Origin: a bacterium
Lineage (GTDB): Bacteria; Bacillota; Clostridia; Lachnospirales; Lachnospiraceae
Length of the DNA stretch: 44,275 nucleotides
Assembly: GCA_023664305.1 (NCBI GenBank)
Contig: JAMPFT010000024.1
Span: forward strand, 1 to 44,275
Direction of reading: 5' to 3'
Each line of letters starts with the position of its first letter. Position 1 is the first letter of the stretch. A program made the position numbers and the translations under genes. Shown piece by piece: positions 1-44,275 of the stretch. Under the pieces are notes generated by a model. The model made no database searches. It saw nothing but the letters and a program-made list of their open reading frames with translations, and was not told the DNA's origin.

Positions 1-1
1 A

Positions 2-265
2 GAGGTAAGGGACAGGAGCGCCAGGGACGACTATGTGAGGGAAGAGGGGAGAATGACTGGAAGAGCAGAGGGAGAGTTGAAGGGTATGGCGGACGCCGTA
101 TTGCAGCTGCTTGCCGAAAAGGGGACTGTTCCGGAGGAACTTGCCCAAAAGATTCGGGAGCAGGGGGACAGCGCCGTTTTGAGCGCATGGCTGACGGCGG
201 CTGCGAAAGCGGAGAATATCGGGGATTTCCTGTCCGTTGCCCTTGCAAAGAATGGCGGATGCTGA
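2..265 (+). CDS. C-terminal tail of an Rpn/PD-(D/E)XK-type nuclease family protein (5' end outside window)
   Basis: The frame is open from the left edge to a stop at 263-265, so the gene starts outside the window. A GTG at 35 is in frame, but the frame also reads upstream of it as EVRDRSARDDYVREEG. About 87 residues remain: a charged Gly/Glu/Arg stretch (GRMTGRAEGELKG) and then a helical tail with VLQLLAEKG, VPEELAQKI and a closing AAAKAENIGDFLS. This matches the C-terminal tail of Rpn-family (recombination-promoting nuclease/putative transposase) proteins, where an EGREEG-type linker precedes LLEELGEVPEELREKI and ARAESIEEF motifs. The catalytic PD-(D/E)XK domain would lie to the left and is not visible, so activity cannot be judged. 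The family call is from memory of the tail pattern. Confidence 0.6.
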   Translation, partial: EVRDRSARDDYVREEGRMTGRAEGELKGMADAVLQLLAEKGTVPEELAQKIREQGDSAVLSAWLTAAAKAENIGDFLSVALAKNGGC

Positions 266-334
266 TACAATAGGCAGAGAAAAGCAGGCGAAGGCGCGCC
301 GTGTCGCATTTTCGGAAGCGGGGTGAGGCGGTAT

Positions 335-580
335 ATGAGGAAGATGGAGTTTAAGATGGAAAGGCCGGGGCTTCTGAAGGTCGGCGAGCATGTCACGGTG
401 ACGGAAGGAGTGCTGCCCAGCAATTATTATTACATCATCGATCCGTCGCTGGCTATGTCCGCTAATATTCCCTTTCGAAACCGCCTGAAAAGTCGTGAGG
501 GCACTGTCGTTGATATTGTGGAAAACGCCAGGGGCTTTTACGTCACGGCGGAGTTCGACGAGGATGAACCGCAGGCTTAG
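335..580 (+). CDS. Small conserved-looking hypothetical protein (81 aa)
   Basis: The 81-aa protein contains ERPGLLKVGEHVTVTEGV, a Tyr-rich YYYIIDPSL segment, and IPFRNRLKSREGTVVDI followed by an acidic end. It has no signal peptide, membrane segment or known catalytic motif. The ATG at 335 is preferred over the in-frame GTG at 323 because GGTGAGG (322-328) lies six bases upstream of it. Phrases such as VGEHVTV and REGTVVDI look like a small beta-barrel (translation SH3- or OB-like), but that is a guess. It lies between the Rpn-type gene and ridA with non-coding gaps on both sides. Function unknown. Confidence 0.55.
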   Translation: MRKMEFKMERPGLLKVGEHVTVTEGVLPSNYYYIIDPSLAMSANIPFRNRLKSREGTVVDIVENARGFYVTAEFDEDEPQA

Positions 581-736
581 GCTTGTTTGCATCGCTGCAG
601 GCGACAGGATGGAAAATGCGCAAGAGGAGGATACTTCTTCAGGATTTTCAGCCATTTTTCAGGACAAAAGAAAACCTGTATCGTCAGTTGCGGTTGGAAA
701 AATAGAAGGCTTGAAAAAGGAAAAGGAGAGAGGATT

Positions 737-1111
737 ATGTTAAGAAAGGTTTCAACGGATAAGGCTCCCGCGGCAATCGGACCTTATTCCCAGGGGATTG
801 TTGTAAACGGTATGCTCTATGCGTCGGGACAGATCCCGATCGATCCCGCTACGGGCGAGATTGAGGGAACAGATATCAAGGCTCAGGCGGAGCGGGTGTG
901 TAAAAATATCGGCGAGCTGTTGGAGGCGGCCGGGACAGATTACACAAAAGTCGCTAAGACCTCCTGTTTTCTGGCGGACATGGGCGATTTCGCGGCCTTC
1001 AACGAGGTCTACGCCAGGTATTTTACGGAGAAGCCGGCCAGAAGCTGTGTAGCGGTAAAAACGCTTCCCAGGAATGTGCTTTGCGAGATCGAGGTAATTG
1101 CAGAGGTTTAA
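737..1111 (+). CDS. ridA: RidA family reactive imine/enamine deaminase
   Basis: The protein is 124 aa, the usual RidA/YjgF length. RidA hydrolyses the reactive 2-aminoacrylate and related imines released by PLP enzymes, protecting cytosolic enzymes. Family signatures are IGPYSQGI near residue 17, LYASGQIPIDP near 30, and the C-terminal block PARSCVAV...LPRNVLCEIEVIA, which holds the Arg that binds the substrate carboxylate and the Glu that positions water. The ATG at 737 is chosen because AGGAGAGAGG precedes it and RidA proteins begin close to the KVSTDKAP segment; the frame stays open upstream but that part is unlike the family. A strong terminator follows directly, so this is probably a single-gene unit. 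Confidence 0.95.
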   Translation: MLRKVSTDKAPAAIGPYSQGIVVNGMLYASGQIPIDPATGEIEGTDIKAQAERVCKNIGELLEAAGTDYTKVAKTSCFLADMGDFAAFNEVYARYFTEKPARSCVAVKTLPRNVLCEIEVIAEV

Positions 1112-1118
1112 AGAGCAG

Positions 1119-1143
1119 CGCCGCTTGAAAAAGCGGCGTTTTT
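1119..1143 (+). terminator. Rho-independent terminator of ridA
   Basis: An 8-bp stem CGCCGCTT (1119-1126) pairs perfectly with AAGCGGCG (1131-1138) across a GAAA tetraloop and is followed by a run of five T. It begins seven bases after the ridA stop codon. Confidence 0.9.
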
Positions 1144-1187
1144 GGCCGGACGGTTTTCCGGGAGAAGGAAGAAGAAAAAAACACAAA

Positions 1188-1295
1188 ATGCATAAAAAGC
1201 GCAAATCCGTCAGAAACTATGACAAAAGCCTCTTCCGGGAAATCCGGGAAACGGCGGATGCCGTTTTGAGGCGGAAACGGGGAATGATGCCATGA
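1188..1295 (+). CDS. Possible 35-aa basic leader ORF overlapping spoVAE
   Basis: A short ORF encodes a very basic 35-aa peptide (MHKKRKSVRNYDKSLFREI then a short helix). Its TGA overlaps the ATG of spoVAE in an ATGA arrangement, the geometry of translational coupling. The only ribosome-binding-like sequence is a weak GAAGGAAG about 20 bases upstream. The peptide has no recognised family and may be a chance ORF; the overlap is the only reason to list it. Confidence 0.25.
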   Translation: MHKKRKSVRNYDKSLFREIRETADAVLRRKRGMMP

Positions 1296-1651
1296 CGGAT
1301 TATGTAAACGCTTTCTGGGTAGGCGGACTGATCTGCGCCCTTGTGCAGATTTTGATGGAGAAAACAAAAATGATGCCGGGGCGCATTATGGTGCTTTTGG
1401 TGGTGACGGGGGCCGTGATCAGCGTCTTCGGATGGTACGAGCCTTTTCAGGAATTTGCCGGAGCAGGCGCAAGTGTGCCGCTGCTCGGCTTTGGAAATGT
1501 GCTGATGAAGGGTGTGAAGGAGGCTGTGGACGAGCAGGGGCTGTTGGGGCTCTTTGCAGGAGGTCTCAAGGCCGGCGCGGTGGGAACCTCCGCTGCGCTG
1601 ATCTTCGGCTATCTGGCGAGCCTTGTCTTTAAGCCTAAGATGAAATCCTGA
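1292..1651 (+). CDS. spoVAE: Stage V sporulation protein AE (SpoVAE), orphan
   Basis: The 119-aa membrane protein matches SpoVAE, part of the SpoVA channel that moves Ca-dipicolinic acid into the developing spore and out during germination. Visible family features are the N-terminal hydrophobic segment with QILMEKTK, a second segment around VLLVVTGAVISVFGWYEP, the glycine-rich FAGAGASVPLLGFG, then VDEQGLLGLFAGGL and a last hydrophobic helix ending in FKPK. Length is normal. SpoVAE genes usually sit beside spoVAC and spoVAD; neither is present here, so this is either a second copy or a separated gene. Weak AACGGGGAATG precedes the ATG, and the start overlaps a short upstream ORF. Confidence 0.88.
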   Translation: MTDYVNAFWVGGLICALVQILMEKTKMMPGRIMVLLVVTGAVISVFGWYEPFQEFAGAGASVPLLGFGNVLMKGVKEAVDEQGLLGLFAGGLKAGAVGTSAALIFGYLASLVFKPKMKS

Positions 1652-1668
1652 GAAAAACCGTGAAGGCG

Positions 1669-2202
1669 CTATAATATTTCATATTCGACGGATATGGCGT
1701 CCAGGTATTGCATCAGGGCTTTGTCCCAGATGGCTTCCGGTTCTTTGGTAAGGACAAAGGTCCGGTAGGAGACGGCTGTGGTGAGGATGGTTTTGGAACC
1801 GTCATAGCGGATATTCAGCACCAGCGCTTTGATCTGAGAGGGATCCGTATCGCAGTTTTTCTCTGCCAGAAGAGAGGCGGACTTTTCCGGCGTAAGATGC
1901 ATGGTAAAGCGGAAAAACAGCGGGGTGCGCTTACCCTTGATCAGATCGTAGCAGAGGCCGCGCAGCTCGCTCCAGGGTCGAAATTCCTCCGAAAGGGAAT
2001 GCAGTCCCGGCTGGCTGCCGGATGGGGCTTTTGCCTCATCCGGCGTCTGATCCGCAAAAAAATCCCGGTTGATACGCCCGTCTATGGTAAAAGTGCTGGC
2101 GGCGCCGATGACGGCCTCCTCCAGGAGAAAGCCGTCAAAGGCGTCCGAAGCCAGAAGCCGGCTCATAAACAGTTTCATGGATGTGATTTGTAACGCTGTC
2201 AT
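1669..2202 (-). CDS. DUF5721 family protein
   Basis: The 177-aa protein resembles the DUF5721 family common in Lachnospiraceae: an ALQITSMKLFMSRLL start, FDGFLLEEAVI, FTIDGRINRDFF, a central WSELRGLCYDLIKGKRTPL and a later LVLNIRYDGSKTILTT block. The function of the family is not known to me. There is no signal peptide or membrane segment. The ATG at 2200-2202 is chosen because GAAAGGC lies just upstream on the minus strand and family members begin with this segment; the 23 extra codons upstream translate a repeated terminator hairpin. It is tail-to-tail with spoVAE, with 17 bases between the stops. Confidence 0.75.
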   Translation of the reverse strand: MTALQITSMKLFMSRLLASDAFDGFLLEEAVIGAASTFTIDGRINRDFFADQTPDEAKAPSGSQPGLHSLSEEFRPWSELRGLCYDLIKGKRTPLFFRFTMHLTPEKSASLLAEKNCDTDPSQIKALVLNIRYDGSKTILTTAVSYRTFVLTKEPEAIWDKALMQYLDAISVEYEIL

Positions 2203-2246
2203 AGTCTGCCTTTCTTTTATCTTATAGGAAATTTCGTCGCAGTAAG

Positions 2247-2295
2247 GGAAGAATGCGGAGCATTCTTCCAAGCGTCACGAAGGGACGCTTTTTTT
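2247..2295. repeat. Double-hairpin intergenic element, copy A (terminator-like)
   Basis: The first hairpin pairs GGAAGAATGC (2247-2256) with GCATTCTTCC (2260-2269) around a GGA loop. The second pairs AAGCGTC (2270-2276) with GACGCTT (2284-2290) and is followed by five T. The first hairpin recurs at 11.61 kb and 36.04 kb, where a second hairpin also follows. There the element lies between convergent genes; here it lies upstream of a minus-strand gene, with nothing obvious to terminate on the plus strand. Confidence 0.7.
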
Positions 2296-2461
2296 CCCGC
2301 GGCTGCGGTTCATTTTGTCATAATATTCTTTCCCTTCAGTATAGTATATTTCACGGTTTCTGTATAGAGTTTTTGAAAAAAAGCCGCCGGATTTGCGGCC
2401 GCGGGCCCGGAAAAGCAATCTTTTGCAGTCTGCTGCGATAAGGCTGGAAATTTGTGGGGAA

Positions 2462-2577
2462 TATGGTAAAATAACCTTATTCAAGGCAGGGAACAGCCGG
2501 ATGGCATCGTGCCGTGATTGCGTAGCAATCATGGTAAAATGACCTTATTCAAGGCAGGAGGCGGCCGGATGGCCATC
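2462..2577 (+). repeat. Direct duplication with extended -10 motifs upstream of the GH31 gene
   Basis: Two near-identical segments of about 47 bp, 2462-2508 and 2530-2577, each begin with ATGGTAAAAT, continue with CCTTATTCAAGGCAGG and end in GCCGGATGGC. They are separated by about 21 bp. Each contains TGGTAAAAT, which would serve as an extended -10 promoter element, although no good -35 box is correctly spaced. The duplication may carry two start sites or two regulator sites for the gene at 2694. Confidence 0.55.
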
Positions 2578-2693
2578 GTATCGTGTAAAGCGGTGAGAAA
2601 AGCTACGGCAGGAAGCTCCGAGAGGAAGCGGCGGAACAAAAAAGCAATCGGAAGGCGGGAGCAGGAGGCGGCCGAGGTGGAAAGGACGGAAAT

Positions 2694-4673
2694 ATGGGAA
2701 TCATTACTTTGGAGAAGAACAAAATTATTTTTCGGCGGCGGGACGAGCTGACGGTAGTGGAGGCTTACGGGAAAGACTGTATCCGCTGCCGTTCCACAAG
2801 GAACGGGAGGCTGAGCGAGGAGAACTGGACGGTTTTGCCGCCGACGGGAGAGACGGAGGCAAAAGTCAGCGGGGACGACCGATGCGCCACCCTGAGTAAC
2901 GGCATGATTTCCGTGAAGGTGGAGGCGGGAAATCCATGGTACGGAGGGGTGCTGACCTGGTACAGAGAGGGAAAGCAGATTCTTCACACGAAATTTGAGG
3001 GGGATTATACCGTGCGGAACATACATACGGAAGGCGATCACTATCAGATCAAGGTGATCTTTGACGCCAATCCGGGAGAGCATTTTTACGGGCTGGGACA
3101 GGAACAGGAGGATCTTTTTGACCGGAAGGGCAGCACTTGTAATCTGCAGCATTACAATACCAAGTCCGCGGTGCCTGTCCTGTACTCCTCCTTAGGGTAC
3201 GGTTTCTTCTGGAATAATCCCGCGCCGGGGCGTTGCGAGACGACGAAAAATCATACCATGTGGGTGGCGGACAGCGCTTATCAGGCGGATTATTTTATCT
3301 ACGGGGGAAGGAATCCGGGGGAGGTCATGAAGCGGTACTGCGATCTCACCGGCTATGCACCGGCCTTTCCGGAGTGGGCGGCGGGCTTCTGGCAGAGCAA
3401 GCTGCGCTACGAGAGCCAGGAGGAGGTTCTGGAGACCGCCCGGGAGTATAAAAGGCGGGGGATTCCCCTGGCGGCGATCGTCATCGACTATTTCCACTGG
3501 ACGGAGCAGGGCGAGTGGAAATTTGATCCGAAATACTGGCCGGATCCGGAGGGCATGTGCCGGGAGTTAAAAGAGATGGGCGTTCAGCCTGTCGTGTCGG
3601 TCTGGCCTACCATCAATCCGGCCAGCGAAAACTATCGCGCGATGGATGACGCGAATCTGCTGGTCAGGACGGAGAACGGCCAGTACGGAATCTTTGACTT
3701 TTATGGTCAACAGACCTTTATCGACGTCACGAATCCCGCGACCGGGCCCTTTGTCTGGGACAAGGTAAAACGGAATTATTACGACAGGGGAATCCGCAAT
3801 TTCTGGCTGGACGAGGCGGAGCCGGAGGTACATCCCCAGCAGTATTCCAACCTGAAGCTGTACGCGGGAAACGGCGCGCAGACGGCCATGCTTTATCCCT
3901 ATTATTACAGCAAGATGTTTTATGAGGGACTGCGGGAGGCGGGGGAGGAGGAGATCATCCTGTTGACCCGGGCGGCCTATCCCGGCAGTCAGAAATTCGG
4001 ATCCCTGGTCTGGAACGGGGATATCGGCTCCACCTTTGAGGCGCTGCGTATGAGCGTGAAGACGGGGCTATCCATGGCAATGTGCGGGATCCCCTGGTGG
4101 AATAGCGATATCGGCGGGTTTCACGGCGCGGACATTCAGAGCGAATATTTTCAGGAGCTGATTGTCCGCTGGGCGCAGTTCGGCCTGTTCTGTCCCGTGA
4201 TGCGGCTCCACGGCTCCAGACTGCGGACGCCGGGGCAGCCGGAGCGGCATCCCGGCGTGAAGGAGAGAAGCGGTGGGGACAATGAGATCTGGAGCTTCGG
4301 CGACCGGGCCTATCGGATACTGAAGGAGTTGATCCTGCTGCGGGAAAAGCTGAAGCCCTACATCTGCCGTTATATGGAGATTGCTTCAAAAGAAGGCAAG
4401 CCGCTGATGCGTCCCATGTTTTTTGATTACCCGGAGGATCCGGTGTGTTACGAGCTGGAGGATCAGTATTTCTTCGGGGAGGATATTCTGTTTGCGCCCG
4501 TGACGGAGCAGGGATTAAGGGAGCGCAGGGTCTACCTGCCGAAGGGCCGCTGGCAGGATGTGAACGGCAGGGAGGTATATGAGGGCGGCCGGTGGCTGAC
4601 CTGTGAAGCGCCTCTGGAAAAGTTTGTTGCCTTTGTGAAGGAGGGAAGCTTTGTGGCGGAGGTTTTCGCGTAA
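2694..4673 (+). CDS. Glycoside hydrolase family 31 (alpha-glucosidase/alpha-xylosidase type)
   Basis: The 659-aa enzyme should cleave alpha-linked glucose or xylose by a retaining mechanism. Visible are an N-terminal beta-sandwich (about 1-215) with FYGLGQ near 131; then the (beta/alpha)8 barrel with the conserved AIVIDYFHW near 261, the nucleophile block FWLDEAEPE (Asp373), and the acid/base block VWNGDIGSTFEAL (Asp443); then PWWNSDIGGFHG and a distal beta domain. WLD(E/A)AEPE is the form I associate with alpha-xylosidase-like bacterial members, but substrate cannot be fixed from this. There is no signal peptide, so it acts in the cytosol on imported oligosaccharides. GGAAAGGACGG precedes the ATG. 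No transporter or regulator lies beside it; a tandem repeat array follows the stop. Confidence 0.92.
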   Translation: MGIITLEKNKIIFRRRDELTVVEAYGKDCIRCRSTRNGRLSEENWTVLPPTGETEAKVSGDDRCATLSNGMISVKVEAGNPWYGGVLTWYREGKQILHTKFEGDYTVRNIHTEGDHYQIKVIFDANPGEHFYGLGQEQEDLFDRKGSTCNLQHYNTKSAVPVLYSSLGYGFFWNNPAPGRCETTKNHTMWVADSAYQADYFIYGGRNPGEVMKRYCDLTGYAPAFPEWAAGFWQSKLRYESQEEVLETAREYKRRGIPLAAIVIDYFHWTEQGEWKFDPKYWPDPEGMCRELKEMGVQPVVSVWPTINPASENYRAMDDANLLVRTENGQYGIFDFYGQQTFIDVTNPATGPFVWDKVKRNYYDRGIRNFWLDEAEPEVHPQQYSNLKLYAGNGAQTAMLYPYYYSKMFYEGLREAGEEEIILLTRAAYPGSQKFGSLVWNGDIGSTFEALRMSVKTGLSMAMCGIPWWNSDIGGFHGADIQSEYFQELIVRWAQFGLFCPVMRLHGSRLRTPGQPERHPGVKERSGGDNEIWSFGDRAYRILKELILLREKLKPYICRYMEIASKEGKPLMRPMFFDYPEDPVCYELEDQYFFGEDILFAPVTEQGLRERRVYLPKGRWQDVNGREVYEGGRWLTCEAPLEKFVAFVKEGSFVAEVFA

Positions 4674-4737
4674 AAGAGGCGTGATGCTCCTGCGGTGCGG
4701 AGAAGGCGACAGGGTGGGGAGAGCGAAAATCCCGCCC

Positions 4738-4930
4738 TGCGGAAGCAAAGGAAGAGCGAGTCTGCGAGCGGTTAAAGCCGGCCATGCGGAAGCAAAGGAA
4801 GAGCGAGTCCGCGGGCGGTTTATCCCGCCCTGCGGAAGCAAAGGAAGAACGAGTCTGCGAGCGTTTTAAGCCGCCCTGCGGAAGCAAGGGAAGAATGAAC
4901 CCGCGAGCGGTTAAAGCCGGCCCTGCGGTG
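4738..4930 (+). repeat. Four-unit 46-47-bp tandem repeat downstream of GH31
   Basis: Units begin with TGCGGAAGCAAAGGAAGA at 4738, 4785, 4831 and 4877, and a fifth, broken unit begins at 4924. Each continues with a GAGCGAGTCTGCGAGCGG-like part and ends in AAGCCGGCC or CCCGCCC. Units differ by scattered substitutions, so the array is not freshly copied. The array starts 65 bases after the GH31 stop and is non-coding as far as I can tell. Confidence 0.8.
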
Positions 4931-5021
4931 GGAAGGCGCACGGCGATATTGACAGAAAATTCAGACAATAAATGACAAACAAAATTGAAATAAAAATATT
5001 TAAAAAATTTCAAAAAAGGTA

Positions 5022-5050
5022 TTGACAAATAAAAGGACATGCCCTATAAT
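5022..5050 (+). promoter_or_regulatory. Consensus sigma-A promoter
   Basis: TTGACA at 5022-5027 and TATAAT at 5045-5050 are separated by exactly 17 bp and preceded by an AT-rich stretch resembling an UP element. This is the best promoter in the window, and no protein gene follows it on this strand. Confidence 0.9.
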
Positions 5051-5056
5051 GAACTT

Positions 5057-5326
5057 ACAATAACAAAGGGAAAACATTACTTCCATAAAAGCAGCTTAAC
5101 ATATTAAGCAGCAAAACAAAATGTGTACGAGTACACACAGAGGTAGCGCATTCCGGAAAGTACAGGACGTTACGGTACACAGGGTACAAAAAAGTCGAAA
5201 GGCACACGGTAGAAATGGAAGAAGATGCGAACCTGAAAATGAAAATTTCATAAGGAGGGCTGGTCCATTGGACGACGAGCAGAAGTGAAGAAGCGTGTTG
5301 ACGAAATCAGACAACACGCTTCTTCG
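5057..5326 (+). ncRNA. Candidate structured RNA of unknown class
   Basis: Transcription from the consensus promoter should start near 5057. The next 270 bases hold small inverted repeats (GCTTAA/TTAAGC near 5090, TGTGT/ACACA near 5121) and end in a perfect 14-bp stem, GAAGAAGCGTGTTG (5287-5300) with its complement at 5312-5325 around an 11-nt loop. No T-run follows that stem, so the end may instead be a later hairpin at 5410-5431. A good AAGGAGGG at 5252-5259 precedes only a six-codon ORF from TTG 5268. I do not recognise it as 6S, SRP, RNase P or tmRNA. It could equally be a leader that lost its gene. Confidence 0.4.
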
Positions 5327-5371
5327 TAGTGTGGAAAGGAACGGCGGCTTCGCATTGTAAAAAGCGGGCTT

Positions 5372-5433
5372 CCCTTGCTGCGACGAAGTTTCCGAGAGAG
5401 TAAAGCAAGGGCCGCCTTGAAAGAGGCGGCCTT
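5372..5433. terminator. Hairpin pair between the RNA candidate and the DUF1508 gene
   Basis: CCCTTGCT (5372-5379) can pair with AGCAAGGG (5404-5411), and GGCCGCCT (5410-5417) with AGGCGGCC (5424-5431) around a short loop. The two stems share two bases, so they compete slightly. The second lies between convergent transcripts and is the likely terminator for one or both, although the T-tracts are weak on both strands. Confidence 0.5.
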
Positions 5434-5465
5434 AAGTATGTCTGCATTTTCTGCAGTCTTTGAGA

Positions 5466-5840
5466 TTAATTGGTCTCCTCCGTCACTTCGGCCTCCGGCG
5501 CGTTCTTGCGGACGCTCTCGATGCCGTTTAAGCAGGAAGCCTTCGCCTTGTAACCTTCGGATACGGCGATGATTTCACCGTTGCGCGCTTTTAAGCGGAA
5601 GCGGAACTCGCCGGCCTTGTCGGTATACATTTCGAACTTGGGGTTGGTAACGGTTTCGACGTTTTCCACAGTCTGATCCTCAAGCTTTGCAATGGCAGCA
5701 TTCTTGCGGACGCTCTCGATGCCGTTTTTGCACGCGCTATCGGAAGTGTAGACCTCGGAAGTGGCGATGACTTCTCCGTTGCCGGCCTTCAGGTCGAATT
5801 TAATCCCCGTCTTGACAGTTTTGATCACAAATTTACCCAT
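5466..5840 (-). CDS. DUF1508/YegP family protein with two tandem repeats
   Basis: The 124-aa protein has two copies of the short DUF1508 beta-beta-alpha unit. The first (about residues 3-50) contains FDLKAGNGEVIATSEVY and ends GIESVRKNA. The second (about 68-116) contains FRLKARNGEIIAVSEGY and also ends GIESVRKNA. Such tandem YegP-type proteins are widespread, small and cytosolic; their function is not firmly established. The start at 5838-5840 is chosen because AAGGAGG lies just upstream on the minus strand and the family begins MGKFVIK; 12 upstream codons are unlikely to be translated. It has its own promoter right behind the GNAT gene. Confidence 0.85.
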   Translation of the reverse strand: MGKFVIKTVKTGIKFDLKAGNGEVIATSEVYTSDSACKNGIESVRKNAAIAKLEDQTVENVETVTNPKFEMYTDKAGEFRFRLKARNGEIIAVSEGYKAKASCLNGIESVRKNAPEAEVTEETN

Positions 5841-5878
5841 AAAAACCTCCTTAGCTATTGTCAGAATTTGTCTCATTT

Positions 5879-5908
5879 ATTATATCAGTCAAAGCGGCGG
5901 CCTGTCAA
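5879..5908 (-). promoter_or_regulatory. Sigma-A promoter of the DUF1508 gene
   Basis: On the minus strand TTGACA (complement of 5903-5908) and TATAAT (complement of 5879-5884) are 18 bp apart. It sits immediately after the GNAT stop codon, about 40 bases before the DUF1508 start. Confidence 0.85.
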
Positions 5909-5913
5909 CAGAA

Positions 5914-6342
5914 TCAGACGGCGGACAGCTCCTTTTTCATCCAAATGTGCGGACAGCCCTCGTCGTCCTCGATATCGCCAAACTCCGTGAAGCCGAGTTT
6001 CCGGTAAAAATCGACGGCTCTGCATTGTGAGTGCAGGGTGATGCGGACACCGCCTGTTTCCCGTACATACTGCTCCGCTGCCCGAACCGTGGCGGAACCG
6101 ATTTTCTTCCCGCGGTACTCCCGAAGAACGGCGAGACGCCCCAGGTTATAGGATTCAAATTCCGGATTCGGGAATACCCGGCAGGTGGCTAAAGCCTGTC
6201 CGCTTTCATCAAACAGGACAATATGCGCGGCCTCGCTGTCCGTCGCATCCAGCTCCTTCTCAAAGCCCTGCTCTTTTATGAATACCTCCTCCCTGATTTG
6301 TCTTGCGCAATCGGGAAGCGATTGATAGATCACTGTTTTCAT
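5914..6342 (-). CDS. GNAT family N-acetyltransferase
   Basis: The 142-aa protein is a single GNAT domain, transferring acetyl from acetyl-CoA to an amine. Visible are IREEVFIKEQGF near the N-terminus; a central strand ATCRVFPN; the acetyl-CoA pyrophosphate loop LAVLREYRGKKIGSATV (motif A, R/Q-x-x-G-x-G/A type) near residues 71-87; and the C-terminal block AVDFYRKLGFTEFG. The end CPHIWMKKEL is typical of the ElaA/YjcF-like branch. The acceptor cannot be inferred. AAGGTGA precedes the ATG on the minus strand. The DUF1508 gene follows but has its own promoter. Confidence 0.9.
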   Translation of the reverse strand: MKTVIYQSLPDCARQIREEVFIKEQGFEKELDATDSEAAHIVLFDESGQALATCRVFPNPEFESYNLGRLAVLREYRGKKIGSATVRAAEQYVRETGGVRITLHSQCRAVDFYRKLGFTEFGDIEDDEGCPHIWMKKELSAV

Positions 6343-6471
6343 GACTGATTCACCTTATCTTCTTACAAAGATTCCGATCACTTTATCGGTGTGCCGTCTG
6401 CGGCGTACGGCCCGGTTTTCTTCTCTCCTCATTATAACGTCCGAGCCGCCCAAATACAATCATGAAATCTC

Positions 6472-6500
6472 TTGCCAAAGCTTTGCAGTCATAATATAAT
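6472..6500 (+). promoter_or_regulatory. Sigma-A-like promoter upstream of the flavoprotein gene
   Basis: TTGCCA (6472-6477) and TATAAT (6495-6500) are separated by 17 bp. If used, it would give a leader of about 340 nt containing repeated hairpins before the gene at 6849. Confidence 0.65.
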
Positions 6501-6550
6501 GAACGCAGAGGAAAATCGAAGATTTCCCTTTGCCATATAACGAGCAAACA

Positions 6551-6813
6551 GCCTGCGAAGCAGGCGATAAAGCGCTGAAAGCGCGGGTTTGCGAGTTAAG
6601 ATGATATAATGTCCGTAAAGAGCAGAGTCAAGTGCCCGAAGAAACAGCTGCCGTGCCTTGCGCAAAGCCAACCGGAGTTGGCTTGAGCAGATTTTTTTTC
6701 GGGGATTTGACGAGCGAGAGCGACAAAGGATGCAAAGCATCCTCGGGAAAACAGACGGTTTTTCGGGACTCTGCCTGCGAAGCAGGCGATAAAGCGCTGA
6801 AAGCGCGGGTTTA
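6551..6813 (+). repeat. Duplicated paired-hairpin unit (6551-6590 and 6774-6813)
   Basis: A unit of about 40 bp occurs twice with essentially the same sequence: GCCTGCGAAGCAGGC, then GATAAA, then CGCTGAAAGCG and GGGTTT. Each contains two small hairpins with GAA-type loops. Between the copies are other short hairpins: GCCAAC/GTTGGC near 6668 and GATGC/GCATC near 6729. Confidence 0.65.
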
Positions 6814-6848
6814 GGTGTAATAGCGGTCATAGAACGGGAGGTATCGCA

Positions 6849-8210
6849 GTGAATATCTTAGTTATTAACGGGAGTCCGAAGGGGGAATCGAGCATTACGC
6901 TTCAGACGGTGCTGTATCTGCAGAAGCATTACTCGAAGCACACCTTTGAAATCCTGAACGCGGGACAGAGGATCAGGATGCTGGAGAAGGATTTTTCCTC
7001 GGCGAAGGAGGCGCTTGAGCGGGCGGAGCTTTTGCTGTTTTCCTATCCTGTTTACACCTTTATCGCGCCCAGCCAGCTGCACCGCTTTATCGAGCTGGTA
7101 AAGGAGTCCGGCGTCTGCCTTGCCGGAAAATACGCGACGCAGATTACCACCTCCAAGCACTTTTACGATGTGACGGCGCACCGTTATATTCAGGAGAACT
7201 GTCAGGATCTGGGGATAAAATTTATCAAGGGACTGTCCGCGGACATGGAAGACCTTTTGAAGGCGTCGGGCAGGAAAGAAGCGCTTTCCTTTTTCCACTA
7301 TGTGTTTTGGTGTGTGAAGACGGACAGCTATGAGCCGCTTCCGGAGGCGAAGGCGGATCCCGTACACGCGCCGGTGCATGTGCCGAAGGAGCGAAGGAAA
7401 GAGGCGTCGGGAGAGCGGAGCGTAGTGATTGTGGCCGACGTGCGGGAGGAGGACAGCCGGTTGAAGGCGATGATCGCGCGGTTTCAGACGGTGCTGCCCT
7501 ATGAGAGCCGTGTGGTCAATATCAGGGAATATCCTTTTCAGGGCGGCTGCATCAGTTGTTTTCACTGTGCGCCTGACGGAAAGTGTATTTATAAGGATCG
7601 GTTTGACGATTTCCTGCGGGAGGAGATCCAGAGCGCGGACGGCATCGTGTATGCTTTTACCGTCAGCGATCATTCCATGGGAGCGGTTTTTAAGAAATAT
7701 GATGACAGGCAGTTCTGTAACGGCCACCGCACGGTTACCATGGGTACGCCGGTAGGGTATCTGATCAGCGGGAATTACAGTCAGGAAGAGAATCTGCGGA
7801 TGATTTTGGAAGGGCGCAGCCAGGTGGGCGGGAATTTCCTGGCGGGCACGGCTACGGACGAAAAGGATCCGGACGCCGAGATCGACCGTATGGCAAAAAC
7901 CCTTGCCTATGCGCTGCGTCACCGTTATACGCAGCCGAAGAACTTTTACGGCGTGGGCGGGATGAAGATTTTCCGGGATCTGATTTATCAGATGCAGGGC
8001 ATGATGCGCGCGGATCATCGGTTTTTCCGGGAACACGGGCAGTATGATTTCCCGCAGAAAAATCCGGGAACAATCCTGAAAATGTATCTGGTGGGTTCGC
8101 TTTTGGCGTCCCCCGCCATCCGGGATAAGATGGGAAATAAGATGACGGAGGGGATGCTGGCTCCCTACCGGAAGGTCCTGGAGAGGGAAGATAAAAAGGA
8201 AGCAAAGTAA
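6849..8210 (+). CDS. Tandem flavodoxin-like NAD(P)H-dependent oxidoreductase
   Basis: The 453-aa protein appears to hold two flavodoxin-like (NADPH-dependent FMN reductase) domains. The first starts at once with MNILVINGSPKGESS, the phosphate-binding loop for FMN, and has LLLFSYPVYTFIAPSQL near residue 65. The second begins near 195 with SVVIVADV and has a Cys motif GGCISCFHC near 235-243 followed by DGKCIYKD, as in iron-sulfur flavoprotein-like families, and then DGIVYAFTVSDHSMGAVFK. The first domain keeps its full nucleotide loop; the second has lost the GSPR-like start, so it may not bind FMN the same way. The start is GTG, supported by GGGAGG seven bases upstream. It probably acts in the cytosol as a quinone or nitro-compound reductase; substrate unknown. 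Confidence 0.8.
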   Translation: MNILVINGSPKGESSITLQTVLYLQKHYSKHTFEILNAGQRIRMLEKDFSSAKEALERAELLLFSYPVYTFIAPSQLHRFIELVKESGVCLAGKYATQITTSKHFYDVTAHRYIQENCQDLGIKFIKGLSADMEDLLKASGRKEALSFFHYVFWCVKTDSYEPLPEAKADPVHAPVHVPKERRKEASGERSVVIVADVREEDSRLKAMIARFQTVLPYESRVVNIREYPFQGGCISCFHCAPDGKCIYKDRFDDFLREEIQSADGIVYAFTVSDHSMGAVFKKYDDRQFCNGHRTVTMGTPVGYLISGNYSQEENLRMILEGRSQVGGNFLAGTATDEKDPDAEIDRMAKTLAYALRHRYTQPKNFYGVGGMKIFRDLIYQMQGMMRADHRFFREHGQYDFPQKNPGTILKMYLVGSLLASPAIRDKMGNKMTEGMLAPYRKVLEREDKKEAK

Positions 8211-8365
8211 AGCAAAGAAGAGCAAAATAAACGAAGAGTAAAGAAGAGCAAAGCAAACGAAGAGTAAAAAAGAGCAAAGCAAACGAAGAGCAAAACGGGA
8301 ATATAAAGAAGGAAAAGAAAAAGAAGGAAAAGAAAAAGAAGGAAAAGAAAAAGAAGGAAAATAGC
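8211..8365 (+). repeat. Purine-rich low-complexity tandem repeats
   Basis: Almost every base is A or G. The first half repeats AAGCAAACGAAGAGTAAA-type units of about 26 bp. The second half (about 8303-8361) repeats a 16-bp AAGAAGGAAAAGAAAA unit three and a half times. It separates the flavoprotein gene from the next one and has no coding signal. Such tracts are prone to slippage. Confidence 0.8.
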
Positions 8366-8379
8366 GGAGGAGCAGACAG

Positions 8380-9810
8380 ATGAAAAAAGCGGTAAATCTT
8401 GTAATTACATTTTGTACGTTGGTTCTCGGTGTTTTTCTGCTGCTTACGGGCGGCGCGCAGTTCCTGAAAATGAACGGCGGGGCGAAGACATTGGAGGATG
8501 GAGAGAGCTTTTCGCAGGCGCAGGGGAAATATATCGCCTACGATGCGGCTTATCCGATCGCTTCTTACGGGGAGGAGTATTATTCCGGGGATCCTGACCG
8601 GGTGAGAACCATGGGTTATGTGGTGTATGACGAGAAGCGGCAGGAGTTCCTGTACGCCGTCGTACCGGAGCAAAGTGACGGGGACTTTTCCAGTCTTTTA
8701 TGGAATCTGCACCTGATAGCGGAGATGAGAGCGGGAAGGGAAATGACTCCCGCCCATATTGAGGGAACCCTTGAGGAGGCGGATGAGGAGATGATGAACC
8801 GCATCCTTGCCGCGCTGCAAGGTAGCGATGTGGTGGAGATCTATGAAGAATACAGCGATTACGGCGAAGGCAGTGCCGATTTTTACGACACCTATTATGG
8901 CGACAAATACGGCGAGGTTCTGGTGGAGATGGGAGAGACCCTGACAGAAAGCTGGCCTCTGACAAGCTGTTACTACATAGAGAGCGGAAGCGTGGACGGC
9001 ATGGCAAAGTCGCATATCTGGCTCACTTTCCTGGCGGCGGTTCTCAGTCTGCTGATTTTTGCAGTGCGCCTGATCTCGCTGTTTACCGGCGGCAAGGAGG
9101 GAAAGAAGTGGAGCGCCTCCGAGCCGCAGAGCAAGCTGGGACAGCTTGTGGAAGCGCAGCAGCCCTGGGTCAGGGAATGGTGCGACAGCTGCCTGGATCG
9201 GTCGCGGCGTCTTGCCTATCTGTCGGCCGCGGGAAGCGTGGTAATTTTCCTGGCAATCGGGATTCTGGTACATGTACAGTCCCGGATGCTCCTCACCTTT
9301 TATCTGCCTCTGGGGCTTTTGATCGGCGAGGCGGCGGGCATCCTGTTCTGGGCGGCCCAGAGGGGACAGTCAAAGCCCTATAAGATTCTCGGCGGGCTGG
9401 AGAAAAGCATTCGGAAGGAGCTGCCCTCGCCCGCGGAGCAGGAGCTTTTTGCGGAGGATATTCTGGAAGCGGGGCCGGAATGGGCATTCCGGGAGAAGAG
9501 CAAGGAAACCCTGCTTTGCGGCACGGTAGGCGGGCGGTACTGGGCAGCCTTTTCCGGGGCAGGCGCGGCGGTGATCGTAGACAGCAGCAGGCTGGCGAAG
9601 ATCGAGACGGAGACCGTCTCCGGCCAGGTGCGCAGCGGAAAGGTCCGCGTGAGCTATGTGTCCTATGCGGTGCGGTTTTTCTATCGGAACAGCTCTGTGA
9701 AGAAAGGCTGCGACAAGGCGCTTTCCTTCAACACGCAGGACAATGCGGGGCACTTTATGCTGCTGGCGAAAAAGCGGGTAGGAGACGGCGTCGAGATCAC
9801 GGCGCTTTGA
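8380..9810 (+). CDS. Membrane protein of unknown function (four predicted helices)
   Basis: I do not recognise this 476-aa protein with certainty. It has an N-terminal hydrophobic helix (about 5-26), a roughly 180-residue acidic, Tyr-rich outer domain, a second helix near 211-233, a hydrophilic stretch, two helices near 280-300 and 305-327, and a soluble C-terminal domain of about 140 residues with GGRYWAAFSGAGAAVIVDSS near 387. The topology suggests one extracellular domain and a cytosolic C-terminus. The C-terminal domain has the same order of elements as that of the next gene, so the two may be paralogous. A GCGGAGGAG site precedes the ATG; 25 bases separate it from the next gene, so they likely form an operon. 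Confidence 0.75.
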   Translation: MKKAVNLVITFCTLVLGVFLLLTGGAQFLKMNGGAKTLEDGESFSQAQGKYIAYDAAYPIASYGEEYYSGDPDRVRTMGYVVYDEKRQEFLYAVVPEQSDGDFSSLLWNLHLIAEMRAGREMTPAHIEGTLEEADEEMMNRILAALQGSDVVEIYEEYSDYGEGSADFYDTYYGDKYGEVLVEMGETLTESWPLTSCYYIESGSVDGMAKSHIWLTFLAAVLSLLIFAVRLISLFTGGKEGKKWSASEPQSKLGQLVEAQQPWVREWCDSCLDRSRRLAYLSAAGSVVIFLAIGILVHVQSRMLLTFYLPLGLLIGEAAGILFWAAQRGQSKPYKILGGLEKSIRKELPSPAEQELFAEDILEAGPEWAFREKSKETLLCGTVGGRYWAAFSGAGAAVIVDSSRLAKIETETVSGQVRSGKVRVSYVSYAVRFFYRNSSVKKGCDKALSFNTQDNAGHFMLLAKKRVGDGVEITAL

Positions 9811-9835
9811 CGCATAGAGCAGGGGGTATAACATT

Positions 9836-10486
9836 ATGGTAAAAAAACTGACGGTTAAAGCCTGGATCAGCACAGGCTTTGTCATTCTGGGGTGTCTGAT
9901 TATCGCGGTTCCGATACTTTGGATGAACGCGCCCGGCGCATTGGCGGCCCTGCAGGGAAGGGTTCCGCAGGGAGCGGACGAGAGGACTGTGACGAATTTC
10001 TACGGCCTGACTGCAATCGGCCTGTTTATGGTCGTCATCGTAGTGGTTATCTTTTTCCGGCAGCTTTCCCAATCCGTAAAAAAGCGGGTAGGAGAGTATC
10101 TGGCGAAGCACGGCGGCGTCACGGAGGATCAGCTGGACCGTGATTTTGAAAGCGCAAGGCAGATCGGAAAGGTGTGGATCGGAAAGCGCTGGACCTTCAG
10201 CCACGACCTGAGGCCTGTCCTGGTGGAGAATGAGGCTGTGGCGTGGGTTTTCTCCGAAAAGGAGCATGTGAAGAATAAGGTCAACTATTATATCTGTCTG
10301 GGACTTGCGGACGGAACGGTGGAAAGGGTGTGCGTGTCCGAAGAACAGATTCGGGAGATCATGGAGGCATACAAGACGTTTCCACATATCCTGTCAGGAA
10401 ACAATCCGGAATACGCATATCTGTACAAAAGTGACAGGGAAGCCTTCCTGGAAATGAAATACCGTCAAAATATAAATATTTCTTGA
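9836..10486 (+). CDS. Membrane protein of unknown function, possibly related to its upstream neighbour
   Basis: The 216-aa protein has two membrane helices (about 9-30 and 58-80) flanking a short outer loop, then a cytosolic domain of about 130 residues. The domain contains VTEDQLDRDFESARQIGKVW, WTFSHDLRPVLVENEAVAW and a closing YKTFPHILSGNNPEYAYLY. It resembles in part a domain family seen in Lachnospiraceae (DUF6709-like from memory, low certainty). The preceding gene shows a similar succession, which suggests duplication. GGGGGT precedes the ATG. The promoter of the small toxin gene begins at its last codons. Confidence 0.75.
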   Translation: MVKKLTVKAWISTGFVILGCLIIAVPILWMNAPGALAALQGRVPQGADERTVTNFYGLTAIGLFMVVIVVVIFFRQLSQSVKKRVGEYLAKHGGVTEDQLDRDFESARQIGKVWIGKRWTFSHDLRPVLVENEAVAWVFSEKEHVKNKVNYYICLGLADGTVERVCVSEEQIREIMEAYKTFPHILSGNNPEYAYLYKSDREAFLEMKYRQNINIS

Positions 10487-10511
10487 TTGAGCATACAATA
10501 TGTGTTAAAAT
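10483..10511 (+). promoter_or_regulatory. Promoter of the holin-like toxin gene
   Basis: TTGATT (10483-10488) and TAAAAT (10506-10511) are 17 bp apart. The start would lie near 10518, giving a leader of about 95 nt before the toxin ATG. Confidence 0.65.
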
Positions 10512-10613
10512 TATTTGTACGGAAAAGCCCTTCGACAGGGCGGCAGCCTCCCAAGCTGTCATTGTAAGTATAGCCGGTATAGCCGGACTTACGCCGGATG
10601 GGAGGTGGCGCTT

Positions 10614-10730
10614 ATGACAGATTATGAAACTATTATGGTTTTTCTGGGGGTATTGGCTTTGCTGATTTCCTTCGGAACTCTGCTGATAGCGTTGCTTGCC
10701 TACATAGATAGGAAGAACAAGCGAAAATAA
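10614..10730 (+). CDS. Putative holin-like toxin (type I toxin-antitoxin, TxpA-like)
   Basis: The 38-aa peptide begins MTDYETIMVFLGVLALLISF, forms one transmembrane helix, and ends LLAYIDRKNKRK. This is the pattern of the 'putative holin-like toxin' family (TxpA/YonT-type; MTDYE start, a helix with ISFGTLLIALL, then a short basic tail). Such peptides insert into the membrane and are held silent by an antisense RNA. The ATG has GGGAGGTGG upstream, with a GC-rich leader that may fold over it. A convergent minus-strand promoter and terminator lie directly downstream, as expected for the antitoxin RNA. The extended reading of the frame to 10515 is not credible. Confidence 0.85.
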   Translation: MTDYETIMVFLGVLALLISFGTLLIALLAYIDRKNKRK

Positions 10731-10762
10731 AAATGCCCGGCCTGTCGGCAAACAGGCCGGGC
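10724..10762 (-). terminator. Terminator of the antisense RNA
   Basis: GCCCGGCCTG (10735-10744) pairs perfectly with 10753-10762 around an 8-nt loop. On the minus strand it is followed by ATTTTTATTTT (10724-10734). On the plus strand the stem is followed by GATGTCTG, so it should not end toxin transcription efficiently. Confidence 0.85.
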
Positions 10763-10859
10763 GATGTCTGATAGGACATTGCAAACGCTTGGGAGCATCC
10801 GCTTTTGGAGTCGGACACTATCCGTTAGAGGGGCATCTGTCACAGCAGATGCTCTCTTT
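10728..10859 (-). ncRNA. Probable antisense antitoxin RNA of the type I pair
   Basis: A minus-strand promoter, TTGCAT (complement of 10889-10894), 17 bp, TATATT (complement of 10866-10871), should start an RNA near 10859. About 130 nt later it meets a strong terminator: a 10-bp GC stem (10735-10744 with 10753-10762) whose minus-strand exit is ATTTTTATTTT. The RNA begins with a hairpin (GCATCTG/CAGATGC, 10833-10852). It is convergent with the toxin mRNA, which has no T-run at the GC stem in its own direction and so should run into this gene and pair with it, as in TxpA/RatA. Base-pairing and regulation are inferred. Confidence 0.7.
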
Positions 10860-10865
10860 ACGCTC

Positions 10866-10894
10866 AATATACCATAGGCATGACGAAAATGCAA
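10866..10894 (-). promoter_or_regulatory. Promoter of the antisense RNA
   Basis: On the minus strand TTGCAT and TATATT are 17 bp apart. It lies upstream of and divergent from the gene at 10922, so the two may influence each other. Confidence 0.7.
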
Positions 10895-10921
10895 GTACGG
10901 ATTTTGGGACGGAGGGCGAAG

Positions 10922-11566
10922 ATGAAGAAAAAGGAAACGATTCTTTTGGCGGTATTGATTCTGGCAGTGGCGGGGGGACTGATCTGGTGGATTGCGCCGA
11001 CCCGGCTCCTCGGAAGGGTGGATCTGGCGGAGGTTGCCGAGATCCGGGTCTTTTCCGGCACGACGGGCGAGGGCTTCACGGTCAGCGACCCGGAGCAGAT
11101 TACTTACATTGTGGAGAGCTTTCAGAGTACATCCCTGAAGCGGTACGGGTTCAGCCTGGGGCATACGGGATACGGTTATCGGATGAGCTTTGCGGACGGA
11201 AACGGTAAAATCCTGGCGTCCCTGATTTTGAACGGCGAAAGCAGTCTGCGCAGAGATCCTTTTTTCTATGAGCCCCGGGAGGGGACGCTTTGTTACGAAT
11301 ACCTGCAGGAGCTGGAAAAAAGGGAAAAGCAGTCGGTTTTCCGGGCGGTGATACGCGAGATCGGAAGCAGGACGATGATCGTGACGCCGCTGTCGGAGGA
11401 CGGGGATTACCGGGTTCGGGACGAAATCGCGGTAAGTATGTCCCTGCTGCCGGAGGACGCAGAGCCTCAGGTGGGAGATATCGTGATTATCGCCTTCAAC
11501 GGGGAAATTATGGAGACATACCCGGCTCAGCTGGGCGAGGTCTACAGTATTACGCTGGAGGAGTAG
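10922..11566 (+). CDS. Membrane-anchored exported protein with a DUF3221-like C-terminal domain
   Basis: The 214-aa protein has a lysine-rich start, one hydrophobic helix (about 6-24) ending without a clear cleavage site, and an exported remainder. Residues about 30-125 look like a small alpha/beta domain with VAEIRVFSGTTGEGFTVSD. The last 75 residues, FRAVIREIGSRTMIVTPL to VGDIVIIAFNGEIMETYPAQ, follow the DUF3221/YobA pattern (an OB-like barrel with GDxVxIxYxGxIxExYPAQ). The role of that family is not established. The ATG at 10922 follows GGAGGGCGAAG; the in-frame start at 10880 is less likely. It is transcribed away from the antitoxin RNA promoter. Confidence 0.75.
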   Translation: MKKKETILLAVLILAVAGGLIWWIAPTRLLGRVDLAEVAEIRVFSGTTGEGFTVSDPEQITYIVESFQSTSLKRYGFSLGHTGYGYRMSFADGNGKILASLILNGESSLRRDPFFYEPREGTLCYEYLQELEKREKQSVFRAVIREIGSRTMIVTPLSEDGDYRVRDEIAVSMSLLPEDAEPQVGDIVIIAFNGEIMETYPAQLGEVYSITLEE

Positions 11567-11611
11567 CCCCGCATTTTATGGATCAGGGATCGGGAAGCTT
11601 CGCCGTAGCCG

Positions 11612-11679
11612 GGGAAGAATGCGAAGCATTTTTTCAAGTGCCCATATGGGCGCTTTGTGCCGCTTGCGGCACTTTTTTA
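11612..11679. terminator. Double-hairpin element, copy B, between convergent genes
   Basis: GAAGAATGC at 11614-11622 pairs imperfectly with GCATTTTTTC. A second stem-loop (AAGTGCC 11636-11642 with GGCACTT 11668-11674) encloses GGGCGCTTTGTGCC and is followed by TTTTA. The T-run overlaps the holA stop codon, so the element probably ends both converging transcripts. The first hairpin matches copies A and C, and CGCTTTGTGCC is shared with copy C. Confidence 0.75.
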
Positions 11680-12651
11680 TAATACCGAAAGAATCAGAAT
11701 CTCCACGCTCATCACGTCGTTCATGCGGCCCGTCTTGACGGCTTCCTCCGTATCCACGCATTTTTGAACGGCGTTCAGGAGAGTCGGGGTTTTAAATTTG
11801 GCTGCCTGGTTGAGATATTTCTGCACCGCAAAGGGGGGGATGCCGACCTTTGCGCCGATGGTGCGGTTGTCGTGTCCCAGGGCCTTCAGCTCCTTCGTCT
11901 GAAGCAGCATATTGCACTGTCTGGCGATCAGGAAAAGAATGCGCATCGGCGGTTCCTTCAGGGCGAGAAGATCGTAGTAGAGCTCCAGCGCCTCTTTCTG
12001 TTTTTTGTCGGCGACAGCGTCGATCATGTCAAAAATATGATTGCTGATGCGGGTGGTGCAGACCGTTTCCACATCCTCCGGGGTGACCGTCTCCCGGTCC
12101 ATGCAGTAGCAGATCAGTTTTTCCAGTTCCATTCGGATGTTATCCATGTCGGTTCCGGTTTTCGAAAGGATCAGCCGGATTGTGTTCTCGGAAATTTTTT
12201 TCCCGTCTTTTGCCAGAATGCCTGTGATCCAGCGTTTCAGCGTGTTTTCGTCCTGAGTGGAAAATTCTGCGGCGTAGCCTTTGGACTGCGCCGTCTTGTA
12301 TAGCTTGCTGCGCTTATCTACTTCGCTTTCCGTAAAGACAAAATATGCGGTTTCGGCGGGCGACGCCAGATATTCCGCCATTTTCTCCCCGCCTGATTTG
12401 AAAAGGCCGCTGTCTGTGATAAAAATGACGCGGCGTTCGGCAAAAAAGGGCAGCGTTTCCGCAAGGTCAATGATTTCACCCACAGGCACGTCTTTTCCCT
12501 CGTAAAAATGAACGTTCATCGTATCGCCTTCGGCGCAGAGGGCGGCGCGCAGCTTTTCACGATACTGTCTGCGCAGATAGCGTTCCTCTCCGTAGAGCAG
12601 ATAAATCTGTTTGAAGCGGTTCTGTCTGATATCCCCGGCGATCTGTTTCAT
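11677..12651 (-). CDS. holA: DNA polymerase III delta subunit (clamp loader)
   Basis: The 324-aa protein matches HolA, the clamp-loader subunit that opens the beta sliding clamp. It shows the usual opening FKQIYLLYGEERYLRRQYRE, a segment LPFFAERRVIFITDSGLF, a central EVDKRSKLYKT and a C-terminal ISNHIFDMIDAVADKK with LKALGHDNRTIGAKVGIPPF and FKTPTLLNAV. The start at 12649-12651 follows CGGAGGACAG and fits family length; upstream in-frame ATGs would add about 60 unrelated residues. The gene is divergent from the Spo0A-like gene and tail-to-tail with the DUF3221-like gene. Confidence 0.93.
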   Translation of the reverse strand: MKQIAGDIRQNRFKQIYLLYGEERYLRRQYREKLRAALCAEGDTMNVHFYEGKDVPVGEIIDLAETLPFFAERRVIFITDSGLFKSGGEKMAEYLASPAETAYFVFTESEVDKRSKLYKTAQSKGYAAEFSTQDENTLKRWITGILAKDGKKISENTIRLILSKTGTDMDNIRMELEKLICYCMDRETVTPEDVETVCTTRISNHIFDMIDAVADKKQKEALELYYDLLALKEPPMRILFLIARQCNMLLQTKELKALGHDNRTIGAKVGIPPFAVQKYLNQAAKFKTPTLLNAVQKCVDTEEAVKTGRMNDVMSVEILILSVL

Positions 12652-12824
12652 TTGTCTCTGTCCTCCGAAATGATGGTAGCTGCACGGCCAAACCGGCGCT
12701 TCGGCGCGGAAAAAACGCAAAGCATTCTCCGTCCGCTTTTTCATTGTGTCCCTCTTTCGGCCTCTTGTCAAGAAGAAAGAATCTTTGCAGACCTTAGTAT
12801 TTTGTGGTGTATTCTGTAAAAAAC

Positions 12825-12848
12825 ACGGTAACAATATCGTATTACCGT
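12825..12848. promoter_or_regulatory. Inverted repeat, possible operator
   Basis: ACGGTAA (12825-12831) is the exact reverse complement of TTACCGT (12842-12848), with 10 bases between. It lies about 40 bp upstream of the promoter of the Spo0A-like gene and could bind a dimeric regulator. It does not resemble the 0A box (TGTCGAA). Confidence 0.4.
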
Positions 12849-12889
12849 ATAAATTGACACGGAAACTCGAAACGCGCGGTGAGATGGAG

Positions 12890-12919
12890 TTGCTGTATCA
12901 AACTTTTTTACTTTATAAT
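12890..12919 (+). promoter_or_regulatory. Promoter of the Spo0A-like gene
   Basis: TTGCTG (12890-12895) and TATAAT (12914-12919) are 18 bp apart, with a T-rich spacer. The start would be near 12926, about 40 bases before the ATG. Confidence 0.6.
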
Positions 12920-12964
12920 GGAAAAGTACGAAATTTAGAGTTTTCTGAGTATGGAGGTAGATTG

Positions 12965-13483
12965 ATGGAACAATTAAACATCACGACTGCGAAAGATAAC
13001 GAGAGAATATACAAGATTCTGGGAGATTTGATGAACGGGGACAAGGAATTTCAGATTATGATCACCGTCCCGTCTGCAAAGAATGACAGCATTCGTTTGC
13101 AGCAGGAGCCGTCCGCGGTTAGGGAGACTGTCCGGGATCTGGAACAGGATGTGACGGACATGATACATGAAATCGGCGTTCCCGCACATATCAAGGGCTA
13201 TCAGTATCTCAGGGAGGCGATTATGATGTCGGTGGAGGACCCGGGGATGATCAGCTCCATCACGAAAATACTATATCCGACGATCGCAAAGCGGTTCCAG
13301 ACCACGCCGAGCCGGGTGGAGAGGGCGATCCGACATGCCATCGAGGTGGCATGGAGCCGGGGAAGGATGGAAACGCTGGACGCGCTGTTCGGCTATACCA
13401 TCGACACCGGGAAGGGGAAGCCCACCAACTCCGAGTTCATTGCCCTGATTGCCGACAGAATCCGGCTTTCCTACAGAGAATAG
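12965..13483 (+). CDS. Spo0A C-terminal DNA-binding domain protein lacking the receiver domain
   Basis: The 172-aa protein contains a near-complete Spo0A effector domain (about residues 58-172): [20 protein letters not shown], the [14 protein letters not shown] helix, the recognition-helix block [20 protein letters not shown], then [20 protein letters not shown]. These match the part of Spo0A that binds 0A boxes. The first 57 residues are short and unlike a response-regulator receiver: no Asp pocket and no phosphorylated Asp. Normal Spo0A is about 260 aa. GGAGG with a seven-base gap supports the ATG at 12965, and the open frame upstream does not encode a receiver either. It would therefore bind DNA without phosphorelay control, perhaps tuning sporulation genes. 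Confidence 0.85.
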
Positions 13484-13518
13484 GAAAAAACTTATTATTT
13501 TTTTAATAAAAGAAACTC

Positions 13519-13547
13519 TTTCCACTGGGAGAATATTGCGGTATAAT
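13519..13547 (+). promoter_or_regulatory. Promoter of glgA
   Basis: TATAAT at 13542-13547 is preceded at 17 bp by TTTCCA (13519-13524), a weak -35. The start would be near 13554, about 50 bases before the GTG start. Confidence 0.5.
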
Positions 13548-13601
13548 CTTCATAAAGGGCAGAGTTATGCCCGGTTTGTTTAATATGATGGAGGGTTTGC
13601 A

Positions 13602-15047
13602 GTGAAAAAGATTCTTTTTGCAGCATCGGAAAGTGTTCCTTTTGTAAAGACAGGCGGTCTCGCCGACGTGGTGGGGTCTCTGCCGAAGTGCATCGATAAG
13701 CAGTACTTTGACGTCAGGGTGATCATCCCGAAGTATGCCTGCATGAAGCAGGAAATGAAGGATAAATTGCAGTATGTAACGCATTTTTACATGGACTACA
13801 ACTGGAAAAGAGTATATGTAGGAGTCCTGGAGGCGGTGGAGGACGGCGTTCACTACTACTTTATCGACAACGAATATTATTTCAGCGGGGATAAGGTTTA
13901 CAGCGACAGCCCCGTGTGGGAGATAGAGCGGTACGCGTTCTTTTCCAAGGCCGTGCTCAGCGTGCTTCCGGTGATCGATTTCAGGCCGGACGTCGTCCAC
14001 TGTCATGACTGGCAGACGGGTCTGATTCCCGTGTACATGAAGGAACGGTTCGGAGAGGGCGACTTTTTCCGCGGGATGAAATCCGTGATCACGATTCACA
14101 ATCTGAAATTCCAGGGAAGGTGGGACACCAAAACCGTACAGAGCATCACGGGGCTGCCGGAGTATTATTTTACGCCGGATAAGCTGGAGGCCTACAGGGA
14201 CGCAAATCTGCTCAAGGGCGGTATCGTCTATGCGGACGCGGTGACCACCGTGAGCAGCACCTATGCCGAGGAGATCAAGACGGCCTTCTACGGCGAGGGG
14301 CTGGACGGGCTGCTTCGGGCCAGAAGCGGCGATCTGCGCGGAATTGTCAACGGGATCGATTATACGGATTTCAACCCGGAGACGGACAAGCACATCGTCA
14401 GGCCTTATGATGCGGTGAATTTCCGGAAGGAAAAGGTGAAGAACAAGCGCGCGCTGCAGCAGGAGCTGGAGCTTTGCCAGGACGATAAGAAGATGATGAT
14501 CGGTCTTGTCTCCCGTCTCACGGATCAGAAGGGTCTGGATCTGATCGCGTATGTGATGGACGAACTCTGTCAGGACGATATCCAGCTGGTGGTTCTGGGA
14601 ACCGGCGAGGACCGCTACGAGAATATGTTCCGCCATTACGCGTGGAAGTACGGCGACAAGGTCTCGGCAAATATTTATTACTCCGATCCGCTGTCCCACA
14701 AAATCTACGCTTCCTGCGACGCGTTCCTGATGCCGTCCCTGTTTGAGCCCTGCGGCTTAAGCCAGCTCATGGCCCTGCGCTACGGCACGATTCCCATTGT
14801 CCGGGAAACAGGCGGTCTGAAAGACACCGTACAGGCATACAATGAGTATGAGAGTACCGGTACAGGCTTCAGTTTTACAAACTATAACGCTCATGAGATG
14901 CTGAGCACGATCCGCTACGCGGAGCATATTTATTACGATAAAAAGCGCGAGTGGAACAAGATCATCGACAGAGCCATGGCGGCGGATTTCTCCTGGGAGG
15001 TTTCCGCGGGGAAGTATCAGGAAATGTATGACTGGCTGATCGGATAA
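13602..15047 (+). CDS. glgA: Glycogen synthase (ADP-glucose, GT5)
   Basis: The 481-aa enzyme transfers glucose from ADP-glucose to the growing alpha-1,4-glucan. It has the N-terminal KTGGLADVVGSLPK signature (residues 16-29) that binds ADP-glucose, the central HCHDWQTGLIPVY block, TTVSSTYAEEI, the nucleotide-sugar loop IGLVSRLTDQKGLDL, and the C-terminal EPCGLSQLMALRYGTIPIV with ETGGL. All catalytic blocks are present and the length is normal. The start is GTG, with GGAGGG nine bases upstream. Other glycogen genes (glgC, glgB, glgP) are not nearby, so it stands alone. Confidence 0.96.
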   Translation: MKKILFAASESVPFVKTGGLADVVGSLPKCIDKQYFDVRVIIPKYACMKQEMKDKLQYVTHFYMDYNWKRVYVGVLEAVEDGVHYYFIDNEYYFSGDKVYSDSPVWEIERYAFFSKAVLSVLPVIDFRPDVVHCHDWQTGLIPVYMKERFGEGDFFRGMKSVITIHNLKFQGRWDTKTVQSITGLPEYYFTPDKLEAYRDANLLKGGIVYADAVTTVSSTYAEEIKTAFYGEGLDGLLRARSGDLRGIVNGIDYTDFNPETDKHIVRPYDAVNFRKEKVKNKRALQQELELCQDDKKMMIGLVSRLTDQKGLDLIAYVMDELCQDDIQLVVLGTGEDRYENMFRHYAWKYGDKVSANIYYSDPLSHKIYASCDAFLMPSLFEPCGLSQLMALRYGTIPIVRETGGLKDTVQAYNEYESTGTGFSFTNYNAHEMLSTIRYAEHIYYDKKREWNKIIDRAMAADFSWEVSAGKYQEMYDWLIG

Positions 15048-15090
15048 GGCTATGGGATAAATGCCCGCCGGGGCGGGCAGCGGTAGAAGT

Positions 15091-16749
15091 ATGAAAAACA
15101 GCGGTACAAAGAACAGTTTTATCGTGCAGGCGGGGATTCTGGCCGCGGCCGGGATTGTCAGCAGAATCATAGGGCTCCTTTACAGGAGCCCTTTGCAGCG
15201 TGTAATCGGAGATGCGGGAATGGGGTATTACAATATAGCCTATTCCTTTTATACGATCATTCTGCTGGTTTCCTCCTACAGTATTCCGGCGGCGATCTCG
15301 AAGGTCATCGCCCAGAAGCTGGCCCTGCGGGAATACCGAAATGCCCACAGGATTTTTCTGTGCGCGCTGGGGTATGTGCTGGTCGTAGGCGGCGCGGCGA
15401 GCCTGCTTTTGTTTTTTGGGGCGGGGCTGTTCGTCGTGCCGGAGGCGGCGCCGGTTCTGCGGGTTTTTGCGCCTACCATCTTTTTTTCCGGGATTCTGGG
15501 CGTGCTCCGGGGGTATTTTCAGGCTCATAAGAGCATGACCCAGACCTCGGTGTCCCAGATTCTGGAGCAGATTGCCAACGCGGCGGTCAGTATCGGCGCG
15601 GCTTATCTGTTGATTGTGCATTCCTTCGGCTCGCTGGAGGTTCCCGCCGACGAGGCGGAGCAGGTAACCCGGGCGACCCGGGGCGCCATCGGCAGTGCCA
15701 TGGGTACGGGGGCGGGAGTGCTGGCGGCGCTTCTGTTTATGCTGGGAATTTATCAGCTCAACCGCGGGACGATTCATCGGAGGATTCAGCGGGACCGCCA
15801 CAGGGAGGAGGATTCCTACGGTCAGATTTTGAAGACGATTTTTTTGGTAGTGACGCCCTTTATCTTGAGCACGGCGGTCTATAATCTGAGCACTACCGTG
15901 AACACGACGGTTTATACCAAGATTTGGCCGGCGCTGCGGGAGCTGGATACGCTGGCAATCTCCAATCAATGGGGCGTCTTTTCCGGACAGGCGCTGACAA
16001 TTTCGGAGATTCCCATTGCCTTTGCCACAGCGATGGCGGCGGCGATGCTTCCCACGGTATCCAGGCTTGTGGCGGCAAAAAACATGGGGGAGGCCAAGGC
16101 GGAGATCGGGCTGGCGGTGAAGGTTACCATGATTATTTCCATTCCCTGCGCGGTGGGAATTTTTGTGCTGGCGAGGCCGTTGACCGGGCTGTTGTTCAAG
16201 AATACTTCGGAGTCCGAGGACCTGGCGACGAAGCTTCTGATGACGCTGGCGGTTTCCGTGATTTTTTATGCGCTTTCCACTCTGAGCAGTCAGATCCTGC
16301 AGGGGCTGGGGAAGCTGAACGCGCCGATTATCAACGCGGGGATCGGGCTGGCGGTGCAGACGGCCGCCGCGGTTTTGCTGCTCTTTTTTACGGATCTGGA
16401 GATTTACAGTATCGCGGTGGCAAAGACGGTTTATGCGGTAGTGGTGTGTATCCTGAATCAGGCGTCGGTGCGCAGGGCGGCGGAGTACCGGCAGGAGATC
16501 GGACGCACGTTCCTGATTCCGCTGCTGGCGTCCGGGTTTATGGGGGCATTTGTCTGGGCGGTATATGAGGGGCTGCTTCTTATGACGAAATCGCCCAGAA
16601 TAGCGGTGATACCGGCGATTCTTTTGGGGGTGTGCGTCTATTTTGCGCTGCTTTTGCTGTTTAAGGGGGTGACGGAGGAGGAGCTGCGGAGCTTCCCGAA
16701 GGGGTATCTGTTGGTGAAGGCGGCGAAGAGGTGTGGGCTGCTGCGGTAG
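15091..16749 (+). CDS. MOP-superfamily polysaccharide/lipid flippase (SpoVB/MurJ-like)
   Basis: The 552-aa integral membrane protein has about 14 hydrophobic helices and an N-terminal IVQAGILAAAGIVSRIIGLL followed by YRSPLQRVIGDAGMGYYN, the signature of Firmicutes SpoVB/YtgP/MurJ-like lipid-linked oligosaccharide flippases. Later blocks include FFSGILGVLRGYFQAHKSM and GQALTISEIPIAFATAM. It probably flips lipid II-type or polysaccharide precursors across the membrane; the exact substrate is not resolvable. ATG 15091 is preferred over ATG 15061 because homologues begin within this segment; neither has a strong ribosome binding site. It starts 44 bases after glgA and may be co-transcribed. Confidence 0.9.
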   Translation: MKNSGTKNSFIVQAGILAAAGIVSRIIGLLYRSPLQRVIGDAGMGYYNIAYSFYTIILLVSSYSIPAAISKVIAQKLALREYRNAHRIFLCALGYVLVVGGAASLLLFFGAGLFVVPEAAPVLRVFAPTIFFSGILGVLRGYFQAHKSMTQTSVSQILEQIANAAVSIGAAYLLIVHSFGSLEVPADEAEQVTRATRGAIGSAMGTGAGVLAALLFMLGIYQLNRGTIHRRIQRDRHREEDSYGQILKTIFLVVTPFILSTAVYNLSTTVNTTVYTKIWPALRELDTLAISNQWGVFSGQALTISEIPIAFATAMAAAMLPTVSRLVAAKNMGEAKAEIGLAVKVTMIISIPCAVGIFVLARPLTGLLFKNTSESEDLATKLLMTLAVSVIFYALSTLSSQILQGLGKLNAPIINAGIGLAVQTAAAVLLLFFTDLEIYSIAVAKTVYAVVVCILNQASVRRAAEYRQEIGRTFLIPLLASGFMGAFVWAVYEGLLLMTKSPRIAVIPAILLGVCVYFALLLLFKGVTEEELRSFPKGYLLVKAAKRCGLLR

Positions 16750-16822
16750 AGGGGCGGTGTCCTGTGCCGGGTGGTAAGGGGGTGCTGTAGTTGGCGAGGG
16801 GTGTTTCGGGCAGCAAGGGGAC

Positions 16823-16955
16823 GCCCCAGGCGACACGGCCCTCTGTTCAGACACGCTTGCGCTTGGGGCCGGACGTAGCGGTGCTAAGCTCGAAAGGACC
16901 TCGCTAAGCGCCGACGTCCGGCACAGTCTTCGCAGAGGGTCGCGCCGTCTGGGGC
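16823..16955 (+). ncRNA. Large hairpin element, copy 1 (candidate structured RNA or mobile palindrome)
   Basis: Nested stems: GCCCCAG/CTGGGGC (16823-16829 with 16949-16955), ACGGC/GCCGT, CCCTCTG/CAGAGGG (16839-16845 with 16933-16939), AGAC/GTCT, GCCGGACGT/ACGTCCGGC, and CGGTGC/GCGCCG, closing on an apical core TAAGCTCGAAAGGACCTCGC. Copy 4 at 37.9 kb keeps the core but replaces the stems with different complementary bases. Confidence 0.55.
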
Positions 16956-17073
16956 TGTTTTGCGGCAGGGCGGATGGGGTGGGCCGGGTGCGTGGGGTGC
17001 GGTATTTGACGAGGGGAGGTCCGGTTGGCAGGGGATGCCCGGTTGGCGAGGGAGGTTCGGTTGGCAAGGGGAC

Positions 17074-17206
17074 GCCCCAGGCGACACGGCCCTCTGTTCA
17101 GACACGCTTGCGCTTGGGGCCGGACGTAGCGGTGCTAAGCTCGAAAGGACCTCGCTAAGCGCCGACGTCCGGCACAGTCTTCGCAGAGGGTCGCGCCGTC
17201 TGGGGC
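17074..17206 (+). ncRNA. Large hairpin element, copy 2
   Basis: This is the same as copy 1, 251 bp downstream, with the same nested stems and apical core and no difference that I can see. Confidence 0.55.
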
Positions 17207-17324
17207 TGTTTTGCGGCAGGGCGGATGGGGTGGGCCGGGTGCGTGGGGTGCGGTATTTGACGAGGGGAGGTCCGGTTGGCAGGGGATGCCCGGTTGGCGA
17301 GGGAGGTTCGGTTGGCAAGGGGAC

Positions 17325-17457
17325 GCCCCAGGCGACACGGCCCTCTGTTCAGACACGCTTGCGCTTGGGGCCGGACGTAGCGGTGCTAAGCTCGAAAGGA
17401 CCTCGCTAAGCACCGACGTCCGGCACAGTCTTCGCAGAGGGTCGTGCCGTCTGGGGC
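17325..17457 (+). ncRNA. Large hairpin element, copy 3
   Basis: It matches copies 1 and 2 except for small changes. One is informative: the inner stem reads CGGTGC/GCACCG, fully Watson-Crick, where copies 1 and 2 have CGGTGC/GCGCCG with a G-U pair. Confidence 0.55.
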
Positions 17458-17596
17458 TGTTTTGCGGCAGGGGGTGGCCCGAAGGCGTGGGGATGCGGCA
17501 ATTGGCGAGGGAGGTCCGGTTGGCGAGGGATGCATCAGGCGGCAAGGGGACGCCCCAGTCGGCGATGGGGGATATCCTGCGGCGGAAGGAGTAGGG

Positions 17597-19375
17597 ATGG
17601 AGAAGTGGTATGTGGCGGCGAAAAAAGCGGATTTTAACGGATGGGCGGAGGAGTTTGGAATCAGTCCCGTGCTGGCGCGGATTTTGAGGAACCGGGATCT
17701 GACGGAGAGCGGGCAGATCCGGAAATTTCTGCGGGGAGGCTTGGAGGACTGTTATTCTCCCTGGCTGTTAAAGGATATGGATAAGGCCGTGGAGGTCATA
17801 GAGCGGGCGATAAGGGAGAAGACGCCGATCCGGGTCATCGGGGATTACGATGTGGACGGTATCTGCGCTTCTTATATTTTGAGCAGGGGTTTTGAGATTC
17901 TGGGGGCGGTGGCGGATACGGCGATCCCGCATCGGATTCATGACGGATACGGATTAAACGATCATCTCATCGAGGAGGCAAAAAAGGACGGTGTGAAACT
18001 GATCGTTACCTGTGACAACGGCATTGCTGCGGCGGATCAGATCAGACTGGCTGTCTCTTACGGGATCGGGGTGGTTGTCACGGATCATCACGAGGTGCCT
18101 TTTCGGACAGAACAGGGAGAGGACGGCGGCGAGGTGAGGAGGGAAATCCTCCCTCCCGCGCTGGCGGTAGTGGATCCGAAGCAGGAGCAGTGCGGCTACC
18201 CCTTCCCCGGTATCTGCGGCGGCGTAGTGGCCTATAAGCTGATCGAGGCGCTGGCTGAGCGGACAGGGAACCGGGAACTGGCACAGGCAAAGGAAGAACT
18301 GCTGGAGTTTGCGGCGCTGGCGACCGTCTGTGACGTGATGGAGCTTCGGGACGAAAACAGGATTTTGGTGAAGGAGGGACTGAAACGTCTGCGAAAAACC
18401 CGGAATCAGGGCTTGCGGGCGTTGATGGAGGTCAATCGGCTGGAGCCGGAAAAGCTGAACGCCTATCATCTGGGTTTTGTCATCGGCCCCTGCTTAAACG
18501 CTACGGGCCGCCTTGATACGGCGGCGCGGGCGCTGGAGCTTTTAAGGAGCGGGAAAAGAACGGAGGCGGTGACCGCGGCGCGGGAATTAAAAGAGCTCAA
18601 CGACAGCCGCAAGAATCTGACGCTGCAGGGCGTGGAACTGGCGCGGCAGTACATCGCGGCGCACCAAATGGAGCATGATAAGGTGCTGGTGGTTTATCTG
18701 CCGCAGGTTCATGAGAGCCTGGCGGGCATTATCGCGGGGCGGATCCGGGAAGCGTACAATCATCCGGTATTCCTGCTTACCCGGGGAGAGGAAGGCGTCA
18801 AGGGCTCGGGGCGCTCCGTGGAGGGATACCATATGTACCGGGCTATGACGGAGGTACAGCGTTTTTTTACCCGTTTCGGCGGACATGCCATGGCCGCGGG
18901 TCTTTCCATGCGGGAGGAGGATATTGAAAGTTTCAGACGGGAGCTGAACGAAAGATGTACGCTCTCGGAAGAGGACTTTATCCCCAGGGTTCATATAGAT
19001 GTTCCTCTGCCGCTAAATTACGCAGACGGAAGGCTGGCGGATGAACTTGAGCTTTTGGAGCCCTTCGGCGTGGGAAACCCCAGACCGCTTTTTGCCCAGA
19101 AGGATTTGCTCTTTCTGGCGGGATACAGGATGGGAACCGGCGGAAGCTGTGCAAGATACACGGTGCAGACGCCGGAGGGAAATAAAAGGCAGATGGTCTT
19201 CTTCGGGGATTTGGAGAAATTCGGAAGGTTTTTGGAAGAAAAATACGGGACAGGGAGCGCGGACGCCCTCTACAGGGGAGAGGGATGTTTTCGCGTCTCG
19301 GCAGTTTACCGGCTGGAAAAGAACACTTACCGGGGCAGCACGCAGCTGCAGTATAATTTGCAGTATTATTGCTGA
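17597..19375 (+). CDS. recJ: Single-stranded-DNA-specific exonuclease RecJ
   Basis: The 592-aa protein is a DHH-family 5'-3' exonuclease acting on single-stranded DNA in recombination and repair. It has the DHH metal-binding motifs: VIGDYDVDGICA (Asp83 region), TCDNGIAA, TDHHEVP (Asp163-His165), ATVCDVMEL near 255, then the DHHA1 domain with HESLAGIIAGRI and FGGHAMAAGLSM (near 428), and a C-terminal OB domain with LEPFGVGNPRPLF. The motifs appear intact and the length is typical. The ATG at 17597 follows GGAAGGAGTAGGG; the 51 codons upstream are part of the repeat region. Confidence 0.95.
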   Translation: MEKWYVAAKKADFNGWAEEFGISPVLARILRNRDLTESGQIRKFLRGGLEDCYSPWLLKDMDKAVEVIERAIREKTPIRVIGDYDVDGICASYILSRGFEILGAVADTAIPHRIHDGYGLNDHLIEEAKKDGVKLIVTCDNGIAAADQIRLAVSYGIGVVVTDHHEVPFRTEQGEDGGEVRREILPPALAVVDPKQEQCGYPFPGICGGVVAYKLIEALAERTGNRELAQAKEELLEFAALATVCDVMELRDENRILVKEGLKRLRKTRNQGLRALMEVNRLEPEKLNAYHLGFVIGPCLNATGRLDTAARALELLRSGKRTEAVTAARELKELNDSRKNLTLQGVELARQYIAAHQMEHDKVLVVYLPQVHESLAGIIAGRIREAYNHPVFLLTRGEEGVKGSGRSVEGYHMYRAMTEVQRFFTRFGGHAMAAGLSMREEDIESFRRELNERCTLSEEDFIPRVHIDVPLPLNYADGRLADELELLEPFGVGNPRPLFAQKDLLFLAGYRMGTGGSCARYTVQTPEGNKRQMVFFGDLEKFGRFLEEKYGTGSADALYRGEGCFRVSAVYRLEKNTYRGSTQLQYNLQYYC

Positions 19376-19423
19376 GAAAAAGACGCTGAGTAACGAGGCT
19401 GCGGACTGATTTGGAAACCCCTA

Positions 19424-19452
19424 TTGACATATACGCAAACAAGTGGTAATAT
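19424..19452 (+). promoter_or_regulatory. Sigma-A promoter of a small RNA candidate
   Basis: TTGACA (19424-19429) and TAATAT (19447-19452) are 17 bp apart, with TGG before the -10. It lies 49 bases after recJ. Confidence 0.75.
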
Positions 19453-19458
19453 ATCAAC

Positions 19459-19548
19459 ATAAAAGGTACTGCCGATAGACGGTTAGTCCGTTATAGCGTC
19501 AAAAATAACCGCTAAGTTTGTTGGACTCGGGCGGTTATTTTTGTGCCT
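19459..19548 (+). ncRNA. Candidate small RNA of about 90 nt
   Basis: The transcript predicted from the promoter at 19424 contains GACGGTTAGTCCG, with a GACG/CGTC closing pair, and ends in a hairpin where AAAAATAACCGC (about 19500-19511) pairs with GCGGTTATTTTT (about 19530-19541) around an 18-nt loop. The flanking A and T runs make it a terminator in both directions. It has no ORF with a ribosome binding site. The stem sequence resembles terminators I associate with conjugative elements, but no such element is here. Confidence 0.5.
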
Positions 19549-19634
19549 TGCTATTCCTGCCGAGCGGACAGTCAGAACTGAAACAGGTTAAGCATTGTAG
19601 CATACCGCTGTCAATATAAAATTCGGCAAAAAAC

Positions 19635-19663
19635 TTGCATGAGAGGGTAAGTCGTGGTATAAA
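19635..19663 (+). promoter_or_regulatory. Likely promoter of the pilus/surface locus
   Basis: TTGCAT (19635-19640) and TATAAA (19658-19663) are 17 bp apart. It is the best promoter before the adhesin gene and would give a leader of about 350 nt, long enough to hold a control structure. Confidence 0.6.
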
Positions 19664-20018
19664 AGAAATAGAAATATGCAGGGAAAAGCCAGAAAAGATT
19701 AGAAAAAATTTTTTAAAAAATTTTCCATTTTTGTGAGCCATTTTTGTTTCTCGCTCGCTCTTTATATATAGAAAGACTTGTAGGGAGAAATTACCGCCTC
19801 TCCGGTATCGGGGGGAGGGACTCCTGCGAGAGGAATTTTTAAGCGGTCCGGCGTATAGTAATGTAACAGGCGGCGGCACCGAATAAGCGGCAACGCATAA
19901 TATTAGTAGAAAGAGATACGCAATCCTGCGGAAAGATAGGACGACGGAAGACGGGCGGACGCCGGGACGCGAAAGCGGGGCAGGCGGAAGCGTCAGGTGA
20001 AATTAAGGAGGTATTCGA

Positions 20019-23000
20019 ATGGATTCTTCTATCCTGAAAAATGTTGAGAAATTCATAAAAGCGGAGAGCAGGCGCAGATATTGGACGATAGCGGTAGCCG
20101 GTCTGGGCAGCGTGGTGGTTATTATAACGGCTCTTTTGCTGATGGCTCCTGCCCGTGCGATGGTAGGCGAGACCTTCTGCGGGATGGAAGAGCATACGCA
20201 TTCGGAGGAGTGTATCGGGCTTGTTTTGACTTGCGGATATCCGGCAGACGAAGAGTTGGGCGTAATCGACGGGGAAAACCCGGACGGGACTGACGCGGAA
20301 TTTGTGGAAAGTGATTCGGCAGAAGGCGGCGTCGGAGCTGTTGAAGGCGGCTCGGAGGAGGCAGATGCGAATCCGTCGGAGAGCGGTTCCCAGGCTTCAG
20401 ATGTAAGTCCGGCGGAAAGCGGTTCCCAGGAAATCAATGCGGGAGCGCCCGAAGGTCATGTTCACACGGCGGACTGTTACGCGGAGGAGCGCAGGCTGAT
20501 CTGCACCGAGGAAGCGGCGGAAGGTCATGTTCATACGGACGAATGCTATACCGTTCAGACGGCGCAGGCGTTGGTCTGTGAAAAGGCGGAGACGGAAGGC
20601 CACAGCCACACGGACAGCTGTTATGAGTTTACCGTGACGCAGACGTTAATCTGCAGCGATACCTCTGAAGAGCATGAGCATACGGCGGACTGTTATGCGG
20701 AGGAAAGCGTAAGGGGCGGTTCCCCGGTCTGCGGACAGGAGGAAGCAGAGCCTCATATTCACGGCGAAGGCTGTTATGAGACGGTCGAGGAGAGAATCTT
20801 AAGCTGCGGAAAAGAAGAGGGAGAAAGCGAAGGCGCTCATGTTCACGGGGACGAGTGCTATGAGACAGTGCAGACGCTGATCTGCGGTATGGAAGAGACG
20901 GCGGCGCCCGAGCAGGGCACAGAGGGAATGCCTGCGGCATCCGAGCAGGGAGCAGAAGGAACGCCTGCGGCACCCGAGCAGGGAGCAGAAGGAATGCCTG
21001 CGGCATCCGAGCAGGGAACAGAAGGAACACCCGCAGCGCCTGAGCAGGAAACAGAAGAAGCGCCTGCGGCATCCGAGCAGGGGACGGAAGAAGCATCCGA
21101 GGCCGGACAGGGAACAGAGAATCCCGAGGCGGAGGAAGTCCACGTTCACACGGAAGAGTGTTACGGAGAAGGCCCGGCGTGCGGATTGGAAGAGCATATT
21201 CATGATGACACCTGTTATGAAAAGCCGGAGCTTTACTGTGCGGAATATCTGCACTCTCATGAAGAAGAGTGTTATGACGAAGAAGGAAACGTTGTGTGCG
21301 GTTATGTGGCCTTTGCGGTACATGTGCATGACGAGAAGGTCTGCTACGGTTCCAAGGGAACCCTGATCTGCCCCCTGCCCGAGATAGCGGCGCATGTTCA
21401 CACCGAGGAATGCTGGCAGACGCCGGAAGACGGCGGAGAGCCCGTGTTGAGCTGCGGAAGGCAGGAGATAGAACTGCATACGCATACGGCGGAATGTTAC
21501 GACGAAGAGGAAAATCTGATTTGCGGAAAGTTGGAGATCGTGGAGCATGTTCACTCTGCAGAATGTCTTGTTAAGCCGGAGAAGCCGGTTGAAATCGTAG
21601 AAGTAACCTTTGAAGGCGGGAATTTCATCATCACCGCTTCTTACGAATCGGACGCCCTTCCGGAGGACGCGGAGCTGTTCGCGGCACAGATCACGGAGGA
21701 GAGCGACGCGGAGCATTACGCAAGGCGTCAGGCACAGTATGAGGAGGCAGTCGGCGAGGAAGGCGCTCCGATGCGCGCCCTGCTGAAGATCGGCTTCTAT
21801 GTGGACGGAGAAGAGGTAGAGCCGGAGAAGCCGGTAAGCATTACGGTACAGATGCTGGACGAAAACGGCATGGAGGACGGCGAGCCCGTCACCGTGATAC
21901 ACTTCCACTCCGAGGATGAAACGGAGACCGTCAAGACGCTGGACGGCGGCGTTGCGGAAAACGGAAGCGCGACGTTTGAGATGGATCAGTTCTCGGAGAT
22001 CGCGATCGGGTACGGCCCGAAGGTGATTCCGGATAAGGTGGTTTCTGTCGATGAGACCATAGTATATGAAGATGAAGAGTTCCGTATTAACTTCCGCCTG
22101 CAGGGCGATGTGACCATTCCTGTGGAACTGCTTTCGGAGGCAGAGAAGGCAGCGGTAGCTAAAGCGGTGAGCGGTTCTGAAAAGGTTGACGGGACAGCGC
22201 AGCAGGAGAGCGATCCGGAGAAGGACATAGCAGAGTCCGGCACGGAGACATCGGCAGAGAGCAATTCCGGGGAAGTGTCAGCAGAGTCCGACACGGAGAC
22301 ACAGGAAGAGAGCAATTCCGGGGAAGTGTCAGCAGAGTCCGACACGGAGACACAGCCTGAGAGTGACTCCGAGGGAACAGCGGCAGAATCCGATGCGGAG
22401 ACGCAGCCGGAAAGTACCGGAGAAAATCTGAATCTGTCCGTGGGTGAGACGGAGGTTGTCGGGAGCTATTGGGAGGACGGCATATTTTACGTTTCCATAA
22501 AGGCGGAAGGACTGGAAGAGAATCTGGTGTTTATGCTGAAAGCGCTGGATGAGAATACGAATGAATACGCTTCCGTGAAGGCTTACGACGAGGAATCGGG
22601 AGACAACGGAGAAAAGTTAGTGCTTCGTGTGTGGTCTTATTCCCTGAACTATCGGGAGACGGAGCTGGATCTGTCAGCCTGCAGTGTGGCGGCGGAGATT
22701 ACGCCTACGCAGAAGCTGGTGAGTACCGTGGCGGAAGCGGTCAGCGCCGAAGCACCGGAAAAGACGGATGATGCGCCTGAGGATGTTGAGGGTCAAAGCG
22801 ATCTTGCATTTGTGGTCATGGAGATCGTAGGCGAGGGAAGCGAAATCCAGGTTGGCGCGAGAAGCGCGGCATTTTTGGGGGAAGGAGAGACGGATCAACT
22901 GTCCCAGTCTTTAGCGCTTGAACTGAACGCCAACATCATGGTGGCCAGCATATCGGAGGAACGGGCCAACCCTAAATTTAAGGTAGAGTATTATGCGAAC

Positions 23001-25265
23001 CTTGCGATTATGAACACGAAGGGGACGAACGCTCTTCCGCTGATTGATACCAGCGGGAAGCAGCTTCCGGTAAATAAAAAGGGAACCGGCACTTCACCTA
23101 ATGGCAACGATATCAAGAACATTTATGTGAATGACGCGGGGAAAGTATTAACTACCCTGACTGAGACGCAGGTGTACGAGACGGAGGTGTACGAGTACAT
23201 CAAAGCGCCTACCGTCAACTACATGAATGAGTTGGTTGAAAACTCGCATTATGAGTTGAAGAAAATAAAAATCCTGACATGTACCAATACTTCTCAGACA
23301 CATGTGCATGACTCCGAGAAATGTTACACGGTTTGCGGCGAGGTGATCTGTGGGAAAAAGAACCACGATCACTCGGAAGCCTGCAATAACGGCCAGGACT
23401 GTAAAAAGGAAGAGCACGCTCATAACAGCGATTGCTTCACAATACATTTTGCAAACAGATATCCGCGGGATACGAACGGGAATTTCATCCTTCAGAATGC
23501 AGCAACGGGAACAGTTGCCACGGATAAGGACGGCAAGCGGTGTGAAAAGACAGATTACGGCTATAAGATCGGAGAAGGGACGAATGCCCGCGAATACGTC
23601 GTCCTTACGGATGAGACGGTGCTTCGGTTTGTATATGAAGTGACAGAGGATACGCCGGACTTTGAGGTTGCCTTTTATGACTATGATATCACCAACGGTT
23701 ATCTCTATACCGGAGTAAACAGTAATAGTGCTGTAACAGGTGATGCTAAAGTAACAAGTACACAGACAAATAGAGATAAGAACAAGAACGTTAGTTATGG
23801 CTATACAAAGCAGAGCGGGATCAATAGCGCTGGGAATTATACCGGTTCCGGTACAAAGTTAGCGTTCGGCAACGTAAACACCGGTACTACGATGGGAGAA
23901 AACCTCTGGGACGGAAATCTGCTGAATAAATTTAACGGTACGCAGTCAGGGCATCCGTCTGTTACAGGTTCTTACAAGGGCTGTACTTTTGGACTGGTTA
24001 CTAAATTAGTGGATGGAAAAATCCAGTATGTATCCACAGTCAGCGCTCCCAAATTGTTCAATGAGGGCGAAGCAACGGGAAAAACAGCTTATGACAACGG
24101 GCAATATACCCTGAGTTTCAAACGCGCTGGCGACACCTATACTCTTGCGGCTGTAAAAAAGGGTACGGCGGTTGCGGTACCTGATTTGGATTCCTTCGGA
24201 CATCCCAGTCCGTACAGCGGGAAAGTATGGGACAGCATTTGGACTAACGATTTTTGGCCGATGGATACCGCAGAGTCTTATGGAACAAACGGTCATGATA
24301 TAAAATTCGGCAGTTATGACCTCAGAAATAACCGGGCATATGCCGGCAGTACGACGAAAGGGGAGCCTGGCAGCACAAGCGGCAGTAAGAAAGCTTTCCC
24401 TTACAGTGACGACGGCAAGGATCACAACAGCTACTTTGGTATGACCTATAAGGTTTCGTTCGAACTGTCAAAGGATTATGTAGGCCCCTTGGAGTATTAT
24501 TTCTTCGGCGACGACGATATGTGGGTGTTCCTGGACGATCAGCTTGTCTGTGACATCGGCGGGGTTCATTCCTCGGTTGGAGAATATGTGAACCTGTGGG
24601 ATTACCTGGAGAAAGGCAGCGAGGGAACGCACACACTGACCTTCTTCTATACGGAACGCGGTGCTTCCGGTTCCACCTGTTGGATGCAGTTTACTTTACC
24701 GTCGGTTTCCTCTCTGACGCCGGAGCAGATCACCGGCCGGGCAACCAACTCTTTAAAGGTTGGCAAGAGCGTAATCGGAACAGACGCTCCTACGGGTCTG
24801 GATTACGAGTTCTCGATTAAGTTCACGAAGGGAGACGAGAATCTGCCGGATGACTACAGATATGTGAAATATGCGAAGGACGGAAGCGTTATAGGCGATG
24901 ACCTGATCATATGGGACGGCGGAACATTCCTGTTAGGGGACGGCGAGTACATTGAAGTGAAGTATCTGCCCGTCGGAACCACCTATTCCATTGCGGAAAC
25001 AGGCAGGATATTTAAAGATGGAAATCTGTATACAGATAACCGCAAGTATGAAATCATCGTTGACGGAACAAACGCAGAGCAGGGTGTTACGAGCGGCGAT
25101 ATCGCAAGTACCGATACCACGGTTAATTATATCAACGATTACGGGTACGCACTTCCCGAGACCGGCGGCACCGGAACAAGGTTATATACAATAGCAGGCG
25201 CTATACTTGCAACGCTTGGCGCAGGCTTACTGTATAGAAAAAAATTCAGAGAAAGGAGGGTGTGA
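20019..25265 (+). CDS. Giant LPETG surface adhesin with His/Cys repeats and a fibro-slime domain
   Basis: The 1748-aa protein has a long signal/anchor region (hydrophobic near 23-46, then APARAM). Residues about 57-520 hold 14 copies of a short His-x-His...CysTyr...Cys motif (for example GHVHTADCY then LICT), and three more near 1090-1145. A Pro/Glu/Gln repeat (APEQGTEG, ASEQGAEG) interrupts them near 300-360, and an Ser/Glu/Asp repeat lies near 720-800. A fibro-slime/PA14-like domain follows near 1480-1560 (YYFFGDDDMWVFLDD). The C-terminus has an SpaA-like domain, LPETG at 1712-1716, a hydrophobic helix and RKKFRERR, a textbook sortase signal. It is probably the pilus tip adhesin. TTAAGGAGG precedes the ATG. 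Confidence 0.9.
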   Translation: MDSSILKNVEKFIKAESRRRYWTIAVAGLGSVVVIITALLLMAPARAMVGETFCGMEEHTHSEECIGLVLTCGYPADEELGVIDGENPDGTDAEFVESDSAEGGVGAVEGGSEEADANPSESGSQASDVSPAESGSQEINAGAPEGHVHTADCYAEERRLICTEEAAEGHVHTDECYTVQTAQALVCEKAETEGHSHTDSCYEFTVTQTLICSDTSEEHEHTADCYAEESVRGGSPVCGQEEAEPHIHGEGCYETVEERILSCGKEEGESEGAHVHGDECYETVQTLICGMEETAAPEQGTEGMPAASEQGAEGTPAAPEQGAEGMPAASEQGTEGTPAAPEQETEEAPAASEQGTEEASEAGQGTENPEAEEVHVHTEECYGEGPACGLEEHIHDDTCYEKPELYCAEYLHSHEEECYDEEGNVVCGYVAFAVHVHDEKVCYGSKGTLICPLPEIAAHVHTEECWQTPEDGGEPVLSCGRQEIELHTHTAECYDEEENLICGKLEIVEHVHSAECLVKPEKPVEIVEVTFEGGNFIITASYESDALPEDAELFAAQITEESDAEHYARRQAQYEEAVGEEGAPMRALLKIGFYVDGEEVEPEKPVSITVQMLDENGMEDGEPVTVIHFHSEDETETVKTLDGGVAENGSATFEMDQFSEIAIGYGPKVIPDKVVSVDETIVYEDEEFRINFRLQGDVTIPVELLSEAEKAAVAKAVSGSEKVDGTAQQESDPEKDIAESGTETSAESNSGEVSAESDTETQEESNSGEVSAESDTETQPESDSEGTAAESDAETQPESTGENLNLSVGETEVVGSYWEDGIFYVSIKAEGLEENLVFMLKALDENTNEYASVKAYDEESGDNGEKLVLRVWSYSLNYRETELDLSACSVAAEITPTQKLVSTVAEAVSAEAPEKTDDAPEDVEGQSDLAFVVMEIVGEGSEIQVGARSAAFLGEGETDQLSQSLALELNANIMVASISEERANPKFKVEYYANLAIMNTKGTNALPLIDTSGKQLPVNKKGTGTSPNGNDIKNIYVNDAGKVLTTLTETQVYETEVYEYIKAPTVNYMNELVENSHYELKKIKILTCTNTSQTHVHDSEKCYTVCGEVICGKKNHDHSEACNNGQDCKKEEHAHNSDCFTIHFANRYPRDTNGNFILQNAATGTVATDKDGKRCEKTDYGYKIGEGTNAREYVVLTDETVLRFVYEVTEDTPDFEVAFYDYDITNGYLYTGVNSNSAVTGDAKVTSTQTNRDKNKNVSYGYTKQSGINSAGNYTGSGTKLAFGNVNTGTTMGENLWDGNLLNKFNGTQSGHPSVTGSYKGCTFGLVTKLVDGKIQYVSTVSAPKLFNEGEATGKTAYDNGQYTLSFKRAGDTYTLAAVKKGTAVAVPDLDSFGHPSPYSGKVWDSIWTNDFWPMDTAESYGTNGHDIKFGSYDLRNNRAYAGSTTKGEPGSTSGSKKAFPYSDDGKDHNSYFGMTYKVSFELSKDYVGPLEYYFFGDDDMWVFLDDQLVCDIGGVHSSVGEYVNLWDYLEKGSEGTHTLTFFYTERGASGSTCWMQFTLPSVSSLTPEQITGRATNSLKVGKSVIGTDAPTGLDYEFSIKFTKGDENLPDDYRYVKYAKDGSVIGDDLIIWDGGTFLLGDGEYIEVKYLPVGTTYSIAETGRIFKDGNLYTDNRKYEIIVDGTNAEQGVTSGDIASTDTTVNYINDYGYALPETGGTGTRLYTIAGAILATLGAGLLYRKKFRERRV

Positions 25266-25284
25266 GGAGGTAACAATATCCTCC
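25258..25284 (+). promoter_or_regulatory. Small hairpin after the adhesin gene
   Basis: GGAGG just after the stop pairs with CCTCC about 12 bases on. There is no T-run. It may mark an RNA processing point between the adhesin and the major pilin. Confidence 0.3.
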
Positions 25285-25371
25285 CGAATCTGAAATAGCA
25301 TCAGAGATGTGGACTCTAAACCACGGAGCTTCAAAAACGAATCAAAATGAAAAGGAAGGGAGATTAAAGTG

Positions 25372-27462
25372 ATGAAGCGTATGAAGAAAATTGTCAGCAT
25401 GATGCTGGCGGTGATTATGGTTCTTGGCATGAGCCTGACGGCATTTGCTGCCGAGACAACAACGACAACGCCGAAGGGCAGCGGTGATTTTACAATTACC
25501 ATAAATAAAGTCGCGCAGGATAACCATAAGTTTGCGGCTTACCAGATTTTTAAGGGCGACCTTCTGGAGCAGAACGGGGAGAAAGTTCTCTCTAATATTG
25601 AATGGGGCGACAGTGTAAATAAGGAAAACCTGACTGCATTGATTACCGCGTTAAAGGGAATCACAATCGGAGAAGGCACAAGTGCAACGAAGCCTCTTGA
25701 TGGCTTGGAGGTTGGAAGCGATACAGCATCCCAGTCCACCGCGGCTGAAGTGGCAGAAATGCTTCAGGGTGCAAGTGCTGATCTGGCGATTGCGTTTGCG
25801 GATGTGATGAGCACGAAGAATGCAGACGGATTCCTTTACCTGACGACTGTTTCCGGCACTTCCGGCACCCCGGACGAGGTAGAAACTACTATCGGCAACG
25901 GAACAGACACGCCGACCACAGAGGTAACCTATACTTATAAAATCACGGGATTAAACGTAGGTTACTATCTGGTACAGGAACTTGACGCTACCGGCGGTCT
26001 GGTAGCAGGAGATGCTTACAGCAGAAATATGTTACAGGTGGTTTCGGATGTAGAGACGGCTGTAAAGACGGAAACCCCTACGATCGAAAAGAAGATTATC
26101 GCTGGCGAAGATGGAACAGACAGAGTAGACGCGAACAATACCGGTATCGGCAATGTTGTCGCTTACGAGCTTAAGGGAAATGTTCCCGACACGACCGGCT
26201 ATGACTATTACTTCTATGTGATCAGCGATACCTTGTCTGAGGGCTTAACCTTTAATGATGATGTTAAGGTAACGGTCGGCGGAACAGAAGTGACCGTGGG
26301 TACTGACTATTATCTGTATAAGGGTGAGGCTGGAACTACCTTTAAAGTTGCTTTTGCCAACATTATGAATTTTGCAAAAGACGCTGAGATCGTTGTAACC
26401 TATTCCGCTACGGTAAATGAGAATGCGGTGATCGGTTCCACAGGTAACCCCAATGAGGTTACATTGACCTATTCCAACAACCCGAACCACGATTATGCAG
26501 GGGATCAGAACAGTGATAAGCCCGGTCTGCCGGATTCCACAAAGACTGTTCCGACGGGCGAGACCCCGAAGGACATCACGATCACCTATGTGGCGCAGAT
26601 CGATGTTACAAAGACCTTTAGCAACGTCACAGCAGGAACCAGCTTTGATGAGGCGCACCGTGCTACCTTCACTCTGACCGGTACTTCTACCAAGACGGTG
26701 CTGAAAGGCGAGACCGTATATGTAGAAGCTGGAGAAGGTGAAACTGCAACACATTATCTTTTGAAAAACGGCACCTACACAAAGGATGAACCTGTAGTAA
26801 ATGAGTATATGAAAGAAGCAGAAGTCGGTGCAGCTGCAGGCTGGGTTATCGCAGAAGAAGGCTATGCCGGAGACGACAGCAAGACCGTTGGCGAAAACGT
26901 TTACCGTCCTTATAAAGAGGGGGATAGCGGTCAGATATATGTCCTGGTAGAATCCAATGCTGATCTTTATGAAAGCGAAAAAATATACAAAGAAACCAGC
27001 GAGACTACAACTCATACAACGACATACACTGTAGAGATGACAGGAATCACCGACGAAAACGGTAAGCTCACTTTCCCGGGCCTGGGAGCAGGTACTTATA
27101 CGCTCGAAGAGACCGGTGTTCCGGCAGGATACAACAAGGCAGAGAATGTAACGATTGTTATTGAATGTGCAGTGCCGGAAACGGTTGCAGATAAGACTCA
27201 GACAGCAACTTGGACGGTAGGAGCAGATTCTACGAATGGAATTGCGTTGCTGGAGAAGACGGTTGTTAATGGTGATCAAACAGTCACTATAGCTTCTGCA
27301 AACAGCGGTGTTTACGGTGCAACGATCCTGAACAACAGAGGTTCCCTCCTTCCTTCCACCGGTGGTATCGGTACTACGATCTTCTATGTGATCGGCAGCA
27401 TTCTGGTACTTGGAGCGGTTGTTCTGCTGGTAGCGAAGAAGCGCATGAGCGGAGAAAAATAA
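25372..27462 (+). CDS. LPXTG-anchored major pilin (SpaH/EbpB-type, isopeptide-forming)
   Basis: The 696-aa precursor has a signal peptide (MKRMKKIVSMMLAVIMVLG, cleavage likely after AFA near residue 26); an N-terminal domain with ITINKVAQDNHKFAAYQIF; a TPTIEKKI segment near 235 that is a likely pilin-motif lysine for polymerisation; a middle domain with VKVTVGGTEVTVGTDYYLYK; and a C-terminal Cna-B-type domain with the E-box YTLEETGVPAGY near 580. It ends LPSTG (about 660-664), a hydrophobic helix and KKRMSGEK. Intramolecular isopeptide bonds and class C sortase polymerisation are expected from the family. The start may be GTG 25369 or ATG 25372; AAGGAAGGGAG serves both. It precedes the class C sortase. 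Confidence 0.93.
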   Translation: MKRMKKIVSMMLAVIMVLGMSLTAFAAETTTTTPKGSGDFTITINKVAQDNHKFAAYQIFKGDLLEQNGEKVLSNIEWGDSVNKENLTALITALKGITIGEGTSATKPLDGLEVGSDTASQSTAAEVAEMLQGASADLAIAFADVMSTKNADGFLYLTTVSGTSGTPDEVETTIGNGTDTPTTEVTYTYKITGLNVGYYLVQELDATGGLVAGDAYSRNMLQVVSDVETAVKTETPTIEKKIIAGEDGTDRVDANNTGIGNVVAYELKGNVPDTTGYDYYFYVISDTLSEGLTFNDDVKVTVGGTEVTVGTDYYLYKGEAGTTFKVAFANIMNFAKDAEIVVTYSATVNENAVIGSTGNPNEVTLTYSNNPNHDYAGDQNSDKPGLPDSTKTVPTGETPKDITITYVAQIDVTKTFSNVTAGTSFDEAHRATFTLTGTSTKTVLKGETVYVEAGEGETATHYLLKNGTYTKDEPVVNEYMKEAEVGAAAGWVIAEEGYAGDDSKTVGENVYRPYKEGDSGQIYVLVESNADLYESEKIYKETSETTTHTTTYTVEMTGITDENGKLTFPGLGAGTYTLEETGVPAGYNKAENVTIVIECAVPETVADKTQTATWTVGADSTNGIALLEKTVVNGDQTVTIASANSGVYGATILNNRGSLLPSTGGIGTTIFYVIGSILVLGAVVLLVAKKRMSGEK

Positions 27463-27489
27463 GTATTTGAAAGAATGATAATTCTGTTG

Positions 27490-27516
27490 TCGCCGGGGGC
27501 TTAAAAAGCCCCCGGC
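27490..27516 (+). terminator. Strong hairpin between the pilin and sortase C
   Basis: GCCGGGGGCTT and AAGCCCCCGGC form a perfect 11-bp GC-rich stem with an AAA loop. It is followed by ATGACAG, not by T, so it is an incomplete terminator that may partly attenuate or stabilise mRNA, lowering sortase relative to pilin. Confidence 0.6.
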
Positions 27517-27541
27517 ATGACAGCAGTAAGGAGAGCCCTGC

Positions 27542-28360
27542 ATGAAAAAACACTTATCTACCATTATCTTAATCGTGATTTTATTTGCAGGCCTGTCTTT
27601 GCTGCTGTACCCCACAGTCAGCGATTATTGGAATTCCCTGCATCAGTCCCAGGCCATAGCGACCTATGTGGAGGACGTTGCAAATCTGGACGACGAGGCA
27701 TATGATCAGATACTGGCGGACGCGAGGGCCTATAACGAGGCTCTTTGGAGCAAGCCGAACCGTTATTTCCCCACGGAGGAGGATCTGGACGATTATTTCA
27801 GTCAACTGAACGTGTCGGGAACCGGGGTTATGGGTTATATTGAGATCCCGAGTATCAACTGCGCGCTGCCGATCTATCACGGCACGGACGAGGCGGTTCT
27901 GCAGATTGCCGTCGGTCATGTCGAGTCTTCTTCCCTGCCGGTAGGCGGAGAGGGAACGCATTGTGTCTTGTCCGGGCACAGGGGACTGCCTTCGGCAAAG
28001 CTTTTTACAAATCTGGACCAGCTGAAAGAGGGAGATGTCTTTCTGCTCCGGATATTGGATGAGGTGCTGACTTATGAGGTAGACCAGATCCGTATCGTGC
28101 TTCCCGAGGAGGTCAGCGATCTGGAGCTGGTAAAAGGAAAAGATTACTGTACATTGGTTACTTGTACGCCCTATGCCGTAAATACGCACAGGCTTTTGGT
28201 GCGCGGAAAGAGAATTGCGACGGCAAAAGAGGTTGCAGCCGTTCGGGTGACCCCGGACGCTATAAAACTGGATCCTAAACTGACGGCGCCCGCGCTGGCG
28301 ATTCCGATGTTGATGGTACTGCTGATCTGGCTGCTGTTCCATTATCGGAAGCGGAAGTAG
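27542..28360 (+). CDS. Class C sortase (pilin polymerase)
   Basis: The 272-aa membrane protein has an N-terminal helix (5-24) and a C-terminal helix near 248-265 ending RKRK, the two-helix layout of class C sortases. The transpeptidase core carries IPSINCALPIYHGTDE, the catalytic His146 in SGHRG, Cys208 in LVTCTPY and Arg221 in HRLLVRG. The lid segment near 64-80 (NEALWSKPNRYFP) lacks the usual Asp-Pro-Trp/Phe lid, so autoinhibition may differ. It would join major pilin subunits at LPSTG to a pilin lysine and load the adhesin at LPETG. It follows the major pilin after a GC hairpin. Confidence 0.94.
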   Translation: MKKHLSTIILIVILFAGLSLLLYPTVSDYWNSLHQSQAIATYVEDVANLDDEAYDQILADARAYNEALWSKPNRYFPTEEDLDDYFSQLNVSGTGVMGYIEIPSINCALPIYHGTDEAVLQIAVGHVESSSLPVGGEGTHCVLSGHRGLPSAKLFTNLDQLKEGDVFLLRILDEVLTYEVDQIRIVLPEEVSDLELVKGKDYCTLVTCTPYAVNTHRLLVRGKRIATAKEVAAVRVTPDAIKLDPKLTAPALAIPMLMVLLIWLLFHYRKRK

Positions 28361-28374
28361 GGAGAGGATAGAAT

Positions 28375-28989
28375 ATGACAGACAAGGAATTGCATAAATT
28401 AAGCCGCAGGGACTTGCTTCAGCTGATGCTGGAAGCGGTTAAGGAGTCGGAGGAAAGCAAACGGCAGAGAGAAGAGATACAGCTGGAGCTGGATGCATTG
28501 CAGGAAAATTATGAGCGTCTGAGGAAGCGTCTTGACTTAAAGGACGCACAGATTCAGGAATTGCGGACAACGCTTCAGATGGAGCGTGAGAAGCGGGAGA
28601 TCGAACTGGCAAAGGCAGGCTCTATCGCGAAGGCGGCGCTTAAGCTGAACGGAGTGTTCGAGGCGGCGCAGCAGGCTGCGGAGCAATATGTATATAATGT
28701 GAAGCGGTTGGCTGAAATGAGATTCGGCATGGGTTCCGATTCCGCCCCGGAGATAAACGGAGGGGAAAGGGCCGCGCTGGAAACGGCGGCAGGAGCTGAG
28801 AGCAGCTCGGAAGAAAGCGCCGGCAGCATGCAGGCGGCGGAAGAAACAGAAGACCGTGTGCAGACGGCGGAAGAGGATCGACAGAGGGAAAACGATGAGC
28901 AGAGTCAATGGACGGAAAGCGGAGAAGAAGGAGCTGGAAATACCGTCTTTGAGTCAGATAGAGACGGCGCTTCAGAAAGAACAGCATAA
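28375..28989 (+). CDS. Coiled-coil protein of unknown function in the pilus locus
   Basis: The 204-aa protein is soluble. Residues about 1-12 are MTDKELHKLSRRDLLQ-like; about 20-80 is a coiled coil (EESKRQREEIQLELDALQE); about 85-115 is a second helical part (KAALKLNGVFEAAQQAAEQY). The rest is a low-complexity acidic tail rich in Glu, Ser and Ala. It has no signal peptide. It starts 14 bases after the sortase and overlaps the signal peptidase gene by 95 bases in another frame, so its tail and the next start share sequence. A cytosolic scaffold or assembly factor is possible; I know no assigned function. Confidence 0.75.
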   Translation: MTDKELHKLSRRDLLQLMLEAVKESEESKRQREEIQLELDALQENYERLRKRLDLKDAQIQELRTTLQMEREKREIELAKAGSIAKAALKLNGVFEAAQQAAEQYVYNVKRLAEMRFGMGSDSAPEINGGERAALETAAGAESSSEESAGSMQAAEETEDRVQTAEEDRQRENDEQSQWTESGEEGAGNTVFESDRDGASERTA

Positions 28990-29500
28990 ACATACATTTG
29001 GACGGGTAGTGCGAAGCACCATGTACGCGCTCCTGATCGTAGCCGCAGGGGCGGTGCTGGTCGCGGTTATGCTGCTTCCGGTGCTGCAGATCAGCGGTTC
29101 CTCCATGACGGAGACGCTTTGGGAGGGCGATATCGTGGTAGCTCTCAGCGGGGCAAAGTATAAAACGGGAGAGATCATCGCTTTTTATCAGAATAACACC
29201 ATCCTGGTGAAGCGGGTGATTGCGGTATCCGGGGACTGGGTGGATATCGACGAGGACGGAAATGTATTTGTAAACGGAGAATTGCTGGAGGAGCCTTATA
29301 TCAAGGAGAAATCTCTGGGGAACTGTGATATCACGCTTCCCTATCAGGTCCCGGAGGGCAGGGTGTTCGTCCTGGGCGACCACCGGGCTACATCCGTTGA
29401 CAGCCGCAACAGCGCGGTGGGTTGTGTCAGCGAGGAATTTTTGGTTGGAAGGATTCTGTTCCGCGTCTGGCCTTTGTCGGAAATCGGAGCAGTGAAGTGA
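28895..29500 (+). CDS. lepB: Signal peptidase I (Ser/Lys type)
   Basis: The 201-aa membrane protease has one N-terminal helix (about 38-60), the catalytic Ser70 in QISGSSMTETL, the general-base Lys106 in ILVKRVIAVSGD, and the later blocks DEDGNVFVNGELL and VFVLGDHRATSVDSRNSAVG. All conserved boxes of Gram-positive type I signal peptidases are present. The start at 28895 follows GAGGGAAAAC; an earlier in-frame start at 28856 is possible. It overlaps the coiled-coil gene by 95 bases. In this context it likely matures the pilins and adhesin. Confidence 0.93.
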   Translation: MSRVNGRKAEKKELEIPSLSQIETALQKEQHKHTFGRVVRSTMYALLIVAAGAVLVAVMLLPVLQISGSSMTETLWEGDIVVALSGAKYKTGEIIAFYQNNTILVKRVIAVSGDWVDIDEDGNVFVNGELLEEPYIKEKSLGNCDITLPYQVPEGRVFVLGDHRATSVDSRNSAVGCVSEEFLVGRILFRVWPLSEIGAVK

Positions 29501-29519
29501 GAAGGAGGAGGGATTGCCA

Positions 29520-30974
29520 ATGAAACGGAAATGGATACGGTTGCTTGCCCCCTTGGCGGTAGTGTTGAGCGTAGCGCTGGCCTTGCCGTTGATGAGCAGG
29601 GCGGTGGATCTGACGCAGACCTGTAAGCTGACGGTCAATCTTACAAGCAGTACGGATAAGGAATTGAGGGCGGATCTGGAAAGCGCCGGAATTATTATCG
29701 AGGTATATCAGATCGCCACGGCGGTTTCGGACACGGCAAGCGATACTTATCACTTTGAGGCTCTTGAGGCATATAGAAGTCTCGATCTGACGGATAAGGC
29801 GGAGAGCGACGGCTGGCAGGCATGGCAGGCGCAGGCACAGGAAGCTGCGAAGATTGCCCTGGCGGACAATCCGGACAGTAATACCGTATACAATGGCTTG
29901 TGCGGAACTGTGACCATGGATACGAGCGATCCGACAAGGCCGGGCAATGTGATTACTTCCCTGGAGCCCGGACTGTATCTGCTGATTCCTCACGGGAAGA
30001 ACCTTACGCCGGAGCAGTACAAGATATTTCTGGATAAAGATACGGAATTTTATCAGAACGAGCAGGATGAAAACGATAAGATTGTGAAGGGCGCGGGGAC
30101 GCTTGCAACGGTCGCTTATTCCGCGGAGTATCAGTACACCTTCCTGCCGGAGCTGGTAGCCGTTCCGAACAAGGGGGCGGCGGTAGCTCATCCGTCCACC
30201 TCGGCGGCGGACAGAGGTCCCTGGCAGTATGATTTTGAGATTTATCTGAAGCCGGCGCAGACGCTGCGTTACGGATCTCTGGAGATCGTAAAGGATCTTC
30301 TCACCTTTGAGAGCTGGGCCGGAGAAAACCCGGAGCCGGCGACCTTCGTCTTCTCGATAGAGGCGGTGCGTGGAACGGATCCGGCCGGGAATCCGATTAA
30401 CGTTTACAGCGATGTGGTAGCGATGTACTTTGACGCGGCGGGTACGCAGAGAGTCACGATTAAAGATAAGATTCCGGCGGGATCAACGGTCACCGTGACG
30501 GAGGTTTACAGCGGCGCAAGCTACGAGGTGAAGACAGGGCCTGTCTGGGCGGGCGATAAGAATGTCATCAGCGCCACGGAGCTGATCAGCGTGAAGTTTA
30601 CAAACGATTATGACAGGCGGCAGACCGGAGGGCACGGAATCACGAATCATTTCCGTTATGAACCGGATGGAGCAGGGCTTTCCTGGAATCCGACGCAGTA
30701 CTTCGGCGGGGCGGCAAATCCGGATGAAACGACAACCCCGGGCGGGACGGATAATCCGGACGGAACAATTCCGGGCGGGACGGATAATTCGGACGAGACA
30801 ACTCCGAGCGAGTCGGTAAGCCCGGACGAGACAACTCCGAGCGAGTCGGCAAACCCGGACGAGACAACTCCGAGTGAGACAACAAATTCCGATGAAACAA
30901 CTTCGAGCGAGCCGGTAAACTCTGACGAAACAACGAATCCCGACGGAATGACGAACCCCGATGAAACACGGTAG
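29520..30974 (+). CDS. Secreted pilin-like protein with Thr/Ser/Pro-rich tail and no anchor
   Basis: The 484-aa protein has a signal peptide (MKRKWIRLLAPLAVVLS, cleavage near SRA-VD). Residues about 35-210 resemble a pilin N-terminal domain (CKLTVNLTSSTDKELRADLE; LEPGLYLLIPHGKNLTPE). A second domain (about 230-375) ends with LISVKFTNDY, as in DUF5979/Cna-B-like modules. A low-complexity tail repeats PDETTPSES-type units and stops at NPDETR. There is no LPXTG, hydrophobic helix or basic end, so it would be released or held by partners. The ATG at 29520 follows GGAGGG by seven bases. The position after lepB suggests a minor or shaft-base pilin. Confidence 0.85.
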   Translation: MKRKWIRLLAPLAVVLSVALALPLMSRAVDLTQTCKLTVNLTSSTDKELRADLESAGIIIEVYQIATAVSDTASDTYHFEALEAYRSLDLTDKAESDGWQAWQAQAQEAAKIALADNPDSNTVYNGLCGTVTMDTSDPTRPGNVITSLEPGLYLLIPHGKNLTPEQYKIFLDKDTEFYQNEQDENDKIVKGAGTLATVAYSAEYQYTFLPELVAVPNKGAAVAHPSTSAADRGPWQYDFEIYLKPAQTLRYGSLEIVKDLLTFESWAGENPEPATFVFSIEAVRGTDPAGNPINVYSDVVAMYFDAAGTQRVTIKDKIPAGSTVTVTEVYSGASYEVKTGPVWAGDKNVISATELISVKFTNDYDRRQTGGHGITNHFRYEPDGAGLSWNPTQYFGGAANPDETTTPGGTDNPDGTIPGGTDNSDETTPSESVSPDETTPSESANPDETTPSETTNSDETTSSEPVNSDETTNPDGMTNPDETR

Positions 30975-30998
30975 TCTGACGAATAAGGAGGGCAGCAC

Positions 30999-31580
30999 AT
31001 GAAAAGGAAGACAAAAATTGGATATTCACTCCTTACGGTTCTTGCCGTGGCATCGGTTCTGACAGCGGGGATAGACAGCACGGACGCTTATTTTACCACC
31101 TACGCAGAGGCTGCCGGAGGTTACAGGATAAGTCTGGGCGATCACACGGATCTGGAGGAGACGATCAGTAAGGGCGGCGTAAAGCATGTTCAGATTACGA
31201 ACACGGAGGGAGCGCCTGTCTATGTCCGGGTCAAAGCCTTCAGCGGCAGCGCATATCCTTTAACGTATGTCAGCGGGACGGATGAAAGTGGCGCGCCCTG
31301 CTGGACGGAAGGAACGGACGGATACTGGTATTATAAAGATATCTTGAGGGAAAAGGAAGAAAGCGAAGAGCTTAGGATCGAAATTGCATTTCCGCAGGAA
31401 CCGGAAGAGGGCGACGAGTTTAACGTAATCGTCATCTACGAAAGCACGCCGGTTCGGTATCACTATGAGGGCGATGCTTATGTTCCCTACGCGGATTGGG
31501 ATGAGAAGCTTGACGCGGTGATCGTCAACGGCAAGGTGACAGAGCCTGCGAAGACTCCCGAAACAGGAGGTGAAGACTGA
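30999..31580 (+). CDS. SipW-dependent, TasA/CalY-like matrix protein with an incomplete sorting signal
   Basis: The 193-aa protein opens with MKRKTKIGYSLLTVLAVASV, then AGIDSTDAYFTTYAEA, the AYF-type cleavage region of SipW substrates (TasA, camelysin). The mature part is beta-rich (GGYRISLGDHTDLEE, VYVRVKAFSG). The C-terminus reads EPAKTPETGGED and then stops: the start of a cell-wall sorting signal without the hydrophobic helix and basic tail. It may thus be a fibre subunit secreted by the SipW-type peptidase encoded downstream. AAGGAGGGC precedes the ATG. Its stop overlaps the next start (TGATG). Confidence 0.82.
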   Translation: MKRKTKIGYSLLTVLAVASVLTAGIDSTDAYFTTYAEAAGGYRISLGDHTDLEETISKGGVKHVQITNTEGAPVYVRVKAFSGSAYPLTYVSGTDESGAPCWTEGTDGYWYYKDILREKEESEELRIEIAFPQEPEEGDEFNVIVIYESTPVRYHYEGDAYVPYADWDEKLDAVIVNGKVTEPAKTPETGGED

Positions 31581-32695
31581 TGGCAAAGACAAATCAAAAG
31601 GCCGGTAAGACAAAGACCTCCCGGTTTGCGGGAATCAGAAAAAAGCTTGCTTCTCCGATCGCAACGGTAGCGTTGTTTGCGGTGGCGGCGGGACTGCTCT
31701 TATTCAGTACCGTCGGCGGCGCGAGAGCAGCGCTGATCTACGCATCCGATAACTACAGCGCGGAAATACGGATGTCTTACATCGGTGTGACGCTTCTGGA
31801 GAAGGGTCAGGGAGCGGAAAAAAGCCAAGTGGTTGCCAGCCGCGATTACAGTAAGGTGGCAGACGGACAGTGGCACGGCGATGAGGAGGGTGAGCTGTTG
31901 GGCTGGATCGGCCAGGAAAATTTCCGGCTGGGAGAACGCTATGAGGAAGTGCTGAGCGTGCAGAACACCGGTCAGATCGACGAGTATGTGCGCGTCACCA
32001 TTTATAAGTATTGGCTGGATGCAGCGGGAAAGAAGACGCAGGAGCTGTCCCCCGATCTGATCGAGCTACAGCTGGAAAACGTGGGAAACGGTCCGGAGGA
32101 TAAGTGGATAGAGGACAAGGAAGCCGAGACGGCGGAGAGAACGGTTCTTTACTATAAGGAGATTTTGGAGGCAGGCGCAGTGTCTGACGCCTTCAGCAGC
32201 AGCCTGACGGTGAACGCGGATGTGGCGTCCAAGGTCATCGAGGAGAGGACGGAAAAGGTTGTAGGTGATACGACCTACACGACGGTGACAAGCACTTACG
32301 CTTACGACGGATATCGGTTTGTCGTAAAGGCACAGGTGGACGCGGTACAGACCCACAGCGCGGAGGATGCGATCTGGAGCGCGTGGGGACGCAGAGTAAC
32401 CGTAGACAGCGAGGACAAAACGCTGAGCCTGAAGACGGCGGACGATATGCAGGCGGTGGACGCGGACCGGTTTGTTGAGACGGAAGAGTCCGGCGAACAG
32501 GGAACCGGAACCGACGAGGACGACACAGGTAATCAGGGAACCGGAACCGACGAGGGTAACACAGGTAATCAGGGAACCGGAACCGGCGAAGGTAACACGG
32601 GCGAACAGGGAACGGAAACCGGAGAAGGAAATACCGACGGACAGGGAACCGACACAGCCGGAGACAATCCGGATCAACAGGGGCAGGAGGGATAA
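31580..32695 (+). CDS. Second TasA-like/SipW-dependent surface protein with acidic repeat tail
   Basis: The 371-aa protein begins with a basic head (MAKTNQKAGKTKTSRFAGI), a hydrophobic helix (about 25-45) and ARAALIYASDNYSAEI, comparable to SipW-type signal ends. The mature domain (about 50-285) has VLSVQNTGQIDEYVRVTIYK, a motif common in TasA-like fibre proteins. From about 300 to the end it is a Gly/Thr/Glu tail with about 14-residue repeats (NQGTGTDEGNTG). It has no LPXTG or C-terminal helix. It overlaps the previous gene's stop codon, so translation is coupled. Probably an ancillary fibre subunit. Confidence 0.8.
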   Translation: MAKTNQKAGKTKTSRFAGIRKKLASPIATVALFAVAAGLLLFSTVGGARAALIYASDNYSAEIRMSYIGVTLLEKGQGAEKSQVVASRDYSKVADGQWHGDEEGELLGWIGQENFRLGERYEEVLSVQNTGQIDEYVRVTIYKYWLDAAGKKTQELSPDLIELQLENVGNGPEDKWIEDKEAETAERTVLYYKEILEAGAVSDAFSSSLTVNADVASKVIEERTEKVVGDTTYTTVTSTYAYDGYRFVVKAQVDAVQTHSAEDAIWSAWGRRVTVDSEDKTLSLKTADDMQAVDADRFVETEESGEQGTGTDEDDTGNQGTGTDEGNTGNQGTGTGEGNTGEQGTETGEGNTDGQGTDTAGDNPDQQGQEG

Positions 32696-32698
32696 GGC

Positions 32699-33496
32699 AT
32701 GATGAAAAAGTGGATGACATTATTCCTGAGTGCGTTTGTCCTGATGTGCGGCGCGGTTCTGCCGGTTCACGCGGATGATTTCCTCGCGGAAGAGCTCTCT
32801 CAGAATAAAGAAAAGTGGCAGGTTACCTTTACCGCGGGAAACGAGATGGCGTCGAATTTCTCCAGGGCCGATATCAACGACGTGGTATCGGAGCTGCAGC
32901 CCGGCGACAGCGTCACCTTTACGGTGGCTCTGAAAAACGAGAATCCCGAGACGGCAGACTGGTATATGTCGAACAGGGTGCTTTCCTCTCTGGAGAAGAG
33001 CGCGGAGGAGAATTATCAGATCGCAGGCGGCGCGTACACTTATGTGCTGACTTATACAAATTCCGCGGGCGTACCCAACGTTCTTTTCAGCAATGAGACC
33101 CTGGGCGGAGACAGTGCGACGCAGCCGGGAGTAGGCCTGGAGGCAGTGTCCTCCTCCCTGCAGAACTTTTTTTTCCTGGATACCTTTGCACAGGGACAGT
33201 CCGGAACGATAACGCTGCGCGTCAGCCTGGAGGGCGAGACGCAGGGCAACGCTTATCAGAATACATTGGCGAATCTGGAGATGAATTTCGCGGTGGAGCT
33301 GGGAGCGGCGCCCAGAAGAGAGGATCAGACGGTAACGGAGGAGCCCACGATCAGAAGGACTACCGTCGTAAAGACGGGTGACGAGACGAATCTGACGCCC
33401 TTTTATATCGCTATGGCGGTCAGCGGGATTTTGATTCTGCTTCTGGCGTTTTACAGCATGAAGCAGGGGAAAAAGAAAAAGGAGGAGAGATCATGA
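32699..33496 (+). CDS. Surface protein with a non-canonical KTGD-type C-terminal anchor
   Basis: The 265-aa protein has a signal peptide (WMTLFLSAFVLMCGAVLPVHA, cleavage before DDF), an Ig-like body with LQPGDSVTFTVALKNENPET and VPNVLFSNETLGGD, then a linker VVKTGDETNLTP, a hydrophobic helix (about 236-255) and a basic tail GKKKKEERS. The layout is that of a sortase substrate, but the site is KTGDE and not LPXTG. This fits either direct membrane anchoring or recognition by the downstream class B sortase. It starts four bases after the previous stop and overlaps the next start. Confidence 0.82.
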   Translation: MMKKWMTLFLSAFVLMCGAVLPVHADDFLAEELSQNKEKWQVTFTAGNEMASNFSRADINDVVSELQPGDSVTFTVALKNENPETADWYMSNRVLSSLEKSAEENYQIAGGAYTYVLTYTNSAGVPNVLFSNETLGGDSATQPGVGLEAVSSSLQNFFFLDTFAQGQSGTITLRVSLEGETQGNAYQNTLANLEMNFAVELGAAPRREDQTVTEEPTIRRTTVVKTGDETNLTPFYIAMAVSGILILLLAFYSMKQGKKKKEERS

Positions 33497-34602
33497 AGAA
33501 GATAAGAAGATTTTTCACGGCTCTATTCATCCTTACGATGCTGTTTTCCCTGCATATCACTTCCCTGGCGGGCAATGTGACGGGGGGCTATACCTATACG
33601 GTGCGGCTTTTCTCCGGACAGCAGGGAACCTTTGAGTCGGTTGACGTAACGATTGTGTTGGACGCCGATCAGTCGGTCAGACGTTATACGTTCCAGAACT
33701 GCGATACGATTGTCGTCACGGGGCTGATGTACAACGATCAGATTATCTGGGAATGTGATACGCAGAACATGGAGCTGACGGAATCCGATAACAGGTATTA
33801 TGTGAAGGGAATCCGCGCGAGCGGCAAGGATAACGATACGATTCAGTCGTCTGACGGCAAAAAGCGCGCGGGAAGCAATTCCAGCAGCGCCTCCAAGGCG
33901 ATCACGGTGACCGGGGATGCGGATTATGTGGTGGGTTACGGCCTGTTGGTTGACCCGGTGGAATATACCGTAAGGTATATAGACGCCGCTTCCCGCAACG
34001 AGCTTGCGGAATCGAGAACCTTTTACGGCAATATAGGAGATAAGCCGGTGGTTGCCTATCGGTATATTGACGGCTGGCAGCCGCAGGCATACAATATTAC
34101 CGGAAAGCTTGTCGAGGATCCGTCCAAAAATATTTTTACCTTTGAATATACTCCGGTGCCGAGCGGCGGCGTTATCTATAACACCATCGTGATTCCCGGT
34201 ACGGTGATCGATCTCGGTACGGAAGTGGTCGATTTAGGCGGAGGCGGCGGTGGCGGTGGCGCTGCCGTGGGCGGAGGCGACGGTGGCGGCGGAGACGCCG
34301 GAGCGGAAGCCGGGCCTGTGGACGATCAGAACCCGGAAACGGATATTCAGGAAGAAACGCCCCCGTTGGCTGAGCAGCCGGATGATCTTTTGGATCTGGA
34401 TGCGGAAAGCACCCCTTTGCTGGATGCGATTAAGGACGGTGTGGATACCGTGACTAACGTGATCGGTGACGGAGTCCTGCTTTTTGCGGGCATCCCCACG
34501 GCGGGGAAGATCAGTCTGCTGATCGCAGTGGTGGCAGTAGTTGTCGCGGGAATCGCTACGGTGATACATTTTAATAAGAGGAAAAAAGAAAATGAGGAAT
34601 GA
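33493..34602 (+). CDS. Cell-surface protein with MucBP-like domain, polyglycine linker and C-terminal helix
   Basis: The 369-aa protein has a signal peptide (about 1-27), an N-terminal beta domain with YTYTVRLFSGQQGTFESVDV, a middle domain (about 155-220) VEYTVRYIDAASRNELAES resembling MucBP repeats, then a linker with eight consecutive Gly and more Gly/Asp, and an acidic segment. The C-terminus has IPTAGK, a hydrophobic helix (about 338-360) and KRKKENEE. IPTAG is only loosely like a sorting site. It may bridge the fibre to the cell surface. The start overlaps the previous gene by 4 bases; the stop overlaps sipW by 11 bases. Confidence 0.8.
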   Translation: MKKIRRFFTALFILTMLFSLHITSLAGNVTGGYTYTVRLFSGQQGTFESVDVTIVLDADQSVRRYTFQNCDTIVVTGLMYNDQIIWECDTQNMELTESDNRYYVKGIRASGKDNDTIQSSDGKKRAGSNSSSASKAITVTGDADYVVGYGLLVDPVEYTVRYIDAASRNELAESRTFYGNIGDKPVVAYRYIDGWQPQAYNITGKLVEDPSKNIFTFEYTPVPSGGVIYNTIVIPGTVIDLGTEVVDLGGGGGGGGAAVGGGDGGGGDAGAEAGPVDDQNPETDIQEETPPLAEQPDDLLDLDAESTPLLDAIKDGVDTVTNVIGDGVLLFAGIPTAGKISLLIAVVAVVVAGIATVIHFNKRKKENEE

Positions 34603-35143
34603 GAAGGATTCCGGCAAAGGTTCTGCAAATAAGGGTGGGAAGCTGATTCCCGCCCTTTGCAACATATTGGGTATTTTGATATTGCTGTCCGTTATCGCGT
34701 TCTGTCTGCCGATGACGGTTCCCAAGCTGATGGGATACGAAATCTATCATGTGGTCAGCGGCAGCATGGAGCCCGAGATTCCCGTGGGAAGCGTGATCTA
34801 TGTGGCACAGGCTGTCCCGGAGGAGGTCGGGGCGGAGGATGTGATCGCTTTTTACAGCGGCGGCAGCGTCATCACGCACAGGGTGGTGGTGAACCGTATC
34901 GTAGAGGGCGAGTTCGTCACCAAGGGAGACGCCAATGCGTCTGAAGATCTGAATACGGTGCCGTATGCGAATCTGGTGGGCCGGGTGGAATATCATTTCC
35001 CGGTGATTGGGCAGTGGATGACGGTCTACACCAGTATGCTGGGGAAGATTTATATTATCTGCTTTGCCGCCTGCGGGGCCATGCTGAATATGCTGGCGGG
35101 GCGTCTGCGGGACAGAAACAGAGAGGACGCGAAGGAGGCGTAA
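34592..35143 (+). CDS. sipW: SipW-type signal peptidase I (Ser/His)
   Basis: The 183-aa membrane protein has a hydrophobic segment (about 20-42), the Ser58 block HVVSGSMEPEIPVGS and the His96 block VITHRVV, followed by FVTKGDANASEDLNTV. The His in place of the usual Lys defines the ER/archaeal-like SipW subclass, which in Bacillus matures TasA and YqxM/TapA. A second hydrophobic helix lies near 150-170. It overlaps the previous gene by 11 bases. Its presence next to TasA-like proteins indicates they are its substrates. The ribosome binding site (AGAGGAAAAAAG) is modest. Confidence 0.92.
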   Translation: MRNEKDSGKGSANKGGKLIPALCNILGILILLSVIAFCLPMTVPKLMGYEIYHVVSGSMEPEIPVGSVIYVAQAVPEEVGAEDVIAFYSGGSVITHRVVVNRIVEGEFVTKGDANASEDLNTVPYANLVGRVEYHFPVIGQWMTVYTSMLGKIYIICFAACGAMLNMLAGRLRDRNREDAKEA

Positions 35144-35180
35144 GCGTTTCGCGGGGCAGAAAGCAGGGAGGACGTTCTGT

Positions 35181-36008
35181 GTGAAAAAGAAGATCATCAT
35201 TCTTTTGATTATCGTATTGGTTCTGGAGTTTGTGGGCTGCGCCTGGTATATTCTTGCAAAGCGGATGGAGTATCGGGAAGAAAGCCGCACCTATGAGCTG
35301 GCGGCGGAAAACTATGTGACAAAAACAGAGCCGGAGGAAACGGACGAAGGCGGAGCGGACGGAAGTCTGGGAGCCGGGGACGGAAACAGAAATCGAGAGA
35401 CGGGCAGCGTGCCCATAAAGGTGGATTTTGAGGGGCTGTCGAAGGTATGCGGCGATATCGTCGGCTGGATTTACTGCGAGGACACGGTGATCAGTTATCC
35501 CGTGGTACACGGAGAGGACAACGACTATTATCTGACGCACAGCTTTGACGGGGCCGTACAGAAATCCGGCACGGTTTTCGTGGATGCAAACAACACCAAA
35601 GGCTTTTCGGATTCCAACACGATTATCTACGGGCACTATATCAAGGACGGTTCTATGTTTGCGTCGCTGAAAAACTGGTCGAATCAGGAGTTTTATGAGG
35701 AGCATTCCGTCATGTGGCTGCTGACGCCGGAGCAGGATTACAAAATACTGCTGTTCAGCGGATATACTACGCCTGCGCTGTCGGATTCCTATCTCATTTT
35801 CATCGGTCAGGGAGAGGAACTGGACGAATATGTGAAAAACTGCGCGACCAAGTCGAATTTCCGGTCGCTGATTGATCCGCTGGATCCGGAGATCGCCGGG
35901 AAGTACGTTATGCTTTCCACATGCGCCTATAGCTATACGGATGCCAGATATGTGCTGCACGGCGTGCTGGTGCCCGTAGAGCCTGAGGATTCCATCCGGG
36001 CGGAGTAA
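35181..36008 (+). CDS. Class B sortase
   Basis: The 275-aa membrane protein has an N-terminal helix (5-25), an acidic linker and a class B sortase core (about 90-268): WIYCEDTVISYPVVHGEDN, then NTIIYGHYI (His152), KNWSNQEFY, VMLSTCAYSYTDARYVLHG with Cys248 and Arg256. Class B enzymes usually attach NP(Q/K)TN-type proteins, but here the nearby C-termini are KTGD or IPTAG, so the specificity is unknown. GTG is used as start with GGGAGG upstream. It is the last gene of the surface array and is followed by a bidirectional terminator. Confidence 0.93.
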   Translation: MKKKIIILLIIVLVLEFVGCAWYILAKRMEYREESRTYELAAENYVTKTEPEETDEGGADGSLGAGDGNRNRETGSVPIKVDFEGLSKVCGDIVGWIYCEDTVISYPVVHGEDNDYYLTHSFDGAVQKSGTVFVDANNTKGFSDSNTIIYGHYIKDGSMFASLKNWSNQEFYEEHSVMWLLTPEQDYKILLFSGYTTPALSDSYLIFIGQGEELDEYVKNCATKSNFRSLIDPLDPEIAGKYVMLSTCAYSYTDARYVLHGVLVPVEPEDSIRAE

Positions 36009-36033
36009 AGAGAATGAAAGAGAGGCCCGAACC

Positions 36034-36102
36034 GGGGAAGAATGCGGAGCATTCTTCTAAGCACCACTTCGTGGCGCTTTGTGCCACGAAGTGGTGCTTT
36101 TT
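36034..36102. terminator. Double-hairpin element, copy C: bidirectional terminator
   Basis: GAAGAATGC (36037-36045) pairs with GCATTCTTC (36049-36057) around GGA. A perfect 17-bp stem (36059-36075 with 36083-36099) follows around GCTTTGT, then TTTTT. It sits between the class B sortase and rqcH and touches the rqcH stop codon. This is the longest of the three copies. Confidence 0.88.
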
Positions 36103-37870
36103 ACTCCGACACCAGCCGGATCCCCTCGATATTGCTGTCGATGGCCATGGAATAATTCGTATAGTAGACCACAAAGCCGGGCTTTGCACCGGCCGGTTTC
36201 TTTACATGCTTTTTCTGGATATAATCGATTTCAACCTTTTCCTGCTGGCGGCCTTTGGAGTAATAGGCGGCCAGCCGCGCCGCCTCCTCGAAGGTGCGGT
36301 CAGGCAGCTCCTGTGCGTTGCCCAGACGGACGATGACGTGGGAGCCGGGAAGCTTTTTGGCGTGGAACCACCAGTCGTTTCCGGAGGCGGTCTTAAAGGT
36401 CAGTTCATCGTTCTGATAATTGTTTTTCCCCACATAAATATCAAAACCGTCGCTGCTGATATAGTGGAAGGGGCGGCTGGAGGTCTTTTGCTTTTTCGCG
36501 CCGCCCTTTCTGCGGATGTAGCCGCTTTCGATCAGCTCTTCCCGGATTTCCGTCAGGTCTTCCTCGTAGAGAGCGATGTCTAAAGCTGCGGAGACGGATT
36601 CCAGATGATCGATCTCGGCCCGAACCTCCTCCGTCAGCCGGGAAAGAGCCTCGTAGGTGCGTTTCAGCTTGTTGTACCGCTCAAAATATCTCTTTGCGTT
36701 CTCTGTAGCAGTGAGGGTCGGGTCAAGCGGGATCGTGACTGCTTCGCCGGTGTAGTAGTTTACGGCCTCCAGAGACTGCGCGCCGGGGGCGGCGCTGTAG
36801 CCGTAGGTGTTTAAAAGCTCGCCGTAGACGCGGTAGGTATCCCGCTTTTGCGTGTCTTTGATCTGCTGCATCTGCAGATCGTATTTTTTGACGTTCCGCT
36901 CCAGCGCAAGCTGTACGATGTGCCGCAGATCGGAAGACTTTTGACGGATCCGGATGACGGCGTTACGTTTTGCGTAGTAATCCTCCAAAAGAGAGGACAT
37001 GGATTCGTAGGGGACGGTATAGCTGCCCGAGGAGGAAGGCTCCCGGGAGGGGTATCCGTAGAGTGTGAGGGGCAGGGCGCAAAATTCCACGGGCTTTTGG
37101 AAGGAATAGGCGATGTTGGGGGTAAAGCGTTCTTCCCTGACGGCGGACATCATCTCAGAAAAAGCCGCGTAAAGCCGCTGCCAGTCCGCTTCCTCCAAAG
37201 CGGCGGCGGGGCGGTCTGCGTCGATCCCCGCCTCGTAGCAAAGCTCCTGGGCGAGGATGGGAGAGATGCCGGTGAAGCTGCCGTAAACTGCCTTAAAAAG
37301 GGGCTGGGGCTTTGCGGCCAGCGCCTGACGGAAAACGGTGTCGTCCGTACACAGAGGATTTAGCTTATCCTGAGTCTTCGCCACGAAATAAGGCTTTCCG
37401 GGCAGTACCTCCCGCAGGGAGCTGACGGCGGCGGAGACATGCTTGATGCTGTCGATGATCACATTGTCCTCGCCGCAGAAGATGATATTGCTGTGCTTTC
37501 CCATGATCTCGACAATCAGCGTCTTGCGGCGCAGATCGCCCATCTCGTCCAGATGCTCGATCTCAATGCGGATAATGCGCTCCAGTCCGGGCTGCCTGAT
37601 ATCCGTGATCCTGCCGTTCTGCAGATGCTTGCGCAGAAGCATACAAAAGCCGGGGGCAGTCAGGGGGCTGGGCTTGTTTTTTTCCGTCAGGTAGATTAAC
37701 GGCAGGGACGCGTCCGCAGAAAGCAGGAGACGCTTCTGCCCCCCGGGCTGCCGAACGGTTAAAATCAGCTCGTCCTCTTCCGGCTGGGCAATCTTGTAAA
37801 GCCGTCCGCCGATTAACTCTCTTTTCAATTCGCTTACCACACTTGCTATCGTCACACCGTCAAAAGCCAT
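36101..37870 (-). CDS. rqcH: NFACT family ribosome rescue factor RqcH
   Basis: The 589-aa protein matches RqcH (Rqc2/NEMF homologue), which binds stalled 50S subunits and directs addition of C-terminal alanine tails. The NFACT-N domain starts MAFDGVTIASVVSELKREL and has the conserved VEIMGKHSNIIF near residue 120; a long coiled-coil middle runs about 330-440; the C-terminal NFACT-R domain has DIYVGKNNYQNDELTF and WWFHAKKLPGSHVIVR. Length and order are typical. The start at 37868-37870 is backed by AAGGAGGGG; 35 codons upstream are from the hairpin region. It is convergent with the class B sortase gene. Confidence 0.94.
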   Translation of the reverse strand: MAFDGVTIASVVSELKRELIGGRLYKIAQPEEDELILTVRQPGGQKRLLLSADASLPLIYLTEKNKPSPLTAPGFCMLLRKHLQNGRITDIRQPGLERIIRIEIEHLDEMGDLRRKTLIVEIMGKHSNIIFCGEDNVIIDSIKHVSAAVSSLREVLPGKPYFVAKTQDKLNPLCTDDTVFRQALAAKPQPLFKAVYGSFTGISPILAQELCYEAGIDADRPAAALEEADWQRLYAAFSEMMSAVREERFTPNIAYSFQKPVEFCALPLTLYGYPSREPSSSGSYTVPYESMSSLLEDYYAKRNAVIRIRQKSSDLRHIVQLALERNVKKYDLQMQQIKDTQKRDTYRVYGELLNTYGYSAAPGAQSLEAVNYYTGEAVTIPLDPTLTATENAKRYFERYNKLKRTYEALSRLTEEVRAEIDHLESVSAALDIALYEEDLTEIREELIESGYIRRKGGAKKQKTSSRPFHYISSDGFDIYVGKNNYQNDELTFKTASGNDWWFHAKKLPGSHVIVRLGNAQELPDRTFEEAARLAAYYSKGRQQEKVEIDYIQKKHVKKPAGAKPGFVVYYTNYSMAIDSNIEGIRLVSE

Positions 37871-37926
37871 GATTATACCCCTCCTTACTGTGAAACACAT
37901 CATGCAGACTGCAGAAGACCAACTTT

Positions 37927-38051
37927 GGGCAGGCTTAATGTTTCTGCGGACACGTTTGCACTCGGGTCGGCACATAGCGGACGCTAAGCTCGAAAAGACC
38001 TCGCTAAGCGCCGATGTGCCTTTACGGTCCGCAGAAACCTTAAGCCTGCTC
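37927..38051 (+). ncRNA. Large hairpin element, copy 4 (diverged stems, conserved core)
   Basis: The outer stem GGGCAGGCTTAA pairs with TTAAGCCTGCTC allowing one G-U pair. After one mismatch GTTTCTGCGGAC (37940-37951) pairs perfectly with GTCCGCAGAAAC (38027-38038). Inside are GGCACAT/ATGTGCC and CGG-A-CGC/GCGCCG around the core TAAGCTCGAAAAGACCTCGC. The core is nearly identical to copies 1-3, while every outer stem differs in sequence but still pairs. Confidence 0.6.
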
Positions 38052-38132
38052 GGAGCGGCCTTTCTGTAAACCAGGTCATCTGGCGTCTCTCCTATTGTAC
38101 CAAACTTATTCCGAAAAAGCCACCCCTTACCC

Positions 38133-38161
38133 TTGACGCTTTGAAAATCTTATTCTATAAT
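38133..38161 (+). promoter_or_regulatory. Sigma-A promoter of the yicC operon
   Basis: TTGACG (38133-38138) and TATAAT (38156-38161) are 17 bp apart. The start lies about 45 bases before yicC and probably serves yicC-remA-gmk-rpoZ. Confidence 0.85.
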
Positions 38162-38210
38162 AAAATGAGGTATGTGGCAGTGTCAGAACCCTGCCCGGAT
38201 AGGAGCGCCG

Positions 38211-39089
38211 ATGATAAAAAGCATGACCGGCTTCGGCAGATGTGAGATCGCCGGAAACAACAGGAAATTCACGGTGGAGATGAAGGCCGTGAACCACCGT
38301 TACCTTGACATCAACATCAAGATGCCGAAGGCGCTCGGTTTCTTTGAGTCGGCTGTTCGGAGCGAGCTGAAGGGGTACGTCGCAAGAGGAAAGATAGACG
38401 TATTTATTTCCTACGAGGACCTGTCCGAGAGAGCCTCTGTCGTCCGTTACAACAAAGAGACGGCGGCGGAATACCTGATCTATCTGCGCCGGATGGCGGA
38501 AGATTTCGGGCTGGAGGACGATGTGCGGGTTTCCACCCTGGCAAAGTATCCGGAGGTCTTCACCGTAGAGGAGACGGGGGTAGACGAGGAGGAGCTTTGG
38601 AAGGAGCTTCAGCAGGCGGTGCGGGGCGCGGCGGAACGGTTCGTGCAGAGCCGAATTACCGAGGGAGAGCATCTGCGGGAGGATCTGCTGGAAAAGCTGG
38701 ACGGGATGCTAAAGCTGGCAGATTTTATTCAGGACCGGTCGCCTCAGATTCTCGTAGAGTACCGCCGGAAGCTGGAAGAAAAGGTGAGGGAGCTTTTGGG
38801 CGACAGCACCGTGGACGAAAGCAGGATTTTGACGGAGGTTACGATTTTTGCCGATAAAATATGTGTGGATGAGGAAATCGTGAGGCTTCGCAGCCATATC
38901 GAGACGACGAAGGCCGTGCTGAAAGAGGGCGGTTCCGTGGGGCGCAAGCTGGACTTTATTGCCCAGGAGATGAACCGGGAGGCAAACACGACGCTTTCCA
39001 AATCGAACGATCTCGAGATATCCAACCGTGCCATCGAGCTGAAGACGGAGATCGAGAAGGTTCGGGAACAGATTCAGAATATAGAATAG
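38211..39089 (+). CDS. yicC: YicC family endoribonuclease
   Basis: The 292-aa protein opens with [13 protein letters not shown] and has the N-terminal YicC block [19 protein letters not shown], a middle helical domain and the C-terminal DUF1732 block [19 protein letters not shown] followed by [19 protein letters not shown]. YicC proteins are hexameric RNases acting on small RNAs in bacteria. Length is normal. TAGGAG precedes the ATG at 38211; an in-frame start at 38172 would add 13 unrelated residues. It heads the conserved yicC-remA-gmk-rpoZ cluster. Confidence 0.94.
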
Positions 39090-39099
39090 AAGGTGCGAT

Positions 39100-39354
39100 A
39101 TGCTTATCCATATCGGATTCGGCAATATTGTAAACGCCGCAAAGATAATTGCCATAGTCAGTCCCGAGTCCGCGCCTGTGAAGCGTCTGGTGCAGAGCGC
39201 CCGGGAAAAGGGGATGGCGATAGACGCAACGCAGGGGCGCAGAACCAAGGCCGTGCTTGTGATGGAAAACAGTCAGCTGGTCCTGTCGGCTCTCCTGCCG
39301 GAGACCATCGCGAGCCGCGCGCAGCAGACGATACAGACGGATGAAGGAGACTGA
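39100..39354 (+). CDS. remA: RemA (DUF370) extracellular matrix regulator
   Basis: The 84-aa protein matches Rem[40 protein letters not shown] and [20 protein letters not shown]. In Bacillus RemA forms a ring-shaped DNA-binding oligomer that activates matrix operons including tapA-sipW-tasA. The same gene lies between yicC and gmk in many Firmicutes, so its location here is ancestral, but a sipW/TasA-like locus 3 kb upstream is a possible target. It starts 10 bases after yicC. Confidence 0.94.
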
Positions 39355-39355
39355 T

Positions 39356-39991
39356 ATGAAGAAAAAGGGAATCCTCACGGTGTTATCCGGTTTTTCGGGA
39401 GCCGGAAAGGGGACGCTGGTCAAAACGCTCTTAGAGAAATACGGCGATTACTCGCTTTCCGTCTCCATGACGACCAGAGCGCCCAGAGAAGGCGAGCAGG
39501 ACGGCCGGGAATACTTTTTCGTCACGCGGGAGCAGTTTGAGAACGCCATAATCCGTGACGAGCTGGTGGAATACGCGCTCTATTGCGGGAATTATTACGG
39601 GACGCCGAGGGCTTATGTGGAGGAGCGTCTGGCGGCGGGAAAAAACGTGATTCTGGAGATCGAGATCCAGGGCGCGCTGAAAATCAAGGAGAAATTTCCG
39701 GACAGTCTGCTTGTGTTTGTGACGCCGCCGGATGCCGCGGAGTTGAAGCGCAGGCTGGAGAAAAGAGGCACGGAGAGCGCGGAGGTAATCGCAAGACGCC
39801 TGTCGCGCGCGGCAGAGGAATCAGAAGGCATGGAGGCCTATGATTATATTGTAGTAAACGACGACCTAGAGGAGTGCGCGAGTCAGCTGCATCAGTTGAC
39901 GGATGCGGCGCGCATGGCGCCGGTGAGGTGCCGGGAATTTATAAAAGAGATCAGAGAGGAACTGAAAGAGTTCGCGAAAGGAGCAGAATAA
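39356..39991 (+). CDS. gmk: Guanylate kinase
   Basis: The 211-aa enzyme phosphorylates GMP to GDP with ATP. The P-loop is LSGFSGAGKGTLVKTLLEKY; the GMP-binding block is SVSMTTRAPREGEQDGREYF; ILEIEIQGALKIKEKFPD and the lid block RLEKRGTESAEVIARRL follow. All are conserved. The start at 39356 follows AAGGAGACTGAT; an alternative five codons upstream (39341) overlaps remA. It is one base after the remA stop. Confidence 0.96.
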   Translation: MKKKGILTVLSGFSGAGKGTLVKTLLEKYGDYSLSVSMTTRAPREGEQDGREYFFVTREQFENAIIRDELVEYALYCGNYYGTPRAYVEERLAAGKNVILEIEIQGALKIKEKFPDSLLVFVTPPDAAELKRRLEKRGTESAEVIARRLSRAAEESEGMEAYDYIVVNDDLEECASQLHQLTDAARMAPVRCREFIKEIREELKEFAKGAE

Positions 39992-39993
39992 AC

Positions 39994-40227
39994 ATGTTAC
40001 ATCCGTCCTATTCCGATTTAATGAAGGTGGTAAACAGCGAGGTTGAGCCGGGCGAGGCACCCGTGGTGAACAGCCGTTACTCGATTGTGATGGCTACCTC
40101 CAAGAGGGCAAGGCAGATCATTTCCGGCGAGGAGCCGCTGATCGAGGGAAAGGAAAAGAAGCCTCTTTCTCAGGCGGTGGAGGAGTTAAACCAGGGAAAG
40201 ATCAAGATTATCAGCGACGAAGAGTAG
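39994..40227 (+). CDS. rpoZ: RNA polymerase omega subunit
   Basis: The 77-aa protein matches omega: MLHPSYSDLMKVVNSEVEPG, then SRYSIVMATSKRARQIISG and the end KKPLSQAVEELNQGKIKI. Omega aids assembly and stability of RNA polymerase. The ATG has AAAGGAG upstream and lies two bases after gmk. A hairpin with T-tract follows, so the operon probably ends here. Confidence 0.95.
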   Translation: MLHPSYSDLMKVVNSEVEPGEAPVVNSRYSIVMATSKRARQIISGEEPLIEGKEKKPLSQAVEELNQGKIKIISDEE

Positions 40228-40237
40228 AAAACAGAGG

Positions 40238-40260
40238 AACTGCTGCAGAACAGTTTTTTT
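40238..40260 (+). terminator. Probable terminator after rpoZ
   Basis: AACTG (40238-40242) pairs with CAGTT (40251-40255) around an 8-base loop and is followed by T. The stem is short, but the T-tract is good and the position fits the end of the yicC operon. Confidence 0.55.
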
Positions 40261-40346
40261 CAGGGCGCGCCGATGCGGACACGGTCCGGGCGTTGCGGAA
40301 CGATTGTGTTTTGCGGCAGTTTTTTTGCACGGCGGAAAGGTTTTTT

Positions 40347-41675
40347 ATGAATATTTTGTTTGTGTCCCTGGGATGCGACAAGAATCTGGCGGATACGGAA
40401 TTGATGCTGGGTATGCTGCAGCGAAAGGGTTACACGTTTACGGATGATGAGGAAGAGGCCGATATCGCGGTGGTCAATACCTGCTGCTTTATCGGGGACG
40501 CCAAGGAGGAGAGCGTCAACACGCTTTTGGAGCTGGCGGAGAAAAAGACGGGCGGAAGGCTCCGGGTGTTGATTGCGGCGGGGTGTCTCGCGCAGCGATA
40601 CCGGGAGGAGATCCGGGAGGAGATTCCGGAGGTGGATGCCGTGATCGGCACCATGGCTGTCGAAGAGATTGCGGAGGCCGTGGAGGAGGCTTTGGCGGGG
40701 AAGGGAAGGAACCGTTTCCGGGAGTTAAGTGTCAGCCCTCCCTTTTCCGAGGACAGGGTGCTGACTACGGGCGGGCATTATGCTTATCTGAAGATTGCGG
40801 AGGGGTGCAGCAAGCGCTGTACCTACTGTGTTATCCCGGGTGTCCGGGGAGATTACCGCAGTATTCCGCAGGAGAATCTTTTGGCGCAGGCGCGCTTTTT
40901 AAGTGAAAAGGGCGTCAGGGAGCTGATTCTGGTGGCGCAGGAGACGACGCTTTACGGCGTGGATCTCTACGGGGAGAAGCGGCTTCCCGAATTGCTCCGA
41001 AGGCTGGCGGAAATCGACGGCATCCGATGGCTCCGCGTTTTGTACTGCTATCCAGAGGAGATCACGGAGGAGCTGATCGAGGCGATTGCCGACGAGCCGA
41101 AGGTCTGTCATTATCTGGATATTCCGATCCAGCACGCCGCGGACGGGGTCCTTCGGCGGATGGGGCGCAGGACGAACCGCAGGGAGCTGACGGAGCTGAT
41201 CGGGAGGCTGAGGCGGCGGATTCCGGATATCTGTCTGCGCACTACGCTGATCAGCGGATTTCCGGGAGAGAGCCAGGAGGATTTTGAGGAGCTTTACCGC
41301 TTTGTCAACGAGATGGAGTTCGACAGGCTGGGCGTGTTTCCCTATTCCCGGGAAGAGGACACCCCGGCGGCTTTGATGCCGGACCAGATACCGGAGGAGG
41401 TAAAGCAGTTCCGCCGGGACGAACTGATGGAGCTGCAGCAGGCTGTCGCCTTTGAGAAGGCGGAGGAGATGATCGGGAGGGTGCTGGAGGTCATGGTAGA
41501 GGGAAAGGTGGCGGACGAGGACGTCTATGTCACCAGAACCTACCGGGACGCGCCCGGCGTGGACGGCTATCTGTTTCTGAACACGACGGCGGCTTTGATG
41601 ACAGGGGATTTTGTGACGGCGCTTGTCACGGATTCCAACGAATATGATCTGATAGGAGAAATATATCATGCGTAA
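40347..41675 (+). CDS. rimO: Ribosomal protein S12 methylthiotransferase RimO
   Basis: The 442-aa radical SAM enzyme adds a methylthio group to an Asp of ribosomal protein S12. The N-terminal cluster ligands are Cys10 in SLGCDKNLADTE, Cys46 in VVNTCCF and Cys80 in AAGCLAQ. The radical SAM motif CSKRCTYC gives Cys154, Cys158 and Cys161. The C-terminal TRAM domain ends ALVTDSNEYDLIGEI. The SLGCDKNLADTE form marks RimO over MiaB. GAAAGG precedes ATG 40347; 18 extra codons upstream are unlikely. It overlaps pgsA by eight bases. Confidence 0.94.
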   Translation: MNILFVSLGCDKNLADTELMLGMLQRKGYTFTDDEEEADIAVVNTCCFIGDAKEESVNTLLELAEKKTGGRLRVLIAAGCLAQRYREEIREEIPEVDAVIGTMAVEEIAEAVEEALAGKGRNRFRELSVSPPFSEDRVLTTGGHYAYLKIAEGCSKRCTYCVIPGVRGDYRSIPQENLLAQARFLSEKGVRELILVAQETTLYGVDLYGEKRLPELLRRLAEIDGIRWLRVLYCYPEEITEELIEAIADEPKVCHYLDIPIQHAADGVLRRMGRRTNRRELTELIGRLRRRIPDICLRTTLISGFPGESQEDFEELYRFVNEMEFDRLGVFPYSREEDTPAALMPDQIPEEVKQFRRDELMELQQAVAFEKAEEMIGRVLEVMVEGKVADEDVYVTRTYRDAPGVDGYLFLNTTAALMTGDFVTALVTDSNEYDLIGEIYHA

Positions 41676-42243
41676 TATGAATCTTCCAAACAAACTGACA
41701 ATGTTCAGAGTGATCCTGATCGTACCCTTTGTGATTATCCTGCTGGGCGGCGAGGCGGGATGGTTCGGGGAAAACCGTCTGTTTCCGGATCTGATTGCGC
41801 TGGCGATTTTCATTGTGGCAAGCCTGACGGATCTTTTGGACGGCAAGATTGCCCGCAAGTACAATCTTGTGACGAATTTCGGAAAGTTTATGGATCCTCT
41901 GGCGGATAAGCTGCTGGTCTGCGCGGCGCTGATCGCGCTGGTGGAGATGGGGCGGATTCCCGCCTGGGCAGTCATCGTTATCATCAGCCGTGAATTTATC
42001 ATCAGCGGCTTCCGGCTGATCGCGGCGGACAACCGGGTGGTGATCGCGGCCAGCTACTGGGGGAAGTTTAAGACGACGTTCCAGATGATTATGGTGTGTC
42101 TGATGATCGTGAATCTGAAGGCGCTGTTCGGATGGGCGCAGGTCCTGACCGATGTGATTATGTGGATTGCCCTGGCGCTGACGGTAATATCGCTGATCGA
42201 TTACCTGTGGAAGAATAAAGATGTGATGAAGGATACGAAGTAA
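41668..42243 (+). CDS. pgsA: CDP-diacylglycerol-glycerol-3-phosphate phosphatidyltransferase
   Basis: The 191-aa integral membrane enzyme makes phosphatidylglycerol phosphate. It has MNLPNKLTMFRVILIVPFV at the start and the CDP-alcohol phosphotransferase motif in SLTDLLDGKIARKYN followed by NFGKFMDPLADKLL, with all four Asp present. Several hydrophobic helices follow. Start ATG 41668 lies nine bases after AGGAG; ATG 41677 is also possible. It overlaps rimO and is followed 90 bases later by cinA, as in many Firmicutes. Confidence 0.95.
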   Translation: MRNMNLPNKLTMFRVILIVPFVIILLGGEAGWFGENRLFPDLIALAIFIVASLTDLLDGKIARKYNLVTNFGKFMDPLADKLLVCAALIALVEMGRIPAWAVIVIISREFIISGFRLIAADNRVVIAASYWGKFKTTFQMIMVCLMIVNLKALFGWAQVLTDVIMWIALALTVISLIDYLWKNKDVMKDTK

Positions 42244-42333
42244 GTCGGCGGGCGGATACACGGAACAAGCCTGTCGGCGCAGGGAGAGACCGGACGCCGA
42301 GAGATGTGCGGAAACGGAAGAAAAGGAGTTATG

Positions 42334-43602
42334 ATGACGGTAGAACTGATTTGCGTGGGAACGGAGCTGTTGTTGGGGAATATCGTGAATACCAACGCCG
42401 CCTATCTTGCCGAGAAGTGTGCGGGTCTGGGGCTGTCCTGCTATTTTCAGACGGTAGTGGGAGACAATAAGGAGCGTCTTTCCCTTGTGCTGCGGACGGC
42501 CATGGAGCGTTCGGATATCGTGATCCTGTCGGGCGGGCTTGGCCCCACGGAGGATGATCTGACAAAGGAAACGGCGGCGGAAATCTGCGGGAAGAAGCTG
42601 GTGATGCACGAGCCCAGCAGAGAGGCGATCCGCGCTTTTTTTGCGAAGCGTGGAATCGAGCCCACGGACAATAACTGGAAGCAGGCGATGCTGCCGGAGG
42701 GCTGTATTGTGATGGAGAATCATAACGGAACGGCTCCCGGCGTCATCCTGGAGACGGAAGAGGCAAAGGTGATTCTGCTGCCCGGCCCGCCCGGGGAGCT
42801 TTGTCCGATGTTTGAGGAAAGCGTAGCGCCTTATCTGATGGGAATGCCGTCACAGGTGATCTGTTCCCGCACCGTGAAGATCTGCGGCGTGGGCGAGAGC
42901 CGGGCAGAGACGATGCTGAAGGATCTCATCGACGGACAGACGAACCCTACGCTCGCCACCTACGCGAAGACGGGAGAGGTGCATATCCGCGTCACTGCGG
43001 GGGCGGAGGACAAAAAGGCGGCGCAGAAGCTGATTAAGCCTGTTGTGAAGGAGATTAAGAACCGGTTTGGCAGCAGTATTTATACCACGGAGGAGGACGT
43101 CACCCTGGAGAAGGCGGTCGTGGAGCTGCTTCAGGCCAACGGGCTGACGGTCACCTGCGGGGAATCCTGCACCGGGGGAATGCTGTCCGCCCGGCTCATC
43201 AACGTCCCCGGAGTTTCCGATACCTACAAGTCCGGCGTCATCACTTATTCCAACAAGGCGAAACGCAAGTTTCTGGGCGTCAAGAAGTCCACGCTGCAAA
43301 AGTACGGCGCCGTCAGCGAACAGACGGCGGAGGAAATGGCAAAAGGGCTTTTGCTCCTGACAAAGGCGGATGTCGCGGTTGCCGTCACAGGGCTTGCAGG
43401 CCCCGACGGGGGTACGGAGGAAAAGCCCGTGGGGCTTGTGTATATTGCCTGCGGCATAAAGGGAGATATCACCGTGAAGGGATATCACTTTTCCGGAAAC
43501 CGCGCCAAAATCAGAGAGTCTGCCGTGGCGGCGGCTCTGTCGCTGACCAGAGACTGCGTGCTGGAATATTTCAGCAAGGTCACCTTTGGAAAGAAGGATT
43601 AG
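42334..43602 (+). CDS. cinA: CinA family protein (nicotinamide nucleotide amidohydrolase PncC)
   Basis: The 422-aa protein has the N-terminal MoCF/COG1058 domain (VELICVGTELLLGNIVNTNA, LSGGLGPTEDDLTKE, LPGPPGELCPMFEE) and a C-terminal CinA/PncC domain (VTCGESCTGGMLSARLINVPG, VAVAVTGLAGPDGG, EKPVGLVYIACG). The full two-domain form deamidates nicotinamide mononucleotide in NAD recycling and was first linked to competence. AAAGGAG sits five bases before ATG 42334 and only two before ATG 42331, so 42334 is preferred. Confidence 0.95.
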   Translation: MTVELICVGTELLLGNIVNTNAAYLAEKCAGLGLSCYFQTVVGDNKERLSLVLRTAMERSDIVILSGGLGPTEDDLTKETAAEICGKKLVMHEPSREAIRAFFAKRGIEPTDNNWKQAMLPEGCIVMENHNGTAPGVILETEEAKVILLPGPPGELCPMFEESVAPYLMGMPSQVICSRTVKICGVGESRAETMLKDLIDGQTNPTLATYAKTGEVHIRVTAGAEDKKAAQKLIKPVVKEIKNRFGSSIYTTEEDVTLEKAVVELLQANGLTVTCGESCTGGMLSARLINVPGVSDTYKSGVITYSNKAKRKFLGVKKSTLQKYGAVSEQTAEEMAKGLLLLTKADVAVAVTGLAGPDGGTEEKPVGLVYIACGIKGDITVKGYHFSGNRAKIRESAVAAALSLTRDCVLEYFSKVTFGKKD

Positions 43603-43622
43603 TTCCCTTTTTCGTGCGGGGA

Positions 43623-44042
43623 TTACAGCTTTGCCTTGAGCTTTTCTGCCATTTCCCGATATTCGTTCTCGGTGAGGTAGGTTTTGTCCGGATTCATCAG
43701 GAAGGTGCCGCCCCATTCGTCCCCGCCCTTATATTTCGGAACCAGATGCATATGCAGATGGCATCCTGTGTCCCCGTAAGCGCCGTAGTTTACCTTGTCG
43801 GGATGAAAAGCCGCGTGGATTGCCCTTGCAGCATGCGCCACATCCGCCATAAAGGCGTTCCGTTCTTCGTCGCTTATGTCGATGATCTCGCTGACATGAT
43901 CTTTGTAGGCGACGATGCATCTGCCGGGCTTGCTCTGCTCCTTGAACAGAATGAGGCTGCTGACTGTCAGATCGCAGATGAAAATGCCGAACTTGTCAAG
44001 CAGCTCTCCTCTCATACAATAACCGCAATTTGAATCTTTCAT
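43623..44042 (-). CDS. HIT family protein
   Basis: The 139-aa protein is a histidine-triad nucleotide hydrolase or transferase. It has an N-terminal Cys pair CGYCMRG, the PGRCIVAYKDHVSEI strand and the triad HLHMHLVPKYKGG near residues 94-106, followed by WGGTFLMNPDK. Enzymes of this type hydrolyse phosphoramidates or AMP conjugates; substrate unknown. AAAGGAGG lies nine bases before its ATG on the minus strand. It is convergent with cinA and has its own promoter. Confidence 0.93.
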   Translation of the reverse strand: MKDSNCGYCMRGELLDKFGIFICDLTVSSLILFKEQSKPGRCIVAYKDHVSEIIDISDEERNAFMADVAHAARAIHAAFHPDKVNYGAYGDTGCHLHMHLVPKYKGGDEWGGTFLMNPDKTYLTENEYREMAEKLKAKL

Positions 44043-44066
44043 GTGCGTATACCTCCTTTTGACTGT

Positions 44067-44095
44067 ATTGTATACTTATTTTGCGGCTTTGACAA
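44067..44095 (-). promoter_or_regulatory. Promoter of the HIT gene
   Basis: On the minus strand TTGTCA (complement of 44090-44095) and TACAAT (complement of 44067-44072) are 17 bp apart. Confidence 0.75.
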
Positions 44096-44128
44096 TATGC
44101 CAAAAGGCGAAAAAAACCAATTTTCCTC

Positions 44129-44157
44129 TTGCCAAATATCTGCTGCTGTGTTAATAT
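44129..44157 (+). promoter_or_regulatory. Probable promoter of the tRNA gene
   Basis: TTGCCA (44129-44134) and TAATAT (44152-44157) are 17 bp apart. Transcription would start about 57 bases before the tRNA. Confidence 0.6.
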
Positions 44158-44221
44158 AAGTTCTGGATTACTGTTCCGGCATCGGTTTGGAACGTGTCGG
44201 CGAAGCCGGAAGGGCAGTTGC

Positions 44222-44275
44222 GGCTCCATGGTCAAGCGGTTAAGACATCGCCCTTTCACGGCGGTAACACGGGTT
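44222..44275 (+). tRNA. tRNA-Glu (UUC), 3' end cut by the window edge
   Basis: GGCTCCATGGTCAAGCGGTT is the acceptor and D-arm start of bacterial tRNA-Glu. The anticodon stem TCGCC/GGCGG encloses CTTTCAC, with anticodon TTC at the centre. The T-arm begins ACACGGGTT at the edge; the rest lies outside. Confidence 0.95.

Follow-up and report, generated by a model that had tools for sequence, protein, structure and literature searches.

Structure-defined, dispersed hairpins include the double-hairpin elements of fungal mitochondria and the attC sites of integrons, the latter acting as folded single-stranded DNA, and bacterial MITEs are small, non-coding, and bounded by inverted-repeat ends. REPs are 20–40 bp long (PMC3733652), and those tagged with CGTC are said to be without a dedicated transposase; the main text of that paper contains no word starting with “Clostridi”, “Firmicutes”, or “Lachno”. 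At quasipalindromes, template switching rewrites one arm from the other, yielding multi-base compensatory changes and perfect stems (PMC8794818 and PMC8604942).

The window, a 44,275-nucleotide stretch of Lachnospiraceae DNA, contains four copies of a hairpin (Table 1) whose family members measure 125–190 bp or more. The family shares its dispersed distribution and its definition by structure with the mitochondrial elements and attC; however, attC is conserved at the base and varies at the apex, whereas the hairpin family is conserved at the apex and varies at the base. Like MITEs, the hairpins are small and non-coding with inverted-repeat ends, occupy sites that are empty in relatives, and in one case are flanked by a 10-bp direct repeat; unlike those of MITEs, their inverted repeats vary from copy to copy, so that the family has no constant terminal inverted repeat, and a search covering PF01797 and the neighbouring genes found no parent transposon. 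Like the GTAG- and CGTC-tagged REPs of PMC3733652, they are dispersed intergenic palindromes at high copy number that form inverted pairs, and their 5′ end, GACG, reads CGTC on the other strand; unlike those REPs, which are 20–40 bp palindromes with a tetranucleotide tag at one end, they are longer, conserve an inner structure whose mismatches are fixed, and carry copy-specific mirrored arms. Finally, quasipalindrome mutation is a mutation type at ordinary repeats (PMC8794818 and PMC8604942), whereas here arm mirroring is the rule in a family with many copies.

Hairpin copies in the window and across Lachnospiraceae

The first-pass annotation had described four hairpins with a common apical core, and all four were found, each with its core, at the coordinates in Table 1; the stems that it had quoted for the 37.9-kb copy and the tandem copies were correct in sequence and in compensation. 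The change of a G-U pair to Watson-Crick in copy 3 was likewise seen (CGGTGC/GCGCCG to GCACCG), and the second pair-restoring change of that copy lies in the outer stem. The 251-nt tandem units were 100, 98, and 75% identical to copy 1. Folding with RNA parameters gave z scores of −6.2, −7.9, and −8.6 for copies 1, 3, and 4 on the + strand (none of 200 shuffles folded as well) and of −6.0 and −8.8 for the − strand of copies 1 and 4.

Table 1. Coordinates of the hairpin features in the window.
Feature	Position	Strand	Details
Tandem array	16799..17551	+	three 251-nt units, one hairpin per unit, by repeat search; flanked by a flippase-like gene and recJ (names by eye from translations)
Hairpin copy 1	16823..16955	+	arms 16823–16845 and 16933–16955; core 16883–16909
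Hairpin copy 2	17074..17206	+	core 17134–17160
Hairpin copy 3	17325..17457	+	core 17385–17411; two changes restoring pairs (T-G to T-A, A-C to A-T)
Hairpin copy 4	37927..38051	+	arms 37927–37951 and 38027–38051; divergent gap between rqcH (−) and yicC (+), names by eye
Conserved apical core (copy 4)	37983..38009	+	stem with A-A mismatch and TC/TC internal loop; loop AAANNAC
Between 5′ arm and core (copy 4)	37950..37982	+	mini-hairpin GTTTGCAC, 5′ strand of inner stem P2, AG bulge

A covariance model, the check proposed in the first-pass annotation, found 75 copies in the genome of the window (E up to 0.001) and, in two other genomes, 112 (G404) and 38 (G505), both at E up to 1e-6; a fourth genome, G314, held 38. 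Matches occurred in 202 of 397 Lachnospiraceae genomes, and all seven positives in a class-wide draw of 291 genomes lay within this family. Allowing up to three mismatches, the 27-nt core was present at 55 places in the genome of the window, vs. none for the reversed pattern, and in 41 of 138 genomes of the genus; among the matches listed there, none was to the reversed pattern. Within one genus, core counts ranged from 0 to 55.

The exact core was not found in viral contigs (one exact variant searched), and blastn of copy 4, the one whole copy searched, gave no match to phages or plasmids; carriage by a phage or plasmid, of which these searches gave no sign, was set aside. The earlier statement that no known family matches holds for Rfam 15, in which no family reached the gathering threshold and the sole match in the window was a tRNA at its end; a permissive search of two stretches (E up to 5) returned six matches, all to microRNA models far under their gathering scores. 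Literature searches, judged by titles and abstract openings, found no description of this hairpin family, which is abundant in a major bacterial family of the gut and rumen, and queries with stretches of core letters returned unrelated subjects only.

Conserved inner part and mirrored arms

The inner part of the hairpin, comprising the mini-hairpin, P2, the core with its fixed mismatches, and the AAANNAC loop, is conserved; in the mini-hairpin region, column pair 37–42 was CG in 27 copies, TA in 26, and another combination in one. The outer arms are almost unique to the individual copy, yet mirrored within it. In the genome of the window, 38% of paired positions differed between copies (29 copies), and 53 of 558 arm cells were mispaired in a set of 31, or 36 of 522 in the 29 left when the two poorest-paired were removed. 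Among the 17 copies of G404 whose ends the search pattern caught, 5′ arm lengths of 34, 39, 66, and 71 were matched on the 3′ side (r = 0.9999), and insertions of 5–37 nt were mirrored between the two arms within a copy. The arms of these copies were 65% identical between copies, with a within-copy identity of 0.926 that includes two artificial gap columns per copy; without these columns, 15 mismatches and one gap remained in 657 positions. In 16 close pairs from the 13 copies of equal arm length, pairs that share copies and are not independent, 82 changes were mirrored vs. 11 one-sided. The mirrored insertions, together with this excess of mirrored changes in close copies, point to templated copying of one arm.

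Copies that stay in place behave differently. At least 11 of 15 G343 loci compared were common to its sister species G713, indicating that the copies there are old (the comparison covered 15 of 24 matches in each genome, those with loci, plus L456, which matches L457). At seven same-site loci with retained arms, no mirrored and 19 one-sided changes were counted at paired positions. The inner part changed at 13 of 749 positions in 10 loci vs. 616 of 7,608 in the flanks (Fisher p 4e-13); one locus (L484/L476), with 18 differences in the 75 positions of its inner part, was left out of these rates, and with it the inner rate is 31 of 824. Such constraint on the inner sequence in place is not predicted for a purely selfish repeat and, like the age of the shared copies, counts against the explanation preferred below. 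At three further shared loci (L460/461, L464/463, and L466/465), the arms were largely different, with seven mirrored and 24 one-sided changes as aligned here, so rewriting may also occur without a new site.

Certain sites that carry a copy in one species are empty in relatives. At the rqcH–yicC locus of copy 4, the main core variant was absent from all 17 relatives with both flanks readable (30 loci fetched; 136 genomes matched), and a copy of ∼190 bp in G177 faced short gaps in five of six relatives (L309–L313), the sixth (L314) having a different long stretch. By eye, the 10-bp flanking direct repeat was clear in L061 only, and none was seen in L066 or at the G177 insertion.

Pair types and orientation

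Covariation with more sequences, a further check proposed at first pass, was strong: 29 of 34 pairs changed on both sides, a number reached by none of 500 shuffles. Given this and the many further copies, two of the outcomes named at first pass as refuting did not arise. The pairing is real but looks mainly DNA-level. Departures from the commonest pair in alignment A1 were G-T in 44 cases and A-C in 25 (p 0.03), the direction expected of + strand RNA. In the variable apical stems of 17 G343 and G713 copies (orthologous pairs included, at most one non-Watson-Crick pair admitted per stem), 99 of 102 pairs were Watson-Crick, none was G-T, and three were A-C; arm mispairs in the 31 copies from the genome of the window comprised 21 A-C and 13 G-T. 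As a control, the acceptor stems of 13 tRNAs in the loci had 18 G-T and two A-C.

The orientation of the copies does not depend on that of the neighbouring genes. Among 157 usable of 246 copies, both neighbours were in sense in 51, both against in 49, convergent in 33, and divergent in 24, or 45, 39, 30, and 21 with one copy per locus. Of the 38 copies in G314, the one genome in which replication strand was called (from local GC skew, with 20 windows sampled), 20 were leading, 14 lagging, and four ambiguous (p 0.39).

Competing explanations and a possible mode of copying

The first-pass annotation had offered two readings of the hairpins, as structured RNA or as a mobile element recognised by its hairpin. 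The many dispersed copies and the sites empty in relatives support a repeated element based on a hairpin, whereas the structured-RNA half is weakened because orientation is unbiased, G-T is not consistently above A-C, insertions are mirrored, and mirrored changes outnumber one-sided ones in close copies. Transcription of the copies as structured RNAs, either non-coding or acting in cis at the RNA level, with the inner part bound by a protein and the arms covarying under pairing selection, appears unlikely, although it would fit the two-sided pair changes, the inner constraint at shared loci, and the G-T excess in A1. Minimal copies in sense within the rpoA–rplQ and rplW–rplB operons (L033 and L057; names by eye), and one directly 5′ of a 16S gene, also speak for it; however, mirrored changes and insertions on this scale are unexpected from independent compensation, the variable apical pairs lack G-T, A-C is no rarer than G-T in the arms of the window’s genome, and no Rfam family reached threshold. 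Quite improbable, in turn, is a set of host-maintained DNA sites (e.g., for a protein of the nucleoid, of replication, or of repair) that transpose little if at all and whose arms would be homogenised by ordinary quasipalindrome template switching, a known route to perfect stems and to their repair (PMC8794818 and PMC8604942). The inner constraint, the loci common to the sister species, and the largely different arms at three of the shared loci are consistent with such sites, but the purely one-sided changes at the seven loci with retained arms argue that homogenisation is not continuous, and core counts vary widely within one genus and sites are empty in relatives.

Very improbable is a reading as classical REP/BIME elements mobilised by a Y1 transposase (RAYT or IS200-type), or as MITEs that depend on a DDE transposase. 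The intergenic palindromes, the GACG end tag, the single flanking direct repeat, and the inverted pairs (of 57 neighbouring pairs no more than 3 kb apart, eight convergent and two divergent) resemble such elements, and three of the richest genomes (G404, G505, and G314) contain PF01797; however, this domain was not found in the 75-copy genome of the window (G000), in G014 or G028, or in six of nine further genomes, and G072 had only a below-cut-off fragment, an absence that is not complete because most genomes are drafts. A Y1 transposase, though present in three, was not found in several element-rich genomes and was rejected as the mobiliser; the variable terminal arms, the length of the elements, and the lack of replication-strand bias in G314 also disagree with this explanation. 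Examination of PF01797 and the neighbouring genes found no mobilising enzyme, and when the 796 ORFs lying within 1.5 kb were clustered, no element-specific gene recurred beside the copies, results that also count against the explanation preferred below. The clusters were common families such as ABC transporters (named by eye), and a gene travelling with the element was discarded; by eye, the ORFs enclosed by inverted pairs at L167, L186, and L152 looked ordinary or spurious and were rejected as element genes.

The explanation considered somewhat probable is a new, dispersed, chromosomal family of DNA foldbacks in Lachnospiraceae whose arms are mirrored upon copying. The inner structure, as an extruded cruciform or a folded single strand, would be recognised by a putative enzyme or DNA-binding protein, and the polymerase may jump template between arms during copying; one arm would then be remade to mirror its partner, and a change or insertion arising in either would show in both. 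Afterwards the copy would stay put, with one-sided changes accumulating in its arms and selection presumably holding the inner part. More tentatively, the hairpins may represent a new kind of propagating element that inherits an inner DNA structure and one arm, has the second arm rewritten at every copying, which would leave each copy with private, mirrored arms, and then comes under selection at its site. If so, such elements would yield strong “RNA covariation” without any RNA: two-sided compensatory change is standard evidence for RNA structure, and the family shows a possible large-scale origin at the DNA level, since arms remade as mirror images on copying may mimic the signature of folded RNA. 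Tests of DNA vs. RNA are built into the family, namely wobble counts, orientation, mirrored insertions, and changes between copies vs. between species. As a minor feature, the ends show by eye a GACG/CTG asymmetry that is suggestive only, and a few copies share the end TTACYGTTCAC.

Copies and distribution

Four large hairpins had been reported in the window by the first-pass annotation, and the sequence itself, a core scan, a repeat search and folding all bore them out as genuine. Within the window's own genome, a scan allowing up to three mismatches located their 27-nt apical core at 55 places and the reversed core pattern at none, and a covariance model trained on 43 copies gave 75 matches there (E up to 0.001). 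The core was found in 41 of 138 genomes of the genus, with between 0 and 55 copies per genome in the genus as a whole; across the family the model matched 202 of 397 genomes, representing 173 of 334 genera, in a scan that as a rule scored nine candidates per genome, so that its copy counts are lower bounds. All seven matching genomes in a class-wide draw of 291 fell within the window's own family. Among the 80 titles listed of 116 stretches from a genome-contig scan, most were Lachnospiraceae bacterium or Butyrivibrio, Roseburia, Hungatella and Acetatifactor, which we take to be Lachnospiraceae genera, and a few were vague or discordant, one being Bacteroides. The exact core was not found in viral contigs in a search with one core variant, and a blastn search of phages and plasmids with copy 4 as single query gave no match; these negatives are weaker than the model scans because they tested one variant and one copy.

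Coordinates of hairpin copies and other features in the window and in fetched loci (L numbers)
Feature	Sequence	Positions	Strand	Remarks
Hairpin copy 1	window	16823-16955		tandem
Hairpin copy 2	window	17074-17206		tandem
Hairpin copy 3	window	17325-17457		tandem
Hairpin copy 4	window	37927-38051		rqcH-yicC gap
Apparent sortase-dependent pilus or adhesin locus	window	20019-36008		large LPXTG-type proteins, sortases, signal peptidases (translations, by eye)
Two-hairpin core form	L153	931-955	-	same sense, directly 5' of apparent 16S rRNA gene (by eye)
Minimal core hairpin, in sense	L033	1500		between rpoA and rplQ (names by eye)
Minimal core hairpin, in sense	L057	1500		between rplW and rplB (names by eye)
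ATGGATGTACATTATAAAGGGAT, twice	L302	12900-13560		one instance continues into element, the other does not

Anatomy and level of pairing

In an alignment of 54 copies, the element reads from the outside in as outer stem P1, a 5'-side mini-hairpin, P2, an AG bulge, P3, an A-A mismatch, a short stem, a TC/TC internal loop and an AAANNAC loop; P1 differs from copy to copy, and its arms each span about 20 to 70 nt. Two-sided changes occur in 29 of its 34 predicted pairs, and 94.3% of pairing cells are paired vs 75.2% after shuffling, falling to 34-44% when partners are slid by 1 to 3 columns. Many copies in the own genome and in genome G404 have ends with a GACG/CTG asymmetry (by eye). The element also occurs as minimal copies, in a form with two hairpins whose cores lie 44-46 nt apart, in tandem arrays and in inverted pairs, and in three loci (L050, L057, L077) a second hairpin like GAAGAATC...GATTCTT lies 3' of the minimal copy.

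Orientation could be scored for 157 of 246 copies, those between two called ORFs: both neighbours were in sense in 51, both against in 49, convergent in 33 and divergent in 24 (p 0.92), and counting one copy per locus gave 45, 39, 30 and 21 (p 0.59). Along the G314 genome, 20 copies lay on the leading strand, 14 on the lagging strand and 4 were ambiguous (p 0.39). RNA tolerates G-T (wobble) pairs, and acceptor stems of 13 tRNAs in the fetched loci, used as control, held 18 G-T vs 2 A-C. Preference for G-T over A-C is inconsistent among sets of the element: 44 vs 25 in the 54-copy alignment (p 0.03), 13 vs 21 in the arms of 31 own-genome copies, and 0 vs 3 in apical stems of the congeneric genomes G343 and G713, which are fully paired and vary by locus around a constant loop. 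We read the pairing as mainly DNA-level, with the G-T excess in the alignment counting the other way; some copies may have an RNA role.

Origin of the mirrored arms

Alignment of 31 main-subfamily copies from the own genome shows mispairing in 53 of 558 arm cells. For the 29 that pair better the figure is 36 of 522, yet copies among these 29 differ from one another at 38% of the positions paired in both. In 17 copies of G404, with 65% identity between copies, 5' arms measure 34, 39, 66 or 71 nt and 3' arms match them in length (r = 0.9999). Where arms exceed the 34-nt form, the added sequence is mirror-imaged in both (5 nt in L411 and L414, 32 in L397, 37 in L415), and L406, beyond the 17, carries another mirrored stretch (by eye). 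Sixteen pairs with at most eight changed positions, sharing copies among the 13 with 34-nt arms, show 82 mirrored vs 11 one-sided changes. Independent point mutation followed by selection for pairing should leave more one-sided intermediates than this and would not mirror an insertion, whereas copying of one arm from the other accounts for both.

At least 11 of 15 compared G343 loci are common to G713. Excluding L484/L476, whose inner parts differ strongly, differences in place amount to 13/749 in inner parts (1.7%), 136/830 in arms (16.4%) and 616/7608 in flanks (8.1%). Seven loci have kept their arms (42/592 arm positions differ) and, at positions paired in G343, show no mirrored and 19 one-sided changes, which favours mirroring linked to copying. 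Arms are mostly unlike between the species at L460/461, L464/463 and L466/465, the first two pairing well in either species and L465 poorly; the 7 mirrored and 24 one-sided changes counted there come from an alignment unreliable at that divergence. Judged from these shared loci, arms seem to be mirrored in single events that show up between copies, not through continual repair at one site, and the inner part is constrained in place.

On balance we lean, by a modest margin over even chances, towards a new family of DNA foldbacks in which the inner structure is conserved and the copy-specific arms are mirrored by template switching during copying. The inner structure would presumably be recognised, and a switch from arm to arm during copying would yield the mirrored arms; template switching is described as a known mutation type in PMC8794818 and PMC8604942. 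REPs and MITEs are similar in spread, but the element fails defining tests of each.

Mobility and the rqcH-yicC gap

No mobilising enzyme was found in a search for PF01797, the Y1 (RAYT/IS200-type) transposase domain: it was absent from the results for the own genome, G014 and G028, appeared in G072 as a fragment below cut-off only, and was present in 3 of 9 further genomes, including the very copy-rich G404. A G177 copy of ~190 bp corresponds to a short gap in L309 to L313 and to a different long stretch in L314. By eye, a 10-bp direct repeat flanks L061 and none flanks L066.

At rqcH-yicC, the core was not found in any of 17 relatives scanned, and in five relatives the gap measures 519-713 bp and contains other sequence. 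In this gap G042 carries CACTTTCGCTAAGCACCGGC, by eye an apparent deletion remnant between an element's two CGCT repeats, and G135 an unlike palindromic insertion, AGAGCGTGTTTGAAAAAT...ATTTTTCAAACACGCTCT (L105 and L107, respectively).
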